Positions 1 through 64,000 of a stretch of 64,000 nucleotides of DNA are shown in pieces (the stretch's first letter is position 1; every line of letters starts with the position of its first letter). Source of the stretch: Amyelois transitella (taxonomy: Eukaryota; Arthropoda; Insecta; Lepidoptera; Pyralidae). The position numbers were made by a program, and so were the translations under genes. The notes beneath the pieces are model-generated. The model saw only the letters and a list, made by a program, of their open reading frames with translations, had not been told where the DNA came from and made no database searches. The stretch covers positions 4,670,001 to 4,734,000 of the forward strand of contig NC_083517.1 in the NCBI RefSeq assembly GCF_032362555.1, given 5' to 3'.

Positions 1-763
1 AAGATAGCTAATTATTTACATAATTTTACTCGAAGACATCTCAATATCTAATTATGTCAACAAAATGTTATATAGAGTTTCAATTTTCATTTCTTTCCAA
101 ATTGATTTAACAAAAGATCTAGTTTATCTTTGTTACTACTTATAAACAATTAGAACTTAGAAATAGTACTTATGTAGTACAAAATTAAAAATTACAGTTG
201 CTATTTACAACTAAACAGTCGTGTCTGTTTTACAAGATATCTATTTGTTCACTCTTCAATGTCACTTTTAATAGGTATTTGATATGTCCAAAAAATTCAA
301 AAATAATAACTTAAAATATATTATTAATTATTAACGATAAAGTCAAGCTTGCATGCATGCAAAATTTTATGGAATGTTAACAAAAATATAATTCTACTTT
401 TCTTATTCTCGATCGCCTCATCTACCTTCTGATCGGAGGTATGTATTTGAATCTTTCTGTTTACTCTTAAGAACTCCAGCGGCACTAATATTTCAGATAT
501 TCATTCGACATTATGATTAATGCTATTATGTTACTAACAAAGGAACACAACAAATAAAACTGTGCGTTCAGATAAACCATCATCCTCCAGGCGTTAGTGC
601 CAGTTGCGTTCTGACTTCAATATAATCTTTAGCAAATAAAAATCTTATAACAACAAAAGTGCGAATCAATCCATGCCTGGGATTGTACATAAAATAAGCG
701 CAATCCTCGCATTCGATCACTGGGTTACTACTACAAACCATACTAAGAGTATTCAAGAGTCTA
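1..763. other. AT-rich flank beyond the fuseless-like stop codon
   Basis: No coding exon, RNA gene or clear repeat is visible here. It lies 3' of the minus-strand fuseless-like stop codon and presumably holds its 3' UTR. I did not find a convincing polyadenylation signal close to the stop. Confidence 0.5.
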
Positions 764-3700
764 TTACACTTTCTCTTCGGGTTGTTGTAAAGGTAAACTG
801 GCCTCTTCTTTCCTCGCGGCGGCCGCAGCTGCCAGAGCTCTTCTGTGCCTCTTCTTAGTCCTTTCCTTGTGGAAGTATAGCCTCAGATAGTGGCATGGGA
901 ACACAACGCACTCGCCTGCCGGTTCCTCAGCATCGATGTAGACTCCTCGAACCAGCACTGAGTTGGAGCAGTTGAGGAGTATAAGCAGTGATAGGCTGAT
1001 GACGTGGGAACACCAATTGCTGAATTTGGGCGTTTCTGTTGAAGAAGGTATCATATTAATAAATAGTTATTTGGAAAATAAATAACATATCAAATGTAAC
1101 AAATTAATTAAAAAATAATAAGTCATTTACTTTTGAGTTTAAGTAAATGTAATTATTAATGATTTTGCAACATTCACTGTCTGATATCTAGGGAAAGAAC
1201 AATAAGTAAATCTAAAGTTATCTTTTATATCAATAAACGGAAAGGTTTAACTCATAAACTACTTGTTTCATTCTTGTTTTGAGCGAGACTTGCAACCTGT
1301 CACTTTCTGTGAATCTCAATTGGTACCTAAATGTATCTCCGAGTCTTGTCTCCGTCCACTCTCTTAGGAATACAGCTGTATATATCCATGTGTTATCTTC
1401 TACTAACCTGGAAAGAAATACAGATCCAACATGCTCCACACGCCACGCCACACGTTGACCGTAGCGAGGAAGGAAACCAGGTGGTATACGTCAGCCAGGA
1501 GAAGCCGCGGGGCGCCGTGTAGTCGCGCGGCCGCCCAGCGTATCGGCGCTTGAAGAGCGAAGGTAGCCACCACCAGAGCGTAGCCCACTATCTGTTGAAG
1601 ATAATATTTACATTACAAAGATTGATCTTTTGAAGTCGACGATGCATATATAATTGTAAAACTTGCTGCTTAGAAGAAGGTTGGATCAGTCAATTTTAAA
1701 AAGTGGAATTCGTGTAAGAAACGGAAATATAGATCAACCATATTCAAATTTTATTAACTCAAATATTTTTCAATTCCGTACATTCTAGTACGCAGTACAG
1801 TGCCATTTCAGTACAGTAAGTAATCATGTTTCTACGAAATGATAGATATATTGGCAAGGTGGAAATGGTTACTCAAGTTATGGATAGCAACGTAGTACGA
1901 CAGTGACCAAATCTTTACTTTGGTCCTCCCAAAGAAACTAACAGTTTAATTACTGGTCTGCAGGAAATCTTCTTAACTCTAGTGCATTAGGTGCCTAAAA
2001 TTTTATGAATAAGAATATATGTATGTACAGCACTCATACTAAGATCTTACTAGACAGTAAGATTCAAACATTCTCTGCCGTAGTCGTAGCTTTACAATTA
2101 CGCGAATATACGGCTTCAAATATTGAACTTCCTGGCACCGGATTTTATCATTTACGGCGCGACAAAACAATCTTTATAAAAATATCTAAGGCTCGTTCAT
2201 AAAAAAATACCAAAACTAATTTCTTCTATTTATAACATGTCTCATTTCTATAGGGAAATGTTAACAGTTTTTAAAAATAGAGATACGAGTAGATAACCAT
2301 CAATACTACGTGACGTACAGTCGGCATCAGCACATTTCAAATCCTTTGCACACATTATAACCTACTGTTCTTATCTGCCGCTATTTATGTTTAGGCGCCC
2401 GGGTGAATATCACCCTCATAAAGGTTTTACTACCTAATCTTTAAGTACATAAGTTTGAAGTTTTATTATACAAACTGTAATTAATGGAAATAACCATGCG
2501 TGAACCGGTATCTATGTAAATATTTTTTAAAGAGCATCTATTTGTTGATAGCCTGCTGAGCTCCAATTTCTTTCCAAGGGAAGGTAACAGCTTATAGTGC
2601 TTAAACCTTCATAAGGTCAAAGTATTTTCTATTTTTTACATACGTACCGACACGTCACGTCTTCATCTCTTACGGGGTTTACAGAGCGAACAGTCTTGAA
2701 AAGACTGTAAGGCCACGTTTGCCTGTGTGGAAAATGTAGTCTCTGTTTCCGGGAAAAAATCACTTGTTTGTATTTATATGTATTACAATTTGGGTACACG
2801 CAATTTTATTTACAAGGAATTTAATCTTTTAGTAATTAATAATACAATGATGTACTTATAACGAATGTTGCAATAGTAGTAAAATGTTGTTGTTGAAAGG
2901 AAACGAAGGAATTTCCCTGTGTCTATGTTATTCTGAAGGAACTTAGCAATTATTAAATTTGTAAACTTTGTATGGAAAATTCTCTTTCAAATTGTTTGTT
3001 GTGTGAATCAAATATATAAGCCCGCGGAAGAGTCAATATTAAATAATGACAGTAACACTATTAGATAATAGTAATTAGAGTAACTACTGCTCCAGAAATT
3101 TCTAGACTGCGAATCAAATAAGTTGGTATAACACATTAATATTTACGTAGTCAATTTTATATCGGATGTAACTCTTGCGTGCTGTGAGTGCCGTGTGGTT
3201 CCCAGCATTAATACAAAAATAATAGGAACACTCCATCTCTATCCTATGGATGCCGTAAAAGGCAACTAAAGGATATCTTATAAACTTGGGATTTTTTTTA
3301 GGCGGTGGGCTTGCAACCTGGCACTATTTGATTCTCAAATCTATCATTAAGCCTAACAGCTGAACGAGGCTTATCAGTATTTTCAAGACTTCTGCCTCTG
3401 TCTACCCCGCAAGGGAAATAGACGTGACTATATGTATGAATGACACTGTTGTTGCCTGAAAATAACCCAATTATTACTCATTATATTGACATAAATGCTT
3501 CTTCTTTAGAATTAATAACACTGAAATCTAAATGGTTTTGAAGTGTAATTAAAGACAAAAGAAACATGAACATACAGAAGAAATGGTAAAGTAAGGAAAC
3601 GAAACAAACACGATTACTTCATAGCGTTAATGCAATAATAAGAAAACTGATTCAGTCTAAGAATAGCTAAAAATTAGATAATAACATGGGCAGTAGTTTC

Positions 3701-6700
3701 AGGAACAAGGCAATGAGGTAAATGCTAACAGTTTGTATGAGGGACATTCGCATCTACAGACTTTAAAGTATGCAGATTTCTGTTGTATTAAAGGTTAAAT
3801 TCAAGACAAATCAAAGATTTTGTAATTTTTAAAATTGGACTAATCTGCGACGGAGCACCGTTTTTAAAAGTGAATATGTATTTAAGTAGAGCAAATACCA
3901 TTAAACGTATACGATCGCGACTCGTGGCGTTTATCCATTTGACCTGCATTTTTTTAATAACCTTTAAGTATTATGATTTCTACGTAGATAATGATCTACC
4001 TAGATATTAAATAAATGTATTTTTATTAGTATTGCTTAAAATATATAATTCAATATAAATATGAACTTTGCAAGGTTCCGGAGTCTTCCTTAGTCTGGAT
4101 ATGAATATGCCTCCGAACAATAGGTTTGTCCGTCCATTCGTCCCACGTGTACAATTTGCTTCAATGTCACTGTTTGATATTGAACGTGTTTTGCGGATGC
4201 TAGGAAGAATTTGGACGTCAAAGTTCCTTGAGATATTATGATTATTAGGCAGCGTTATGTACTAGTGTAACGAGTATTTGTGCTGCATAATGCAAAAATG
4301 CGGTTTCTCGTTATTTCAAAGAAGTTCATTTTGATCTATTGTTAAATAACCCATTGACGATTTTTGTCAATTTAAATACTTTTGTTAATTTATAAATATT
4401 TAAGGTATTGTTATATGACAGAGTAAACAAACATAAAATTCAATATCTATGTAAACACGAGAGACTACAAACTAATGTTATTCTTCAGAAAATAAGCATG
4501 CCCTGGACTTCGTTTGAGAAGATTTATTTGTTTATAGTAGTCAAGGCAAACTACCACTAAGATCAATCGTAAATAATTTTTGAGAAATAACCCAGAATAA
4601 GCGTAATGCTACATTTAAGGTGTGAAAGTGCTTTAAGGGAATTTTATTATCGATCCACTTTAAGCCAACTTACTCGTAAAGTGGCAATAGAAGAAATCTG
4701 TTTAGATACGTAATCTTTCCGCATATGGGTCATATGAACGAGTCACTGACCACTTAGGAACAAATTGGCGCTTCCTTCGCTTCTCTTACTCCCCAATGTG
4801 TCCAAAGGTACACGCACTATAATATTGTTATTATACAAAAGCTCGGGTCAAGAGAACCTAAATCGATGAGCTTGAATGTGTATGATGCGGAAAATGTTTG
4901 CAGGAATCCTGGCAAGCAGAAAGATGTAGTCTCTGCCTATACATCTGTGAAAGAAGCGTGATTTTATGTATGTAATAGGATAGGCTGTTGCGTGCTGTTA
5001 ACAGAGTAACACAACACTTCTCACATCACGAGCCATATGTGATTTGTTTTATTTTGGACCTGTCTGGCAGTGGACGGCATAACTAGGCTGGAGACTAGTG
5101 GAAGACTAGGTAAGTGTAATTATAACCTATTTAAACATAAATAGATTTTTTTTAGTTCTGGGTGTCGATTACGGCTCTTTACAATAGGAGCGCTCTATCT
5201 CTTTAGAAACAGGAAGGGAATAGGTACATTAAACTTGTTATGGTTGCGGAGATCGGACAGGACTTGTTTTGTGTAAAAACTTGACACCCAATCCAGGATT
5301 ATGGTCAAAAGGCGCACCCCTGGTCTTCTCCAGTTCAGAGCAGAGAGGTAAGAATGTAATTGAGAAGGAAGGACGAGTATTTTTGATGAACCACACAGCT
5401 AAATAATCTTGCATATCACGTTTTTTAAAGATGGCATATACTTACCAAGGATGTCCAGCTCGACTTGACCTTATCTTCCGGGAATAGAAATATGTCCAGT
5501 AGTGCCCAGGAGCCCCTCCAGACGAAGACCACGAGGGATCCGACCACCGCGACGGAGAATATGCAGTCCAGCACATACAGCACCGTCTCTCTGCTGCTCT
5601 GTAAATTATAAGGCTCTTGTAACGATTTATGAGTTTAGACAAACGCCTTTGAGAGTAACGCGTGACTCTTGAGCAGATTTATTGGGCAGCGTTATGCCAT
5701 AGCAATATCTACTCGAGAATGTTCCTTTTGTTATTATATTTATTTTGATGTTGACGTTTTGTTCTACTTATAATATAAATGTGAAAGTTTGTATGGAAGT
5801 ATTTTTTTTTTTACTTATTAACGAAATTTGGTACACGAGTAAATTATATAAATAAACTGATATGACAAAATAAGTACTTTTTATACTGAAATTCCTACGG
5901 GAGCAAATCCCCGGAGCGCAGCTTGTTGATTCATAAACTACTCGCTTTTATTTGCAATTTCATACGCGTGCAAATTTATTTACCGAAAATCGTGTGGTAA
6001 GAGTATTTTCTGTCTGTCTCATAGCGTCTTTTCTACTCTTATGTATATGTGATTTATGTAATGAATAAATAAATTGAAGATTGGTCTAGTGACAAAAAAG
6101 GAAAACACATTCCTTTTTACAAATTACTAGGTATTTTTTTATGTGCAACTTCGCCTTCGAGAATTTAGCGCCACAGAAAAATACAAGTTTTATGTAAAAA
6201 GAAATATCCTCCAGGTATGCAAAATTTTAGGACGATTGGTTTGGTAGAAAACGCATTAAAAAGAACAAATAAACAAAGTTTAGGTTTTATAATGTTTAGG
6301 TTTAGGTTTGGACATCCAATTGCCACACAACTCAACTCCGAATAAAATGGACATTACGTACATACTAATTTACTATCTAAATATGTGTATGAATTTAATT
6401 TTTTTTAAGTTGTAGAGAAAAGCTACAATACACATATCCATGGCAATTGATATAACCAATCATCCAAAACCTAATCTAATTTTCTTAATCGAAGTCTTGT
6501 GATAAACATAAACAATGGCAATTTAATCTGTTTTGCGATTTCAGAAGAAAATATTTAATGAAAAAATAGTAATGATGAATATGAATAAATAGTTCTTCAA
6601 GTATTACATTAAAAAATCATATCTAGGGTATGACTTATTATGGTGATAAGTATATAAGTAATACATTTTTAAAGTCACTGATTGTTGAGTGTACCTATTT

Positions 6701-9700
6701 GATCATTTTATATGCTTATTTTACATTAGCTTTTATCAATCCTTTGCGACCATGAACATGAGCCTATCTAAAATACCCAAAAGAATGAGTACTAGTTAGT
6801 CTTAAGGCTTGTAATCAACACTAATAATAAAGAGAATAAAATTATAAGTAATATGTTTGTAACGAATTAACTCAAAAAATACTGAACTGATTTTCACTAA
6901 ATTTGGAATATGGCACAGACTAAACAATCGGAAGTGACATAGGCTACTTTTTTTCTCAGATTTTATATGTGTAATGTAAAGTGGAAACTGGAAACAATAG
7001 TAACCATTAGGTTACTTACTACTACTTACCATTATTAGCGACTACTAAGTCGCTTGCTAAAAATTGGCCAGATATGCTGTTAACGTTATTAAAACTTTCA
7101 TAGGTTGCTATGTACATCCGATAAATTACAACAGTGTGTGTGTGATAAGAGATACTAATTCGACTGGAGCTCCCAATGTATGTGGGTGAAAAGTTTTTAT
7201 AAACAAAGAGTACTTCAGCGTTCGCACATTACTTATAGAGATAAATTCTAAAAGTAATATATTTACAGTACAAACCAGTCACAATTTTGAATTCATCATG
7301 ATGTAGGTACCGTATTTGCTAATAAGCATGAATTTAGGAAAATCATTACAATTGTATTCAACGAGTGCTATTCATCCGTCCTCTGGAAAATTTCATGCTT
7401 TAGGTGGTTAAGGCCAATTAGTTGTTCATTGCGTTTATATATATATAGAAAATATAGAAAATAAAAGCAAAGTATATAGTTCACTTATTTATAAACTTCC
7501 GTAATCTGGAATGATTTGGTGGAAAGATTCTAGATGACGGGGTACATTTGTCAATTAAAAAAAAAATATCTAATGATGTCCAAACAAGGTAAATCACAGT
7601 TGACAGATTCTATAAGTCATTCAAGGATAAGCTTAGAAATTTGGAACTTCTACGCAATAGTCTAGCAAACCTGCCACTCTGAATTGTAATTCATTACTAA
7701 GCTATCTTCTCGTAAGGAATAAGAAAGTGATATGTGTATGTATGTACAGGTGATAGTTACGAGTATTTATAATAGTAGATAAATTTGATCATTATTTAAT
7801 ATTGTAAATTTCCTTCCTTATAATCTTGTGTATAAACTGCTTTTCCTTATTACTATTGTAAGTTATTTGTTTTAATGTCATAAAGTAACAATTAATACCA
7901 TTGTTGATATTTGGCATGCTATATGTGGAGGAGCGTCGCAGAAAACGTAATTTATTTTAACACATAATAAGATATACAAATAATAAAAGCTTTTAAAACG
8001 ATCAACCAAAAACATACCGATAGCGAAAAGGCTCGGATTATGAGAAATGCCTGTCAACAAAATTTGTGACCATTAAGGTTTGGTTTGCCTTATTGAGATT
8101 TAGGTTACAATTTCCTAGATATTACAGTGGACAAATTTTATACCTCTTATATAATTTTAAAACTACTGTACCGAAGTAAACTAGTCGTTCGCCAAGAACT
8201 TAGACCTCCAGAACACTTTTATTTTGTTTACAAAATTGTGAATTTTGTTGCTCTACGAACTTGCCAACTTGGATATTATTAGTATTGATATACCTTTCAA
8301 ATTTTTATCAAAATCAGACCTTTTACAGGCACAGTAATTCACTAGAATTAAATGAAGACACTAAAATAAAAATTTGTAAGGTATAAGAAAGTGAAAAAGT
8401 GCCATTATCGTATTATGCTACGATGACATGATAATGCGTAGCATGGCGTAGCGCTGCGTAGCATGGCGTAGCGCTACGTAGCACTTGGGAGTCTCGTGTG
8501 TAGCATGCGCAATTACTTTTTTATAATTGAAAACTTTTTATGTGAAATATAGATTTAAATTTCGCTACATGGAAGCTTGTGCTTAATGCACAGAGAAGTT
8601 TGAAAAAAATAAATCTTTTAATATTTGTTTGTAAAGAAATGTCTTTATTTTATTGTTCAGTTTTCTGTGCGTACCTAATTGAGAAATTAAATCACGTTTC
8701 AATAATAACGTAGGTAGGTAATTATAAATAACGTAAACTATTTTAAAGATTGTAAATACTCGTAATAATAATGTTTGAATTTTAAACATCTTTTAACTTT
8801 GTGATGTTATTTTATTGGAATAAAAAATACGATGAATTAGCTCTTCTTTTAGGTGAAATAGTTCGTCACAGTATAAAATTAGTTTTGCCCTTTTTAATTG
8901 TAATAAAGTATTTTATTTTACATGTTCTATCATAAATAAGACACTGATTGACTGACAAATAAACGCACAGCTCAAACCACTAGGTCTATAAATTTGTGAT
9001 TTTTTGAGATTTAGCATTTATAAGCATTATATAGAATTTCAAGAAATTCCCGTGGAAAAGATGGGAGAAAATAATAAAAGAATACACTTAGTAGTGCCAG
9101 ATTGGTGATGTAGGGACTAAAAAGAGTTCGTTGAACAGACATTCATATACTTTGTACCTACTACAGCGAGTAGAAATGCCATTACTGTTCGCTAATTGGA
9201 TAACGATGGCCCAAGAATAGCTGGGGTCTTGGGAGACAAGAGACTGCGTCAAAGAACGTTAATATCAAGAATCGATCAGCTGGAACGGAGGAAGTAGTGA
9301 AAAATTGCATATTATTAATAACAGTTTGGCGTGTTGGTTGTTTTATTGCCAATAAACCCCAAGTCCCGGGTTTAATCTTCGGTCTGGGCATGCACGATCC
9401 AGGGGAAGGAACGTTTCCCGATTGGTCTGGTTCTTTTAAATATGTGTTTTTTCTAGCGATTCCAATAAATTGTTTCTATGTGTATCGAATAAATCGCGTT
9501 ACATATTTAAATGTGGCACTCAGTATCTTATTCTTGTTCTAAACAATTAGAAAAAAAAGGTAAAAACAAGAAGTCCAGGAATCCATGCGCTTACCCAGCG
9601 CACAGTGTCCAAAAATTCGGATACTTTGTGCACTGTTTAAAGATTTGTTTCTTTCTTTCTTGTTGAGTATTTTGTTGTATTAATATTTCATAATGTTAAG

Positions 9701-10868
9701 CGTGTTCATGAATTACAATGACTTTAAATATTGTAAAGCGATTTACCAGATAATAGATATCGTAATAGAAATTGATAATTTGTTAAAAAAAATAATTAGA
9801 AATTATTTTCAATAGCATAATTTATTATAGTTTTTTTGTCGTTTACCTATTTACGTTATGTAAAGTTTCAAACACTTAGGATTCTTCTTGTAAGAGATGG
9901 GCTTTGATAGCCCTTATTTGAATCTCAATTTCATCATTAAGCCATACAGCTGATCATGGCCTTTCAGTATTTTCAAGACTGTTAGCTCTGTCTACCCCGC
10001 AAGGGATATAGACGTGACTATATGTATGTATGTAGCGCGTCATGTAATGTCAATCCATGTCATCCATGGGTAAGAGATGAAATGGTCCTATTCTTTTTTC
10101 TATTGGTGCCGGGAACCACAGCTGGTTAGATGATCAAAAGTCGCGCCAGGCCTTGAAGGGTACAATGGGTTCCTAGAAGATTTAAAGAAAACTACAGTAA
10201 ATGAAGCCTACCCGTAATATCGTAGTAAGGAGTATGCTTATAAGAGAGGTGATTTGGTCATTCCTGACCCAAGGACTATTGTAACCTGTGATTGTCATTA
10301 TGATACTCGTAATACTAACCGTTCGACTGGGAGACGTCCGAAACATTGTTGGCACATTGAAGTAGTCCTGTGGAGAGTCCACGACCACTGCAAAAGGAGC
10401 TGCAACTATATTCCTCAAAGTTCGCAAAGCTGCTAGAGACAGGGTGGCGGCTGCCGTGGTAGATAGCAAAGTCCTGGCGCTATTCCCTGTGCACTCATTG
10501 AGGAGGTTCCACGCCCCCCTCCAAGCTCCCACACAAGCGACGCCCGAAATACAGGTATATAGCCGCGAAAGGACATAGTAAGTGAACCGCCCATGATCGG
10601 GTTTTAAGATTTTGCTCAAATATGTTTGGAAAACACACACTAATATATCACAGCACAGTCCAAAGGCCGCGCACACGGCTGCGCTCCCAACTGGATCTTC
10701 AGGTAAAACGTAAAGGTCCATAAGAGTCCATGTTGACTGCCAATAGGTTACGACCGCCGGGGCGACGACGACGCTGGCGAAGAGTGCGTCTGCGGTTTCT
10801 AAGAGAGCGGCATGGGCCCGGGAGCCACTCGCGAGTGTGTCCGCCAAGCCAGCTGTGCTTCCGCGCAT
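764..10868 (-). CDS. fusl: fuseless-like multi-pass membrane protein, four-exon model
   Basis: Exons in transcript order on the minus strand are 10868-10320, 5598-5446, 1591-1408 and 1035-764, with stop at 766-764. They join in phase to give 385 residues. Drosophila Fuseless is a presynaptic protein with about eight membrane spans needed for normal neurotransmission; the function here is inferred from family. Exon 1 carries hydrophobic stretches and the recurring family signature of a Trp-rich turn before an LLD or LMD motif (for example YWQSTWTLMDLY and AWRGAWNLL). The signature returns in exon 2 (VWRGSWALLDIFLFPED) and exon 3 (VNVWRGVWSMLDLYFFP), so the fold looks internally repeated. The last exon has one hydrophobic segment and a basic, alanine-rich tail. 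Splice sites include GTTAGT after 10320, GTAAGT after 5446 and GTTAGT after 1408. The start at 10868 sits below a GC-rich stretch that could be a promoter. Exon 1 may instead be internal, because in-frame acceptor-like AGs lie a few codons upstream of the first conserved residues. Confidence 0.8.
2653..2735 (-). repeat. family A repeat, 3' fragment
   Basis: Read on the minus strand it carries the family A 3' block (paired CTT.TCAAGACTGTT, then CTCTGT..ACCCCG, then AAG.GAT) seen in full at 34670-34933. Confidence 0.6.
3188..3442 (+). mobile_element. family A short interspersed element, near full length
   Basis: It begins GTGCCGTGTGGTTCCCAGC and continues with an AATAGGA.CACTCCATCTC block, a CGTAAAAGGCAACTAAAGG block, a GGCGGTGGGCTTGCAACCTGG block and a terminal TACCCCGCAAGGGAAATAGA followed by TATGTATG repeats. 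The same order of blocks occurs at 19395, 34670, 37113, 44515 and 61924. It has no coding capacity and is about 260 bp. I cannot see a tRNA-like head, so I do not assign it to a named family. Confidence 0.8.
4895..4985 (+). repeat. family B repeat fragment
   Basis: It contains AAGATGTAGTCTCTGCCTA followed by a GAAAGA.GCGTGATTTTATG tail. The same text appears inverted at 11625-11805 and in degraded form at 33025-33110. Confidence 0.6.
8436..8485. repeat. minisatellite, 20-bp unit
   Basis: Two exact tandem copies of GCGTAGCATGGCGTAGCGCT are followed by a partial unit. Within each unit the heptamer GCGTAGC recurs, so the array has a nested periodicity. Confidence 0.85.
9895..10034 (+). repeat. 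family A repeat, 3' half
   Basis: It matches the family A 3' half, from the GATGGGCT block through CTACCCCGCAAGGGATATAG to the terminal TATGTATG run. Just beyond it, 10085-10135 carries the family's 5' end in inverted orientation, with GGTTCCCGGCACCAATAG on the minus strand. Confidence 0.75.
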
Positions 10869-11935
10869 GGCTGCTGAGCGAGTGCGCCGTGCCGCTCTGC
10901 GCTACAGATTACTACTTGTAATTGCATTATCACTGCGTCCCGCGCCGTGACGTCGTATGTTTGTCGGGACGATGGTTCTGCGTGTGATCCCTAGCCGTCA
11001 TATCACTACAACGTAGCTACTCGCGCCCGCGCCGCGGATCGAGAGGTAAGTACTTGCACTCAATGCCAGTAATCGCCGCGATAATGGGGTCTTTCACCAG
11101 ATTTGTACTTAATTCACCTTTACATTGAAAAGGTAGATTTTCCCTATTCATTTCCGGTTTACTGAGAAAATTTAATCTCATACGAATTAGTCGTAAGGAA
11201 GGTTTAACATCAACTCAACATCAACAATCACTTTTACAAAAAAAGGCTGTTTTCAGCCGGAATTTTTTTGAACCACGTTTTTAAAATCGTTCCGAAATTA
11301 CAATGATAGAACTCTACATAACATGCCTACGTACCTTTACTACCTATACCTAAATTTTTAGAATGAAAATGCTTGCTTTGTTGTTAAATCCGGCTGGATA
11401 ACATCTACCTTTTTGATTACCTACCTAATTTCAATAGAGCAGTTCTCCTCTGTAAAACAATAGCACTAAAATATATTTTTTGTACTTCAAACCTGAAGGG
11501 GTTATTACCGGAAATCATTATATTTAAGATAGAATCTCTACCTTACATGTTCCAGCTATTGTTAGGTGTATAATCTCAAAAAATATCCTGTAAGTTACAA
11601 AAACAATGTGAGTTGTCTATACATACATACATAAATCAGCCTCTTTCCGGAGGGGTAGGCAGAGACCACATCTTGCCACTTGCCACGATCCCTGCTCCCT
11701 TCTTTCGCTTTATCCACATGCATAACTTTCTTCTTGCAATCTCTTGCTAGAACGTCTCCGATTCGATCATGTTACGTGTTCGTCTAAGCCTTCCCACTCT
11801 ATACCGGTATATATAGTTGTGGGTGGTACAATACAATGTTCTTTTCATAATAGAAGATGAATTAAATTGCAATTGTAAGTAGAAATTTTATAATTAACGC
11901 CGCCTTTCGATTTCTGAAATAATCTGATTACTTAC
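10869..11935. other. spacer between the two fuseless-like N-terminal modules
   Basis: The stretch 10870-11050 is GC- and CpG-rich compared with its surroundings and lies just upstream of the ATG at 10868. It is a plausible promoter and 5' UTR, but no core promoter element could be fixed. An inverted family B repeat fills about 11625-11805. The remainder is AT-rich with nothing recognised. Confidence 0.45.
11625..11805 (-). repeat. family B repeat, longest copy
   Basis: On the minus strand it reads through a GATCGTGGCAAGTGGCAAG block, GTGGTCTCTGCCTACCCCT and CCGGAAAGAGGCTGATTTAT, ending in TATGTATG repeats. Related fragments occur at 4895-4985 and 33025-33110. No protein is encoded. Confidence 0.65.
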
Positions 11936-13854
11936 TGTCTTTTTAAATCTCGTAGTGAAGATGTACGTAGCTTCCTTGCCATCCGTGACGAGGAAGTAAG
12001 GGGAGGCAAGAAGGTTCCTTGCCGAGCGTAGAGCTGTGATGCTCATGCAGAAGAAGATCGTTAACCCTGCTGTCAGAACTGGCCTATAAACATATTATAG
12101 CAAGGTAAGAACTAGTGCAAGTAAGTTGCAGTTGCAAGTATAACGGCTAAAATTGACCTCAGTCTAGCGCTATTTTCTAATACAATTATCAAAAAGATTG
12201 GCCTAGAGTTCGTTACTTAAAATATTGTTGTAGTGAATGAATATAATGAAATTTCATTCATTAATTCAGTTATCTCGCCAGACTTAGCTGCGACTTCAAA
12301 ATTCAAATAATTCTTCCTAATATTTCTAGACCAGGAACTTTTAACATTTCTTTATTAAAAAGATATCTCAAGTTCGCATCCAAGTGCAAGTTCAAGGCAG
12401 TGGTGAAAAAATAAAGCGTATACATCTCTTCTCGAGCAGATTCATAAAGTCAATTTAAATAAAGGCTATAAAATTTTGCTTTTCGATAATAGGCTAGCCC
12501 TGTCCCTATCTCTGAATATCATAAATGTGACTTTCGAGTGTTGAAATTGTTGACTCTGTGTGTAAGAGACAAACAAGAAATATGTTTGTCTTTATTCTTC
12601 TTACCTATGTGGATTGTCGTCATTAGGCAGCAAAGCCACGATGAGAGTATCGAGCAGCCCCCACCCTCCCCTCCAGTGCATTATGCAGGCCAACATGAAG
12701 ATGCAAGTGTATACTCTCGAGAGGGCGCGTTCGACCAACCAACGACCAGCGCCGCCGTCGGCTCTCCTCCAGGCTCCTGTGGACCGGGCGAGCAGAATAG
12801 ACCTGAAAAATATATTGAATGTGAATTTGAAGATATTTTGATATCTTTGCCTCAGATCAGAGTGCTTGTAAACAATAAGTGTCATCCTGTACGACATCCA
12901 CAAAAAAATGGGATACTATATTGTGAACATTTCGCTCCTATTTCATCGTGAAGAATCTGCCACAAAGGCGGCATGAGAATTAACTCTTGGCAGGGTGACG
13001 CTAGAATGAGATCTAATGACTCACTGACTACTTAAAGGTAACACCTGTCCTTCATAAAAACTAACTTGAATGATGAACTAAGTATACGATTTCCCGTAAC
13101 CTTTCCATTACCTGACTAATGCAAAGCAAATATGAAGCACGATGCCTATGACGTAGGTCTGCGCATACGGAAACACCTTGTGGTGAAGGTCCATGATAGT
13201 CCAGGCCCCTCTCCAAACCCCCACTACCAGTGGTGCAACTACAAAGCTGGTGAACACTGCATCACCTGAAACCATTATTAGTACAAGAGTCTTGTAAGGT
13301 ATAGAATAGCTTAGATTATTTTATAGCAATATGAATTACTTACAATCTCAACACAATAAAAAGAAATATGAAGAAAGGTAAGAGTGCAAGATATTTTTGC
13401 AAACCTCCTTGGTCATTTATAACATTTTTTAACGTCTGGAAAGACTTTCGTCTGTTCGAGCGGCTGTGGGAAGCTGGACAGTTTATGTGGCGCTTGAACC
13501 CACTAAAACCAAACGGTGCCATCGCCCAGCGCTTTGGTGCCAGACCTTAATTAGACTTAATTTTAATATTAAGGGTACAAACCCTTAATATTAAAATTAA
13601 GTAAGCACATTCATACCTAATGAGAATTGTATCCCAATGAAAAAGTGAACAAAAAGATATACAATGTTATTATGTTAATTTATATTGCATTGAAACTTTT
13701 ATCGAATGACCTAGCGCCTACCTGCGCCGTAGCAGTAATCGCCGCGGCCACACTCCGTAGTATCATTGCTGCCTAATTCTTGATACTGAGGTTCCGCTTT
13801 CTCAGCGTTCGGTATCGCCTCGTACAGGAGCCCCTCAGAAACCTTATCATTCAC
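11936..13854 (-). CDS. second fuseless-like N-terminal module, partial
   Basis: Four phase-compatible minus-strand exons, 13854-13722, 13265-13112, 12802-12605 and 12083-11936, encode 211 residues. They parallel the single exon at 10868-10320: GDAVFTSFVVAP matches ADALFASVVVAP, VWRGAWTIMDL matches YWQSTWTLMDL, and SRVYTCIFMLAC matches SRLYTCISGVAC. The Ala-Leu-Arg block before LLASPYFLVTDG also matches its counterpart before IVAAPFAVVVDS. No initiator exon was found above 13854, so the 5' end is missing. The last donor is in phase 0, exactly like the donor after 10320, so this module could splice onto the shared exons at 5598 and below. It is either an alternative N-terminal half of the same gene or a tandem paralogue without its own 3' end. 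Splicing differs from the intronless copy, which shows that the duplication is old or that one copy lost its introns. Confidence 0.7.
13556..13601. repeat. perfect 21-bp inverted repeat with 4-nt loop
   Basis: The arms at 13556-13576 and 13581-13601 are exact reverse complements around ACAA. The arms consist mostly of TTAATATTAA-type sequence. It lies in the intron between the first two exons of the upstream fuseless-like module. Confidence 0.9.
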
Positions 13855-14464
13855 CTGAAATTGAACGAGCCATGCGACCCTTGCCAAATAAGGGAGCTAG
13901 ACATATTTTTTTGACTTATAAAATTCGATCTTGGGAATCGCTAATAAACTTGGGATATTTCCTTTAGCGATGGGCGAGCGAACTGTCACTGCCTCTGAAT
14001 AACGACCCCATCATCAAACAACGAACTAGAACCTCGGCTAGATAGTTGAATATTTTCGAATGAAAGGTATGAAGTGACTTATATTGACCGAAGTTTCATT
14101 TGAAATCATTTCATACGAAATATAGCAATTCACAAGTTCCAGGATTTCATCCCGACACAGCAGTGGTGATTTTCCAAGTCACTGGGTTTGATCTCACTGA
14201 ATTTGAAACGTACTCGAGCCATAATAAGATCACTCATGTGTCTGTCTGATTATGGCACCAATGACACGGAATGTAATCTAAATATCTAATTACAATGAAG
14301 TCGGGCAGATATATATTATTTCTTTCAAAAGCTTTAATTATTTAGCTTTAATGTTATTCGTATAAGTAATAGTGTATGTATCTAGGTACTGTAAATGTTT
14401 TTATTCTTAGATTCATTACCTACCTATTGATTACTTTAGTAAGACTAGTACGATTCTCATCAGA

Positions 14465-14729
14465 AGTCGCAATTTATCTATAAATATATAAATAAATATA
14501 TACGGGACAAATTACACTGATTGAGTTAGCCTCGAAGTAAGTTCGAAACTTGTGTTACGAGATACTAACTCAACGATAGTATATTTTATAATAAATACTT
14601 ATATAGATAAACATCCAAGACCCAAGCCAATCAGAAAAAGTTCTTTTCTCATCATGCCCTGGCCGGGATTCGAACCCGGGACCTCCGATGTCACAGACAA
14701 GCGTACTACCGCTGCGCCACAGAGGCCGA
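14465..14729 (-). mobile_element. tRNA-derived SINE
   Basis: On the minus strand the head reads TGGCGCAGCGGTAGTACG (A-box-like) and later GGTTCGAATCCCGG (B box), spaced as in a tRNA gene. About 190 bp of unrelated body follows, ending in AATTTGTCCCGTATATATTT and an AT-rich tail. The 3' sequence is what separates it from a working tRNA. A copy of the same tail text is at about 51296-51345. Confidence 0.85.
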
Positions 14730-14774
14730 CAATTGGCTGAAAATTTGTTTAGTATTTTATTTTTCTATTATCAT

Positions 14775-14850
14775 AGAATGTGGCCTATCAGTCTTTTCAA
14801 GGCTCTGTCTGCCCTGCAAGGGATATAGGCGTGACTATATGTATGAGTGT
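14775..14850 (+). repeat. family A repeat, 3' fragment
   Basis: It contains GTGGCCTATCAGTCTTTTCA and GCAAGGGATATAGGCGTGAC, the 3' portion of family A. Confidence 0.65.
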
Positions 14851-16130
14851 AATTATTATAAAACGTATTCTACCCAGAATATGAATACTTAATTTATTAT
14901 AAGCAGGTCAAAAATTTGGATAGTCTCAGTGTATTCGGTATACAAGCAGATCACAATTCAGAAATAGACAAAAATAGAAAACTCTCTTTATATATTTAGT
15001 CAAAACATGTAGGTATTTTATAAATATTTATATTCGTCATGTTAAGCATCAGCTTATAAAGGTAAACAAAATTGTAAAACCATACTTACATAATACATTA
15101 AACGAATGAGTAAAAAAAAATTTACCTCTTCCTTATGTTTTCCCATTTCAGTAGATACAAGAAAGAACTCACTGAAAAACTGTTTTGGTCAACGGTTGCT
15201 AACCAACAAAGCCACTATTCAAACACTTAATGATACGCTTGATCTGCTCAACATCGCTACGATCACTGCGACTACCTCAGACGGCTTCTAGCATTTACCA
15301 GCATTTTCTTGGATCCGCACCACAATTAGGAATGCCTTTTTCCGCCTTTGTAGTCCAGTCCGTTGTTTACCTCGAGCTTTGTTACCAGGACAATATTATA
15401 TATCATTTGGGCCTGAAATGTGAAGGCGCCAACTCCATTTTATATAAAAAAGGGCTGAAAAATAATAAAATCAACACCAAGATAGACTTTTGGGTTTATC
15501 TCCAGCTAAACGTGGTCAACTTATGATGTAATAATAAAATTATGAGTTTGGGTGAGAAAAAAAAATTACATGTGTCTAGCGGACTATATCTACCTATACA
15601 TACTGAGTAAGAGGCCTGTGTGGACCAAAGCCTACTATTATGGATTGCCTCAATTGGTGTGACGATTATTTATTATTTATACTACCCTTCACCCTGACCC
15701 TTCAGATTTATTCTATCTATAATAGAACATTATCGTGAATTCTTTTAATAATTATGTGATTTTACTGTCGATAAAATACGCACATACATGTATCGATGAT
15801 TAACTCCCCTGGACAATGTTATTATTAGTATGAATAGGTGTTCGCTTATCCATTTCGAAATGCATTCTTTAGAAAATGTATAGACAGTTAGCCACATACA
15901 AAAGTATACCGTCTTCAAAACATCTACGAAACGAATAAACTATTCTTTCTATGTTTTATGAAATCTGTTTTAAATTTAAAATAAAAGAAGACACTTTCTT
16001 TTTTTTGTAGTCATTTATTGGTAAGGACGATATACAAATTATAAGATAGTTTTTATAACATATAATACTACAGACACGTAAAAAGTAAAGTAAAAAAGGC
16101 TTACCTAATATCTGTCTGTACGTGAACTTA

Positions 16131-16160
16131 ACAAAAGTATACAGGTAGGTATACTTTTGT
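16131..16160. repeat. short inverted repeat
   Basis: ACAAAAGTATAC at 16131-16142 is mirrored by GTATACTTTTGT at 16149-16160 around a 6-nt loop. Confidence 0.8.
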
Positions 16161-16738
16161 ACTCAAAAGAATTACTTAAGAAAAACAAGAATGAAAGAAC
16201 TTGATTTATCAAAACAGTAAGTATTTTAAAAGATTATGGTTACTAACTTATTGGCTGAAGGGCTAAAGATAGTGACATAAATAAGACACATTTTTACAGT
16301 GTTAGGTAACTCACAAAGGTTTCTTTAAAATTTCTTTATTGATCTAAGAGATGGTGAAAATAAATATCTTGGTCACTTCTAATTAATCCAAAGTAGGCAC
16401 TGTAAGAAGCTACCGTAACCAAGTAAGTAAGAAACCTGTCATTTCATCATCATTTTTCTTTTTAACTAGACACTATATACCCGTTAGACATGAAGATGTA
16501 AGACACTTGCAAATTTCCATGTGTTTCCATTACAAAATCTTCAATCGAAAGGTAGGTATAATAACAAAATCGGCCTTGAACCTGAAAAAGTACTTACCTG
16601 ACATAAAAACGGACTTGTAAATCTTTTCATATAACACGGAATTCTCTTGAGTAGATTAAAAAAACGATTTTTCTATTGTATCGATTCGCTACGTGATTTG
16701 TGGCTGAGACCGATTAAGTTTTTGCAATCGATATCATA

Positions 16739-16881
16739 ATGGATTTACTAGAGAATTTTGTTTTTATATTACTTTTTCTTATAAATCTATTTTGGAACAG
16801 ATTTAGATGTGATTTTTTAATATTTAGTAAACAAGCATGGGATTATGAATTGTTTCTGTTCGACCCGTGTGTGGATCAGAT
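16739..16881 (+). CDS. candidate first exon of an unrecognised membrane or secreted peptide
   Basis: An ATG at 16739 opens 47 codons that end at a consensus-like donor, CAGAT followed by GTAAGT at 16882. The N-terminus is strongly hydrophobic (FVFILLFLINLFW), like a signal anchor. No acceptor-bearing partner exon was identified downstream on this strand, and I do not recognise the sequence. It may be chance, because AT-rich DNA easily encodes Phe/Leu/Ile runs. Confidence 0.2.
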
Positions 16882-17925
16882 GTAAGTATTTAATTGCTTA
16901 GATAAAGATAAGCGAAATATAGAATAACCATTTCTTGCTTTTAATCAATTAACGTTATTATTTTAAACTTCATAATATTAATCAACAATGAAATAGCAAC
17001 ACTTTAACAATAATATAGCAATCCACCTAAATGTTACTTATTTCACATAATATGCTTAAAAAAGTGAAAATAGAATACGTAAAATATTACAAAGTTACGA
17101 GTAATAAAAGTAGGTATAAGTATATTCAGCTTACACATAGTTGAAGATATAAGAATTGATATAAATTTTCTTACCTATACACTTGTATTTACATATACAA
17201 GATTGGGAAACTGATTCTGAAATGGAGAAAACATGATAAGTATACCACCGATCTGGTAGTCCATTAGTTATCATAAGTGATATTTCTGTTAAATCCGATA
17301 TGATAAAATTTAATTGGTTTCCAAGACATCTACTCAACGAACAATACTATCTACTTCAACAACCCTTAACTTTAACACCCCTAATCTCTCTCTTGACATG
17401 TAACATTAACTACAGATTCTGATTAAACGTTCTAATTTTATCAATAAGCTCTTAGAGTTGAGAAAAAAGACTTAAGTTATCTTTTAACCATTAATACTAT
17501 AATTGTTTATAATTCACATATTCTGTTATATAAAATGGAAAACTAGTTAACACAGTTCTAACTTCTGTGAAAGAACAGACTGAAAGATTTCGCTGGCTTA
17601 TAAGAATAAATTCATTTTAATAGAACAAAACCGGGGCGAATTGTTACAGATAACAAAAGATACCGTACACACACAATCAATTCAGTGACAAACAAAAATG
17701 ACCGCCGTAAACAAAATATCTGAAATTTTATATCGATAGCAGAATAATTTCATTCATCTCCAGTGTTTTTCAACCAGCTTTAAAAATTTGCATTGCACAT
17801 CCAGCTTTGTGTAAAATAATATTCAAGAAGAAAAATATTATAAAGAAGTGAAAATGATAATGCCAGTTTCTATAGGTTTTAAAACTGGCTATTGTAAAGA
17901 CCAGGACACCATGTCAAAATTTCCT

Positions 17926-20900
17926 TCAATCCTCTCGGCCTCGGCTCAGACTGAACCTACGATGAAATTTAAATCCTTTCTTTTTATCCTGCCTATCCTC
18001 CGGCTTGCTATCGACTAGATTATCCGCGCTTTTGGCAACTTGGACACTTTTTCTTCTATTCTTCATCGATTTGACTAATTTGTAGAACTTTCCTTTCTTC
18101 TTATTGGGGTCTAGCGTGAGGTCGGCTAAGTCTTCTTCTACTTCTACACTGAATTCTGAAGATATGTCTCCGAGATCTTCGACACTTTGGCTTTCTATTT
18201 CCCTGGGCGGTGGCACCACTAGTTTCTTGGATGTATCAGGCTTGGGTTCCTGAGGTGGTGGTGGAGCGTCTGGATCTACACACTGAAAAAATATTTGAAC
18301 TTAGGTCATTCAGTCCCTTTCCGTGCAGAATGAAAAAAGTCCATCGAGGGAAAGACCATAAATAAAGTTGGGCTAGAAACGTGATACACCTATAGGTATG
18401 CTTCTTCCTGGCGTTTGTCTAGGTTTTATCCACAACTCTTTAGAGAGAAGTCAGGAACGCCTCTACCTATGTATAAACTTGTATTAGGTTAGTCACCTTC
18501 TTTCATTTGACCTCCACAACCTGCGCAAATGCTAACCCGTATTGGATCATAGTTGACACCTGAATGTTTGTTCCACACGATGTTTTCTCTTTCAAGCGAG
18601 ATCCAGTTTTTGAGATAAATATAAGAAGAAATTTACTAACATCAGCGAGCGAGATCCTGTACGGGGGAACTTGCTCCGGATGCCTCCAGGGTTTGTGGTA
18701 AGGCAGGTCGGTCAGGGCCTTCCAGCCAGGATACCGGCGTGATGCGTTATGCAGTTGGTGAACCAGGCGTGGCGCTAGCTGAGCTGTTACTCTGAAATAA
18801 TATAGGTTTTTATTTTTATTAAAATTATTATTTATTTAAAGTTTAATATGACCAGCGGATGCCAATGTCTTTATCCTTAATATTAAAATTAGACTATAGT
18901 ATAAAATCTCAGGAGTTCCCAGCAGATATTGACGTGATGAATAAAGTGTTGAACAAAGAATATGATTTCCATATAAGTATAGATATATACCCTCCGCCAC
19001 AATTCTTCGGGGCCCGGGGATTGTTTAAATATGAGTAAAAGGGTATATTGCATCCCCTCCGGGGTAGACCAAATGCAAGAGAAACCAAAAGTCATAAAGT
19101 ATTACTTAAATTGTCCAAATGAATGAATAATTGCCATTACGCCGCTTCGCTTTTACTAGCCTTGACTTTAAGATTGTAACTCTATGTTCCATCAAACATC
19201 AAATATAAAAGATAAACCTATCCATAATTTAAATGAAAAATGAGCACTCATATTGATCACTCAGGTTAAAAGGTTAACTTATGCCCTTTTGCTACGATTT
19301 TTAAAAATAACAGGCTTGTAACACATCAATTATTAATAGCACTACACGTAAAGAAAACAAGACATTCCTAAAAAGTTGTCCCTATTTATCTGAGTGGTTC
19401 TTGGCACTTTAAAATGGGACCAATACATGTCTTTCCCACGGATGTCGTAAAAGGTGACTATGACAATAGGTAAAAATCAATCTAGGGAGAGCCTATACAC
19501 TTGGAATTCTTCTTTAAGGCAATGAGCTAGTATGCTAGGAGTAACTTATCACTATTTGAATATCAATTCCATGATTAAGCGATACAGCTGAACGTGAATT
19601 CTTTTCAAGACTATTGGCTCTGTCTTCCCCTTAAGAGATAAAGATATAATTATATGTATGTATGTCTTAAATAATAAAAGTTTTTACCTATTTACCAGCC
19701 ACGCAGGTAAAGATCCTCTGGGGTCCGACCTCGACACGTAGCCCAACCAACTCCCTCCGCCTGGCCTGCTCCGCACCACAAACCCAGTGAGGAGAGATAT
19801 AGCCCTGTGGATATGTGTAAAATCTATATAAAAGCGATCAAGAACTCTTGTTGGCACTAGAAAGGTTCTTATGGAGAGAAAAACCAAAAAATTAAAAGGA
19901 AAATAAAGAAAATTAACACGTCTTTCTTTTCACTCTATTCGTATAAAAGCTATTTGGATAGATAAGTTATTTGCCTATGTTCTGTAAAAACATAAAACAA
20001 CTGACGTGCACATTATAACTCAGGGCAAAACAACGTCTGCCGGGCAGTTACAGAGTTATAAATTTTCGGTATTTTAATAAATGAGCAAAAAAGAATAGCT
20101 GTCACTATTCAGCACGGGATTGCGACTGGAGTATGAAGGAGAGTCTTTTTTTTATTAAATACTGTTTTAATCGATTATATAAGGATTTAGTTTATTAGTA
20201 TTTTTTAATATTTTGAATTATTAATTTCATTATCAAAAAGGCGAATTTTAACCACTGTTGGCATTCGGAACTTAAAAAACGTGAAAATTTATGGAAAAAA
20301 GAAGATGAAACCCTCTCTTTACCGAAAACATGTACCTATTATACTGAATTTAGTTTTGGGTAACCAAACATAACAGTTATTTAAAATAGGAACAGACTAC
20401 GGTTACCACTCAAACTATCACTAAGAAAATCATCATTACTTTTGAACCTATGCAACCCTGCTCGCCACTCTTTTATTCGGACACTTTATCGGTTCGACCA
20501 CCCACATATGTACCCTACCTACATATGTAGGTAAGATACTTAATATTATTCATTTGTTTGAACATAACATCACGCACCAGACTTATTTGACATTGGCACC
20601 ATGGGGAGTTATTCAGTGTTTATTAGTGACGTCATATCATTTACACTGCAAGACGGCGTTTCCATAAACCATTTAGATAATATAACTTGACAATTCAATA
20701 CCTGAATCTAGTTATAAAATTAGGACATGGACTAATTGATTGACCGACATATACACCAGCTTTTTGGCTGAGTCTAAAGATTTCAAATTTGAGCTATCTA
20801 TAGATTATATATCCAGGGGTGCTCTAAGAGAGTATTTTCCGAAATTCCTACGGGAACGAAAATTTACAGGTTTAATTATTTGATACGGGTGAACCCTATT

Positions 20901-23900
20901 TAAGATATGAATTCTCATTTCTTTTTCTTCATATATCCCATGCTCAAGGTGTGATTCGTACGTGACAGAGAAAAGATTTTTTTTTCACAGGACTGGTTTA
21001 TGGTACTAAATTCTAGTGCACATAATAATGTGTAGTTCTATAAAACGTCATGGTGTGAAATAAATTCAACAAATTAATAAAAACAACCAGCAGTATCTGA
21101 AACTGTTTTCACAGAGCTACTTCGAGACGTCATTTAACTCTATGATTAACCTTTAAAAACCATAACGAAGCCTTAATAAATCGATTGAAGGTTGCCATTC
21201 CACGGATTGACGCGCACTGTTATCTTATCGACGAGTGGCCGGTCATTGCTTAATGAGATATAACATTGTACCTCAAATGAATGAGAGAAACATACAGGAC
21301 ACTTCATAATTTTCCAAGTCTGATAGTGGAAAGATGTGGTCACTTCGGGAAAGTGGCGTGGTTTTATGTATTTACTACCTTATGCACTGGGTTTTTGGGA
21401 ATTTCCAGAATAATCAGCCCATGTAACTTCTGTAGGTTTTTTTTGTCTTTGTGCTAAATATAATCTGTGCTAATTTTATGGTAGCTGTAGATATTTAAAG
21501 AAAGTCGGTTTTGAATTAAAAAAATATTACAAATATCTGTCTCACTTATTTGTTAGTAGGTAACTTCCGTGTATAAAAAGGGACATGCTCTGAAAAAAAT
21601 TGGGTAATACATTATTTTAATTCTGGAAATAGTAAAAAACACGAACCTAACATATCCCTTCCTAGGCGGATAGTCCTTGTGGTAGATAGAGTGGTTGAGT
21701 ATCAACTTCTCGTCGCCAGTGTCCAGCCACGACCGCTGGAGCACGAAGTCACGGTTCTTGAGGGGGGCCGGGCAGGACACTGAAAATTTATCAGTACGAT
21801 ACTTTCAGCCAGTCGATTCAGACACCTACAATTTCATAGATTGATAAAAATGAGATAAAAATCATTTAAACCGTAAAAACAATTGCTAGACGTGATAGTT
21901 ACAAGATTCATTATAATAAATAATACTTTCACTTTTAAGTGAATGGTGAAATAGGAGAGGACGTTATAAAAGAAGGAATTTCTAGAAAAAAAGAGTTCTA
22001 TTATAATTATATTATGTGAAAACTTTATTTTATGAAATTTAGGATATAAATAGGGTAACAGTTCAAAAAAATGATGACCATATTTCCACTTTTATACAAT
22101 TAAAATATGAGATAAAATTTACAGTATTTTTTATAATTTACTAAGTATACCGCTTTTGTCTTGGATTGTAAATAAACTAGGGGAATTCTGTTTTTTCTTT
22201 TCAATTTATTGATTCGTTAAATTAGTAATTGTTTCTATTGAAACACTTTTAAAGCGAATCCTTGAAATTTTATTTGTCTACTTGAACAGTCGGTTAATCG
22301 ACATATGCTTAAGACCACACAATTAACTGAAACCACAAATACCTAGTTAGGTAGTACTTACCTCATCAAAATTATTTCCATTTCAAATGTACCACAAAGT
22401 AGAATTTACTAAAAACAATTTGGTTGAATACGCTTCAGATCTCATTACTAATGGACTGACTGTGAATTGTGAAGCATACGAGTAGCATAAGTACTGCGCC
22501 TGAAAACACATAGCACCAAATTGATTGTGGCTTGCGGCAAGCCTTACTCGTTTGAGTGTTACTATTCAATTACTTATTTAATGCTTAAGTTACTTCACTT
22601 CGAAAATAAAACATAATTGGCAGTAAGCATTTATATTTGCCACTACATTTTAATAATGGTTGTATAAATTGAAAAAAATAAATAAAGAGGAAACATGGGG
22701 AAAAAATATCTACATTAAAGGATTTTCACATAGAACTAAATCGGAATAATATTCATATTAAAATAAATGCTATCTATATAAACTTAGATAGTATTTGAAA
22801 CTGTTAGTTGTAGCAGTGGTAAAGCTTTCGAATAAAACTCAGAATTAAAATGTCCAACCAATAGTTAATGACATGTCATTTGAGAGTACCAGTAGGTATT
22901 TATTACTCCTATTTAGTCCCTACTCATTATCACAATTGATTAATTTGATTGCAAAATTTTAAAGATTAGTTCAGCTAATAATAAAATTTCTAGATAGTAA
23001 CATTTATAATACAAATTTCGTGTCCACGTTGGTCTATCGAGCTGTAGTGTAGCCATGACACTATTCGGCAGGCTGACTAATTAGTACAGCGTGGAAGCTG
23101 GCTCAATTTTGCCGTAGATATTTGAGCAAACCAATTTCCTACATACCTGCCAATGTTGGTAATTATGTCACAGTTCTATCTCAATACGTGTAAGTACTAT
23201 TTTGAAACTAAGCTGTAGGACTAATATAAGTATAATGTAACGTCACAAACTTCGAAGACAGTTATTTATTTTTGACTTCGAAAAAAAATCTTTCGAATAA
23301 GTGTCTACCCTATCCCTTTTGAGGAATAACCAAATTGAAGTCAGGGTGTACAGGATCGATTGACCTTGTAACAAGTATCATAGGCAAGCAGCAAGCAGAT
23401 TTGGTGTTATGAGTCCCTAAACCTACTCGAATTTCGAAATGTATTATCTTCATATTTTTAAAAACCTTTTGAAATTGGAATTCCATTACATAGTACTAAC
23501 ATTATTTAAAAAAGTAAGTTCTAGGTATATCAAACTAAGCTTATCCATAAAAATCCGCTGAGGATGACTAGATGTAACATAAATAAGATTCTTTCATATG
23601 CCCTGAAATTCCCCATTTCCCCAGAGTAAAGCCGAGGCATTTCCCTCTGAGGTCGACGCTATGTTTCAACAGTTATAGAATTCCAGAAAATTGCCTCTAG
23701 ATCACATATTTCACTCAATTCAACCCCTGTCAACGAATGTAACCATATAAATAAATTACTAAAGTTGTGAATAACTATTTAGCACCGAAACGTATTTAAA
23801 TGTCAAAATAGAAGGAAACTAAAAACGAAAATACTACGTAAAATAAACGGTATTCTCCAACGTTAATGACATAAATTATAAAAAACAGAATATCAAAAAT

Positions 23901-26900
23901 GTTGTAAATAATTATATAATCTCGTTATATATTGTACCGTATGATTATTTTATTCAGGTTAAATAATAAAAATTAAATAATAGTCACAATGTACCTTATT
24001 TCTCAGAATATTATATTAGTTCTCCCCAGAGACAATAAGGGTAGAGTTCAGTTTATTAATATCAAGGTCAGCGCTAACTAGTCCAATCTTGTGACCACAA
24101 CTTCGTAAATTTGCTCTCATAAATCTTTCTGCTGTACTATAACATACCTAAATTTATGTTAGAATTTTGTGCTAGAATTTATGTGGGAAAATTAAATATA
24201 TCCCAAAGTGAAATAAATTATAATCTTTCTACGAATGATATTTTTCTTATGGTATTGCATAATAATCTGCTCTTTCGAAGATAAACAAGTCATATGAGTA
24301 TAAATATAATCTGAGCGTAAAAGCTACACTTACATACTTATAGAGTTGATCGCGTTTTTAAAAGAATTAAACAGAACAAAGAATAAAAAGCCTCTGAATG
24401 TAAAAAATCACGTAGGTACGAATTCGTTGACCGCTTCGACAGAAACATAATAAATATAAAATTTTCGTATTTGCATCAGCAAAATTACTGTGATTTGTGC
24501 GTAACTTATGTTTTTCGTAGCGTTTGTAACATGTCGTAGCTCGTACTTTTCTTTTAGACGTCGTAGCTTATGTTCATTTCGTAGACTATGAAGTAGATTT
24601 AGTGTTTCGTAGCTTTATTATTTCGTAAATTACTATCACAATTATAAATAGTTTCAAATTGCTATTGTAGTTTATGAAATATCTATTTAGTCGATTGTAA
24701 ATAATTTCGTAGTTTCTGAAATTGAATTTGTAGCATTTCATAGCTTAAGCATTAGTCACCTTTAAGATGATTATCAAAGTTTAGCAGATATATAATTTTT
24801 AAATTGCTCTACCACCGACGCTTTTCAATTGTAGTTTAAAGGACTTTTCAAATTGTAGTTTCATATCCACCAAAATGTTTTTCCAGAAGCCATTTTAGAT
24901 TTGTAGCCTTGAGACTAGTAAGTAGACAGTACAGTATTAAAATTTTAAATCTATCAATTTAAAACCTATTTTTGGCTACCGTTGTCGTTTGAATATTTAA
25001 TAAAAGACTTTGTATCATTTCATGATCAATAATACTGAAATAAAGCTTAATATAATAACCAGTACTAACCAACGAGTAGTAACCAACTTACTATAAAATA
25101 ATTTTTTAGGCAATGAATAACTGTTTTGCAAATTTTAATAAAAGAATCACCGTCACCGAGCAATCAGATCCATGCCCTCGCTGGAAACATTCAAACCTAT
25201 TTATGGTTCAATTGTATGAAAGAGGGAATAAACAGAACCCAGATATCTTGTATTTATGGATGACATGCTTACAGCGATGCGAAGTCTGATGGAGAGTGAA
25301 TACAGGAAATATTAATATTAGAGCAGTCTAAAGTTATCCAAAAAGACTCGTCTGGCGGTGCACAGAGACGTACTGGGGCACATGGCTTGGTTTTTGGGGT
25401 CACGTGGTGTCCTGCTTTTGTGTAACTCCCGATACGAGCCTTAAACCAATATAAAATAACATGGTTTCCATCAAAACAAAATGCTATTACTCATATCCTT
25501 ACAATTAAGTGCAAATTGACCAATGTCTATTGACCTCGCAACATATAACGGACCGGTACTCGGGTATATCATTAGTATCCACATATTTGATACACTTAAC
25601 GATACGAGGTAGACTTATAGTGCAATGACTGATTTGCTGATCCTCACAAAATTAATAATTTCCTGAGGTCTCATTCAAATTTGTGTTACTTGGCTTCTAG
25701 AAAAAATTGTCATTTATACCATTTAATATAATTATGTGTGATCAAAATAGCATGGATAGAAGATTATCTATGGTTGCGAATACAACAGATTTGGTCGTTG
25801 TTAACGTTGATGTGCCCGGCGTCTCCTGCGGCCAGCATGCAGTCTAGTACAGTAGAAGGTTCTTACTGGCGTATTAGCTGACGTCGTTGTTAACGTTATT
25901 CTGCGACCAGCATGTGCGTTTCCCACACGGACTTGTACTCGGAGTCATACGCTTATACTTCTGTTACATCAGAAGAACTTACTGGCGTAGTAGCCGACGT
26001 CGTTGTTAACGTTGATATTCCTGGCTTCTTCTGCGACCAGCATGTGCGTTTTCCACACGGACCTGTATTCGGAGCCATATGCTGGTACTAGCGTCTTGTA
26101 CAACAGAAGAACTTACTAGCGTAGTAGCCGACGTCGTTGTTAACGTTGATGTGTCCGGCGTCTTCTGCGGCCAGCATGTGTGTGTCCCACACGGATCGGT
26201 ACTCAGGGTCGTGCAGCACGTCGTACAGCGCGTCTGGCTCCACATCTTCGAATTCTGCCACCACCTAGCAACAAATGCAATATTTACTGAAAGTCTATCG
26301 ACAACATATGAACACACTATTGGTTGGTAGTAACACTTACCTATTTTTAAAGGTTTAAGTTATCACAGAGAGCAGTCGCCTAAACTACGGTTGACGTAAA
26401 ACGATGGTAGAAATAAAGAAGAATTAATGATTTTACTTTGAAGTGGGGCAGACGAGAGTCGCTCGGTTATCATATAATCCACTTTAGTATAGTTATCTAT
26501 GCCAATGAAATTCTACCTATACTAACTCCATGGATCAAACCCTTCTACACTTCACTTACTCCTTTGAACTCCTAATATTACCGTCAAAGATATGCCCTAT
26601 ACCTTTTTGTTATTAACTTTAAACAGTTAAAAGAAATGGATATAGTGTGGTTGCATATTTATTTATTTAAACTTTATGTTCTTACGTAAAATATACCTAC
26701 AACAGGTGGACTTAATGCCACAAGGCATTCTCAGCCAGTCAAACCTTTGGACCAAACACAAATTCATACTATATAAATAAACTACTATTTTTATATTATT
26801 ATGTGCTTTACCTTTATAACCTTTATATTTCACACGGTTTATTATGATCCCACCGTTAATATAACAGTAAACATTGAGTATGTTATAATATTTTACTTTA

Positions 26901-28675
26901 TGATATCTGCACTTTATGAGATTATAACTACAAAATCATCGTAAACGCCAGGCGGAGAAAATAAGTATCTAAACAAGGTCGGTTGGGAAATAAAGGTACA
27001 TTTTTGTTTAACATATATTTACCATCACGCCTGTTTTCCGCAGGGTTAGGTATAATGACTTTGGATTGATTAACACTTGCTATATTTGATCCCTACAGAC
27101 ATCTCGCTACTTTAACACTTATTACTCTTCTCATAATTGTTTCTTCTGTCTTTCTCTTCATAAATTGACGATAATGTCTACTCGTAACAGTTATCTCCCT
27201 TTTATGACATCTGCTTTGTCCATAAAATTTCAACAAGATCGGCGTAGTCCCCCTTTTACAGTCAGTTATGTCTCTTCTTTCTTATAAATTTGCCCTCATA
27301 TATTCGCTTAACTTTTCAACAACAGGTATCCTTTTCGATTTTGGTCACAAAAACCTCTATGAATCTAAACATACAATACAGTTACAGCAATATTCCTAAT
27401 CTTTTAATACACCACAACATACCTAATGTACAATTACGTTCACTTTATTTTCAACTATAATAAATTAAGTAGTTTTGTTTGCCATTTACCACCTTTTGTT
27501 TCATTTAAGATCATACAATATTTATTCTTTCATTTAACTTCTTTTTACTAGGTAGTTGTTGTTTTCGCCAGGCTATAATCATTGCAATTATCATCGTTCG
27601 TGAGAGGTTACGAAACGATGAAGGCTCTAACTAGGGCAATTCGATTAAAAATTCCTAAAGTGAAACTTTGCCAGGCTGATATAGGTAATATTATTACCCG
27701 AGTATCGCTTACATTCCCTCTTTACGGGATTCCTAGCTTTAATGCAATAGCTGAGAATGAAATCTTATCATCTTGAAAGGCAAGAGAGGGAATATATTCT
27801 TATCAATTCTTCCGATAAGTGATTTTAGTTTAATATTGACAGACCTGACTGAAACACATCCTACATCTGAAAACGCTTACATGTAGTTTATACAGTACCA
27901 ACTATTATTATTTCAGTTTTTATTCGAAGTCATGTTTCTTTGTGTTAATAAATGAATGTAGCTAGCTTATTACCATGAATACGTAATACCCTAAGTCATA
28001 AGAATCTTCCCCAATTTTCATTAGATCGTCGGACAGCATTACAAAAATCCTCCCTATCAATTCTTCTTTAGTGCACTACAGTCATGGTCTATAAACTTTC
28101 ACAGTTTGTCCTGGCATGCCAGGATATTCCATGGAATATCCCCATCATATAGGGTTTTCATTGAGAAATCCATCTGTGTTTGAATTCAATTTGCACACAA
28201 CAAAAAACAACAGAGGAAACGTTGTGGGAAGTTAACTGGAACTAGAAATAATTGACCATTGTTCCCGCAGCTCGGCTGATATTAAAATTAAAAACGAAAT
28301 AAAATAAGAGCAACTGGTGAAAATGTTACCAATCTTTAACAAACTCATTAAAACAAATGCTTGCCAGATACTCCCCCTCATTTATTATTAATGCTCGTGA
28401 AATTAAAATGCAAATCACACAGGTGAGGTTAGCCACACGTCTATAGAATTTGACATGAAAGGTTTATTTATCAAACAGACCTTGACCGTTCTGAGAGCTC
28501 CGTGTGCCGCATCCTCGGCCCACACTTTGATTCCGTCTTTCTCATACTCCAGTGTCCAGCCCTCATTGGAATCCAGGAGGGTTTTTAGGGTTTCGAAGTC
28601 GGAATCATCCGCGACGCGCGCCTCGCCGCGAGTCCAACCCGCGCCGCCCATTCGAGCGGAGACATCACAACACAA
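17926..28675 (-). CDS. STARD10: STARD10-like START-domain lipid-transfer protein
   Basis: Six exons, 28675-28481, 26264-26117, 21779-21647, 19804-19688, 18791-18641 and 18282-17926, join in phase to give 366 residues. Relatives bind and transfer phosphatidylcholine and phosphatidylethanolamine between membranes in the cytosol. The START domain occupies about residues 25-245. Family signatures are visible in order: GWTLEYEKDGIKVW, LYDVLHDPEYRSVWD, INVNNDVGYY, PLKNRDFVLQRSW, YPPRKGYVR, DPRGSLPAWLVN and WRHPEQVPPY. The last exon adds about 118 residues with a proline-rich start (PPPPQEP), an acidic stretch and a Lys/Arg-rich C-terminus (KKGKFYKLVKSMKNRRKS), a possible membrane-binding or phosphorylated tail. 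The ATG at 28675 lies in a CpG-rich patch; MGGAG nine codons later is an alternative start. Donors are variable (GTCTGT after exon 1, GTTCGT after exon 3). Decayed copies of exon 2 lie in intron 2. Confidence 0.9.
18792..21646. other. STARD10 introns 3 and 4 flanking exon 4
   Basis: Apart from exon 4 (19688-19804) and a family A element (19395-19665), this is AT-rich intron. An eroded lepidopteran element is suggested at about 20740-20870 by a GAAATTCCTACGGGAACG tail. Confidence 0.5.
19395..19665 (+). mobile_element. family A short interspersed element, diverged
   Basis: It keeps the block order of the family, including CGGATGTCGTAAAAGGTGAC, the ATTAAGCGATACAGCTGAAC block and a 3' TATGTATGTATGT run. 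It is more diverged than the copy at 34670. Confidence 0.7.
21780..25790. other. STARD10 intron 2, distal part
   Basis: No exon is recognised. The notable feature is about 24514-24745, where TCGTAG or TTGTAG motifs recur irregularly. The rest is AT-rich with no readable gene. Confidence 0.5.
25795..26116 (-). repeat. three decayed tandem copies of the STARD10 exon 2 tail
   Basis: Downstream of exon 2 in the direction of transcription are three partial copies of its 3' half. The shared core (plus-strand CGTTGTTAACGTT) starts at 26135 in the real exon and at 26001, 25885 and 25796 in the copies. The nearest copy, ending at 25983, keeps an open frame (YRSVWKTHMLVAEEARN, then INVNNDVGYYA) and a GTAAGT donor in the same phase. 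The middle copy, ending at 25867, has an internal deletion, stop codons and a GTAAGA donor. The farthest is truncated and has lost its donor. None keeps the 5' half of the exon or a good acceptor, so they are probably not exons. Confidence 0.85.
26265..28480. other. STARD10 intron 1
   Basis: AT-rich intron with no exon recognised. Two adjoining perfect palindromes lie at 28110-28140, about 340 bp into the intron from exon 1. Confidence 0.5.
28110..28140. repeat. two abutting perfect palindromes
   Basis: CCTGGCATGCCAGG (28110-28123) is followed directly by GATATTCCATGGAATATC (28123-28140), and the two share one G. Both are exact self-complements. This could be a dimeric protein-binding site or chance. 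Confidence 0.85.
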
Positions 28676-30183
28676 GTCGCGACTGCAATGTGGACGTCGG
28701 GGCTACCAGTCGATCACACGCGCATGCGTGAAATCCCCGCCATTTTTAAGGGATAGGGAACATGCACACACATCAGTAGCATAAACACAATTTTCAGATT
28801 TTTGTTTCAATTCAAACTCTTTATACCGTAAAAATACAAGCAAGTAAATTCGAAATGAATCTAGTTGGTACCGTGTGTCCTTACTTAAATACGTTTACAT
28901 TAACGTTCGTCAACTTAGTACGAAGGATCTTCTCTATGTTGCCGAGCTTCTATTGTATAGACTGGGAATTTGCCATTATTCATAAATACGTTAATGCTGA
29001 ATGGTTCTTGACTCTATGCCCATTTTTTCAATAGGCCTAAATGTTGGTTAGATGATAACAGTTATTTTTTTTATGTTAACAGCTACATTTGATAACAAAT
29101 ACATTAGTTGACTAGAAGACTCTAAACTCTAGGCTCTACTCTAATGCTTGAGACATAATTTGGGTTCACCAGGAATGTTGTACGGAAACATGCACACATT
29201 AAATTTTATAATTTAAAGGAGAAATCATGCCGTTTGAAATTTCCATTCCAAAGTAAATAATAATTTTATGCGAAAGTAAAGAATAGAATTGAAACTGGCA
29301 ATGATGTGCACACGGGTTTATAGCAGCTTTTAAGTTGCAATGCGGTTGTATGGTTAGTATTTAGCACGGCAGATATCATTTGTTTGACCCCTTTGAATAA
29401 GTTGATGCGCCTGTTGTCAATTCATTTGTAATAATGGTTTTTGCAACCGACTTTAAAAAAAAAGTGCTTAATTTGGCTCTGATTTTTATGTTTATTATGC
29501 GATTTATTTTTATATTTGAATGGTTTCATTGCTAACGTAGTCTCATAATTATTAATCAGGTCAAAATCTAATTCTGGGACAGTGACTTAGACAAAATGAT
29601 TAGGTAAATTTGGGTTACGCACTTACTTGGTACTTAATTTTGTTTTGATACATTGGACAATATTGGTCCTATATTATTTCGATTACAAAGAGGGTGCAAC
29701 CTTAAAAACGCCAGAAAAATGTCCGTGGGCCATGTGTTTTGTAACTAGACTTATTTAAAAAAGTAGATAGTAAACTACTATTTTCACAAAACTGCTTTTA
29801 CAAAGTTAGCGGCGAGTGTGACAATGTATGAAAAAGTAACTCAGTATTTGCGAATTATAAAAGTAAATAAAATCACTCTATCTAGATGATATTATGACGG
29901 ACGCATTTAATAACATTTATAGACTAGGACTAGGTTACATAAGCAATACAGAAATAATAAATACTTATAAGTTTAAAAATGTTTTATGTGATCGAATTAA
30001 CCATTTTAATAACCAACTGATTTTTTTTAAATTACTGTAATTTTATCGGATGATCTTTCTAAGTATACAATGCATAAAATTATGAACATTGTTATAATCC
30101 TTGGAAAAGCCTCAAGTTAACACATTTTACTTTAAATTTAACACCTAAGAAGACACAAAAACTTTTTTGATCTTAAAATTATT
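28676..30183. other. spacer between STARD10 and lysozyme
   Basis: The part next to 28675 is CpG-rich and probably contains the STARD10 promoter and 5' UTR. The remainder is AT-rich and holds the lysozyme 3' flank. No further gene is visible. Confidence 0.5.
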
Positions 30184-31482
30184 TCAACAACTACTAATGT
30201 CAGGAAGAGGTTTCCCGTCGCAGTGGTTGCGCCAGCCATACCACGCCATGAACCCGTGACGTTTGAATATCTTCTTCGCGCATTTGGAGGCTTTAGTGAT
30301 GTCGTCAGTCAGGAGCTCTGAATTAAAGGTAATAATTAATTGATTAAGTAATTGGTTTAATAACAGAGTGGTAGAGCCTTAGGCGTTAAGTCCGCCTACA
30401 TTTATTCTAATAAAGTTGAATAAGAAATTAAAATTAATTGCTTTCCAAATAATTGAAAAACGACAGAGGTTTTTGTTGAAATTTGTGTTTTTTTTTGTTA
30501 CCGTACCTGAAGATATCCTGAGAGACTTTAAAGGTTTAACCCCTTGGGAAACAAATGTAAAAGAACCAATGTATGTGTTTATTCATTCTATGTTAAGTTA
30601 ACTTTTTCTTGCTAAAGAAAGACGTCAATAATAATTGTGACTATGGATTCCGTTTCGAAATGTGACCTTCGTGTCTTGATCCCGTCTACCCCATAAGGGA
30701 TAGAGACGTGATATATCTACCCATAAATGTACTCACGGCTACAAGTAACGTTGCAGTCTTTCCCAGGGGTGCTAGTGTTGCTGCACCAGTACTTGTCGTT
30801 GATTTGGAAGAGGCCATAGTCCCGGGAGCCGTTCTTGTTCACCTTGCCGGTGATATCTGTCCGCCTCCTACTCTCATTCTCTACGAGGCAAACCCCTGGA
30901 TACAGATTATAAATTGAGCAGTTTTGCTTAAAATATGATATAATAGATGCATTGTCTAGTACTTTTAACAATGAATCACAAATAAAAAGACTGACGTTGG
31001 AAACAGGGCTATTTTTACATACATGCATATACAATCATGTCTCTATCCCTCACGGGGGAGACAGAGTCAACAGTCCCGAAAAGAATGAAAGGTCACGCTC
31101 AGCTGCATGGCCAAATGATAGAATTGAGATTCAATGGTGACAGTTTTCTAGCACATCGCCTAAAAGAAGAATCTTCAGTAAGTTATCTGTTAGTGTAGAT
31201 AAATAAACTAACTTATTGAATCACAAACTGCCCTGACCACTATAACGAAAAGATTATACCTACTCCAACTTGGACCAAGTCGTATCTTCTAACACAGTGC
31301 TTGGCAAGAATAAGTAAAGAAACAATAAATTTGTAAAAATAAAACAAAAAACACTTACAGTTCCTCATCTTGTCTTCCGGAAAGCCTTGCCTCCTCAGCT
31401 CTTTTACCAGGCCGCATCTCGTGAATGTCTTCGCCTGGGCTAAAGACACTACCACAAGGATAACCAAAATAATTTTCTGCAT
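30184..31482 (-). CDS. Lys: c-type lysozyme, complete
   Basis: Three exons, 31482-31359, 30895-30737 and 30317-30184, encode 138 residues, the usual length for moth c-type lysozymes. The enzyme hydrolyses the beta-1,4 bond of peptidoglycan and is a secreted haemolymph immune effector. A signal peptide of about 17 residues ends LAQA before KTFTRCGLV. The catalytic Glu is in WVCLVENES and the catalytic Asp in [11 protein letters not shown]. All eight conserved cysteines are present, ending [23 protein letters not shown] and PDISSC. Intron 1 splits the Trp codon of WVC and intron 2 follows CNVTCS, positions that fit insect lysozyme genes. A TATA box lies 63 bp upstream of the ATG. Intron 1 contains an inverted family A repeat. 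Confidence 0.96.
30668..30725 (+). repeat. family A repeat, 3' fragment
   Basis: GTCTACCCCATAAGGGATAG followed by AGACGTGA is the family A 3' signature. It abuts the end of lysozyme exon 2, within intron 2. Confidence 0.6.
31033..31165 (-). repeat. family A repeat, inverted 3' part
   Basis: The plus strand reads ATGTCTCTATCCCTCACGGG, GGAGACAGAGTCAACAGTC and GATAGAATTGAGATTCAA, the reverse complement of the family A 3' half. It lies in lysozyme intron 1. Confidence 0.7.
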
Positions 31483-31544
31483 ATTGAAACGTTACGCACT
31501 TGGATAGAAGTTTGTGAATGAACGATTGAACGCATTGAGTGATG

Positions 31545-31551
31545 TTTTATA
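31545..31551 (-). promoter_or_regulatory. lysozyme TATA box
   Basis: TATAAAA on the minus strand lies 63 bp upstream of the lysozyme ATG, with a plausible initiator (CACTCAA) about 25-30 bp downstream. About 30 bp farther upstream, GGGGAAGTCA (31580-31589, plus-strand reading) resembles but does not fully match an NF-kappaB/Relish site, which would suit an immune-inducible gene. Confidence 0.55.
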
Positions 31552-33024
31552 CTTTAATTAGGATTTAGGTATGTATTAAGGGGAAGTCATTTTAAAAATT
31601 TATGTTATATTGAAAGTTAAATAATTTGAATTATTAATTTTAATTAGCTACCAACTTGGTAATAATTTTTGTTGAAATCAAATCAACACTATTGTCATAA
31701 TCAAATAGAAATGTTCTAATTATTAACTACTCATATAAATTATAATCTGCCAAGTGCCACTAAAACTTAATGATCTTTTTAGGGGACTATCATTATTTCG
31801 ATTTCCATAACTGTATTATTTTATTACATTAACTGGTAGGTGAGGACAATTTGTCACATAGATATTTGTCTTGGGTTTCGCCTTCGTTGGAATTTTCAGA
31901 AAAAAAAGGCTTTTATTAATAAAGCGTTTTAGGCATGTCACTCCTGAAGATTTTTTTCATTTTCTTCGCAATGGGTGCCTAAAATTGTTTTTAGTTTATC
32001 CGTCAGGATGAACCTATTTGTACAACAAATGCAGTTGGACCTTATGTCTATTTGTTAATTAAATAAATAGTCACTCAGGTGGTTAATAAATACTGTCCTT
32101 TATCATTATCAAACAGAAAAAAATACAAACATACCACTAGAAATTGACTGATTACAATGATATCTATGACACGCAATGATTGTGATACCCATCATTTCAT
32201 CAATAAATAATGAACGATAAACATATCTACTTAATTCATAAGTATTAAAAAAAAAACTCATTTACCTATGAATTTCCGTTTCCGAATATTGGGTACCCGG
32301 TTAGGTTATTAAGTAAGTACGCATAATTTTTATTTTAAATATAAAAGTAATTATATATAAAATAGTTATTAGCTAATAATTATAGTATTTTAAAATGTTC
32401 AATTGTTAGAGAATTAATACCTATTGTTTTATAGCTAGCGATAATTTTTGTATCTCCCTTGTATAAGTTGTTCATAACATACTAGTTTTAAAAAATTAAG
32501 TCCTGACAATGCTACTGTAAATTAATTAATTTTCTTTATTTATAGTGCTTAATTAAACACAGATTATTTTCATTCAAATAATACGATAAGCTTTGCCAGT
32601 AACGTTTATCGTGTTATTTGAAAAAAAATACACAGTTGAAAATATTAAAGTTGTACGATATATCTTCCTCTTAATCCGTACATTGAATCGGGCAAAGGGA
32701 TTCCCCAAACCGTTACGGAATATGGGAGTACCAAGTCAATACTCTTTATAATATTTTATACAGTCGACAATATAAATACAAAGGAATATAAGGAAAAACT
32801 TACGGTATCTATGAAGGAATGTAGCCAGGCTTACCTATATCCAAAGACTGGATAAAAAACTCCACGCACGATTTTATGTTTTTACTAATTCGACATACTT
32901 AACTAATACAATTTCAAGCAGTAGGTGTAGGCTATTACTTTAAATTATGTGCTTCAATAATAAAAATTTAGAGGCGTTTTGGTATATTTATAGTATGGAA
33001 AGTTAGGTGTGCCAGAAAATGATG

Positions 33025-33110
33025 GAGTGAAAGAATTATGTAGGGATCGCGACAAGTGTAAAGATGTTGCCTCTGCGTACCCTTCCGGGAAAGAAAAAAG
33101 ATTTCATATA
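33025..33110 (+). repeat. family B repeat fragment
   Basis: GGGATCGCGACAAGTGTAAA, GATGTTGCCTCTGCGTACCC and a CCGGGAAAGAAA block match the family B order seen at 4895 and 11625. Confidence 0.55.
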
Positions 33111-34466
33111 TTCAAATAAATCATTCTTCAAATATGGAAAAAAATGTTTTTGATGATAGTCTAGCATGTAGTTAAAAACAGTGTGATGGTTTTCTTCCCG
33201 CGCATATTGGAAAAGTGAATCAACAGAAAAACATAGAAATCTTAGACCTCCACTTCTCATCCAAAAATAGAGTAGCTTGGGTATCTGCTAGGAATTCGCA
33301 CACACTGCTTATCCAACTGATAACTTACATGACCTAAGATTTTTATATCACTTATTAAATATAACTTTGTTTATGTTAATTACTTACTTATTTCATTTTC
33401 TCAAATACTAAATTAAACATACCTATCTTACTATCGTTCGCATTTTTTAATGCAACCAAAGGTATTGTAATTACCATCTACAACTTAAAGGTGGCGACCC
33501 GTTTTGCAAGTGCAGCTTTTTAAACTCAACTTTGTTAAATCTTCATCGACAAAATGCCATTCTCCTAAAAAAAAATCTAAATCCAAAAATTTGTCTTTAA
33601 TCATCATTAATTGGGCATTTTAAAAGCTAATAGGCATGTCGTCAAATCCTCTTTTAATTAGGTACCTACTTACACGTAAATTATAGTAAAAACTGAATGA
33701 ACACTTTCTTAAACAATAAAATTGTATTATCAAAATAATAGTACCTACTTTATAACAACGTAAGTGTTCAGAAAAGTAGGCCAATATGGTAAAATATGAA
33801 TCATATGTACTTTTTATATCGAGGCATTGTTAAATTGTGATAGCGGTAAATTCCCTTTGCAATTAAGACGACGTTTGTGCACAATCTAAGAAAGACAACA
33901 CTGTCTGACTGATTGACTAACATATCAACTCAAAGCCCAAACCAGCGTTTACTGTTATGACTAGAAATGGGTCTAAATTTGGAATTTGGCATGTAGGTTC
34001 AATACGTGCCGTTATTTGTGCAGGCTTAACTAAACAGTGAGTTTCTAGATTCTTAAAATATTATTTGGTTCCACTGTTTTTGTATGAAGGAAAGCTAAAT
34101 GTCAGAGTACCACAGATTTAGTATTCCAATTTCTAAGGTATTAGCTGTTCATTTATGATTAACTAAATTAATTACTTAGTAATAAAAGCCATGACCAACG
34201 CCATAATTAATTTATTCATTGCAAGTTACACGTCATTCCTTACTACAAACTTACTTAAAAAAAATCATGACAATAATAAGTAAAATTAACTTAAAATACA
34301 TAAGTATTTTTACTATGTCCTTTTTTTCGAATTTGTATGATATGACATTTTTAACTATTGAATTAAATTTTCAAAGATAGGATTTGAAATTCTAAAGTAA
34401 TTTGAGATAAGTAAGAACTTACTGAATTAAATCATAACATACTTGTATAAAAGAGTTGAGATTTTA

Positions 34467-36169
34467 TCATTCTTTTTGACAATGATAGCAGGCGCAGGAA
34501 ACTGCTGATTTGAATATTAAATTCCTTTCGCCGTCTAAACATAGCACTTTCACCGGTACCTAAAATAAAGAATTGATCGATTATCATCTAGACAACGTAC
34601 ACGGTTAAGATCCATACTACTCGTACAAGTACAATTATAAATGCAAAAGTAACTTTAATTAAATTAAAGTGTGCCGTGTGGTTCCCGGCACCAATACAAA
34701 AAAGAATAGGACCACTCCATCTCTTTCCCATGGAAGTCGTAAAAGGCGACTAAGGGATAGGCTAACAAACTTAGGGTTATTTTTAGGCGATGGGCTAGCA
34801 ACCTTTCACTATTTAAATCTCAATTCTATTATTAAGCCAAATAGCTGAACGTGGCCATTCAGTTTTTTCAAGACTGTTGGCTCTGTCTGCCCCGCAAGGG
34901 ATATAGACGTGACCATATATATGTATGTATGTTTAAATTACGAAGTGTGAAGAAAAAGATGAAAATCGCGCAAATTCCTAAAAATCCAAAAGTCACCTCA
35001 CCTCTCTGTTTGATTATTTTAATAACATGAAAGTACCTATTACATTGATGATTAAGTAGTTAAAATCAATCACACTTCAAACAAAAGCAGCTAAATTGTG
35101 CGTGAGTACATGAAAAGTAAAACTAAACAACATTTGCGTCTAATCTAGTAAGATTTTATCAGAGATCTATTGGTATTTTCATTCTAACTAGTTAATTATT
35201 TTTATATTAGGTACTTTTCTAGCTTTATTCCCTAGCCAAAATTAATCAAAAATCACATAAAGCCGGAAACGGTATCCAGTCAGCTACTATTAATATTCCA
35301 TTTATAAAAATACTTGTTATGGAATCAGATGTTACAAAAAACCTTTAAAAATCGCTCCCCAACACGACCTCACGTCTGACCCGAAGATTCCCGTATTTGC
35401 GGCAGCATTGCCTCTCTCGCAGATAAATTACCTACTTACATCCTCTGATTCCATGATATTGCAGCACTGCCCTAGTGATGTTACTGGATGACGTTTGAAA
35501 CCAAGCATAATGCTTGGCAGAGACCATGACTCGCAGAAACCCCTACACGCATTCGTCGTGATCTTAAACTGGACGCAGTCTGGTATGCTAATGTTTCTCG
35601 TATGGCCTGTTTATAATAAAATAAACTTTATATGGCTGTGCAATCTTTCTTATTAAAAAAAAAATAAATGAGCTAAGATACAATATACCTAAATTAAATT
35701 ATAGACATTAAGATTATGGCGTTTGAACAAAGCGGAGCTAGTACCTACCTCAGATAATAAAATTAATGATGATGTTAAGCCTTTAAACGAAAACACTTCC
35801 CACTGGTTAAGGCAAATAGATGGTTGATAATGGATATCCGAAAGTTAATACATTTCCAAAATTTCCTACATGAGTTGGGTAAAGTAAACAACGTTTATGT
35901 TACAAAAGTTTTGGCAACTCGTGTCAATTTGTGTCTGTGTTTATCGAATCTGCAATGCATTTCATACACATTCTGCCTTTGAAATTATGGGAATATGGTG
36001 TCCCCCTCTAATATTACTTCATCAAAAATGAGACAATTATACTGTAACAAAAAAAATCATTTACATTCAAGGAATACGCACCAATTCGATGACAACCAGG
36101 TTTCTTCCACGACTCAGTTGCAAGAATATGACTAACGGACGCAATTAACAACAAAAACCTTAGAAGCAT
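34467..36169 (-). CDS. GPA2: glycoprotein hormone alpha-2 subunit (thyrostimulin alpha), complete
   Basis: Three exons, 36169-36082, 35606-35440 and 34559-34467, encode 115 residues with matching phases (1, then 0). GPA2 pairs with GPB5 to form a thyrostimulin-type neurohormone that signals through an LGR-family receptor in insects. An N-terminal signal peptide (MLLRFLLLIASVSHILA) precedes WKKPGCHRIGHTRNISIPDC, then TTNACRGFCESWSLPS, GQCCNIME, VKVLCLDGERN and SAVSCACYHCQKE at the end. Ten cysteines in family spacing give the cystine knot, and NIS is a potential N-glycosylation site. A TATAAG-like element (about 36232-36238, minus strand) is about 65 bp upstream of the start. No GPB5 exon was found in the window. 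Confidence 0.95.
34670..34933 (+). mobile_element. family A short interspersed element, best-preserved copy
   Basis: It runs from GTGCCGTGTGGTTCCCGGCA through CACTCCATCTCTTTCCCATG, TCGTAAAAGGCGACTAAGGG, GCGATGGGCTAGCAACC and TGCCCCGCAAGGGATATAGA to a TATGTATGTATGT end. It serves as the reference copy for the others listed. It lies about 100 bp upstream of the end of GPA2 exon 3, in intron 2. Confidence 0.85.
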
Positions 36170-37613
36170 TTTAAATAAGATTATCTTGTGTGCGAAGCTG
36201 CCACCGAGTGAAAATAATTAGAAAAACGGAACCTTATATTCGGATGAAGAAGGAGTTGTCAACATTTGTACGATTTTCATTACTGTTCATTTAGAATAAT
36301 TACCTAAGTTAAAAGTGAAAATTGTTGGTTTAATTTCAAAAACGATAGTAAAATTATAATGGTGTAGGGTCAATTAGCTCTATAATATAATATATAAATG
36401 TCTTCTTTATCCACAAAAAAATAGAACTCAATTCATAATTATAATCACGCCCACGAAACTTCTTTGACTACCTTGATTTTTACCTATGCTCAACTTTTAC
36501 GATTTTCAACGAACCTTCGAAATTTGAATTACGTTATCATCCTTGATGAAAATAATATAAAAAATCTGAGAAACCCTTGCCAAAAAAACTATACCATATT
36601 ATACTATGATTACCAGGAATACTATATAGGTCAGTATATCTTTGTATTTAGCTGATGAAGACCTTAAAGAGAGAGTTAAAACAATGTTGAAAATATCTGA
36701 CCGGGCGACATAATCAAAATAAAATATGTATTTGAAGGGGATGATTTCCATCTTGTTAACCTAATGGCGCGGTATGTTGACGTCGAAGAAGTAAATGGCG
36801 CATTATGAACGAACAAACAAAATGTAATTACATTTTACTTATACAGCTCCATACCTAGCTGTGTGTCTAAATTTAGCAGTTGGTAGTACGGTACAGTGAC
36901 TCTTTGGAAATATTTAGGGCGTAAATATAATTTCAGACGTTATAAAAATTAAGTCAATTAGCTTTTTAGTGGGTAACTTAATAAAATTTTTCTAGCGAAC
37001 AGTGTTGTGAATACAATGCGGCTGATGATCGAATCAGGTAATAGTCTCTTGAAGGTAAGAGGGGTGTACAATTTTCTATAGGTACTTTTTACTGATTAAT
37101 TGAAAAGTTCTTTTTGTGTGATTCCCGGCACCAATAGAAAAAAGAATAGGACCACTCCATCTCCCTCCCATGGATGTCGTAAAAGGCGACTAACGGGAAG
37201 GCTTATAAACTTAGGATTCTTCTTTTAGGCGATAGGTTACCAACCTGTCACTATTTGAATCTCAATTCTATCTTAAAGCCAAATAGCTGAACGTGGCCTA
37301 TCAGTCTATTTCAAGACTGTTGCTGTTGGCTCTGTCTACCCCGCCAGGGATATAGACATTTATATGTATGTATGTTAATAATGACAACCATGGAATTAAA
37401 GCAGTTGTGATTGCGATATCAGTAACACAAATATAGGGTTGGCATAGCAACGGAAATGGTAAACATTAAGAGCAACTTTAGAAAGTTCATTTCATAAGGC
37501 TATTAGTTTGCTTACTAACAACACCTCCATGGTAACATAAATAACATTTAAGTTAAAATCTGTACTTCTTCTTTCGTTTTAATTGTTTCTCTAAAAACGA
37601 AATCCTTGAGAAC
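36170..37613. other. divergent spacer between GPA2 and TTC8
   Basis: The promoters of both genes should lie here, since GPA2 reads leftwards and TTC8 rightwards. A family A element occupies 37113-37375. No exon is visible. Confidence 0.5.
37113..37375 (+). mobile_element. family A short interspersed element
   Basis: It contains GTGTGATTCCCGGCACCAAT, GGACCACTCCATCTCCCTCC, GTCGTAAAAGGCGACTAACG and CTACCCCGCCAGGGATATAG. It is close to the copy at 34670 and lies 240 bp upstream of the TTC8 start. Confidence 0.8.
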
Positions 37614-39623
37614 ATGGACATTAAATATAGGATTTTAAACCTTTACAGCACAAAACAATATGACGAATGTCTTAAATTGTGCGCTATATCGCTACAATCA
37701 AGCAGTGATCGCATGGTCGAGTTTATACAAATGCGAGCAATGACAATCCAAGCTAAGGTAGCCAGCAATGGGTATGAAGAAGTAGATTACATGCCGCAAA
37801 ACGATGATCTGACAACCACAGCTGTGAATAAAACACCAAGGGTTGGTACCACTTTCCAGAGAGAAGTGAGGACGGCACAGCAATTTAATGTAAGTTTTCT
37901 ACTTATCATTTCTATCGACTGGTTTTGGTTTTAAATCTTCAGACTAGTTGGGGAAATCTGTATAGCCAACCCATATTTTCAGTTCTAAATTATTTGACTA
38001 TCTTGACAGTTGGACATCGAGATTTCGGTAATTACTTACTTTATTTCTTGTACCTACTAAGTATTTTTGTGAAAAAATATGTTCATTCGAAAAAAAATTT
38101 CATATTCAACAATTTTTTAAAAGCTTGTCTGAAGTTTTACTATACATTTCTTCTTACAGAAAAGAACTACATCAACGGCCACGTTAAGATCCCGTGGTGT
38201 GAGCACCACTCGAGCTAGAAGCGCCCGCTCGGCATTACACACCGCCTCTCGGGTCTCCAGAGCGGCTACTGCTTTGGCTGGTGGTGCTCCATTGTCGACT
38301 GGTCTCCCACTTTCCCTTCGGTTTTTGAAAAAAGAAGACAAACTTTTTCTTTCTGCCTCGAAGACGCTTTTCGAGTACGTTTACTACTGTGAAGGTGATG
38401 TCAGAAAGGTAATTCACACATAATATTAAAAATATTTTTACCCATAAAGTTAGAAATAATATAAGATATAATTTATTAAATTTTTTTCATAGTACGTTAC
38501 CGCTATTTTTTTAGGCAATGGATGTGGCTTTCCAAGCTAAAAAGGCTGATGAAAGTTCGGACTGGTGGTGGGACTTTTCTTTGGGCCGATGTTATTCAGC
38601 ACTAGGCATGTTTCGAAATTCGGAAGACTGTCTCAGACAAGCTCTTAAGCATACCAAACACATATCTATATATCTTCGATTGATTGCTATGTATGTGGGG
38701 CTGAATCAGCCCTTATCAGCCCTAGAAGTTTGTAAACAGGGACTTTCAGTGTTTCATGAAAGTACGCCTCTAATATTGGAACAAGCCAGAATTCACGATC
38801 AGATGGGTAACACCACAGTTGCTGTTAAAGAGTATAGGTTGGTAGCTATAGAAGACCCAACTAATATGGAGGCTATTGCGAGTATCGCTATGTACAACTT
38901 TTATAATGATCAGCCTGAGATTGCTTTACGTTATTACAGGCAAGTAAATAACTTACAAATATCAAATTGTAAATCTAAAATCTCTTATATAATTTTTTAT
39001 GAAGTAATATGTTTCAGGAGATTATTGGCGACTACCATACCGGGAGCGGAGATATTCAATAATCTTGGACTATGTTGCCTTTATTGCAACCAATGGGACC
39101 TAATTTTGCCGTGTTTTAGACAGGCGCTCTACTTTTCTACCGAAGCTGAAATACGATCCGAAATTTGGTTCAACATTTTTCATATTGCACTGGTTGGTTT
39201 TAATTTTAACAAACATCACAATTAGTATTTTTAACACATAATAGCAATATCTTCATATAATCACATCTTTATCCCTTACGGAATAGACAGAGCCAATAGT
39301 CTTGAAAAGCCTGAAAGGCCGCGTTTAGCTTTCAAAGGTTGCTCTAGCCCATCGCCTGATCGAAAATGCAAACTATAGTTCGATAATTACTCGTATGGAA
39401 AGATGTACCGTTGACTGCGTTTTTATTCTTTGGTGTTAGTGAAATTTCTTCTAATATTATAATTTAGTCTACAGGTGACATAGCACTGGCTCGGCGTTGC
39501 CTGAAAGTGAGTCTTGCCACTAACTCGGAAAACGAGGCGTCAAGAAGTGCACTTCAGGCTTTGAATGCGCGTCTGCGGGTCAGAAAACAAGTAAAGATAG
39601 ACAAAATAGCGCAGAATTGTTAA
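37614..39623 (+). CDS. TTC8: TTC8/BBS8, TPR subunit of the BBSome
   Basis: Exons 37614-37889, 38160-38408, 38515-38939, 39018-39192 and 39468-39623 encode 426 residues. BBS8 is a tetratricopeptide subunit of the BBSome, the coat that moves membrane proteins in and out of cilia. An N-terminal helical segment (YSTKQYDECLKLCAISLQ) is followed by an Arg/Thr/Ser-rich linker in exon 2. The TPR part then has the family signatures KTLFEYVYYCEGDVRKAMDV, DWWWDFSLGRCYSALGMF, DQPEIALRYYRRLLA and NNLGLCCLYCNQWDL. Exon 3 must end at 38939 with a GC donor (GCAAGT), because the nearby GT alternative puts a stop in exon 4. The last exon joins best as CTG, then TCTACAGGTGAC. The protein stops after KIAQNC, about 85-90 residues before the vertebrate end. 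AATAAA is at 39660-39665. Confidence 0.92.
39255..39365 (-). repeat. family A repeat, inverted 3' part
   Basis: TCTTTATCCCTTACGGAATA, then GACAGAGCCAATAGTCTTGA and GAAAGGCCGCGTTTAGCT read as the reverse complement of family A. It lies in TTC8 intron 4. Confidence 0.65.
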
Positions 39624-39659
39624 TATATTATGTACTGAGACATCGAACATTAAACATCC

Positions 39660-39665
39660 AATAAA
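39660..39665 (+). terminator. TTC8 polyadenylation signal
   Basis: AATAAA lies 37 bp past the TTC8 stop. An opposing AATAAA (39859-39854, minus strand) lies just past the DYNC2LI1 stop, so the two convergent transcripts probably end within about 200 bp of each other. Confidence 0.65.
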
Positions 39666-39853
39666 CAGTTTAATAAATATATTATTTTTTCATTAGTTTA
39701 TGATACTCTGTTTTGTCTTGTGGCTTCAAATTTCCATTCTCCTTAAATCATCATTTCGCCTTAAATTTCCATCCGCTACCTAGATGCCTACGAGAAATAG
39801 AAAATTGTAGGCACTTCCAAATTTTATATGAGAAATAATAAAGACTTCACAAA

Positions 39854-39859
39854 TTTATT
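39854..39859 (-). terminator. DYNC2LI1 polyadenylation signal
   Basis: The minus-strand hexamer AATAAA starts about 15 bp beyond the DYNC2LI1 stop codon at 39877-39875, close but usable. Confidence 0.55.
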
Positions 39860-39874
39860 ACACTTTTCAAAACA

Positions 39875-41353
39875 TTACAATTTAATTCCAGCCAAATAAT
39901 CCCCAATAGAAATATCTACAGAAGAGTAGTGTCTTAACTCTTCATATTTTGAGGCTATCTTAGCATCCAGGGCTGGTTCAGGATGACTTCGGGGCAACTT
40001 CAATCCTGGCTCCAGTTTCACCTCTTCAACTTCCTGTTGCAATGGTATTCGAGACAAATGCCGCATTTTAACCTTAATGGAAGAAGGATAAATAGGTAAA
40101 TAATTCACTAGAGATCATACATTTGGTATAGATGTTTCACATTAAACATGGAACAGTTAGTACCTCTAAGTAGGTACTAACTGTTCCATGTAATTTGAGT
40201 GAGTGTAATTTAAAAACTGAGAACTGAGAAGGTTATGGTTACGTGTACAGCATTTACCTGCTCCATCGTGGATTTAGGAATACCTATACTTTCCCACGAG
40301 TCAGCACCGTTTGCTATCATCAGTGGTTTAATATAATTTGTATTTTTCTCTTTAAATGAAGAAGAGCCAAACGCCATGTTGTGTAAAATCTCTTTAGTTT
40401 TTTTAACCAGATATGTATCCTTTGAAGAGTAAAACAGCACATGGGCATTATAAATGAGAGCTATACTCCTAATGGTTGTACATATCAGTTTCTTGATTTC
40501 GTTATCTGGAAAGAATTGCATTATTATATTGGTTGATTAGAATAAAAAGAAATCGTATATTTGTTATAAAAATTACAAAGCTACAAACATACTTACCATA
40601 ACTTTTGAAAATATCATATTTGCCACCAATTATGATAATTTCGGATGTCTTTTCCATATCAGAATATGTTTGCAAACAAAGCTCTAATGTGCTCCAGATA
40701 GATTTAATTTTGCTCAAATCGATCATTATGCAAAAAATATAGCCGCTTTGTATCGGTATTGAAATCAGCACGTTTTTCAGTAAATTCAATTTACCACCGT
40801 ACTCCCAAATATGGCACACCGTCTTTTCAATTCCTTGCTTTCGATTTGATTTTCGGCCAAATGAGTATTCCAGCACCAACGTTTCACGAGGTGTATCATT
40901 CTTATCAAGAAAAGAATACAGTAAAGAAGATTTACCCTAAAACAATTGAAGAAGGTTCTTAATTTTTAAATGATTTTATTTAATCTATGCTTATCACAGA
41001 TTTTATACCTACCTACCTACCACATGCACCATTATATAGTTTGATTTCTTTCCAAAACCTGAAAATTACAGATAGGTAATGGAATAACTACAAGCAGGGG
41101 CGAAATTATAAGATAGTAACAAGTTTGTAACACATTGTCTAAAAGAAGCAAGCCAGCTGCAGCTCACTAGATAAGGTTTTTTTAACAAACTGTAATTTAA
41201 GAAAGGTTGTTAGATGATGTTCCTTCTAGGTAGGTATGTGAAACTTACAGATCCTTTACTGCCAACAACAAATAACGTACGAGAATTATTATCCTTTGAT
41301 TCCTTTAAGGTATTTTCGACCATCTCTGTAGCAATTTCTGGTATGGACAACAT
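39875..41353 (-). CDS. DYNC2LI1: cytoplasmic dynein 2 light intermediate chain
   Basis: Exons 41353-41249, 40936-40597, 40505-40258 and 40072-39875 join in phase to give 296 residues, shorter than the roughly 350 of vertebrates. D2LIC is the light intermediate chain of the dynein-2 motor that drives retrograde intraflagellar transport. A P-loop, GSKGSGKS at about residues 31-38, is split by intron 1. Family signatures follow: TLVLEYSFGRKS, VCHIWEYGG, IFCIMIDLSKIKSIWSTLE, IIIIGGKYDIF, KKLICTTIRSIALIYNAHV, HNMAFGSSS, KPLMIANGADSWESIGIP and a C-terminal LDAKIASKYEELRHY. Donors are GTAAGT, GTAAGT and GTAAAT. The gene converges with TTC8. Confidence 0.93.
40147..40190. repeat. perfect 19-bp inverted repeat with 6-nt loop
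   Basis: CATGGAACAGTTAGTACCT at 40147-40165 is mirrored exactly at 40172-40190 around CTAAGT. It lies in the last intron of DYNC2LI1. Confidence 0.9.
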
Positions 41354-43820
41354 TATAACTACTTATTGTGACTTCGCAAAAGCTGGGAATTAAAATTGTC
41401 ATTGTTTGTTTTTATACAGAAATACGTTTCTTAGCAACAAGCTTAAAGAATACCTATTGTTTTAATTTATAATAGCTGCAGTGGATGTCGATTGAACCCG
41501 TGTAGGTATAACGACTGCTAATCTATTAAAGCTGAAGAGTTTGTTTGAACGCGCTAATCTCAGGAACTACGGGTTCGAATTGAAAAATTTGCGTTGAATA
41601 GACCATTTATCGAGGAAGGCTTTATAACATCACGCTAGTTGCAGCGTGATGTTATAAGATATAAGGAGCAAAGAAATAATGGAATATGTGAAAAAACGGG
41701 AAAAATTATTTATCCTTGAAGGCTTTAATGATGCCCAAAATAACTATTCCACGCGGACGAAGTCGCGGGCACAGTTAGTATTTGATATATAGCAACAGTA
41801 ACTGAAAGACATCATATCGTGCTCTCCTTAAAAAAATCAAATTACCTAGTCACTGTTATTAATCAAAATCATCGGAAACGACCGTAGTCCATGGGGTTTC
41901 TACATTAGTTCTGACGAAAAACGCAACTTTACAGGAGACACGAAAAACGGTCACGGTTGGCGCGTACCTTATTACTTACCTTATGGTACCTTGTCGTTTC
42001 CGCTACTTTGGTAGACTTATAAAATATTATTTTTTATCTAAACGCAATAGTGTTTAAGTGAAAAAACTTTTACCCGGACCAAAAAGTAACTCTTTAAATG
42101 GGATAGCTTGATGTGTTCCTCTTTACACATACTAAGTGTTCTATTCATGTAAAAAAGGTTTTGCATTTGAATTTATTTATCGAGCGAGCAAAGTGAATGA
42201 GGTTGTGGCGAAATCTATACGCCACAAGTCATAAAAATAAAATCACGCAGCGCAATCAGTCAAAAACAGCGAAAAACCTAAATCGTGCAAGCAAAGATTT
42301 CACGGATTGGAGCAGGCATAACACCTAGCCTGACGTAAGATCTTCCCTTTGGTGGCGGTCGAGCCGAATTATCGCTCCCGCTACAAGGTCTTCCAATTAA
42401 CTTGGGTTGAAAATATTATTTTGTATGTACCTATATGTTTGTAAACCAACGTTGCATTATTGAAGCAGAAGCTGTTTAAATCGACGATTCTCGATTGTGA
42501 AATGAATAACAGGGCTTGTTAACGTTACCAAATTAACACTAAAAGTAACGGTAAATATCGTTATTTTCAAAAAGTTATGACTAATACCGTTATAGGCGCG
42601 ATATCAATAATGTGATCTTATAACGTGATATAACGATATAAATTACGTTATATAACATGACCAATTAACGTAAAGAATAGCGATAACAATTAACTTTATC
42701 AATAACGTTTAGCGTTCTAAATATCGTTACCTACCGTTATGTGAAATGAAAATCTGTTTTGTTTTATAAAATATAGGTACCAAAAATTTGTCTGTTGCAA
42801 CGTACGATACGCGACGCGACTAGAAGTGTTCACGGCGAATCCGTCATTATATCAATCACTAACCTTATATGAATTTACCGGTAATACAAAAACAAATTAT
42901 GTGAAGCTTATGTTGCTGCACCATATCACGTCATAATAAAAAGCTAAATAGCGAGAGTTTTTAGCGCGATAAAAACGCCATTGCGGGTGCCATTTTTTTC
43001 ATGCTACACGGGCTGGTTCTCGTTATAGGTAGGTACTTTCTGGAAGAGTATCAAATTGACTCAACACGTTATCGACAGGCTTGAGTTGACATAAAGTTGA
43101 CTTTCGAACGGCAACACTAATGCTGTCTATTTAATCTGTGGCTAGTGGAAATAATGATGGCGTACAATGTCGTGTGATGATTTTTATTGAAGTGAACGAC
43201 CAAATAAATTGCGTATTTGTCGAAGTTATTTTATTTTTATGTTATATCTTGTGAAACCGTTACTGAAGAGCTTTGCTTCTGAATTAAATGATTATGGTAT
43301 TCTAATCCTATAAAGTAAGTCTTATCATAACCTTCAGGTTTGTCCTCAAACAATTACATTTATTTATTTTTATCTCTCATATTAACAATATAATATGATA
43401 TAAACATTTATGATTATTACTCATTTTGTAAAACATCAGATAGTTTTCTTCACGTGATACGCCGACTTTATTTTATGAAAGAGAAAGGTGCATTCTCCAT
43501 TATTTCCTAGTTTGTAACCTACTTTTGTTTCTTCTTATCATTGTCTCGGAATTCATGCAAATATCTCGCAGCTCATGTGGAATTGGGAAGTGTCCATTAG
43601 AAGACAAGAATATTTTTTAAGTTGAGCAATCCAACAAAGCATTTTCTATCGCATCACAAATATGACATTAATTGTTTTACACTTAATATTCTGCCTGCAT
43701 CCTGAATTATAGGTTCCTCATGTTTTATACGAATTTAATTAATACTGGCACCTTTTATTTCTCTACAAAGGTATCTATTATTTTTCCTCTTTTGACTGGA
43801 GATTTCCTGTATTTGAGCAG
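41354..43820. other. divergent spacer between DYNC2LI1 and HECTD1
   Basis: The promoters for both genes are expected here. A lepidopteran interspersed element lies at 41511-41783. A cluster of ACGTTA/TAACGT motifs lies at about 42520-42740. The donor-like site at 43315 (AAA then GTAAGT) with the acceptor just before the HECTD1 ATG suggests a non-coding first exon ending at 43314. Near 42950-43200 the sequence becomes less repetitive and may contain the transcription start. Confidence 0.45.
41511..41783 (+). mobile_element. family C interspersed element, copy 1
   Basis: Shared with 44247-44500 in the same order: AAGCTGAAGAGTTTGTTTG, AACGCG.TAATCTCAGG, ATTTATCGAGGAAGGCTTTA, GGAGCAAAGAAATAATGGAA, AATGATGCCCAAAATAACTA and CGAAGTCGCGGGCAC, closing TTAGTA. 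It resembles non-autonomous elements common in moths and butterflies. It contains its own 15-bp inverted repeat at 41622-41657. I do not assign a superfamily. Confidence 0.75.
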
Positions 43821-46800
43821 ATGGCGGAAGTGGACCCTGAGACATTACTGGAGTGGCTCCTAACAGGCCAGGGAGATGAGCGTGACATGCAGCTTATCGC
43901 TCTCGAGCAGCTTTGTATGTTGCTTCTCATGTCTGACAATGTCGACAGATGCTTTGAAAGGTATTTTCATAAATTTGGTAGAACTTCATTGTTATGAATA
44001 CAGTCATATAATGATTATGTTAAGAATGAAACCTAAAATAAAATAAAAATATACTAAGATTGCCAGTATCCTAGGCAATTAAAATAAATTAATAAACTGG
44101 TCTCATAGGCACAAAGGTAGTTAAGTCACACATGGAAATAAAAACAACCATCTGTCAAGCCTTCATCCATTGGTAATGCCATGGAAGATACATATACATA
44201 CTATGAAAACAATTAAAATATTCACTGTTATAGCTAAGCTCACATCTATACTAATATTATAAAGCTGAAGAGTTTGTTTGTTTGAACGCGTTAATCTCAG
44301 GGACTACTGGTTTCAAAATGAAAAATTATTTTTGTGTTAAATATATCATTTATCGAGGAAGGCTTTAGGCTATATAACATCACCCTGCAACTATAAGGAG
44401 CAAAGAAATAATGGAAAATGGGGAAAATTATTCAGTCTTCAATGATGCCCAAAATAACTATTCCACGCAGACGAAGTCGCGGGCACTGCTAGTACTATTA
44501 ATGTTATTGAAATGTGATCACTCCATTGGGACCACTCCATCTCTTTCCCATGGATGACGTAAAAGGCGACTAAAGGATAGGCTTACAAACTTTGGATTCT
44601 TTTTTAGGCAATGGGCTAGCAACCTGTCAGTAGCTGAATGTGGCCAATCAGTCTTTTCAAGACTGTTGGTTCTTTCTACCCCACAAGGGATATGGACCTG
44701 ACCATATGTACGTATGTATGAAATTTTGAAAGCTTAATTTTTATTTTATTTTTCAGTTGTCCTCCAAGAACATTTTTGCCTGCTCTCTGCAAAATATTCC
44801 TTGATGAATGTGCTCCGGACAATGTACTAGAAGTTACTGCAAGAGCTATAACTTATTATTTGGATGTTTCTGGTTGGTATAGTTCTTTTCAAAAAAGGTA
44901 GATTAGTGTATTAGTTTTATTTCTGTTGTTGTAATAAAATATTAAATGCTGTAATTACGATAGCCTCGCAAATTATATTATAATATTTATTTTAAGTACA
45001 ACAGTTATCTTTTTGTATTATTCATGTTTCAATAATTTTTATATTAGGTCCTTATGAAATTGGCATTTGGTATATGAAAAAAAAGTTAAATATTTTTTAA
45101 TATAATATAGTTATTTAATCAAAGTGCATGTTAAACAATCCAAATGAAGCTCTTCTATTTTGTGAAGCAGCAGAGGCGTCGGCAATTGACCAGGCTCAGT
45201 TGTTTAGCAGCTAGCTTTTCCATCATAGTTTGCATTTGCTGAAGCCTGAAACTAACTCAGACGTGGTTTGCGATGGATAGCCCTCAATTCTTCATTCCAC
45301 GAGGCTTGTTCTGCAGGTTGAAAATGTTGCAACCAAAAATGCACTATGTTTTCTTTTGCGACACATCATTAACCCTTCGAACCGTTTCCGCAGCACTGGT
45401 GCCATGGTGGAACTTGTTCTCGTAATTTTAACGCGATATTTAAGGTTTCCATTTTGTAAGCTGAGTGACGCAAAAAGAAAAATCAGAAGAAAAAAAAACA
45501 AATGAATGACAAATTCACGTGAAAATAGCTGTATAAATTTAAATTTGGAATTCCTAACCAAAGAAGAGAAATTTGTGGTTAGAGTGATAGTACAACAAAA
45601 CACTTATTTGATATGTAAGGACCTTATATTAGAATAGGAAGAACAAAACTTTAATGGAATAATTACCTTTTTCCAGCTGAATGCACAAGGAGGATTGTAG
45701 CTATTGAAGGTGCTGTTAAAGCTATCTGCAGCAGGCTGCTTACAGTTGATCCTAACAATCGCACAAGTAAAGACTTGGCTGAGCAATGTATCAAAGTAAG
45801 TTTTTATAAATTTGCAATAATTGCTAGTGATAGCTAGGTTCTAATCTTCCTCTTGGCATGTTTATGTCGTTCCAACATACATAGTAATTTTGCAGAAATC
45901 GTACAGCTCATTCAATGATGGCCACAGATAGATGTTGTTTCTTCATTTTGGGATATTTTGGATTAATTTATGATTAAACTTTGCTGGAAAGCTTTAAGCA
46001 TATACTATAATATTTTTGTTTAATTATGGGAGTTAAGTATATTTGATCTCAATATTGTAAGAAGATATAAGCTTAAATATTGCTTAGTCTTGTTTACTAT
46101 AACAATTTGTTATAGGTCCTAGAATTGGTGTGCACCCGCGAAGCAGGCGCGGTGTGGGAGGGCGGCGGGCTGCCCGCGGTGCTGCACTTCATCACGCAGC
46201 ACGGCACCTCCGTGCACAAGGATACCTTGCACTCCGCCATGGCTGTGGTTTCTAGGTAAAATTCCATTCAGTTACTTTATACTTTTTTCATACTGTGTAT
46301 GCTTTTATTGTGGCATTATTTTGAACTGTACCTTTTATTTTCTTTGAAGTTTCGGTTGCATCCTCATTTTCCTTGCATGGCCAGAGGTACTTTCAACTGT
46401 ACTAAAGGAGTAGCCTCATAAAACCCCACTCCTGCATCACGATACGATCGATTGCCCCTACCTCAATACGCTAATAAAGTGTCAAATATTATATTCTAAG
46501 TAATAATATAATAATCATTCTGATTTTACCATTTATGAAAATACCTGTTTATGTCACGTCATTGTCTCTTTTTAATAAGTATATGTTCATTTAGAATTAA
46601 CTAGATTGCTAGGAATTAAGTGTATATTATTTGTTTGATTGCAGGGTGTGCGGCAAAATGGAGCCGGGCGATGCTCGTGTGGGCGACGCGGTGTCGTCCC
46701 TGTCGTCGCTGCTGCGGCACGGCGACGCGCGCGTGGCGGACGCGGCGCTGCGCTGCTTCGCCTCGCTGGCCGACAGGTTCGCGCGGGCACATGCTGACCC

Positions 46801-49800
46801 TGCACCGCTAGCTGAACACGGTATGGGTGAAATTCACTCTTCAATTGAAATTTACTTTTAAATTTATGAATTCTTGAAAAATTTGTAGTCGCCATTATTG
46901 TTCTCAACATATTATGAGATAACCTTTAGCACTGTATAATTCGTTAAGTTATGATAGAACATAGATGTGGCGTGTCAAGTGAAAAGGATTGTTTCTACCA
47001 TCGTGATGCTTATGTGAAGACAAAATACTTAAAAAATAATTTTGTTTGACCAGGTCTGATAGAAGAGCTGGTACGTCGCTTGGGAAGCACAGAAAGCAGC
47101 GAAGACAAATGTCTGTCACCATCTGTATCTACCACCGTTAGCTTGCTCTCCACTTTGTGCCGGGGTTCGTCTCAGATTACACATGTAAGTTCCGACAATA
47201 CATTTTAATTAATTATTGTATTATATAGTTCAACCCTACATTTTGAAATATAGATATATGTATATATTTAATTTTGTCATGAAATCTTGTTTTCCCCTAG
47301 GATTTGGTCCGCCTAGAGTTGTGCTCGGCAATAGAGACGGCCGTGCAAGCGGACGAGAGGTGGTGTCTGGAGTGCATGCGACTTGTTGACCTGTTGCTCG
47401 TGCTGCTGTGTGAAGGACGACACGCAATACAGACGTGAGTTACATTTACTGTTATTTAAGGCTGACTGACGCTCCATGTTAATAGTCAGGTAACCATAAT
47501 AGAGGAGAGGTAAGCGAGCAGTACCCAGATTAGAATTTCAATTCGGCAAAGTGCCCGATTTTCTTGACATTTACGTGACTTATTTTTAACCAATTTCAAA
47601 AAAGAGAAGGTTCTCATTGCAACTGTATTTTTGAAACTAACTGGATCTGTGTGATTTATCCATACTTAAATATAATATTAATTTACAGGGGTCTAAATCG
47701 TAATGGCGGCTCAGCGTCTGGCTCAAGCAGCGGGGGCGCTAGCGGCGAAGGTTCCAGCGGGGGTTCCACTCGAGGCGACAAGTCTCACCGACAACTCATA
47801 GACTGCATCCGAGGCAAAGACACCGATGCCTTGCTCGCGGCCGTCACGAGCGGCGCCGTCGACGTCAACTTCACCGACGATGTCGGTCAAACGCTGCTCA
47901 ACTGGGCGGCCGCTTTCGGAACTAAGGAGATGGTCGAGTTCTTATGCGAAAAGGGTGAGTTTTTATACAGATTTCTATGAATCACTGAGTAGTTTTTAAG
48001 AGCAAATTCTTGTTGAATTTTAAATTTATTCCATTTCCACTTTAAGCTATAAACACTTTGATATGCAACAGCTTAGTGCAACTGCACCACTCAAAGATGA
48101 AAAATTGGTGCATGACATTTTCAATTAGGTACTCCTACTAAGAAATGACGGAAACTAACTGTTTTGTGACTATAAGTAATGTTTAAAAAAATTTATTTCT
48201 TTATATGTTACATTTCGCTCAAATATACCATTTTTATTATAAGGTGCGGATGTAAACCGCGGTCAGCGTAGTTCTTCCTTACACTACGCGGCGTGTTTCG
48301 GTCGGCCGGCGATCGCCAAAGTGCTACTACGATACGGCGCCAACGCAGATCTGAGAGATGAGGACGGCAAGACACCGCTAGATAAAGCTAGAGAAAGACA
48401 CGATCAAGGTAATTTACAAATCTTTCAATCACACAGTATACATTTTCCTTTTTTAATACATACTGGACCTGTGTATATGCTCATCATTCTATTTTCAATT
48501 TTCTTTGCAACGATTTTTCTTTTTCGTTGTTAGGACACAGAGAAGTAGCAGCGATATTGCAATGTCCCGGAGAGTGGTTAGTGGTCGGCAATCACGACTC
48601 GCCGACATCATCAAACGAAGATGATTTTCCAGACACTGGTGATAAGGAAATGGCTGCTATTTATCTTGAGTAAGTTTTTTTTTTAATTTTGGTAGCTGAT
48701 TGACTTGGCCTTAAATATTAGTTTTAATGAATTATGGTAAAAAAAATTATGATTTTAAAAGTATCTTCCTTATCACTTCCCAATCGTCTAGTTACTATCC
48801 CAATAAGCGGCATTTTTGATATCCATTTAAAATTTCCAGACGTTTAGTGCCTCTGTTTTGCTCGCGCTACCTCGGCGCTGGCGGCGCTAGTGTGCGTCGC
48901 GCCTGTCTGTCTCTCGTCCGCAAGATGGTGCACTACGCGCCGTCCAGCCTGCTGCGTAGAGCGCCGCACACCACGCCCGCGCTACTGACGCAGCTCGTGG
49001 CCGCCGTGCTGGACAACGTGGTGAGTGTGACTAGTGTCGTGTGTCCACATTGTCGCTAGTGTGCGTCGCGCCTGTCTGTCTCTCGTCCGCAAGATGGTGC
49101 ACTACGCGCCGTCCAGCCTGCTGCGTAGAGCGCCGCACACCACGCCCGCGCTACTGACGCAGCTCGTGGCCGCCGTGCTGGACAACGTGGTGAGTGTGAC
49201 TAGTGTCGTGTGTCCACATTGTCGCTAGTGTGCGTCGCGCCTGTCTGTCTCTCGTCCGCAAGATGGTGCACTACGCGCCGTCCAGCCTGCTGCGTAGAGC
49301 GCCGCACACCACGCCCGCGCTACTGACGCAGCTCGTGGCCGCCGTGCTGGACAACGTGGTGAGTGTGACTAGTGTCGTGTGTCCACATTGTCGCTAGTGT
49401 GCGTCGCGCCTGTCTGTCTCTCGTCCGCAAGATGGTGCACTACGCGCCGTCCAGCCTGCTGCGTAGAGCGCCGCACACCACGCCCGCGCTACTGACGCAG
49501 CTCGTGGCCGCCGTGCTGGACAACGTGGTGAGTGTGACTAGTGTCGTGTGTCCACATTGTCGCTAGTGTGCGTCGCGCCTGTCTGTCTCTCGTCCGCAAG
49601 ATGGTGCACTACGCGCCGTCCAGCCTGCTGCGTAGAGCGCCGCACACCACGCCCGCGCTACTGACGCAGCTCGTGGCTGCCGTGCTGGACAACGTGGTGA
49701 GTGTGACTAGTGTCGTGTGTCCACATTGTCGCTAGTGTGCGTCGCGCCTGTCTGTCTCTCGTCCGCAAGATGGTGCACTACGCGCCGTCCAGCCTGCTGC

Positions 49801-52800
49801 GTAGAGCGCCGCACACCACGCTCGCGCTACTGACGCAGCTCGTGGCCGCCGTGCTGGACAACGTGGTGAGTGTGACTAGTGTCGTGTGTCCACATTGTCG
49901 CTAGTGTGCGTCGCGCCTGTCTGTCTCTCGTCCGCAAGATGGTGCACTACGCGCCGTCCAGCCTGCTGCGTAGAGCGCCGCACACCACGCCCGCGCTACT
50001 GACGCAGCTCGTGGCTGCCGTGCTGGACAACGTGGTGAGTGTGACTAGTGTCGTGTGTACACATTGTCGCTAGTGTGCGTCGCGCCTGTCTGTCTCTCGT
50101 CCGCAAGATGGTGCACTACGCGCCGCCGTCCAGACGTGCTATACAGCATTCCCTTTCTAATTATGTAAGTGGGTCCATTGAAAGGCGTATTGTTCGCATG
50201 TAACAAAGTTCGTGAATACCGTCCAGTGGTCGTCATACATACATTTCATTACATAGCAATGGTTTCATAGTCTATGCTTATTATATTATGTATGGACGTT
50301 TGTAATCATCTGTGCCTGCAGCTTGTTTCAAAACATAGAGGTAAAGAGCAATTAAGTCTTGTTCTCTCACCTATTATATTTTGTAGGTATTTAGTAAGAA
50401 ACTTGTTTCTGATCTATGAGATAAGACGTGTGAATTAATACGAGGTATACGCACATGAACTTAAAGCAACTAATGGTTGAAATTGTGTTGAAATTTTAAT
50501 AAAAACAAGGTACTTTAGGGACGGTCAGTCGTTGGATGAAGATAAAGGATTACGACAAAAGCTTTCCTTCTAACAAAATAATGAGTTCAAAGTAAAAGTA
50601 ATTTAACCATTACAGTACAGTACTACTGCTTTTATAAATCGCATCGGCAATAATCGACGGCGAAGAATTGCACAACCTACCGCCATTTCAAATCGAATGA
50701 AAACAATTAACGACCATAAACATTAAAACTTATCAATAATAAAACAATACAAAAAGAAAATGTCTCCTGCTATCTCGCTCATAATAGTAGTACAATAGCA
50801 GACTTATATGGGTTTTTCGTCACTCAGTTCGCGGGAAGAAATGGCCCGCTCTGAAAGGCTCAAATATTTTCGCGCCATAAAAAATTTGACATGGGCGTAA
50901 CTTATAAAAGTGGTAAGACTGTAACCAAATGTTTTATATAAAGACCTTTATACTAGCATAATATGTTGTGATGTGCAATCAGGGCGAGATCGGCGTGCGG
51001 CGCTGTCCGCCGCGGTACCTGCGCTCCCGCTATATTCGCCCCCCAGCGGTAATGTTCCGATGGTGTGATGATTCCTATGAGTGTGCTCACCCAATGTGCG
51101 GCTCTAATACTAGCCGTGTATGCGGGCGGATCTCTTGTATATTGTTCCTCTATAAGTTCATGTAACATTTGACCAATTTGAGTTTCCATTCGACTCGATT
51201 CAGATGTTATTTGTCGCGATCGTGTTGTCATTGGACCCGAGATTGATCACTTACAATTACAGACTTATCATTTATCATCTTGTTTCAGTATAAAGATCAT
51301 CAATCTGTGTAATTTGTCCCGTATATATTTATTAATTATTTATTTATATCAACATGGCTTTGGCGTTTACAGTAACAAACCAATAAAATCGAGCGATACG
51401 CCCGTATCGATTTCACCCTCACATTTTTAAAGAGTTACCTACTCGTAAAATTGTGTTGAATGTATCTACGCACATTGTTGAGGCGTGTATTTTGTTCTAT
51501 GCCTATTGTTAGAGCCGCAGGACCGACAGACGAAGACGTACGGATGTTTTCACATGATTTATACTTATTGGAAAAATTTAAAAATGGTTTGAAAATTAAC
51601 GTGTCCAAATTTCATGACGCCATTTTAATATATCCGTACGGAGACGCCGAAGTAATGCCCGGCTGACAATATAGCTAAACTCTTCCAGTTAATGTAGTCA
51701 CATTTCAGTACTAATACTTAATTGTCGATATTTTTATTTCTTCTTAATTACATTGCTATTTGCTTTCCAATACATCAACATTTTTTTGTAAAGACATCAC
51801 ACCATCGAAAATTACTTGCATCAACCGTCCTGTTTGTGTTTTATGTTTTAATGTCCTTATTAATTTTCATGTGTTTTTTTTTTACCGTTTTGTTTGTGTA
51901 CTTATATTTTTTATCAACAGGTACAGATAACAAATAAAGTGTTTTGTGCACAAAATTATGTTAATACATATTACACAGCTAAAGAGATCTAGCAAGTCTT
52001 TCTTGTTCTAGTTTTAGAATTAGTTATTGTGTACATGTTCTAAGGCGATGGTCATTTGTTTTTGTGTGTGACCCAAATTGTGTCATCTGCCAGAAGTGAT
52101 GAAAGTAAGAAGTGAGTCATAGATATACCTAATAACAAAATTTTATTTTCTTATGCAAAATTCAACTTTCCAAAAATATTCTTAGTACTGTATTGGTTGC
52201 TCACAGCTATTAGATTTTAGTTTATTTCGGTGATTATGATTTAGTGTGATAATAACTAAAAATTGAAAATTAGGACGACGACGATGGTCACCTCATCGTA
52301 CTTGGCATTGCTGAAGAACTAATGGTGAAGGCTGCCGAAATATATCTGGAGCAGTTTGCAAGGCTTGGCGTCTTCAGCAAGGTGGAAGCGTTGGCCTCGG
52401 AGCCCGCCTCGCAAGTTTCGTCTGATGGAGAAACTAGCATTGCAGGTAAGATATGATGTGTTTGAATCAAAGTGGCCAGCTTTGAAAAAGAAAAAAGCTA
52501 TTCTATTAAAGAGATGAGGTCAATTGGTTCTCCCCGACCTCCTGGGTCATTGTCAATCAATGAGGATGTAACCGGGATTGTTACGAGAAGGATGAGAAGC
52601 ATTTCTAAATTTTGTACCAATATTTGTTCTTTTAAATTTTTCTTTTTCATTGACTGTAGATTTAATTCATGTGGCAAAACGTTTTACTGTCAAGTTTTTC
52701 GATGCCGTACCTGTGCTGTGCAACCAATTGCACCTCATTTCAGTGTCGTTTTCCTTTATTTATAAATCTGAAATGTTGTTTAAAGTCCCTCAATGGCAAT

Positions 52801-55800
52801 TTAAATTACCATGAACCCTATCAGGAGGGCTCCACATCTCCAGATTTCGAATCGGTCTCCTAGCGATGCTAACGAGAAAGTTATATTTGGCTCTTCACAG
52901 GTAGTAGTGAAGACGCAACATGCCTATCCCATGGCGTGGCGTACTCTTGGGGCGAGTGGTCCCTGTGCCGCGGACGCGACGCTCTATACGTGTGGAGCGA
53001 CACCGCCGCGCTCGAACTCAGTACCGGCAGCAACGGGTGGTTCCGGTTCCTCCTGGACGGCAAGCTGGCCACAATGTACTCTAGTGGCAGCCCCGAGCAT
53101 CAGACTGATAATACCGGTTTGTATTACATAGCTAAAGGTACTTGTGGGGTATATAATACTTTGTGTCGTCTGCGACAATAACGCTGATTATCAAACCAAA
53201 TGCTGTCGTCGCTTGCCGTGGTAAATGCGGCTTGCTTTCGGTCGTAGCAGATCGCATACTTAATTATAACGTTTATAAATAGTCTTGCCTTAAAAGTCGT
53301 TATAGATATTTTAAACTTAACATTTCAGAAAATCGTGGAGAATTCATCGACAAATTGCAAAGAGCTAGAGCTTCCGTGAAGAATGTAGTACCTCAACCCA
53401 TACTATCTAAGCCAGGGACAACTAGACTTATCCTCGGAAATTGGGCATTATCCTGCAAGAAGTACGTACTTTGAAATTTGGAACACGTGCTGTGAAGTAG
53501 TTTTTATTACTGAACTTATATAACATTTCTATGTAATTTTTTTTTAGGGAGAAAGAATTGCAAATACACAATACAGATGGCCAGCAGCAAACGACAATAC
53601 TGAAAGAAGATCTGTCTGGATTTATTTTCGAATCCAATCGCGGCACTAAGCATACATTTACAGCTGAAACATTTTTATGTAAGAATTTAACTTTCTTTTC
53701 TTTTTTCTATATGACTTCGGTCTTTTCAGTTTTAAAATTTTAAATTTCAATGTGTAGGTCCGGAGCTCGCCACAGGTTGGACAAACCGTCGCCCTGTGAC
53801 TTCAGATTGCGCGACGTCCAATCAAAATAGATCTCGTTCATCTGCAAAAGCTGAAGCCCTCAAAGCACAGGTATTTTATATAGTTTACTAGTTTATGTAC
53901 CTACTTTATCGTACAGATGTAGCAGCAGCGCGCGACCACCACTAGTGACGATGGTCGGTGGTCCGTCTGCACCAAGCCTTAGGCTCCTTGTTTCGGTATC
54001 ACTTCAAACAAAGTAGTGTTATAGTTTTTTAAAAATGATGGGATTTTAACCTAATTAGCTACTACCTACTACCTACCTACTTACCTGTTTCTACATAACA
54101 AAGCTTGTATTGCAGGTTCGATCGCGCGCCCGAGCCCTGTTCTCCCGGCACCTGAGCCACGCGGCGACGCGCCAGCCGCGGCCGCCCGTGGCGCGCCTGC
54201 GCGTGCTGCTGGCCAGGACGCAGCGCCTCGCCACGCAGCCCACAAGTCAGTGCTCACACGTGACGGCTCTCAGTATCGCGTCGTCAATTCATATGATTTC
54301 ACATGCAGCAAGCAAAAAAAGCTGAAGCAAATCTCGTACATAACTAACTAACATGTAATGCAACAAACACTTGCTTGTGGATTGTTTTACATTGACGTTT
54401 TAATCGCATACTTCAAGAGAATCACTGACAAATGTGTGTAGAGCTGTACAGTATGTACAAATCAATCGGTCGATTCATCTGTTAGAGGATAACCGTTTTG
54501 CAGCTGATGACGAGTCTTAAAAACGTATTTATATATTTATTTTTTCCTAAAACAGAAGATTGGCAGGCGGAACTTCGCGAGTCACTGGACCAGCTGACAG
54601 AACTATTGTGCGGGGACGAACTGCTGTCCGCGTACGAATTGCAGTCATCCGGCCTCGCCCCTTCTTTGTTACAAGTGCTTTCGCCGCAGCCCAATGGTAA
54701 GAACGATAAATTTTATGTTACAAAATAAAAAAAGAGTAAAAAAAATAATTAACATTGATTTTTACAAGCCAGAAAATTAATGTTTTTAAAAATAGTGCTG
54801 CCAGAGATTTTTCTTGTCTTAACGGCTGTAATTATATTTAAATCTAAATATTTAAAATTATATTTTACACAGATGCACCAGGACAGGCCAGCGAACGCGA
54901 GCGTGTGGTCCGAGAATGGGTTTCCAGCGATTCCGGCCGAGCGGGCGCTACGCTCGCGTCCAGGCTTGTTGGCGTACTAGAAAGCGTTGAGCGATTGCCC
55001 GTGCTCGCCCCTCCCGGCGACGCCCCGCCCCCCACCTCAGCCGCCTCCCTCCATCACCTCGCCAAACGGATACGGTAAATTTCAAGCTCATTATTTAATA
55101 GCCTAACGTAAAGTACCCAATGTCCGACAGACCACCAATGATCGACACATAAAAAGTAAAATAAAAAAAGGATATACTAATGTTGTGTATTTGAACGTAA
55201 ACGAAGCATAAGTTATACACAAGGTTCATCCAGCTCTCATTGCAAGTGTCACTTTCTACATTCGGTTATTTTGATAAAAAATGGTTGAGCTTTAAATATC
55301 GACCGGCAGAAGTTTTTAACGGAAAGCCACTTTTATTAGTGAAATCACTAAGGAGGTGAGTAAGGTTTATTGCTCATAACTTTTTTCGGTTTAAAGCTAC
55401 CATTTGAAAATTTTAGGCTGGGTGCACGATTAATGGACCGTTAAATATTGGGTGTCCATAAATAGAACATGTCGATTACTAGATTTCGATTATTGGAACA
55501 TGTCGAAAACCGGTTGTCGGTAAATGGATTTCTGCAGTCGAATATTAGGCCAAAAATACCATAAATCTATATTGGTATATCTTGTAAATTTTTATATCAC
55601 ATTCATTTCTACTTTAATATATCATGCAAAATACCCTAAAATTTTACTCAAAACTTCAAAATATGATAAAATAATAAAAATAAAACAAATATTGTAAAAA
55701 TACTAGAGTTCGTGCGTAAAAGTGTCGATGATTGGGGGTTTTACCGTACGTACATTTCATAGCATTCATACTGGAGAGTGTAGAGCGTCTGGTTGTGCTC

Positions 55801-58800
55801 GCCCATCCCGGCGCTGCCTTCCTTCATCACCTCACTAAATGGCTACAGTAAATCATCTTACAGGCGTACAGCCCACGATTCACGGAAGATTTTAAACGAT
55901 ACCGGTTTGTGGCGTACCGCCTTTCTCCATCACCTCGCTAAACGCCTAGGGTATAAAAATTATACAAGTGTGAAGCCCATGCTTCACAACAGAAGTCAAG
56001 CAAGAGAGGCGCTTTGGAGAGATTGACCTAGTTAGGGGCGGGATTGGAGAGCCTCCGTAGCCTTATTCCCGCCTACATCATCTTATCAAACGTATATGGT
56101 AAATACGAGTATCACAAACATGTAACCCAATATGGTTTGTGGCATGGTAAAGTTCTTTTTTTAAAATCTTACTTGATACAGTTGTTTATAACTATTTACG
56201 TTTTCCTAAGACTCCGAGTGGAACGAGCGAACGAGGACTCCAACGAAGATTCAGGTTCGAACAACGGCAACAATGCCGGTCGTAGCTTGAAAGTGGAAGC
56301 GTTGACGACGGTGCGCCAGTTGGAGAGGTTCCTGGCGAAGTCCGTGGCGCGCCAGTGGTACGACATGGACCGTGCTACGTTCAACTTCACGCAGAAAATC
56401 AAAGCCGAGGCGCCTATCACTTTTAATTATGACGTAAGCAAAGATTTTTTTATATTATTGTTTTTATTTTAAATATAGGTAAGATGTAGTATTAAGGGCT
56501 TCTGTCTGTATTATTTTTAATAGCCAAAGTTATGATTGATGTATAAAGTAAATCAGCATGAAAATATAACTGTTTATATGCTTCCTCTGTAGAATATCTA
56601 GTAAATATATATTTTTTTTCTTTAAGCACGATTTCGACGAGAACGGCCTCATATATTTCATTGGCACCAACGGCGGTTCCTGCGAATGGGTCAACCCCGG
56701 TGCTCATAATCTAATCTGCGTGTGGTCTTCAGACGGAAAACAGTTGCCATATGGCCGCGTCGAGGATGTCCTATCACGGTCACCAGAACCACTGAACGTT
56801 CATACAAATGATGATAGACGAGCCTTTATAGCTATGGATCTTGGAGTACATATTGTGCCCACAGCTTATACGATGCGTCACGCGCGTGGATATGGCCGTT
56901 CGGCACTGAGGAACTGGCTATTCCAAGTAAGTTATGAGAATATTCCATGAAACATTCTTTATCGCTTCTTTACTCGTTTTCTGTTTCAACGTTCTTTGCT
57001 GATTTGCTTCAGAAGCCGGGTTTAGATTTCCTCCTTTCACTTTTGATCGTCTGCATCGTAAACTTTACATCTTATAGAGTCTCTAGCGTGGTAAAGTTAA
57101 GATGTCTTCGCATTATGTTCATTAGGTTATTTTCTGATAATTCAATGCCTTATTACGGAAAATCTTTATACGAATGTTTACTTTTAGATGTCAATGGACG
57201 GTGTGACATGGAGCACGTTACTGGCTCACAACGACGAGCAAGCGTTACAAGAACCAGGCAGCACGGCCACTTGGAGACTGAGAGCAGACGCTCCATACCG
57301 CTACCTACGCATACAACAAAACGGGAAGAACGCAAGTGGACAGAACCACTACCTATCTCTGTCTGGGTTCGAGATTTACGGCAAGGTGAGTGAGATAGAA
57401 CAATACCAGCAAGCGCTACAAGAGCCGGGTAGCAAAGCTCACATAGCATAAGTTTTTTTTTAAATTAACTGATCATAGGACCATCGAGATAACTAACTGA
57501 TACTGGATAAAGTTTAAAAAAGCTTAGTGAAATTGTGTTATTTTCCAGACACTCCTTTTATTAGTTTAGTTCAATAGTAGAAAAATAGAAACTGTTCTTT
57601 CCTGCAGAGATATTAGCCTTCACCAATATAATTCAATTCCTTCGTCGTTATGGCTGTTAGGCTCTGGAATTCACTTCCCGAGTCCATCAGGACATCCCCA
57701 AGTCGTTCTAGTTTCAAATCGCGGGTATACGGGTTTTTCTTAAGTCGTGAGGGTATTTAATATCGCCTTTTCACTCATTTCGGTAATATGCACCTATTTA
57801 TTTATGTATATTGTTTATCTATTGTAGTTTTTATTTATGTATAGGTATTATAATTATGTTATTTTATATTTTGTGTAGGTATAAATATATTTATTTAGTT
57901 TAACCCCACATTAAGTTATCTGTAAGACCCAATGGTTAATAGATATGTATTTTGTGCAATGAAGTTTAAATAAATAATGTTTCGTCGTAGGTGGTGGCCG
58001 TAGTAGAAACTGGTCCCAAGCAATGCGGCGCGACCAATCACGTGACGTCCGTGCAGAGCGGCGGCGCGGCGGCGGGCGCGCGCGCGCGGCGCTGGTCGCG
58101 CGGCGCGCGCGGGCTGTGCGCCGGCGCCAGGGTGGTGCGCGGCGCCGACTGGAAGTGGAGGGACCAAGACGGACCGCAACCCGCAGTCGGCACAGTCACT
58201 TCGGATTTACACAACGGATGGGTCGATGTCAAGTTAGTATTACTTCATTTTTCGTAACCGTAACCTAACAGTTTTTGAATCATGAATGATCATATGAAGA
58301 CGCACAAACTTGAGTTTATATACTCGTATTTTTGATGTAGAACTTAGTTTAAATATAATTAAGATGAGAATATTTTCTACAGATGGGACCATGGCGGTCG
58401 CAACTCGTACAGAATGGGCGCTGAAGGCAAATACGACCTCAAAGTGGTGAGCGGCGCGGGAGTGGTGGGCGGCGCGGGGCCGGCGGCTGCGGAGACGGCC
58501 CGCGCCGGCCGCAAGAGCCACTCCACGCCCAGCCTGCCTGACGCCACTGCTGTGGATCACCAGGTAATGGTCTAAACGATGTGAAAGTGACGACAATTCT
58601 CTAGGTGAAAAGAGCATGGCTGAAACTTTGTCACGGTAGAGCCATCAACACTGAAGCCGCTTCCTAAGCCACAAACTAGTGTATTTTCGAAAAAGACTCG
58701 ATTGACAAAAATGTTAACTTTTATATATATGACTCTAAAATTTACTTGTGCAGATATCCGTGGCATCAACGGAACAGGCATCATCCGCAGACAACATCTC

Positions 58801-61800
58801 CGGCGAGGAGCTGGCCAGCAACATGTCGCGGCCGCGAACTCACGCCACAGACCTGTCCGCCATAAATAACTCCACGCACCACATTAACACAGGTATCAGA
58901 TGTACTAAACTATACGTTTTCTTTTGATAATGTGTAGAATCTTTATGATGCGACGGAGCCAATAAATTGAGTGAGAGAGAAACTTCGAAAGAAGGATCCC
59001 TGGCCCTATAAAATTGCAATGTTTTTTTCTGGATATACTCTGGAGTTCCATTTTGATACAAATGAATAAGTATGCATTAAACTTATTCTTGGACAATTTA
59101 TGTCCAAGAGTAAGTCCAATACCAAATGTCTAAACGGACCAAGTCGACCTGAAGGATTGTCACGCTATTTATTTTTTTCTGTGATGGCTCAGTTTATTTT
59201 TGATTTATTAATATTTTTATAAAAAAATTACATTAATTATTAATAATTGTCATTTTTGTTTTCAGATCTGGCTACAATAGTAGAGTCGCTAACTTTAGGG
59301 GCAGAAGGCAACAACTGCATGCCAGATTTAGGAAACACATCATTTACCAACATGGAAATGGGACCTACGAGCATTACCGACATCACCAAACCATATCCAG
59401 CCAAAGAACCTTTACCTGAGGCCAACCCACAAGAAGTTTGTATTCAAATATCTTTATTAATAATAACTTATTTAATTTTCAAGGAATCCCCATGTATCCC
59501 AGTTTTAGATTATTTTCCCGCAGCATAATTTGTTCTCTGCCAATATTTGTCAGCATGATATTGTAGAATATGTTTTGACGTGGAGTTAAATTGAAGTATG
59601 GTGTAATACATAACATGACTATGTTTAAATAGATCGAACTGACAAACGGATATTTATTAAAGGGTCTTTCGAATAAAGAATTTTAAATATTCCGTCAAGA
59701 GCCTACAAAAGCTAGTATAACCTGCCCTTACTTCATTAGATTTATTGAGTCTAAGCAAACGTTTTTTACCACACAGGAAGGTACAACGCACGAAGGGGAC
59801 GCTGTACGTAACAGCGCGAACGCTTTACTCTCCACTGATCTGTTGGGGCTGCCCGCTTCTCTGCTGCACACCTTGAGGAACAATGTCAACCGTCTACATA
59901 TACAGGTACATGTAAATTATAATTACTCCTCTTTCAGAAAGCAAATACTACTCCCTTCTATTTGCCACGATTCTTGTTAACTTCTTTTTACTTAATACAT
60001 CATATTAATAATATTTTGATGCAAGTAATGTCTCAGATTTGGTGTGTTCATCATGGTCATCCTATTCCGTAGGTATCGTGTATAAAGTATGAATAGTAAA
60101 CAGATGGCGGTCTATCTAAGTGTTTTGAATATGATTTTTTCTACAATTAGATAGATAAGTTTTGAAATGAAAAAATGCCTTTTTATAATATGAAGTTAAG
60201 TAAATCATAATGTTAACGTATATTTAGTGCGAAGACAGCGAAAGCGGTGAATCGCAGTTCACCGAGCATAAGAAAGACAACCAATCAGGAGCCGGCTCCG
60301 GAACTATGAGCGCCAGTGAACCAGATCTCACACAGCAGGTATGTGGTGCTTCGTAAAGCAGGATTTGCTGGCACCCAACGTTTATTAGTTGTATGGCGTT
60401 TTGTTTAATTGTCTAATATTTTTTTAGCAAATCCGTCGTAAGAAACTATTTATCTTTTTAATGTAATCAAGTCTGCAATAAGTATATTTTGGCCACCTGA
60501 AGAATATGATCTTCATAGCCTATTTAGGCGCATATATACGATAATGAAGGGAGGTTAATATACGCTTTACAGACCAGAGATGGAAAGCTTTTGCAAACAA
60601 ATAATGTTAGGATTACATATTTTTCTTATTTTTGGTGTACCTATTGCCATAGGGAAATACCTTATTGTATGTGTAACTTAAATTATGAAATAATTATTTT
60701 TATTCAGGGTGCCGCACGGTTGTTGGAGTCCCTAGGAGTTAGCAGGCCGAGTGCGGGAAGTGCACAGCGCGGCAACAGCGCGCAACGGGCCAATCGCACC
60801 AATCATACCAATAGCCTTTTCCCAAGGTAAGAAAATGCCTTGTATGTATCGTTATTTACAGAATACTCGTATGATGATCTGAATTAAACTATACTGACAA
60901 AAACCTCCAACGTTGTACATTTGTATATGCATAAAATTTCATGGTGAAGAAGTCACTATTATAACCAGTTGCTCTGCTTGAGGTAGTCATTCAATCAAAT
61001 AGACATACAAATATACAGACAATCAAATAGACGTATAATCTTTATACTAGATGACTGCGTCATGAATACAAGCTTGTGTCTTACAAAAAATGCTCGCATT
61101 AGAATAGTTTAACGCATTCAATAAAACTTACAACATTTGAAGTCATAAAAAATAAGAGACTTAATCATTCATATAATTTTCAGTTTGGTCCGACTGGCGC
61201 TTTCGAGCAATTTCCCCGGGGGCCTTTTGTCTGCGGCGCAAAGCTATCCGTCGTTGGCGCCAAATGCTCAAAACGCACTGACATTATCCCTCACATCTAC
61301 TTCCAGTGAAAGTGAACAAGTAAGGCAGAAAATTGTTAAAGTTGTTTATGGTTATTGGTGATTGGCTTGATTTGGCATTTTGTCCATCGACATGAATTTT
61401 TAGGTCATGTCAAATGCATAGTCTTTTATTTTTGAAAAAAAAAAATCAACAGTTTGAATTCGAGAATATTTCGTGAAGGGGGTGTATGGGTTTCTCATAT
61501 AAATTTATTAATATCAGATAAAAGCTAGTTAACAAACATGTTTTATCCTGATTTAGGTATCGCTAGAAGACTTCCTCGAGTCGTGCCGTGCGCCCGCGCT
61601 GCTCACAGAACTGGAAGATGACGACGAGGCCGACGACGCGCTCGATAGCGACAAGGAAAATGAACCTACTTATCAGGAAGTGGTCAGTAACATTTTTTTA
61701 TTCACCAACATAATTAAATTTGTTTACAAAAAATGTTAAATATATGTATCTAGTCGCATCTATACTCCTGGCCGGGTTGACGGAGCCAACAGTCCACAAA

Positions 61801-63770
61801 AGACTGAGGCTATGTTCAAACAATGTAAGATGCACATTAAGCTACTAGCTGGGCGCGTCGTTTTGCGACACGATAAGTATTTTTTCTTTTCCCATTCTTC
61901 TCGTCTTATTTTATGTTATTTAGAGCCGTGTGGTTCCCAGCACCAGTATAAATAAGAATAGGACAACTCCATCTCTTTCCCATGGATGTTGTAAAAGGCG
62001 ACTAAGGAATACGCTTATGGGATTCTTTGAATTTTTGAATCTTAATTCTACCATTAGCCTATCAGCTGAATGTGGCCTAAGACTGCTGGCTCTGTCTACC
62101 TCGCAAGGGATATGGACGTGATTATTTGAATGAATGAATGAATATTTAGTTCTTTTGCTGTATCAGTGTTTTTCCGGAATGAAAAGTCTCTCGTGTCCTC
62201 ATAAGTTCTTAAATAAGTATGCGAAATTTCATTTGATGAGGCATATAAATTATAACAAACAGATAACCAACATCACTTCGCTCGTTTATGAAACAAAACT
62301 TAGCAATATCACATTTGTAGACCTGTTTTAATGCAAATCTTACTCACAGGTGTCCCGCAATCTACTTTCGTTGATGGAGGAAGAAGCATTGGAGGCCGTT
62401 CGCGGAGTAAACGGTTCAAGATCTCGCAGGCCCTGGGACGATGACTTTGTGCTGAAGCGGCAGTTCTCGGCGCTCATTCCCGCCTTCGACCCCCGACCTG
62501 GCCGCACCAATCTGAACCAGACAGTTGGTAAGTTAATTATTTCATACAAACGTCTTAAGATTTATCTGGTTTGTCTTTCCCTTAGGTCGCGGTGGTCCGG
62601 CGGAGGTTTCGCGTAATTACTGACCTCATTTTATGCTCTCATTTCAATTCATATTCTTGTATTGTGATTATACATATAGACGATCCTTGGTTCATCATAA
62701 AATTATAGCTCTCTACAGTGGACGAACAATTTAGTAAAGCACAGTTTTGTTGATCACAATGACAAGGATTTACAAATATATTTTTTACTAGATCTCGACA
62801 TACCGCTCAACGAGGAGTCTGATGCCGAGGAAGACTCCGAGCCCGAACGTGTCGCAAGCGAAAGTAGCGAGGCAGCAACCGCTGCAAGCGGCCGCTTACC
62901 CGCTTTACGGCTAGTACTAAGCGCTGGAGGCGCTTCCGTAGCGCTGCAGCGGCCATCATGGACACTGTACCGCGCAGTGCTTGCGCTTAACTCTAGGATG
63001 AGAGACGCAGCCAGGGATACTACGTATACGTAAGTGAATTAATTAGATACAAGACTGTTGAATTTTTTTTTTGGTATGTATGCATATTTAGTATTATTGA
63101 AAGGTACATATTTTAATAATTATTTTCTTTCGTCTTAAGTTTCATTACCAAATTTAAATTGTAGTCATTTTATATAATTGTATTGTACAGGCTAACATAC
63201 AAGGAGATTGAGGGCATGGAAACGTTTGCCTCCTCTAGCGACAGTGAAGATGATGAACCTTCTGATCCAGGTAAGTGGCATGTTTAGCTAGTTTGACTGA
63301 TGGAAAATGTTTCAGGCTTATATTCATAACCATTTTTTTTCTCAAAACTTAGTACATATGTAGTTGTTTCATACGTAAGCAAAGTCACGACGTTTGATTT
63401 ATAAAGTGAATACGTGTTTTTTAACAATTATATCAATTTACAAAAAAATCGCTTATAAGACCGCTTTATTGAGTTCCGTGCACAGTAACTCGAGTTTACG
63501 TTCATTTTATGCAATGTCATCATGTCACTCAGTATGAAACTATGTCCCGCAATAGAGTCAACAGCCCGCTTTGTTTATAGAGCGCGGCGTCTGCGGCGCG
63601 GAAGGTCCAGAGGGCGCCATGGTGTCATGCTGCGTTCGAGTGCTGCGGCGGCTACGAGCGGCCGCGCCTTCCCTGCCCTGCGAGGCGTTCGTGTCCACCA
63701 AGCTCACCAACAAGCTGCACCAGCAGCTGCAGGAGCCGCTCACCCTGGCTGCGGCCGCGACACCGCCCTG
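43821..63770 (+). CDS. HECTD1: E3 ubiquitin-protein ligase HECTD1, 5' part through exon 35
   Basis: Thirty-five in-phase coding exons give about 1,900 residues: 43821-43960, 44757-44872, 45677-45795, 46116-46255, 46645-46820, 47054-47184, 47301-47434, 47689-47954, 48244-48408, 48534-48669, 48840-49020, 52274-52445, 52901-53116, 53329-53461, 53548-53678, 53758-53870, 54116-54245, 54556-54696, 54873-55074, 56211-56433, 56627-56926, 57188-57385, 57991-58232, 58383-58563, 58754-58892, 59266-59435, 59777-59905, 60228-60338, 60708-60826, 61184-61319, 61557-61682, 62350-62527, 62792-63029, 63191-63270, 63581-63770. HECTD1 transfers ubiquitin to substrates. Visible parts are the N-terminal armadillo-like region ([15 protein letters not shown]), ankyrin repeats at about residues 345-465 ([20 protein letters not shown]), a SUN/F5-8C-like domain at about 1060-1220 ([14 protein letters not shown]), an MIB/HERC2 domain at about 1265-1325 ([10 protein letters not shown]), acidic tracts and [20 protein letters not shown]. 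The HECT domain lies beyond the window. Exons 11, 19 and 22 have partial copies in their downstream introns. Confidence 0.96.
44247..44500 (+). mobile_element. family C interspersed element, copy 2
   Basis: It begins CTATACTAATATTATAAAGC and ends CGAAGTCGCGGGCACTGCTA, with the same internal blocks as 41511-41783. It lies in HECTD1 intron 1. Confidence 0.75.
44515..44732 (+). mobile_element. family A short interspersed element, internally deleted
   Basis: It has GACCACTCCATCTCTTTCCC, GACGTAAAAGGCGACTAAAG and a TACCCCACAAGGGATATGGA end. The middle block between 'AACCTGTCA' and 'GCTGAATG' is missing compared with 34670. It lies in HECTD1 intron 1, 15 bp after a family C element. Confidence 0.75.
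45046..45628. mobile_element. non-autonomous DNA transposon, mariner-like
   Basis: The left end, TTAGGTCCTTATGAAATTGG, and the right end, read inward as TAAGGTCCTTACATATCAAA, form imperfect terminal inverted repeats next to TA dinucleotides. The roughly 580-bp interior has no intact transposase frame. It lies in HECTD1 intron 2. The assignment to the mariner group is inferred from the ends. Confidence 0.5.
48886..50133 (+). repeat. 169-bp tandem array of the HECTD1 exon 11 tail plus donor
   Basis: Seven full units (starting 48886, 49055, 49224, 49393, 49562, 49731 and 49900) and a 65-bp partial eighth (50069-50133) repeat the last 135 bp of exon 11, the donor GTGAGT and 28 bp of intron. The first unit is the working end of exon 11. 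Copies differ by only a few bases, for example GCTGCC for GCCGCC in units 5 and 7 and CTCGCG for CCCGCG in unit 6. Each unit carries an intact donor (GACAACGTG then GTGAGTGTG). The unit length is not a multiple of three. Reading past the normal donor reaches TAG after 13 codons, so the copies cannot lengthen the protein. Confidence 0.97.
50134..52273. other. HECTD1 intron 11 beyond the tandem array
   Basis: AT-rich intron. Two open frames stand out but match nothing I recognise: 51231-50953 on the minus strand (92 codons) and 51460-51666 on the plus strand (68 codons, containing [20 protein letters not shown]). A SINE tail text (AATTTGTCCCGTATATATTT) is at about 51314-51333. These may be remnants of mobile elements. 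Confidence 0.45.
55768..56110 (+). repeat. three decayed copies of the HECTD1 exon 19 tail
   Basis: Intron 19 contains three sense-orientation echoes of the end of exon 19. Copy 1 (55768-55852) keeps ACTGGAGAGTGTAGAGCGTC, GTGCTCGCCCATCCCGGCG and CTTCATCACCTCACTAAATG, ending at an AGTAAAT where the real exon has GGTAAAT. Copy 2 (about 55905-55957) keeps CTCCATCACCTCGCTAAACG. Copy 3 (about 56034-56106) keeps GATTGGAGAGCCTC and TATATGGTAAAT. Short flanking intron text after each copy also seems shared (AAGCCCATGCTTCAC and CAGCCCACGATTCAC). All have deletions or frame changes. Confidence 0.75.
57408..57446 (+). repeat. fragment of HECTD1 exon 22 in intron 22
   Basis: GCAAGCGCTACAAGAGCCGG, then GTAGCAAAGCTCAC, parallels GCAAGCGTTACAAGAACCAG, then GCAGCACGGCCAC, inside exon 22. 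It lies 23 bp beyond the exon's donor and includes no splice site. Confidence 0.7.
57650..57760 (+). mobile_element. 3' remnant of a non-LTR retrotransposon
   Basis: A 36-codon frame contains [20 protein letters not shown] followed by [11 protein letters not shown], the typical C-terminal end of reverse transcriptase polyproteins of jockey/CR1-type elements. It lies in HECTD1 intron 22 and is 5'-truncated. Confidence 0.65.
61745..61815 (-). repeat. family A repeat, inverted 3' fragment
   Basis: GACGGAGCCAACAGTCCACA and AAAGACTGAGGC correspond to the reverse complement of the family A 3' end. It lies in HECTD1 intron 31, about 110 bp from a sense copy. Confidence 0.5.
61924..62150 (+). mobile_element. 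family A short interspersed element, shortened
   Basis: It contains GCCGTGTGGTTCCCAGCACC, ACTCCATCTCTTTCCCATGG, TTGTAAAAGGCGACTAAGG and CTACCTCGCAAGGGATATGG, with internal deletions. It ends in GAATGAATGAATG rather than TATGTATG. It lies in HECTD1 intron 31. Confidence 0.75.
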
Positions 63771-64000
63771 GTCAGTGCACTGTAGCTTAAGGGATTATCG
63801 TACTTTAGGCAGTCCTTTGTAAATCGGATTTACCTACGACGACCAACAGCGCACGACAACTTGAAGATGCAAATCAGTGAGGGTTGCCCCGAAAATTTAA
63901 TGCACGCCTACTTGTACTACGATGGTCAATCAAATATCGACCCACCGAAAGATTTATTATTCCAACAATACTAATCTTCTATTGAAATGATTATTGACTA
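63771..64000. other. start of HECTD1 intron 35
   Basis: It follows the donor GTCAGT after exon 35. No further exon begins before the window ends, so the rest of HECTD1, including the HECT domain, is outside. Confidence 0.7.

Follow-up and report, generated by a model that had tools for sequence, protein, structure and literature searches.

Sense-orientation copies of the 3′ ends of coding exons, many of them with the 5′ splice site attached, lie in the introns directly downstream of those exons in the genome of Amyelois transitella. Where they can be read, the copies share a common geometry; they have arisen repeatedly at one and the same exon, are biased toward the sense strand and the downstream side, and in several introns are amplified into arrays. 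We regard them as probably the product of recurrent, still-amplifying tandem duplications across the exon 3′ boundary, in which the first donor would be the one used, selection would favour the donor side and exon ends would be duplicated to excess. The window from which the analysis extends is a stretch of 64,000 nucleotides (C13:4670001-4734000) in a genome of 327 Mb in 33 contigs.

Exon-tail copies in the window

The exons of the window were modelled by hand in five genes, which appear to be HECTD1, STARD10, BBS8, a lysozyme and DYNC2LI1. In this model, the 35 HECTD1 exons inside the window share one open frame, which stays single with the copies sitting within its introns. The 48 donors of the five models were scanned by comparing sense exon tails with introns, with shuffled sequences as the null, and a tail match in the downstream intron at z>5 was found for 3/48 donors (z 50.7, 42.4 and 11.5; 0/100 shuffles reached the score). 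No match at this threshold was obtained for antisense tails in the downstream intron (0/48), for tails in the upstream intron (0/43, both strands) or for exon heads in the upstream intron (0/48, both strands). Exon heads matched the downstream intron in 2/43 sense comparisons, namely HECTD1 exon 11 and the exon 22 fragment, and in 0/43 antisense comparisons. As three control matches reached z 4-5 (the STARD10 exon 3 head upstream at 4.8, the HECTD1 exon 6 tail upstream at 4.5 and the HECTD1 exon 13 tail antisense at 4.1), only strong matches were counted. A self-comparison of the window (E up to 0.05) placed all direct repeats less than 2 kb apart in the three arrays. It also revealed the paired direct repeats 34676-34941/37116-37385 and 41518-41780/44251-44494, which are probably transposable elements.

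The youngest array follows HECTD1 exon 11 (Table 1), where the unit consists of the last 136 nt of the exon, the donor and 33 nt of intron, and is repeated 7.3 times over 48885-50125, the exon's own unit included, at 99% identity. Full copies are 99-100% identical to the exon and the truncated copy 93%, and the donor 9-mer GTGGTGAGT recurs exactly six times downstream. Exon-proximal units 1-4 are identical, with variants confined to distal units 5-7. This exon with its unit, the sole one searched genome-wide, gave at least 8 matches, 8/8 of them within its own array, and the dispersal to other loci that characterizes a transposable element or introner was thus not found for it. Intron 11 of HECTD1 also contains a GC-rich, AG/GT-flanked open segment of 66 nt in phase 0 (50983-51048, + strand), a possible cassette exon.

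The STARD10 array is of intermediate age and the HECTD1 exon 19 copies are old, with GT retained at the donor place in 3/3 of the latter. The three sense exon-tail arrays described in the earlier note, at STARD10 exon 2 and HECTD1 exons 11 and 19, are thus real, as is the donor-less exon fragment in HECTD1 intron 22, and the difference in age that it ascribed to them is borne out by identities of 99-100% for the young HECTD1 exon 11 copies, 73-96% at STARD10 and 63-84% at HECTD1 exon 19.

Table 1. Source exons, copies and arrays. Positions without a contig are relative to the window; unit counts include the exon's own unit.
Feature	Position	Strand	Units, identity or basis
HECTD1 exon 11 (gave rise to the young array)	48840..49020	+	hand model
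HECTD1 exon 11 array, 169-bp unit	48885..50140	+	seven full units, then a truncated one
STARD10 exon 2 (gave rise to the intermediate array)	26117..26264	-	hand model, open frame
STARD10 intron 2 copies, whole set	25794..26070	-	
STARD10 intron 2 copy extending past donor	25907-26070	-	84%
STARD10 intron 2 copy extending past donor	25842-25946	-	73%
STARD10 intron 2 truncated copy	25794-25839	-	96%
HECTD1 exon 19 (gave rise to the old copies)	54873..55074	+	hand model
HECTD1 exon 19 tail, three old copies	55769-55853, 55917-55953, 56072-56104	+	63-84%
HECTD1 exon 22	57188..57385	+	hand model
HECTD1 intron 22, 30-bp copy of exon 22 interior (57234-57263)	57405..57434	+	83%, no donor
Ten exons with curated downstream copies in 264 kb	HECTD1 exons 11, 19, 22, 64958 and 66269; STARD10 exon 2; -24778, -19497, -70450, -21174		
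Acceptor-side copy of the exon at -95064	4613-5109 of extracted flank piece		
Myosin exon	C28		17 full 150-bp units
Second myosin exon	C28		three older copies
Kinesin exon	C2, 262-3940 of extracted piece		23.9 units of 162 bp
UCH exon	C16		three units of 147 bp
SNF-transporter exon	C24		copies present
Exon of a second HECT gene	C13		5.2 units of 122 bp

Downstream bias and recurrence beyond the window

The scan was widened to the window plus 100 kb on either side (264 kb). Flank exons were predicted by a simple model for which the 53 exons of the window served as the training set. At the chosen cut-off it recovered 36/43 internal exons of this set exactly among 59 predictions in total; some of the 69 flank exons are perhaps wrong. 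After manual trimming of the merged predictions 64958-65274 and 66269-66620, the final set comprised 122 exons. Before curation, matches at z>5 were obtained for 12/119 exons sense downstream, 2/119 antisense downstream, 2/121 sense upstream and 0/121 antisense upstream (p=0.006 for sense downstream against upstream), with the antisense downstream matches belonging to -7976 and to the exon at 64958 (z 5.2). Curation dropped -7976, since its repeat matched in antisense too, -58841, with a z of 5.0, and the upstream match at 83451, judged to be a coding repeat. The curated set has downstream copies at 10/119 exons and upstream copies at 1/121 (Fisher p=0.005), including two HECTD1 exons that lie beyond the window. 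The sole upstream case in the 264 kb is the exon at -95064, the head of which is copied with its acceptor into the upstream intron at 77% identity.

Tandem arrays with a period of 40-500 were found by TRF at three places in the 264 kb, 3/3 on exon ends; the 116 exons included in the count occupy 24.5 of the 264 kb. Among the short-distance repeats inspected from a BLAST comparison of the same region, three possible old non-exonic arrays were seen, at -67693, -59805 and 144494. In 50 kb of C4 with 17 predicted exons, no TRF array of this period and no clear exon-tail case were found, with one exon scoring z 6.0 downstream.

Six profile searches of the whole genome with hand-picked families (PF00063, PF00225, PF00209, PF00443, PF00501 and PF00632) gave at least 89, 109, at least 96, 72, at least 22 and 59 match rows, respectively, from searches in which 65/125, 88/88, 82/107, 67/67, 14/89 and 45/45 candidates were scored. 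The match tables were inspected visually for another hit to the same profile end closely downstream. At least six more exons with copies were confirmed by sequence, two on C28 and one each on C2, C13, C16 and C24, and the exact donor 9-mer repeats 23 times in the kinesin intron and 16 times in a myosin intron. The kinesin unit includes a CATA microsatellite. Read by eye, the intronic portion of the C16 unit looks similar to a dispersed repeat, and the joint of this unit shares the microhomology ATAAGCT, to which no claim is attached. Among the matches listed, no case was seen for PF00501, and no upstream head copies in any of the six families. Two suspects, C10:4747720 and C24:1351674, hold no repeat in their sequence, and the six-exon count leaves out the suspects C11:2352015/2351454, C1:3530479/3530825, C17:5965348 and C20:9381575. 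No per-exon rate is drawn from this survey, as the families were hand-picked and the tables show in-frame copies alone.

Over all curated cases, downstream exceeds upstream by 16:1 (sign test, p=0.0003), and by 12:1 (p=0.003) when the window's four cases are removed and the six exons elsewhere in the genome are counted, the latter being the fairer figure because the arrays were the reason for choosing the window. An excess over the antisense and upstream controls that the earlier note had named is seen in the 264 kb. The outcome that it had named against itself, a scan with no excess elsewhere, came out the opposite way within the limited sample covered, which consists of the contiguous 264 kb, 50 kb of C4 that lacked clear cases, and the six families.

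Several properties were compared between exons with and without copies. No clear effect was obtained for exon GC (median 0.56 in cases versus 0.53 in controls, p=0.125), for the length of the exon (p=0.45) or for the score of its donor (p=0.087, a rough value as the end of exon 64958 was taken two bases too far). Slippage and splicing-linked repair, suggested as causes in the earlier note, gained no support from the analysis. The first 60 intron bases are richer in GC in cases (0.47 versus 0.32, p=0.001), although the first copy often lies within those bases. Intron length, for which an effect is expected under exon definition, gave p=0.12 (6 versus 44 introns).

Unit geometry and amplification

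The 13 exons with a readable unit have units of 122-204 bp with a median of 151, a range that leaves out two old cases whose first offsets are 105 and 210. The first copy is placeable in 12/16 curated exons, in all of which the unit begins within the exon, so that the copies have no acceptor of their own; the copy starts 16-78 nt past the donor and the intron part of the unit is 15-77 nt (by eye for the second HECT gene). For the other 4/16 exons the unit is not readable and the first detectable match lies at +70, +134, +138 and +695. At 10/16 exons at least one copy, old copies included, carries GT at the donor place by eye, and at 6/16 the copies are interior or truncated alone or have lost the donor. 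A 3′-truncated final copy ends the arrays of HECTD1 exon 11, STARD10, the second HECT gene and the first C28 myosin exon. The anchoring of arrays at the exon edge with the donor, as first described, accordingly holds for many copies, with some being interior or 3′-truncated.

Within the six HECTD1 and STARD10 introns that hold copies, the GT-bearing copies are in the three longest (3253, 1136 and 4337 nt) and the copies without GT in the three shortest (one of 605 nt and two of about 260 nt), a hint of the pattern that would be predicted if copy donors were tolerated only under exon-first recognition. When the best-scoring frame is followed beyond the first donor, a stop codon appears within 171 nt in 14/15 exons tested (the exon of the second HECT gene being outside this set), which makes use of the original donor likely. 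The exception is the kinesin array, where the frame of the exon remains open over 3,971 nt beyond this donor.

The process appears to be a continuing one, as had been suggested, with duplications of differing age at a single exon and, in HECTD1 exon 11, variants in the distal copies alone. At the second C28 myosin exon, a copy 89% like the exon sits between copies of 73% and 67%, and at least two duplication events must therefore have occurred. Minisatellite or VNTR arrays consist of head-to-tail units that are homogenised and form higher-order patterns. Head-to-tail repetition of two or more units is found here as 7.3 x 169 bp, 23.9 x 162 bp and 5.2 x 122 bp, and higher-order patterning is seen at the first C28 myosin exon, where units 10-13 and 14-17 share one pattern as a four-unit repeat, and in the second HECT gene, where units alternate. 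The features common to both are the head-to-tail order, homogenisation and higher-order patterning, whereas the present unit holds the end of a coding exon and, mostly, a donor.

Origin of the copies and their relation to known duplications

In the explanation that we favour, local tandem duplications, mostly of 120-200 bp and thus roughly of nucleosome length, would begin within a coding exon and stop a little way beyond its 5′ splice site. As the exon's own donor would keep first place, everything after it would be removable with the intron, so that the duplications would be harmless and could persist. The copies would then decay, or amplify in satellite fashion. Duplications on the acceptor side would instead put the wrong 3′ splice site first and be mostly purged, and the donor-side bias may thus stem from selection against acceptor-side copies. 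Such a filter would not be absolute, as the acceptor-side copy at -95064 exists and the human CBS 844ins68 duplication is tolerated, according to the available text of PMC2630376. The filter alone does not explain the distribution, since duplications that fall evenly would be expected to make intron-only and intergenic arrays far commoner than observed, and the scarcity of comparably young arrays away from exons suggests either a hotspot or retention. Exon 3′ ends may be a mutational hotspot in this genome, with a process at the donor region that repeatedly duplicates some 150 bp of the exon's tail into the beginning of the intron, a reading that we put forward tentatively as a quite conceivable one. 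Exonic chromatin, RNA-DNA hybrids or transcription-coupled repair would be candidate causes, and the products would be exon-tail satellites in which as many as two dozen 5′ splice sites are identical.

The most serious alternative, which we nevertheless consider unlikely, is that there is no hotspot and that duplications fall evenly, those of exon tails being easier to spot because the exon is conserved, while in a plain intron both partners of the duplication decay. A number of the copies, at 63-76%, are old and detectable solely through exon conservation, and the three inspected non-exonic repeats could be old arrays of this kind, but the youngest arrays need no such anchor and still lie at exon ends in the TRF search, albeit with a small sample of three. 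Retention of the copies for a function, for instance to delay or control splicing as decoy 5′ splice sites, is an improbable account; the persistence of GT even in old copies would fit it, but interior, truncated or donor-less copies are all that six exons have, and identities of 63-100% are as in neutral debris. Very improbable is an origin in decayed whole-exon duplications or mutually exclusive exons. Adjacent full-length exon copies of such appearance do occur in the muscle myosin gene on C12, where four adjacent exon matches resemble mutually exclusive exons (C12:10167187-10168555), but the readable copies begin inside the exon without an acceptor, and decay should strike upstream copies equally often. 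The least probable explanation is assembly error, for which near-identical arrays of 0.6-3.8 kb would be the expected setting, this being where assemblers fail; diverged copies at many exons are incompatible with it and the young arrays hold ordered variants.

The recurrent donor-side duplications favoured here have partial counterparts in known systems. Tandem exon duplications and mutually exclusive exons likewise repeat exon sequence in sense within one gene, whereas the readable copies described here have no acceptor. In the available text of PMC2630376, human CBS 844ins68 is a short duplication of an exon-intron junction that is removed by splicing, and it is thus junction-spanning like the present arrays; it differs as a single 68-bp event in one gene on the acceptor side (intron 7/exon 8), while the arrays are on the donor side, in many genes and of up to 23.9 units. 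Tandem duplication of exonic sequence is also a published source of new introns, tolerated by splicing, with a case in potato crossing one intron-exon boundary, but these duplications create a new intron, as far as the text available extends (PMC2891723, PMC4974935), whereas the present copies sit inside an intron and appear to add none. No description of a genome-wide donor-side class of such duplications was found in the open literature, a scope that leaves subscription journals mostly outside. The finding is best filed as a new aspect of a known event: single boundary-crossing duplications are already known, and their recurrence across many genes on the donor side is what is added.

The 23 and 16 exact authentic donor 9-mers lined up behind single exons constitute a natural test of choice among identical splice sites, in which the donor chosen by the spliceosome, and its fidelity, would be readable from ordinary RNA-seq of Amyelois transitella. 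According to PMC9225289, splice sites pair over the exon where introns are long and over the intron where they are short, which predicts use of the first donor in the former setting and of the last donor in the latter. If exon ends are truly duplication hotspots, they would be a source of intron growth and new splice sites.
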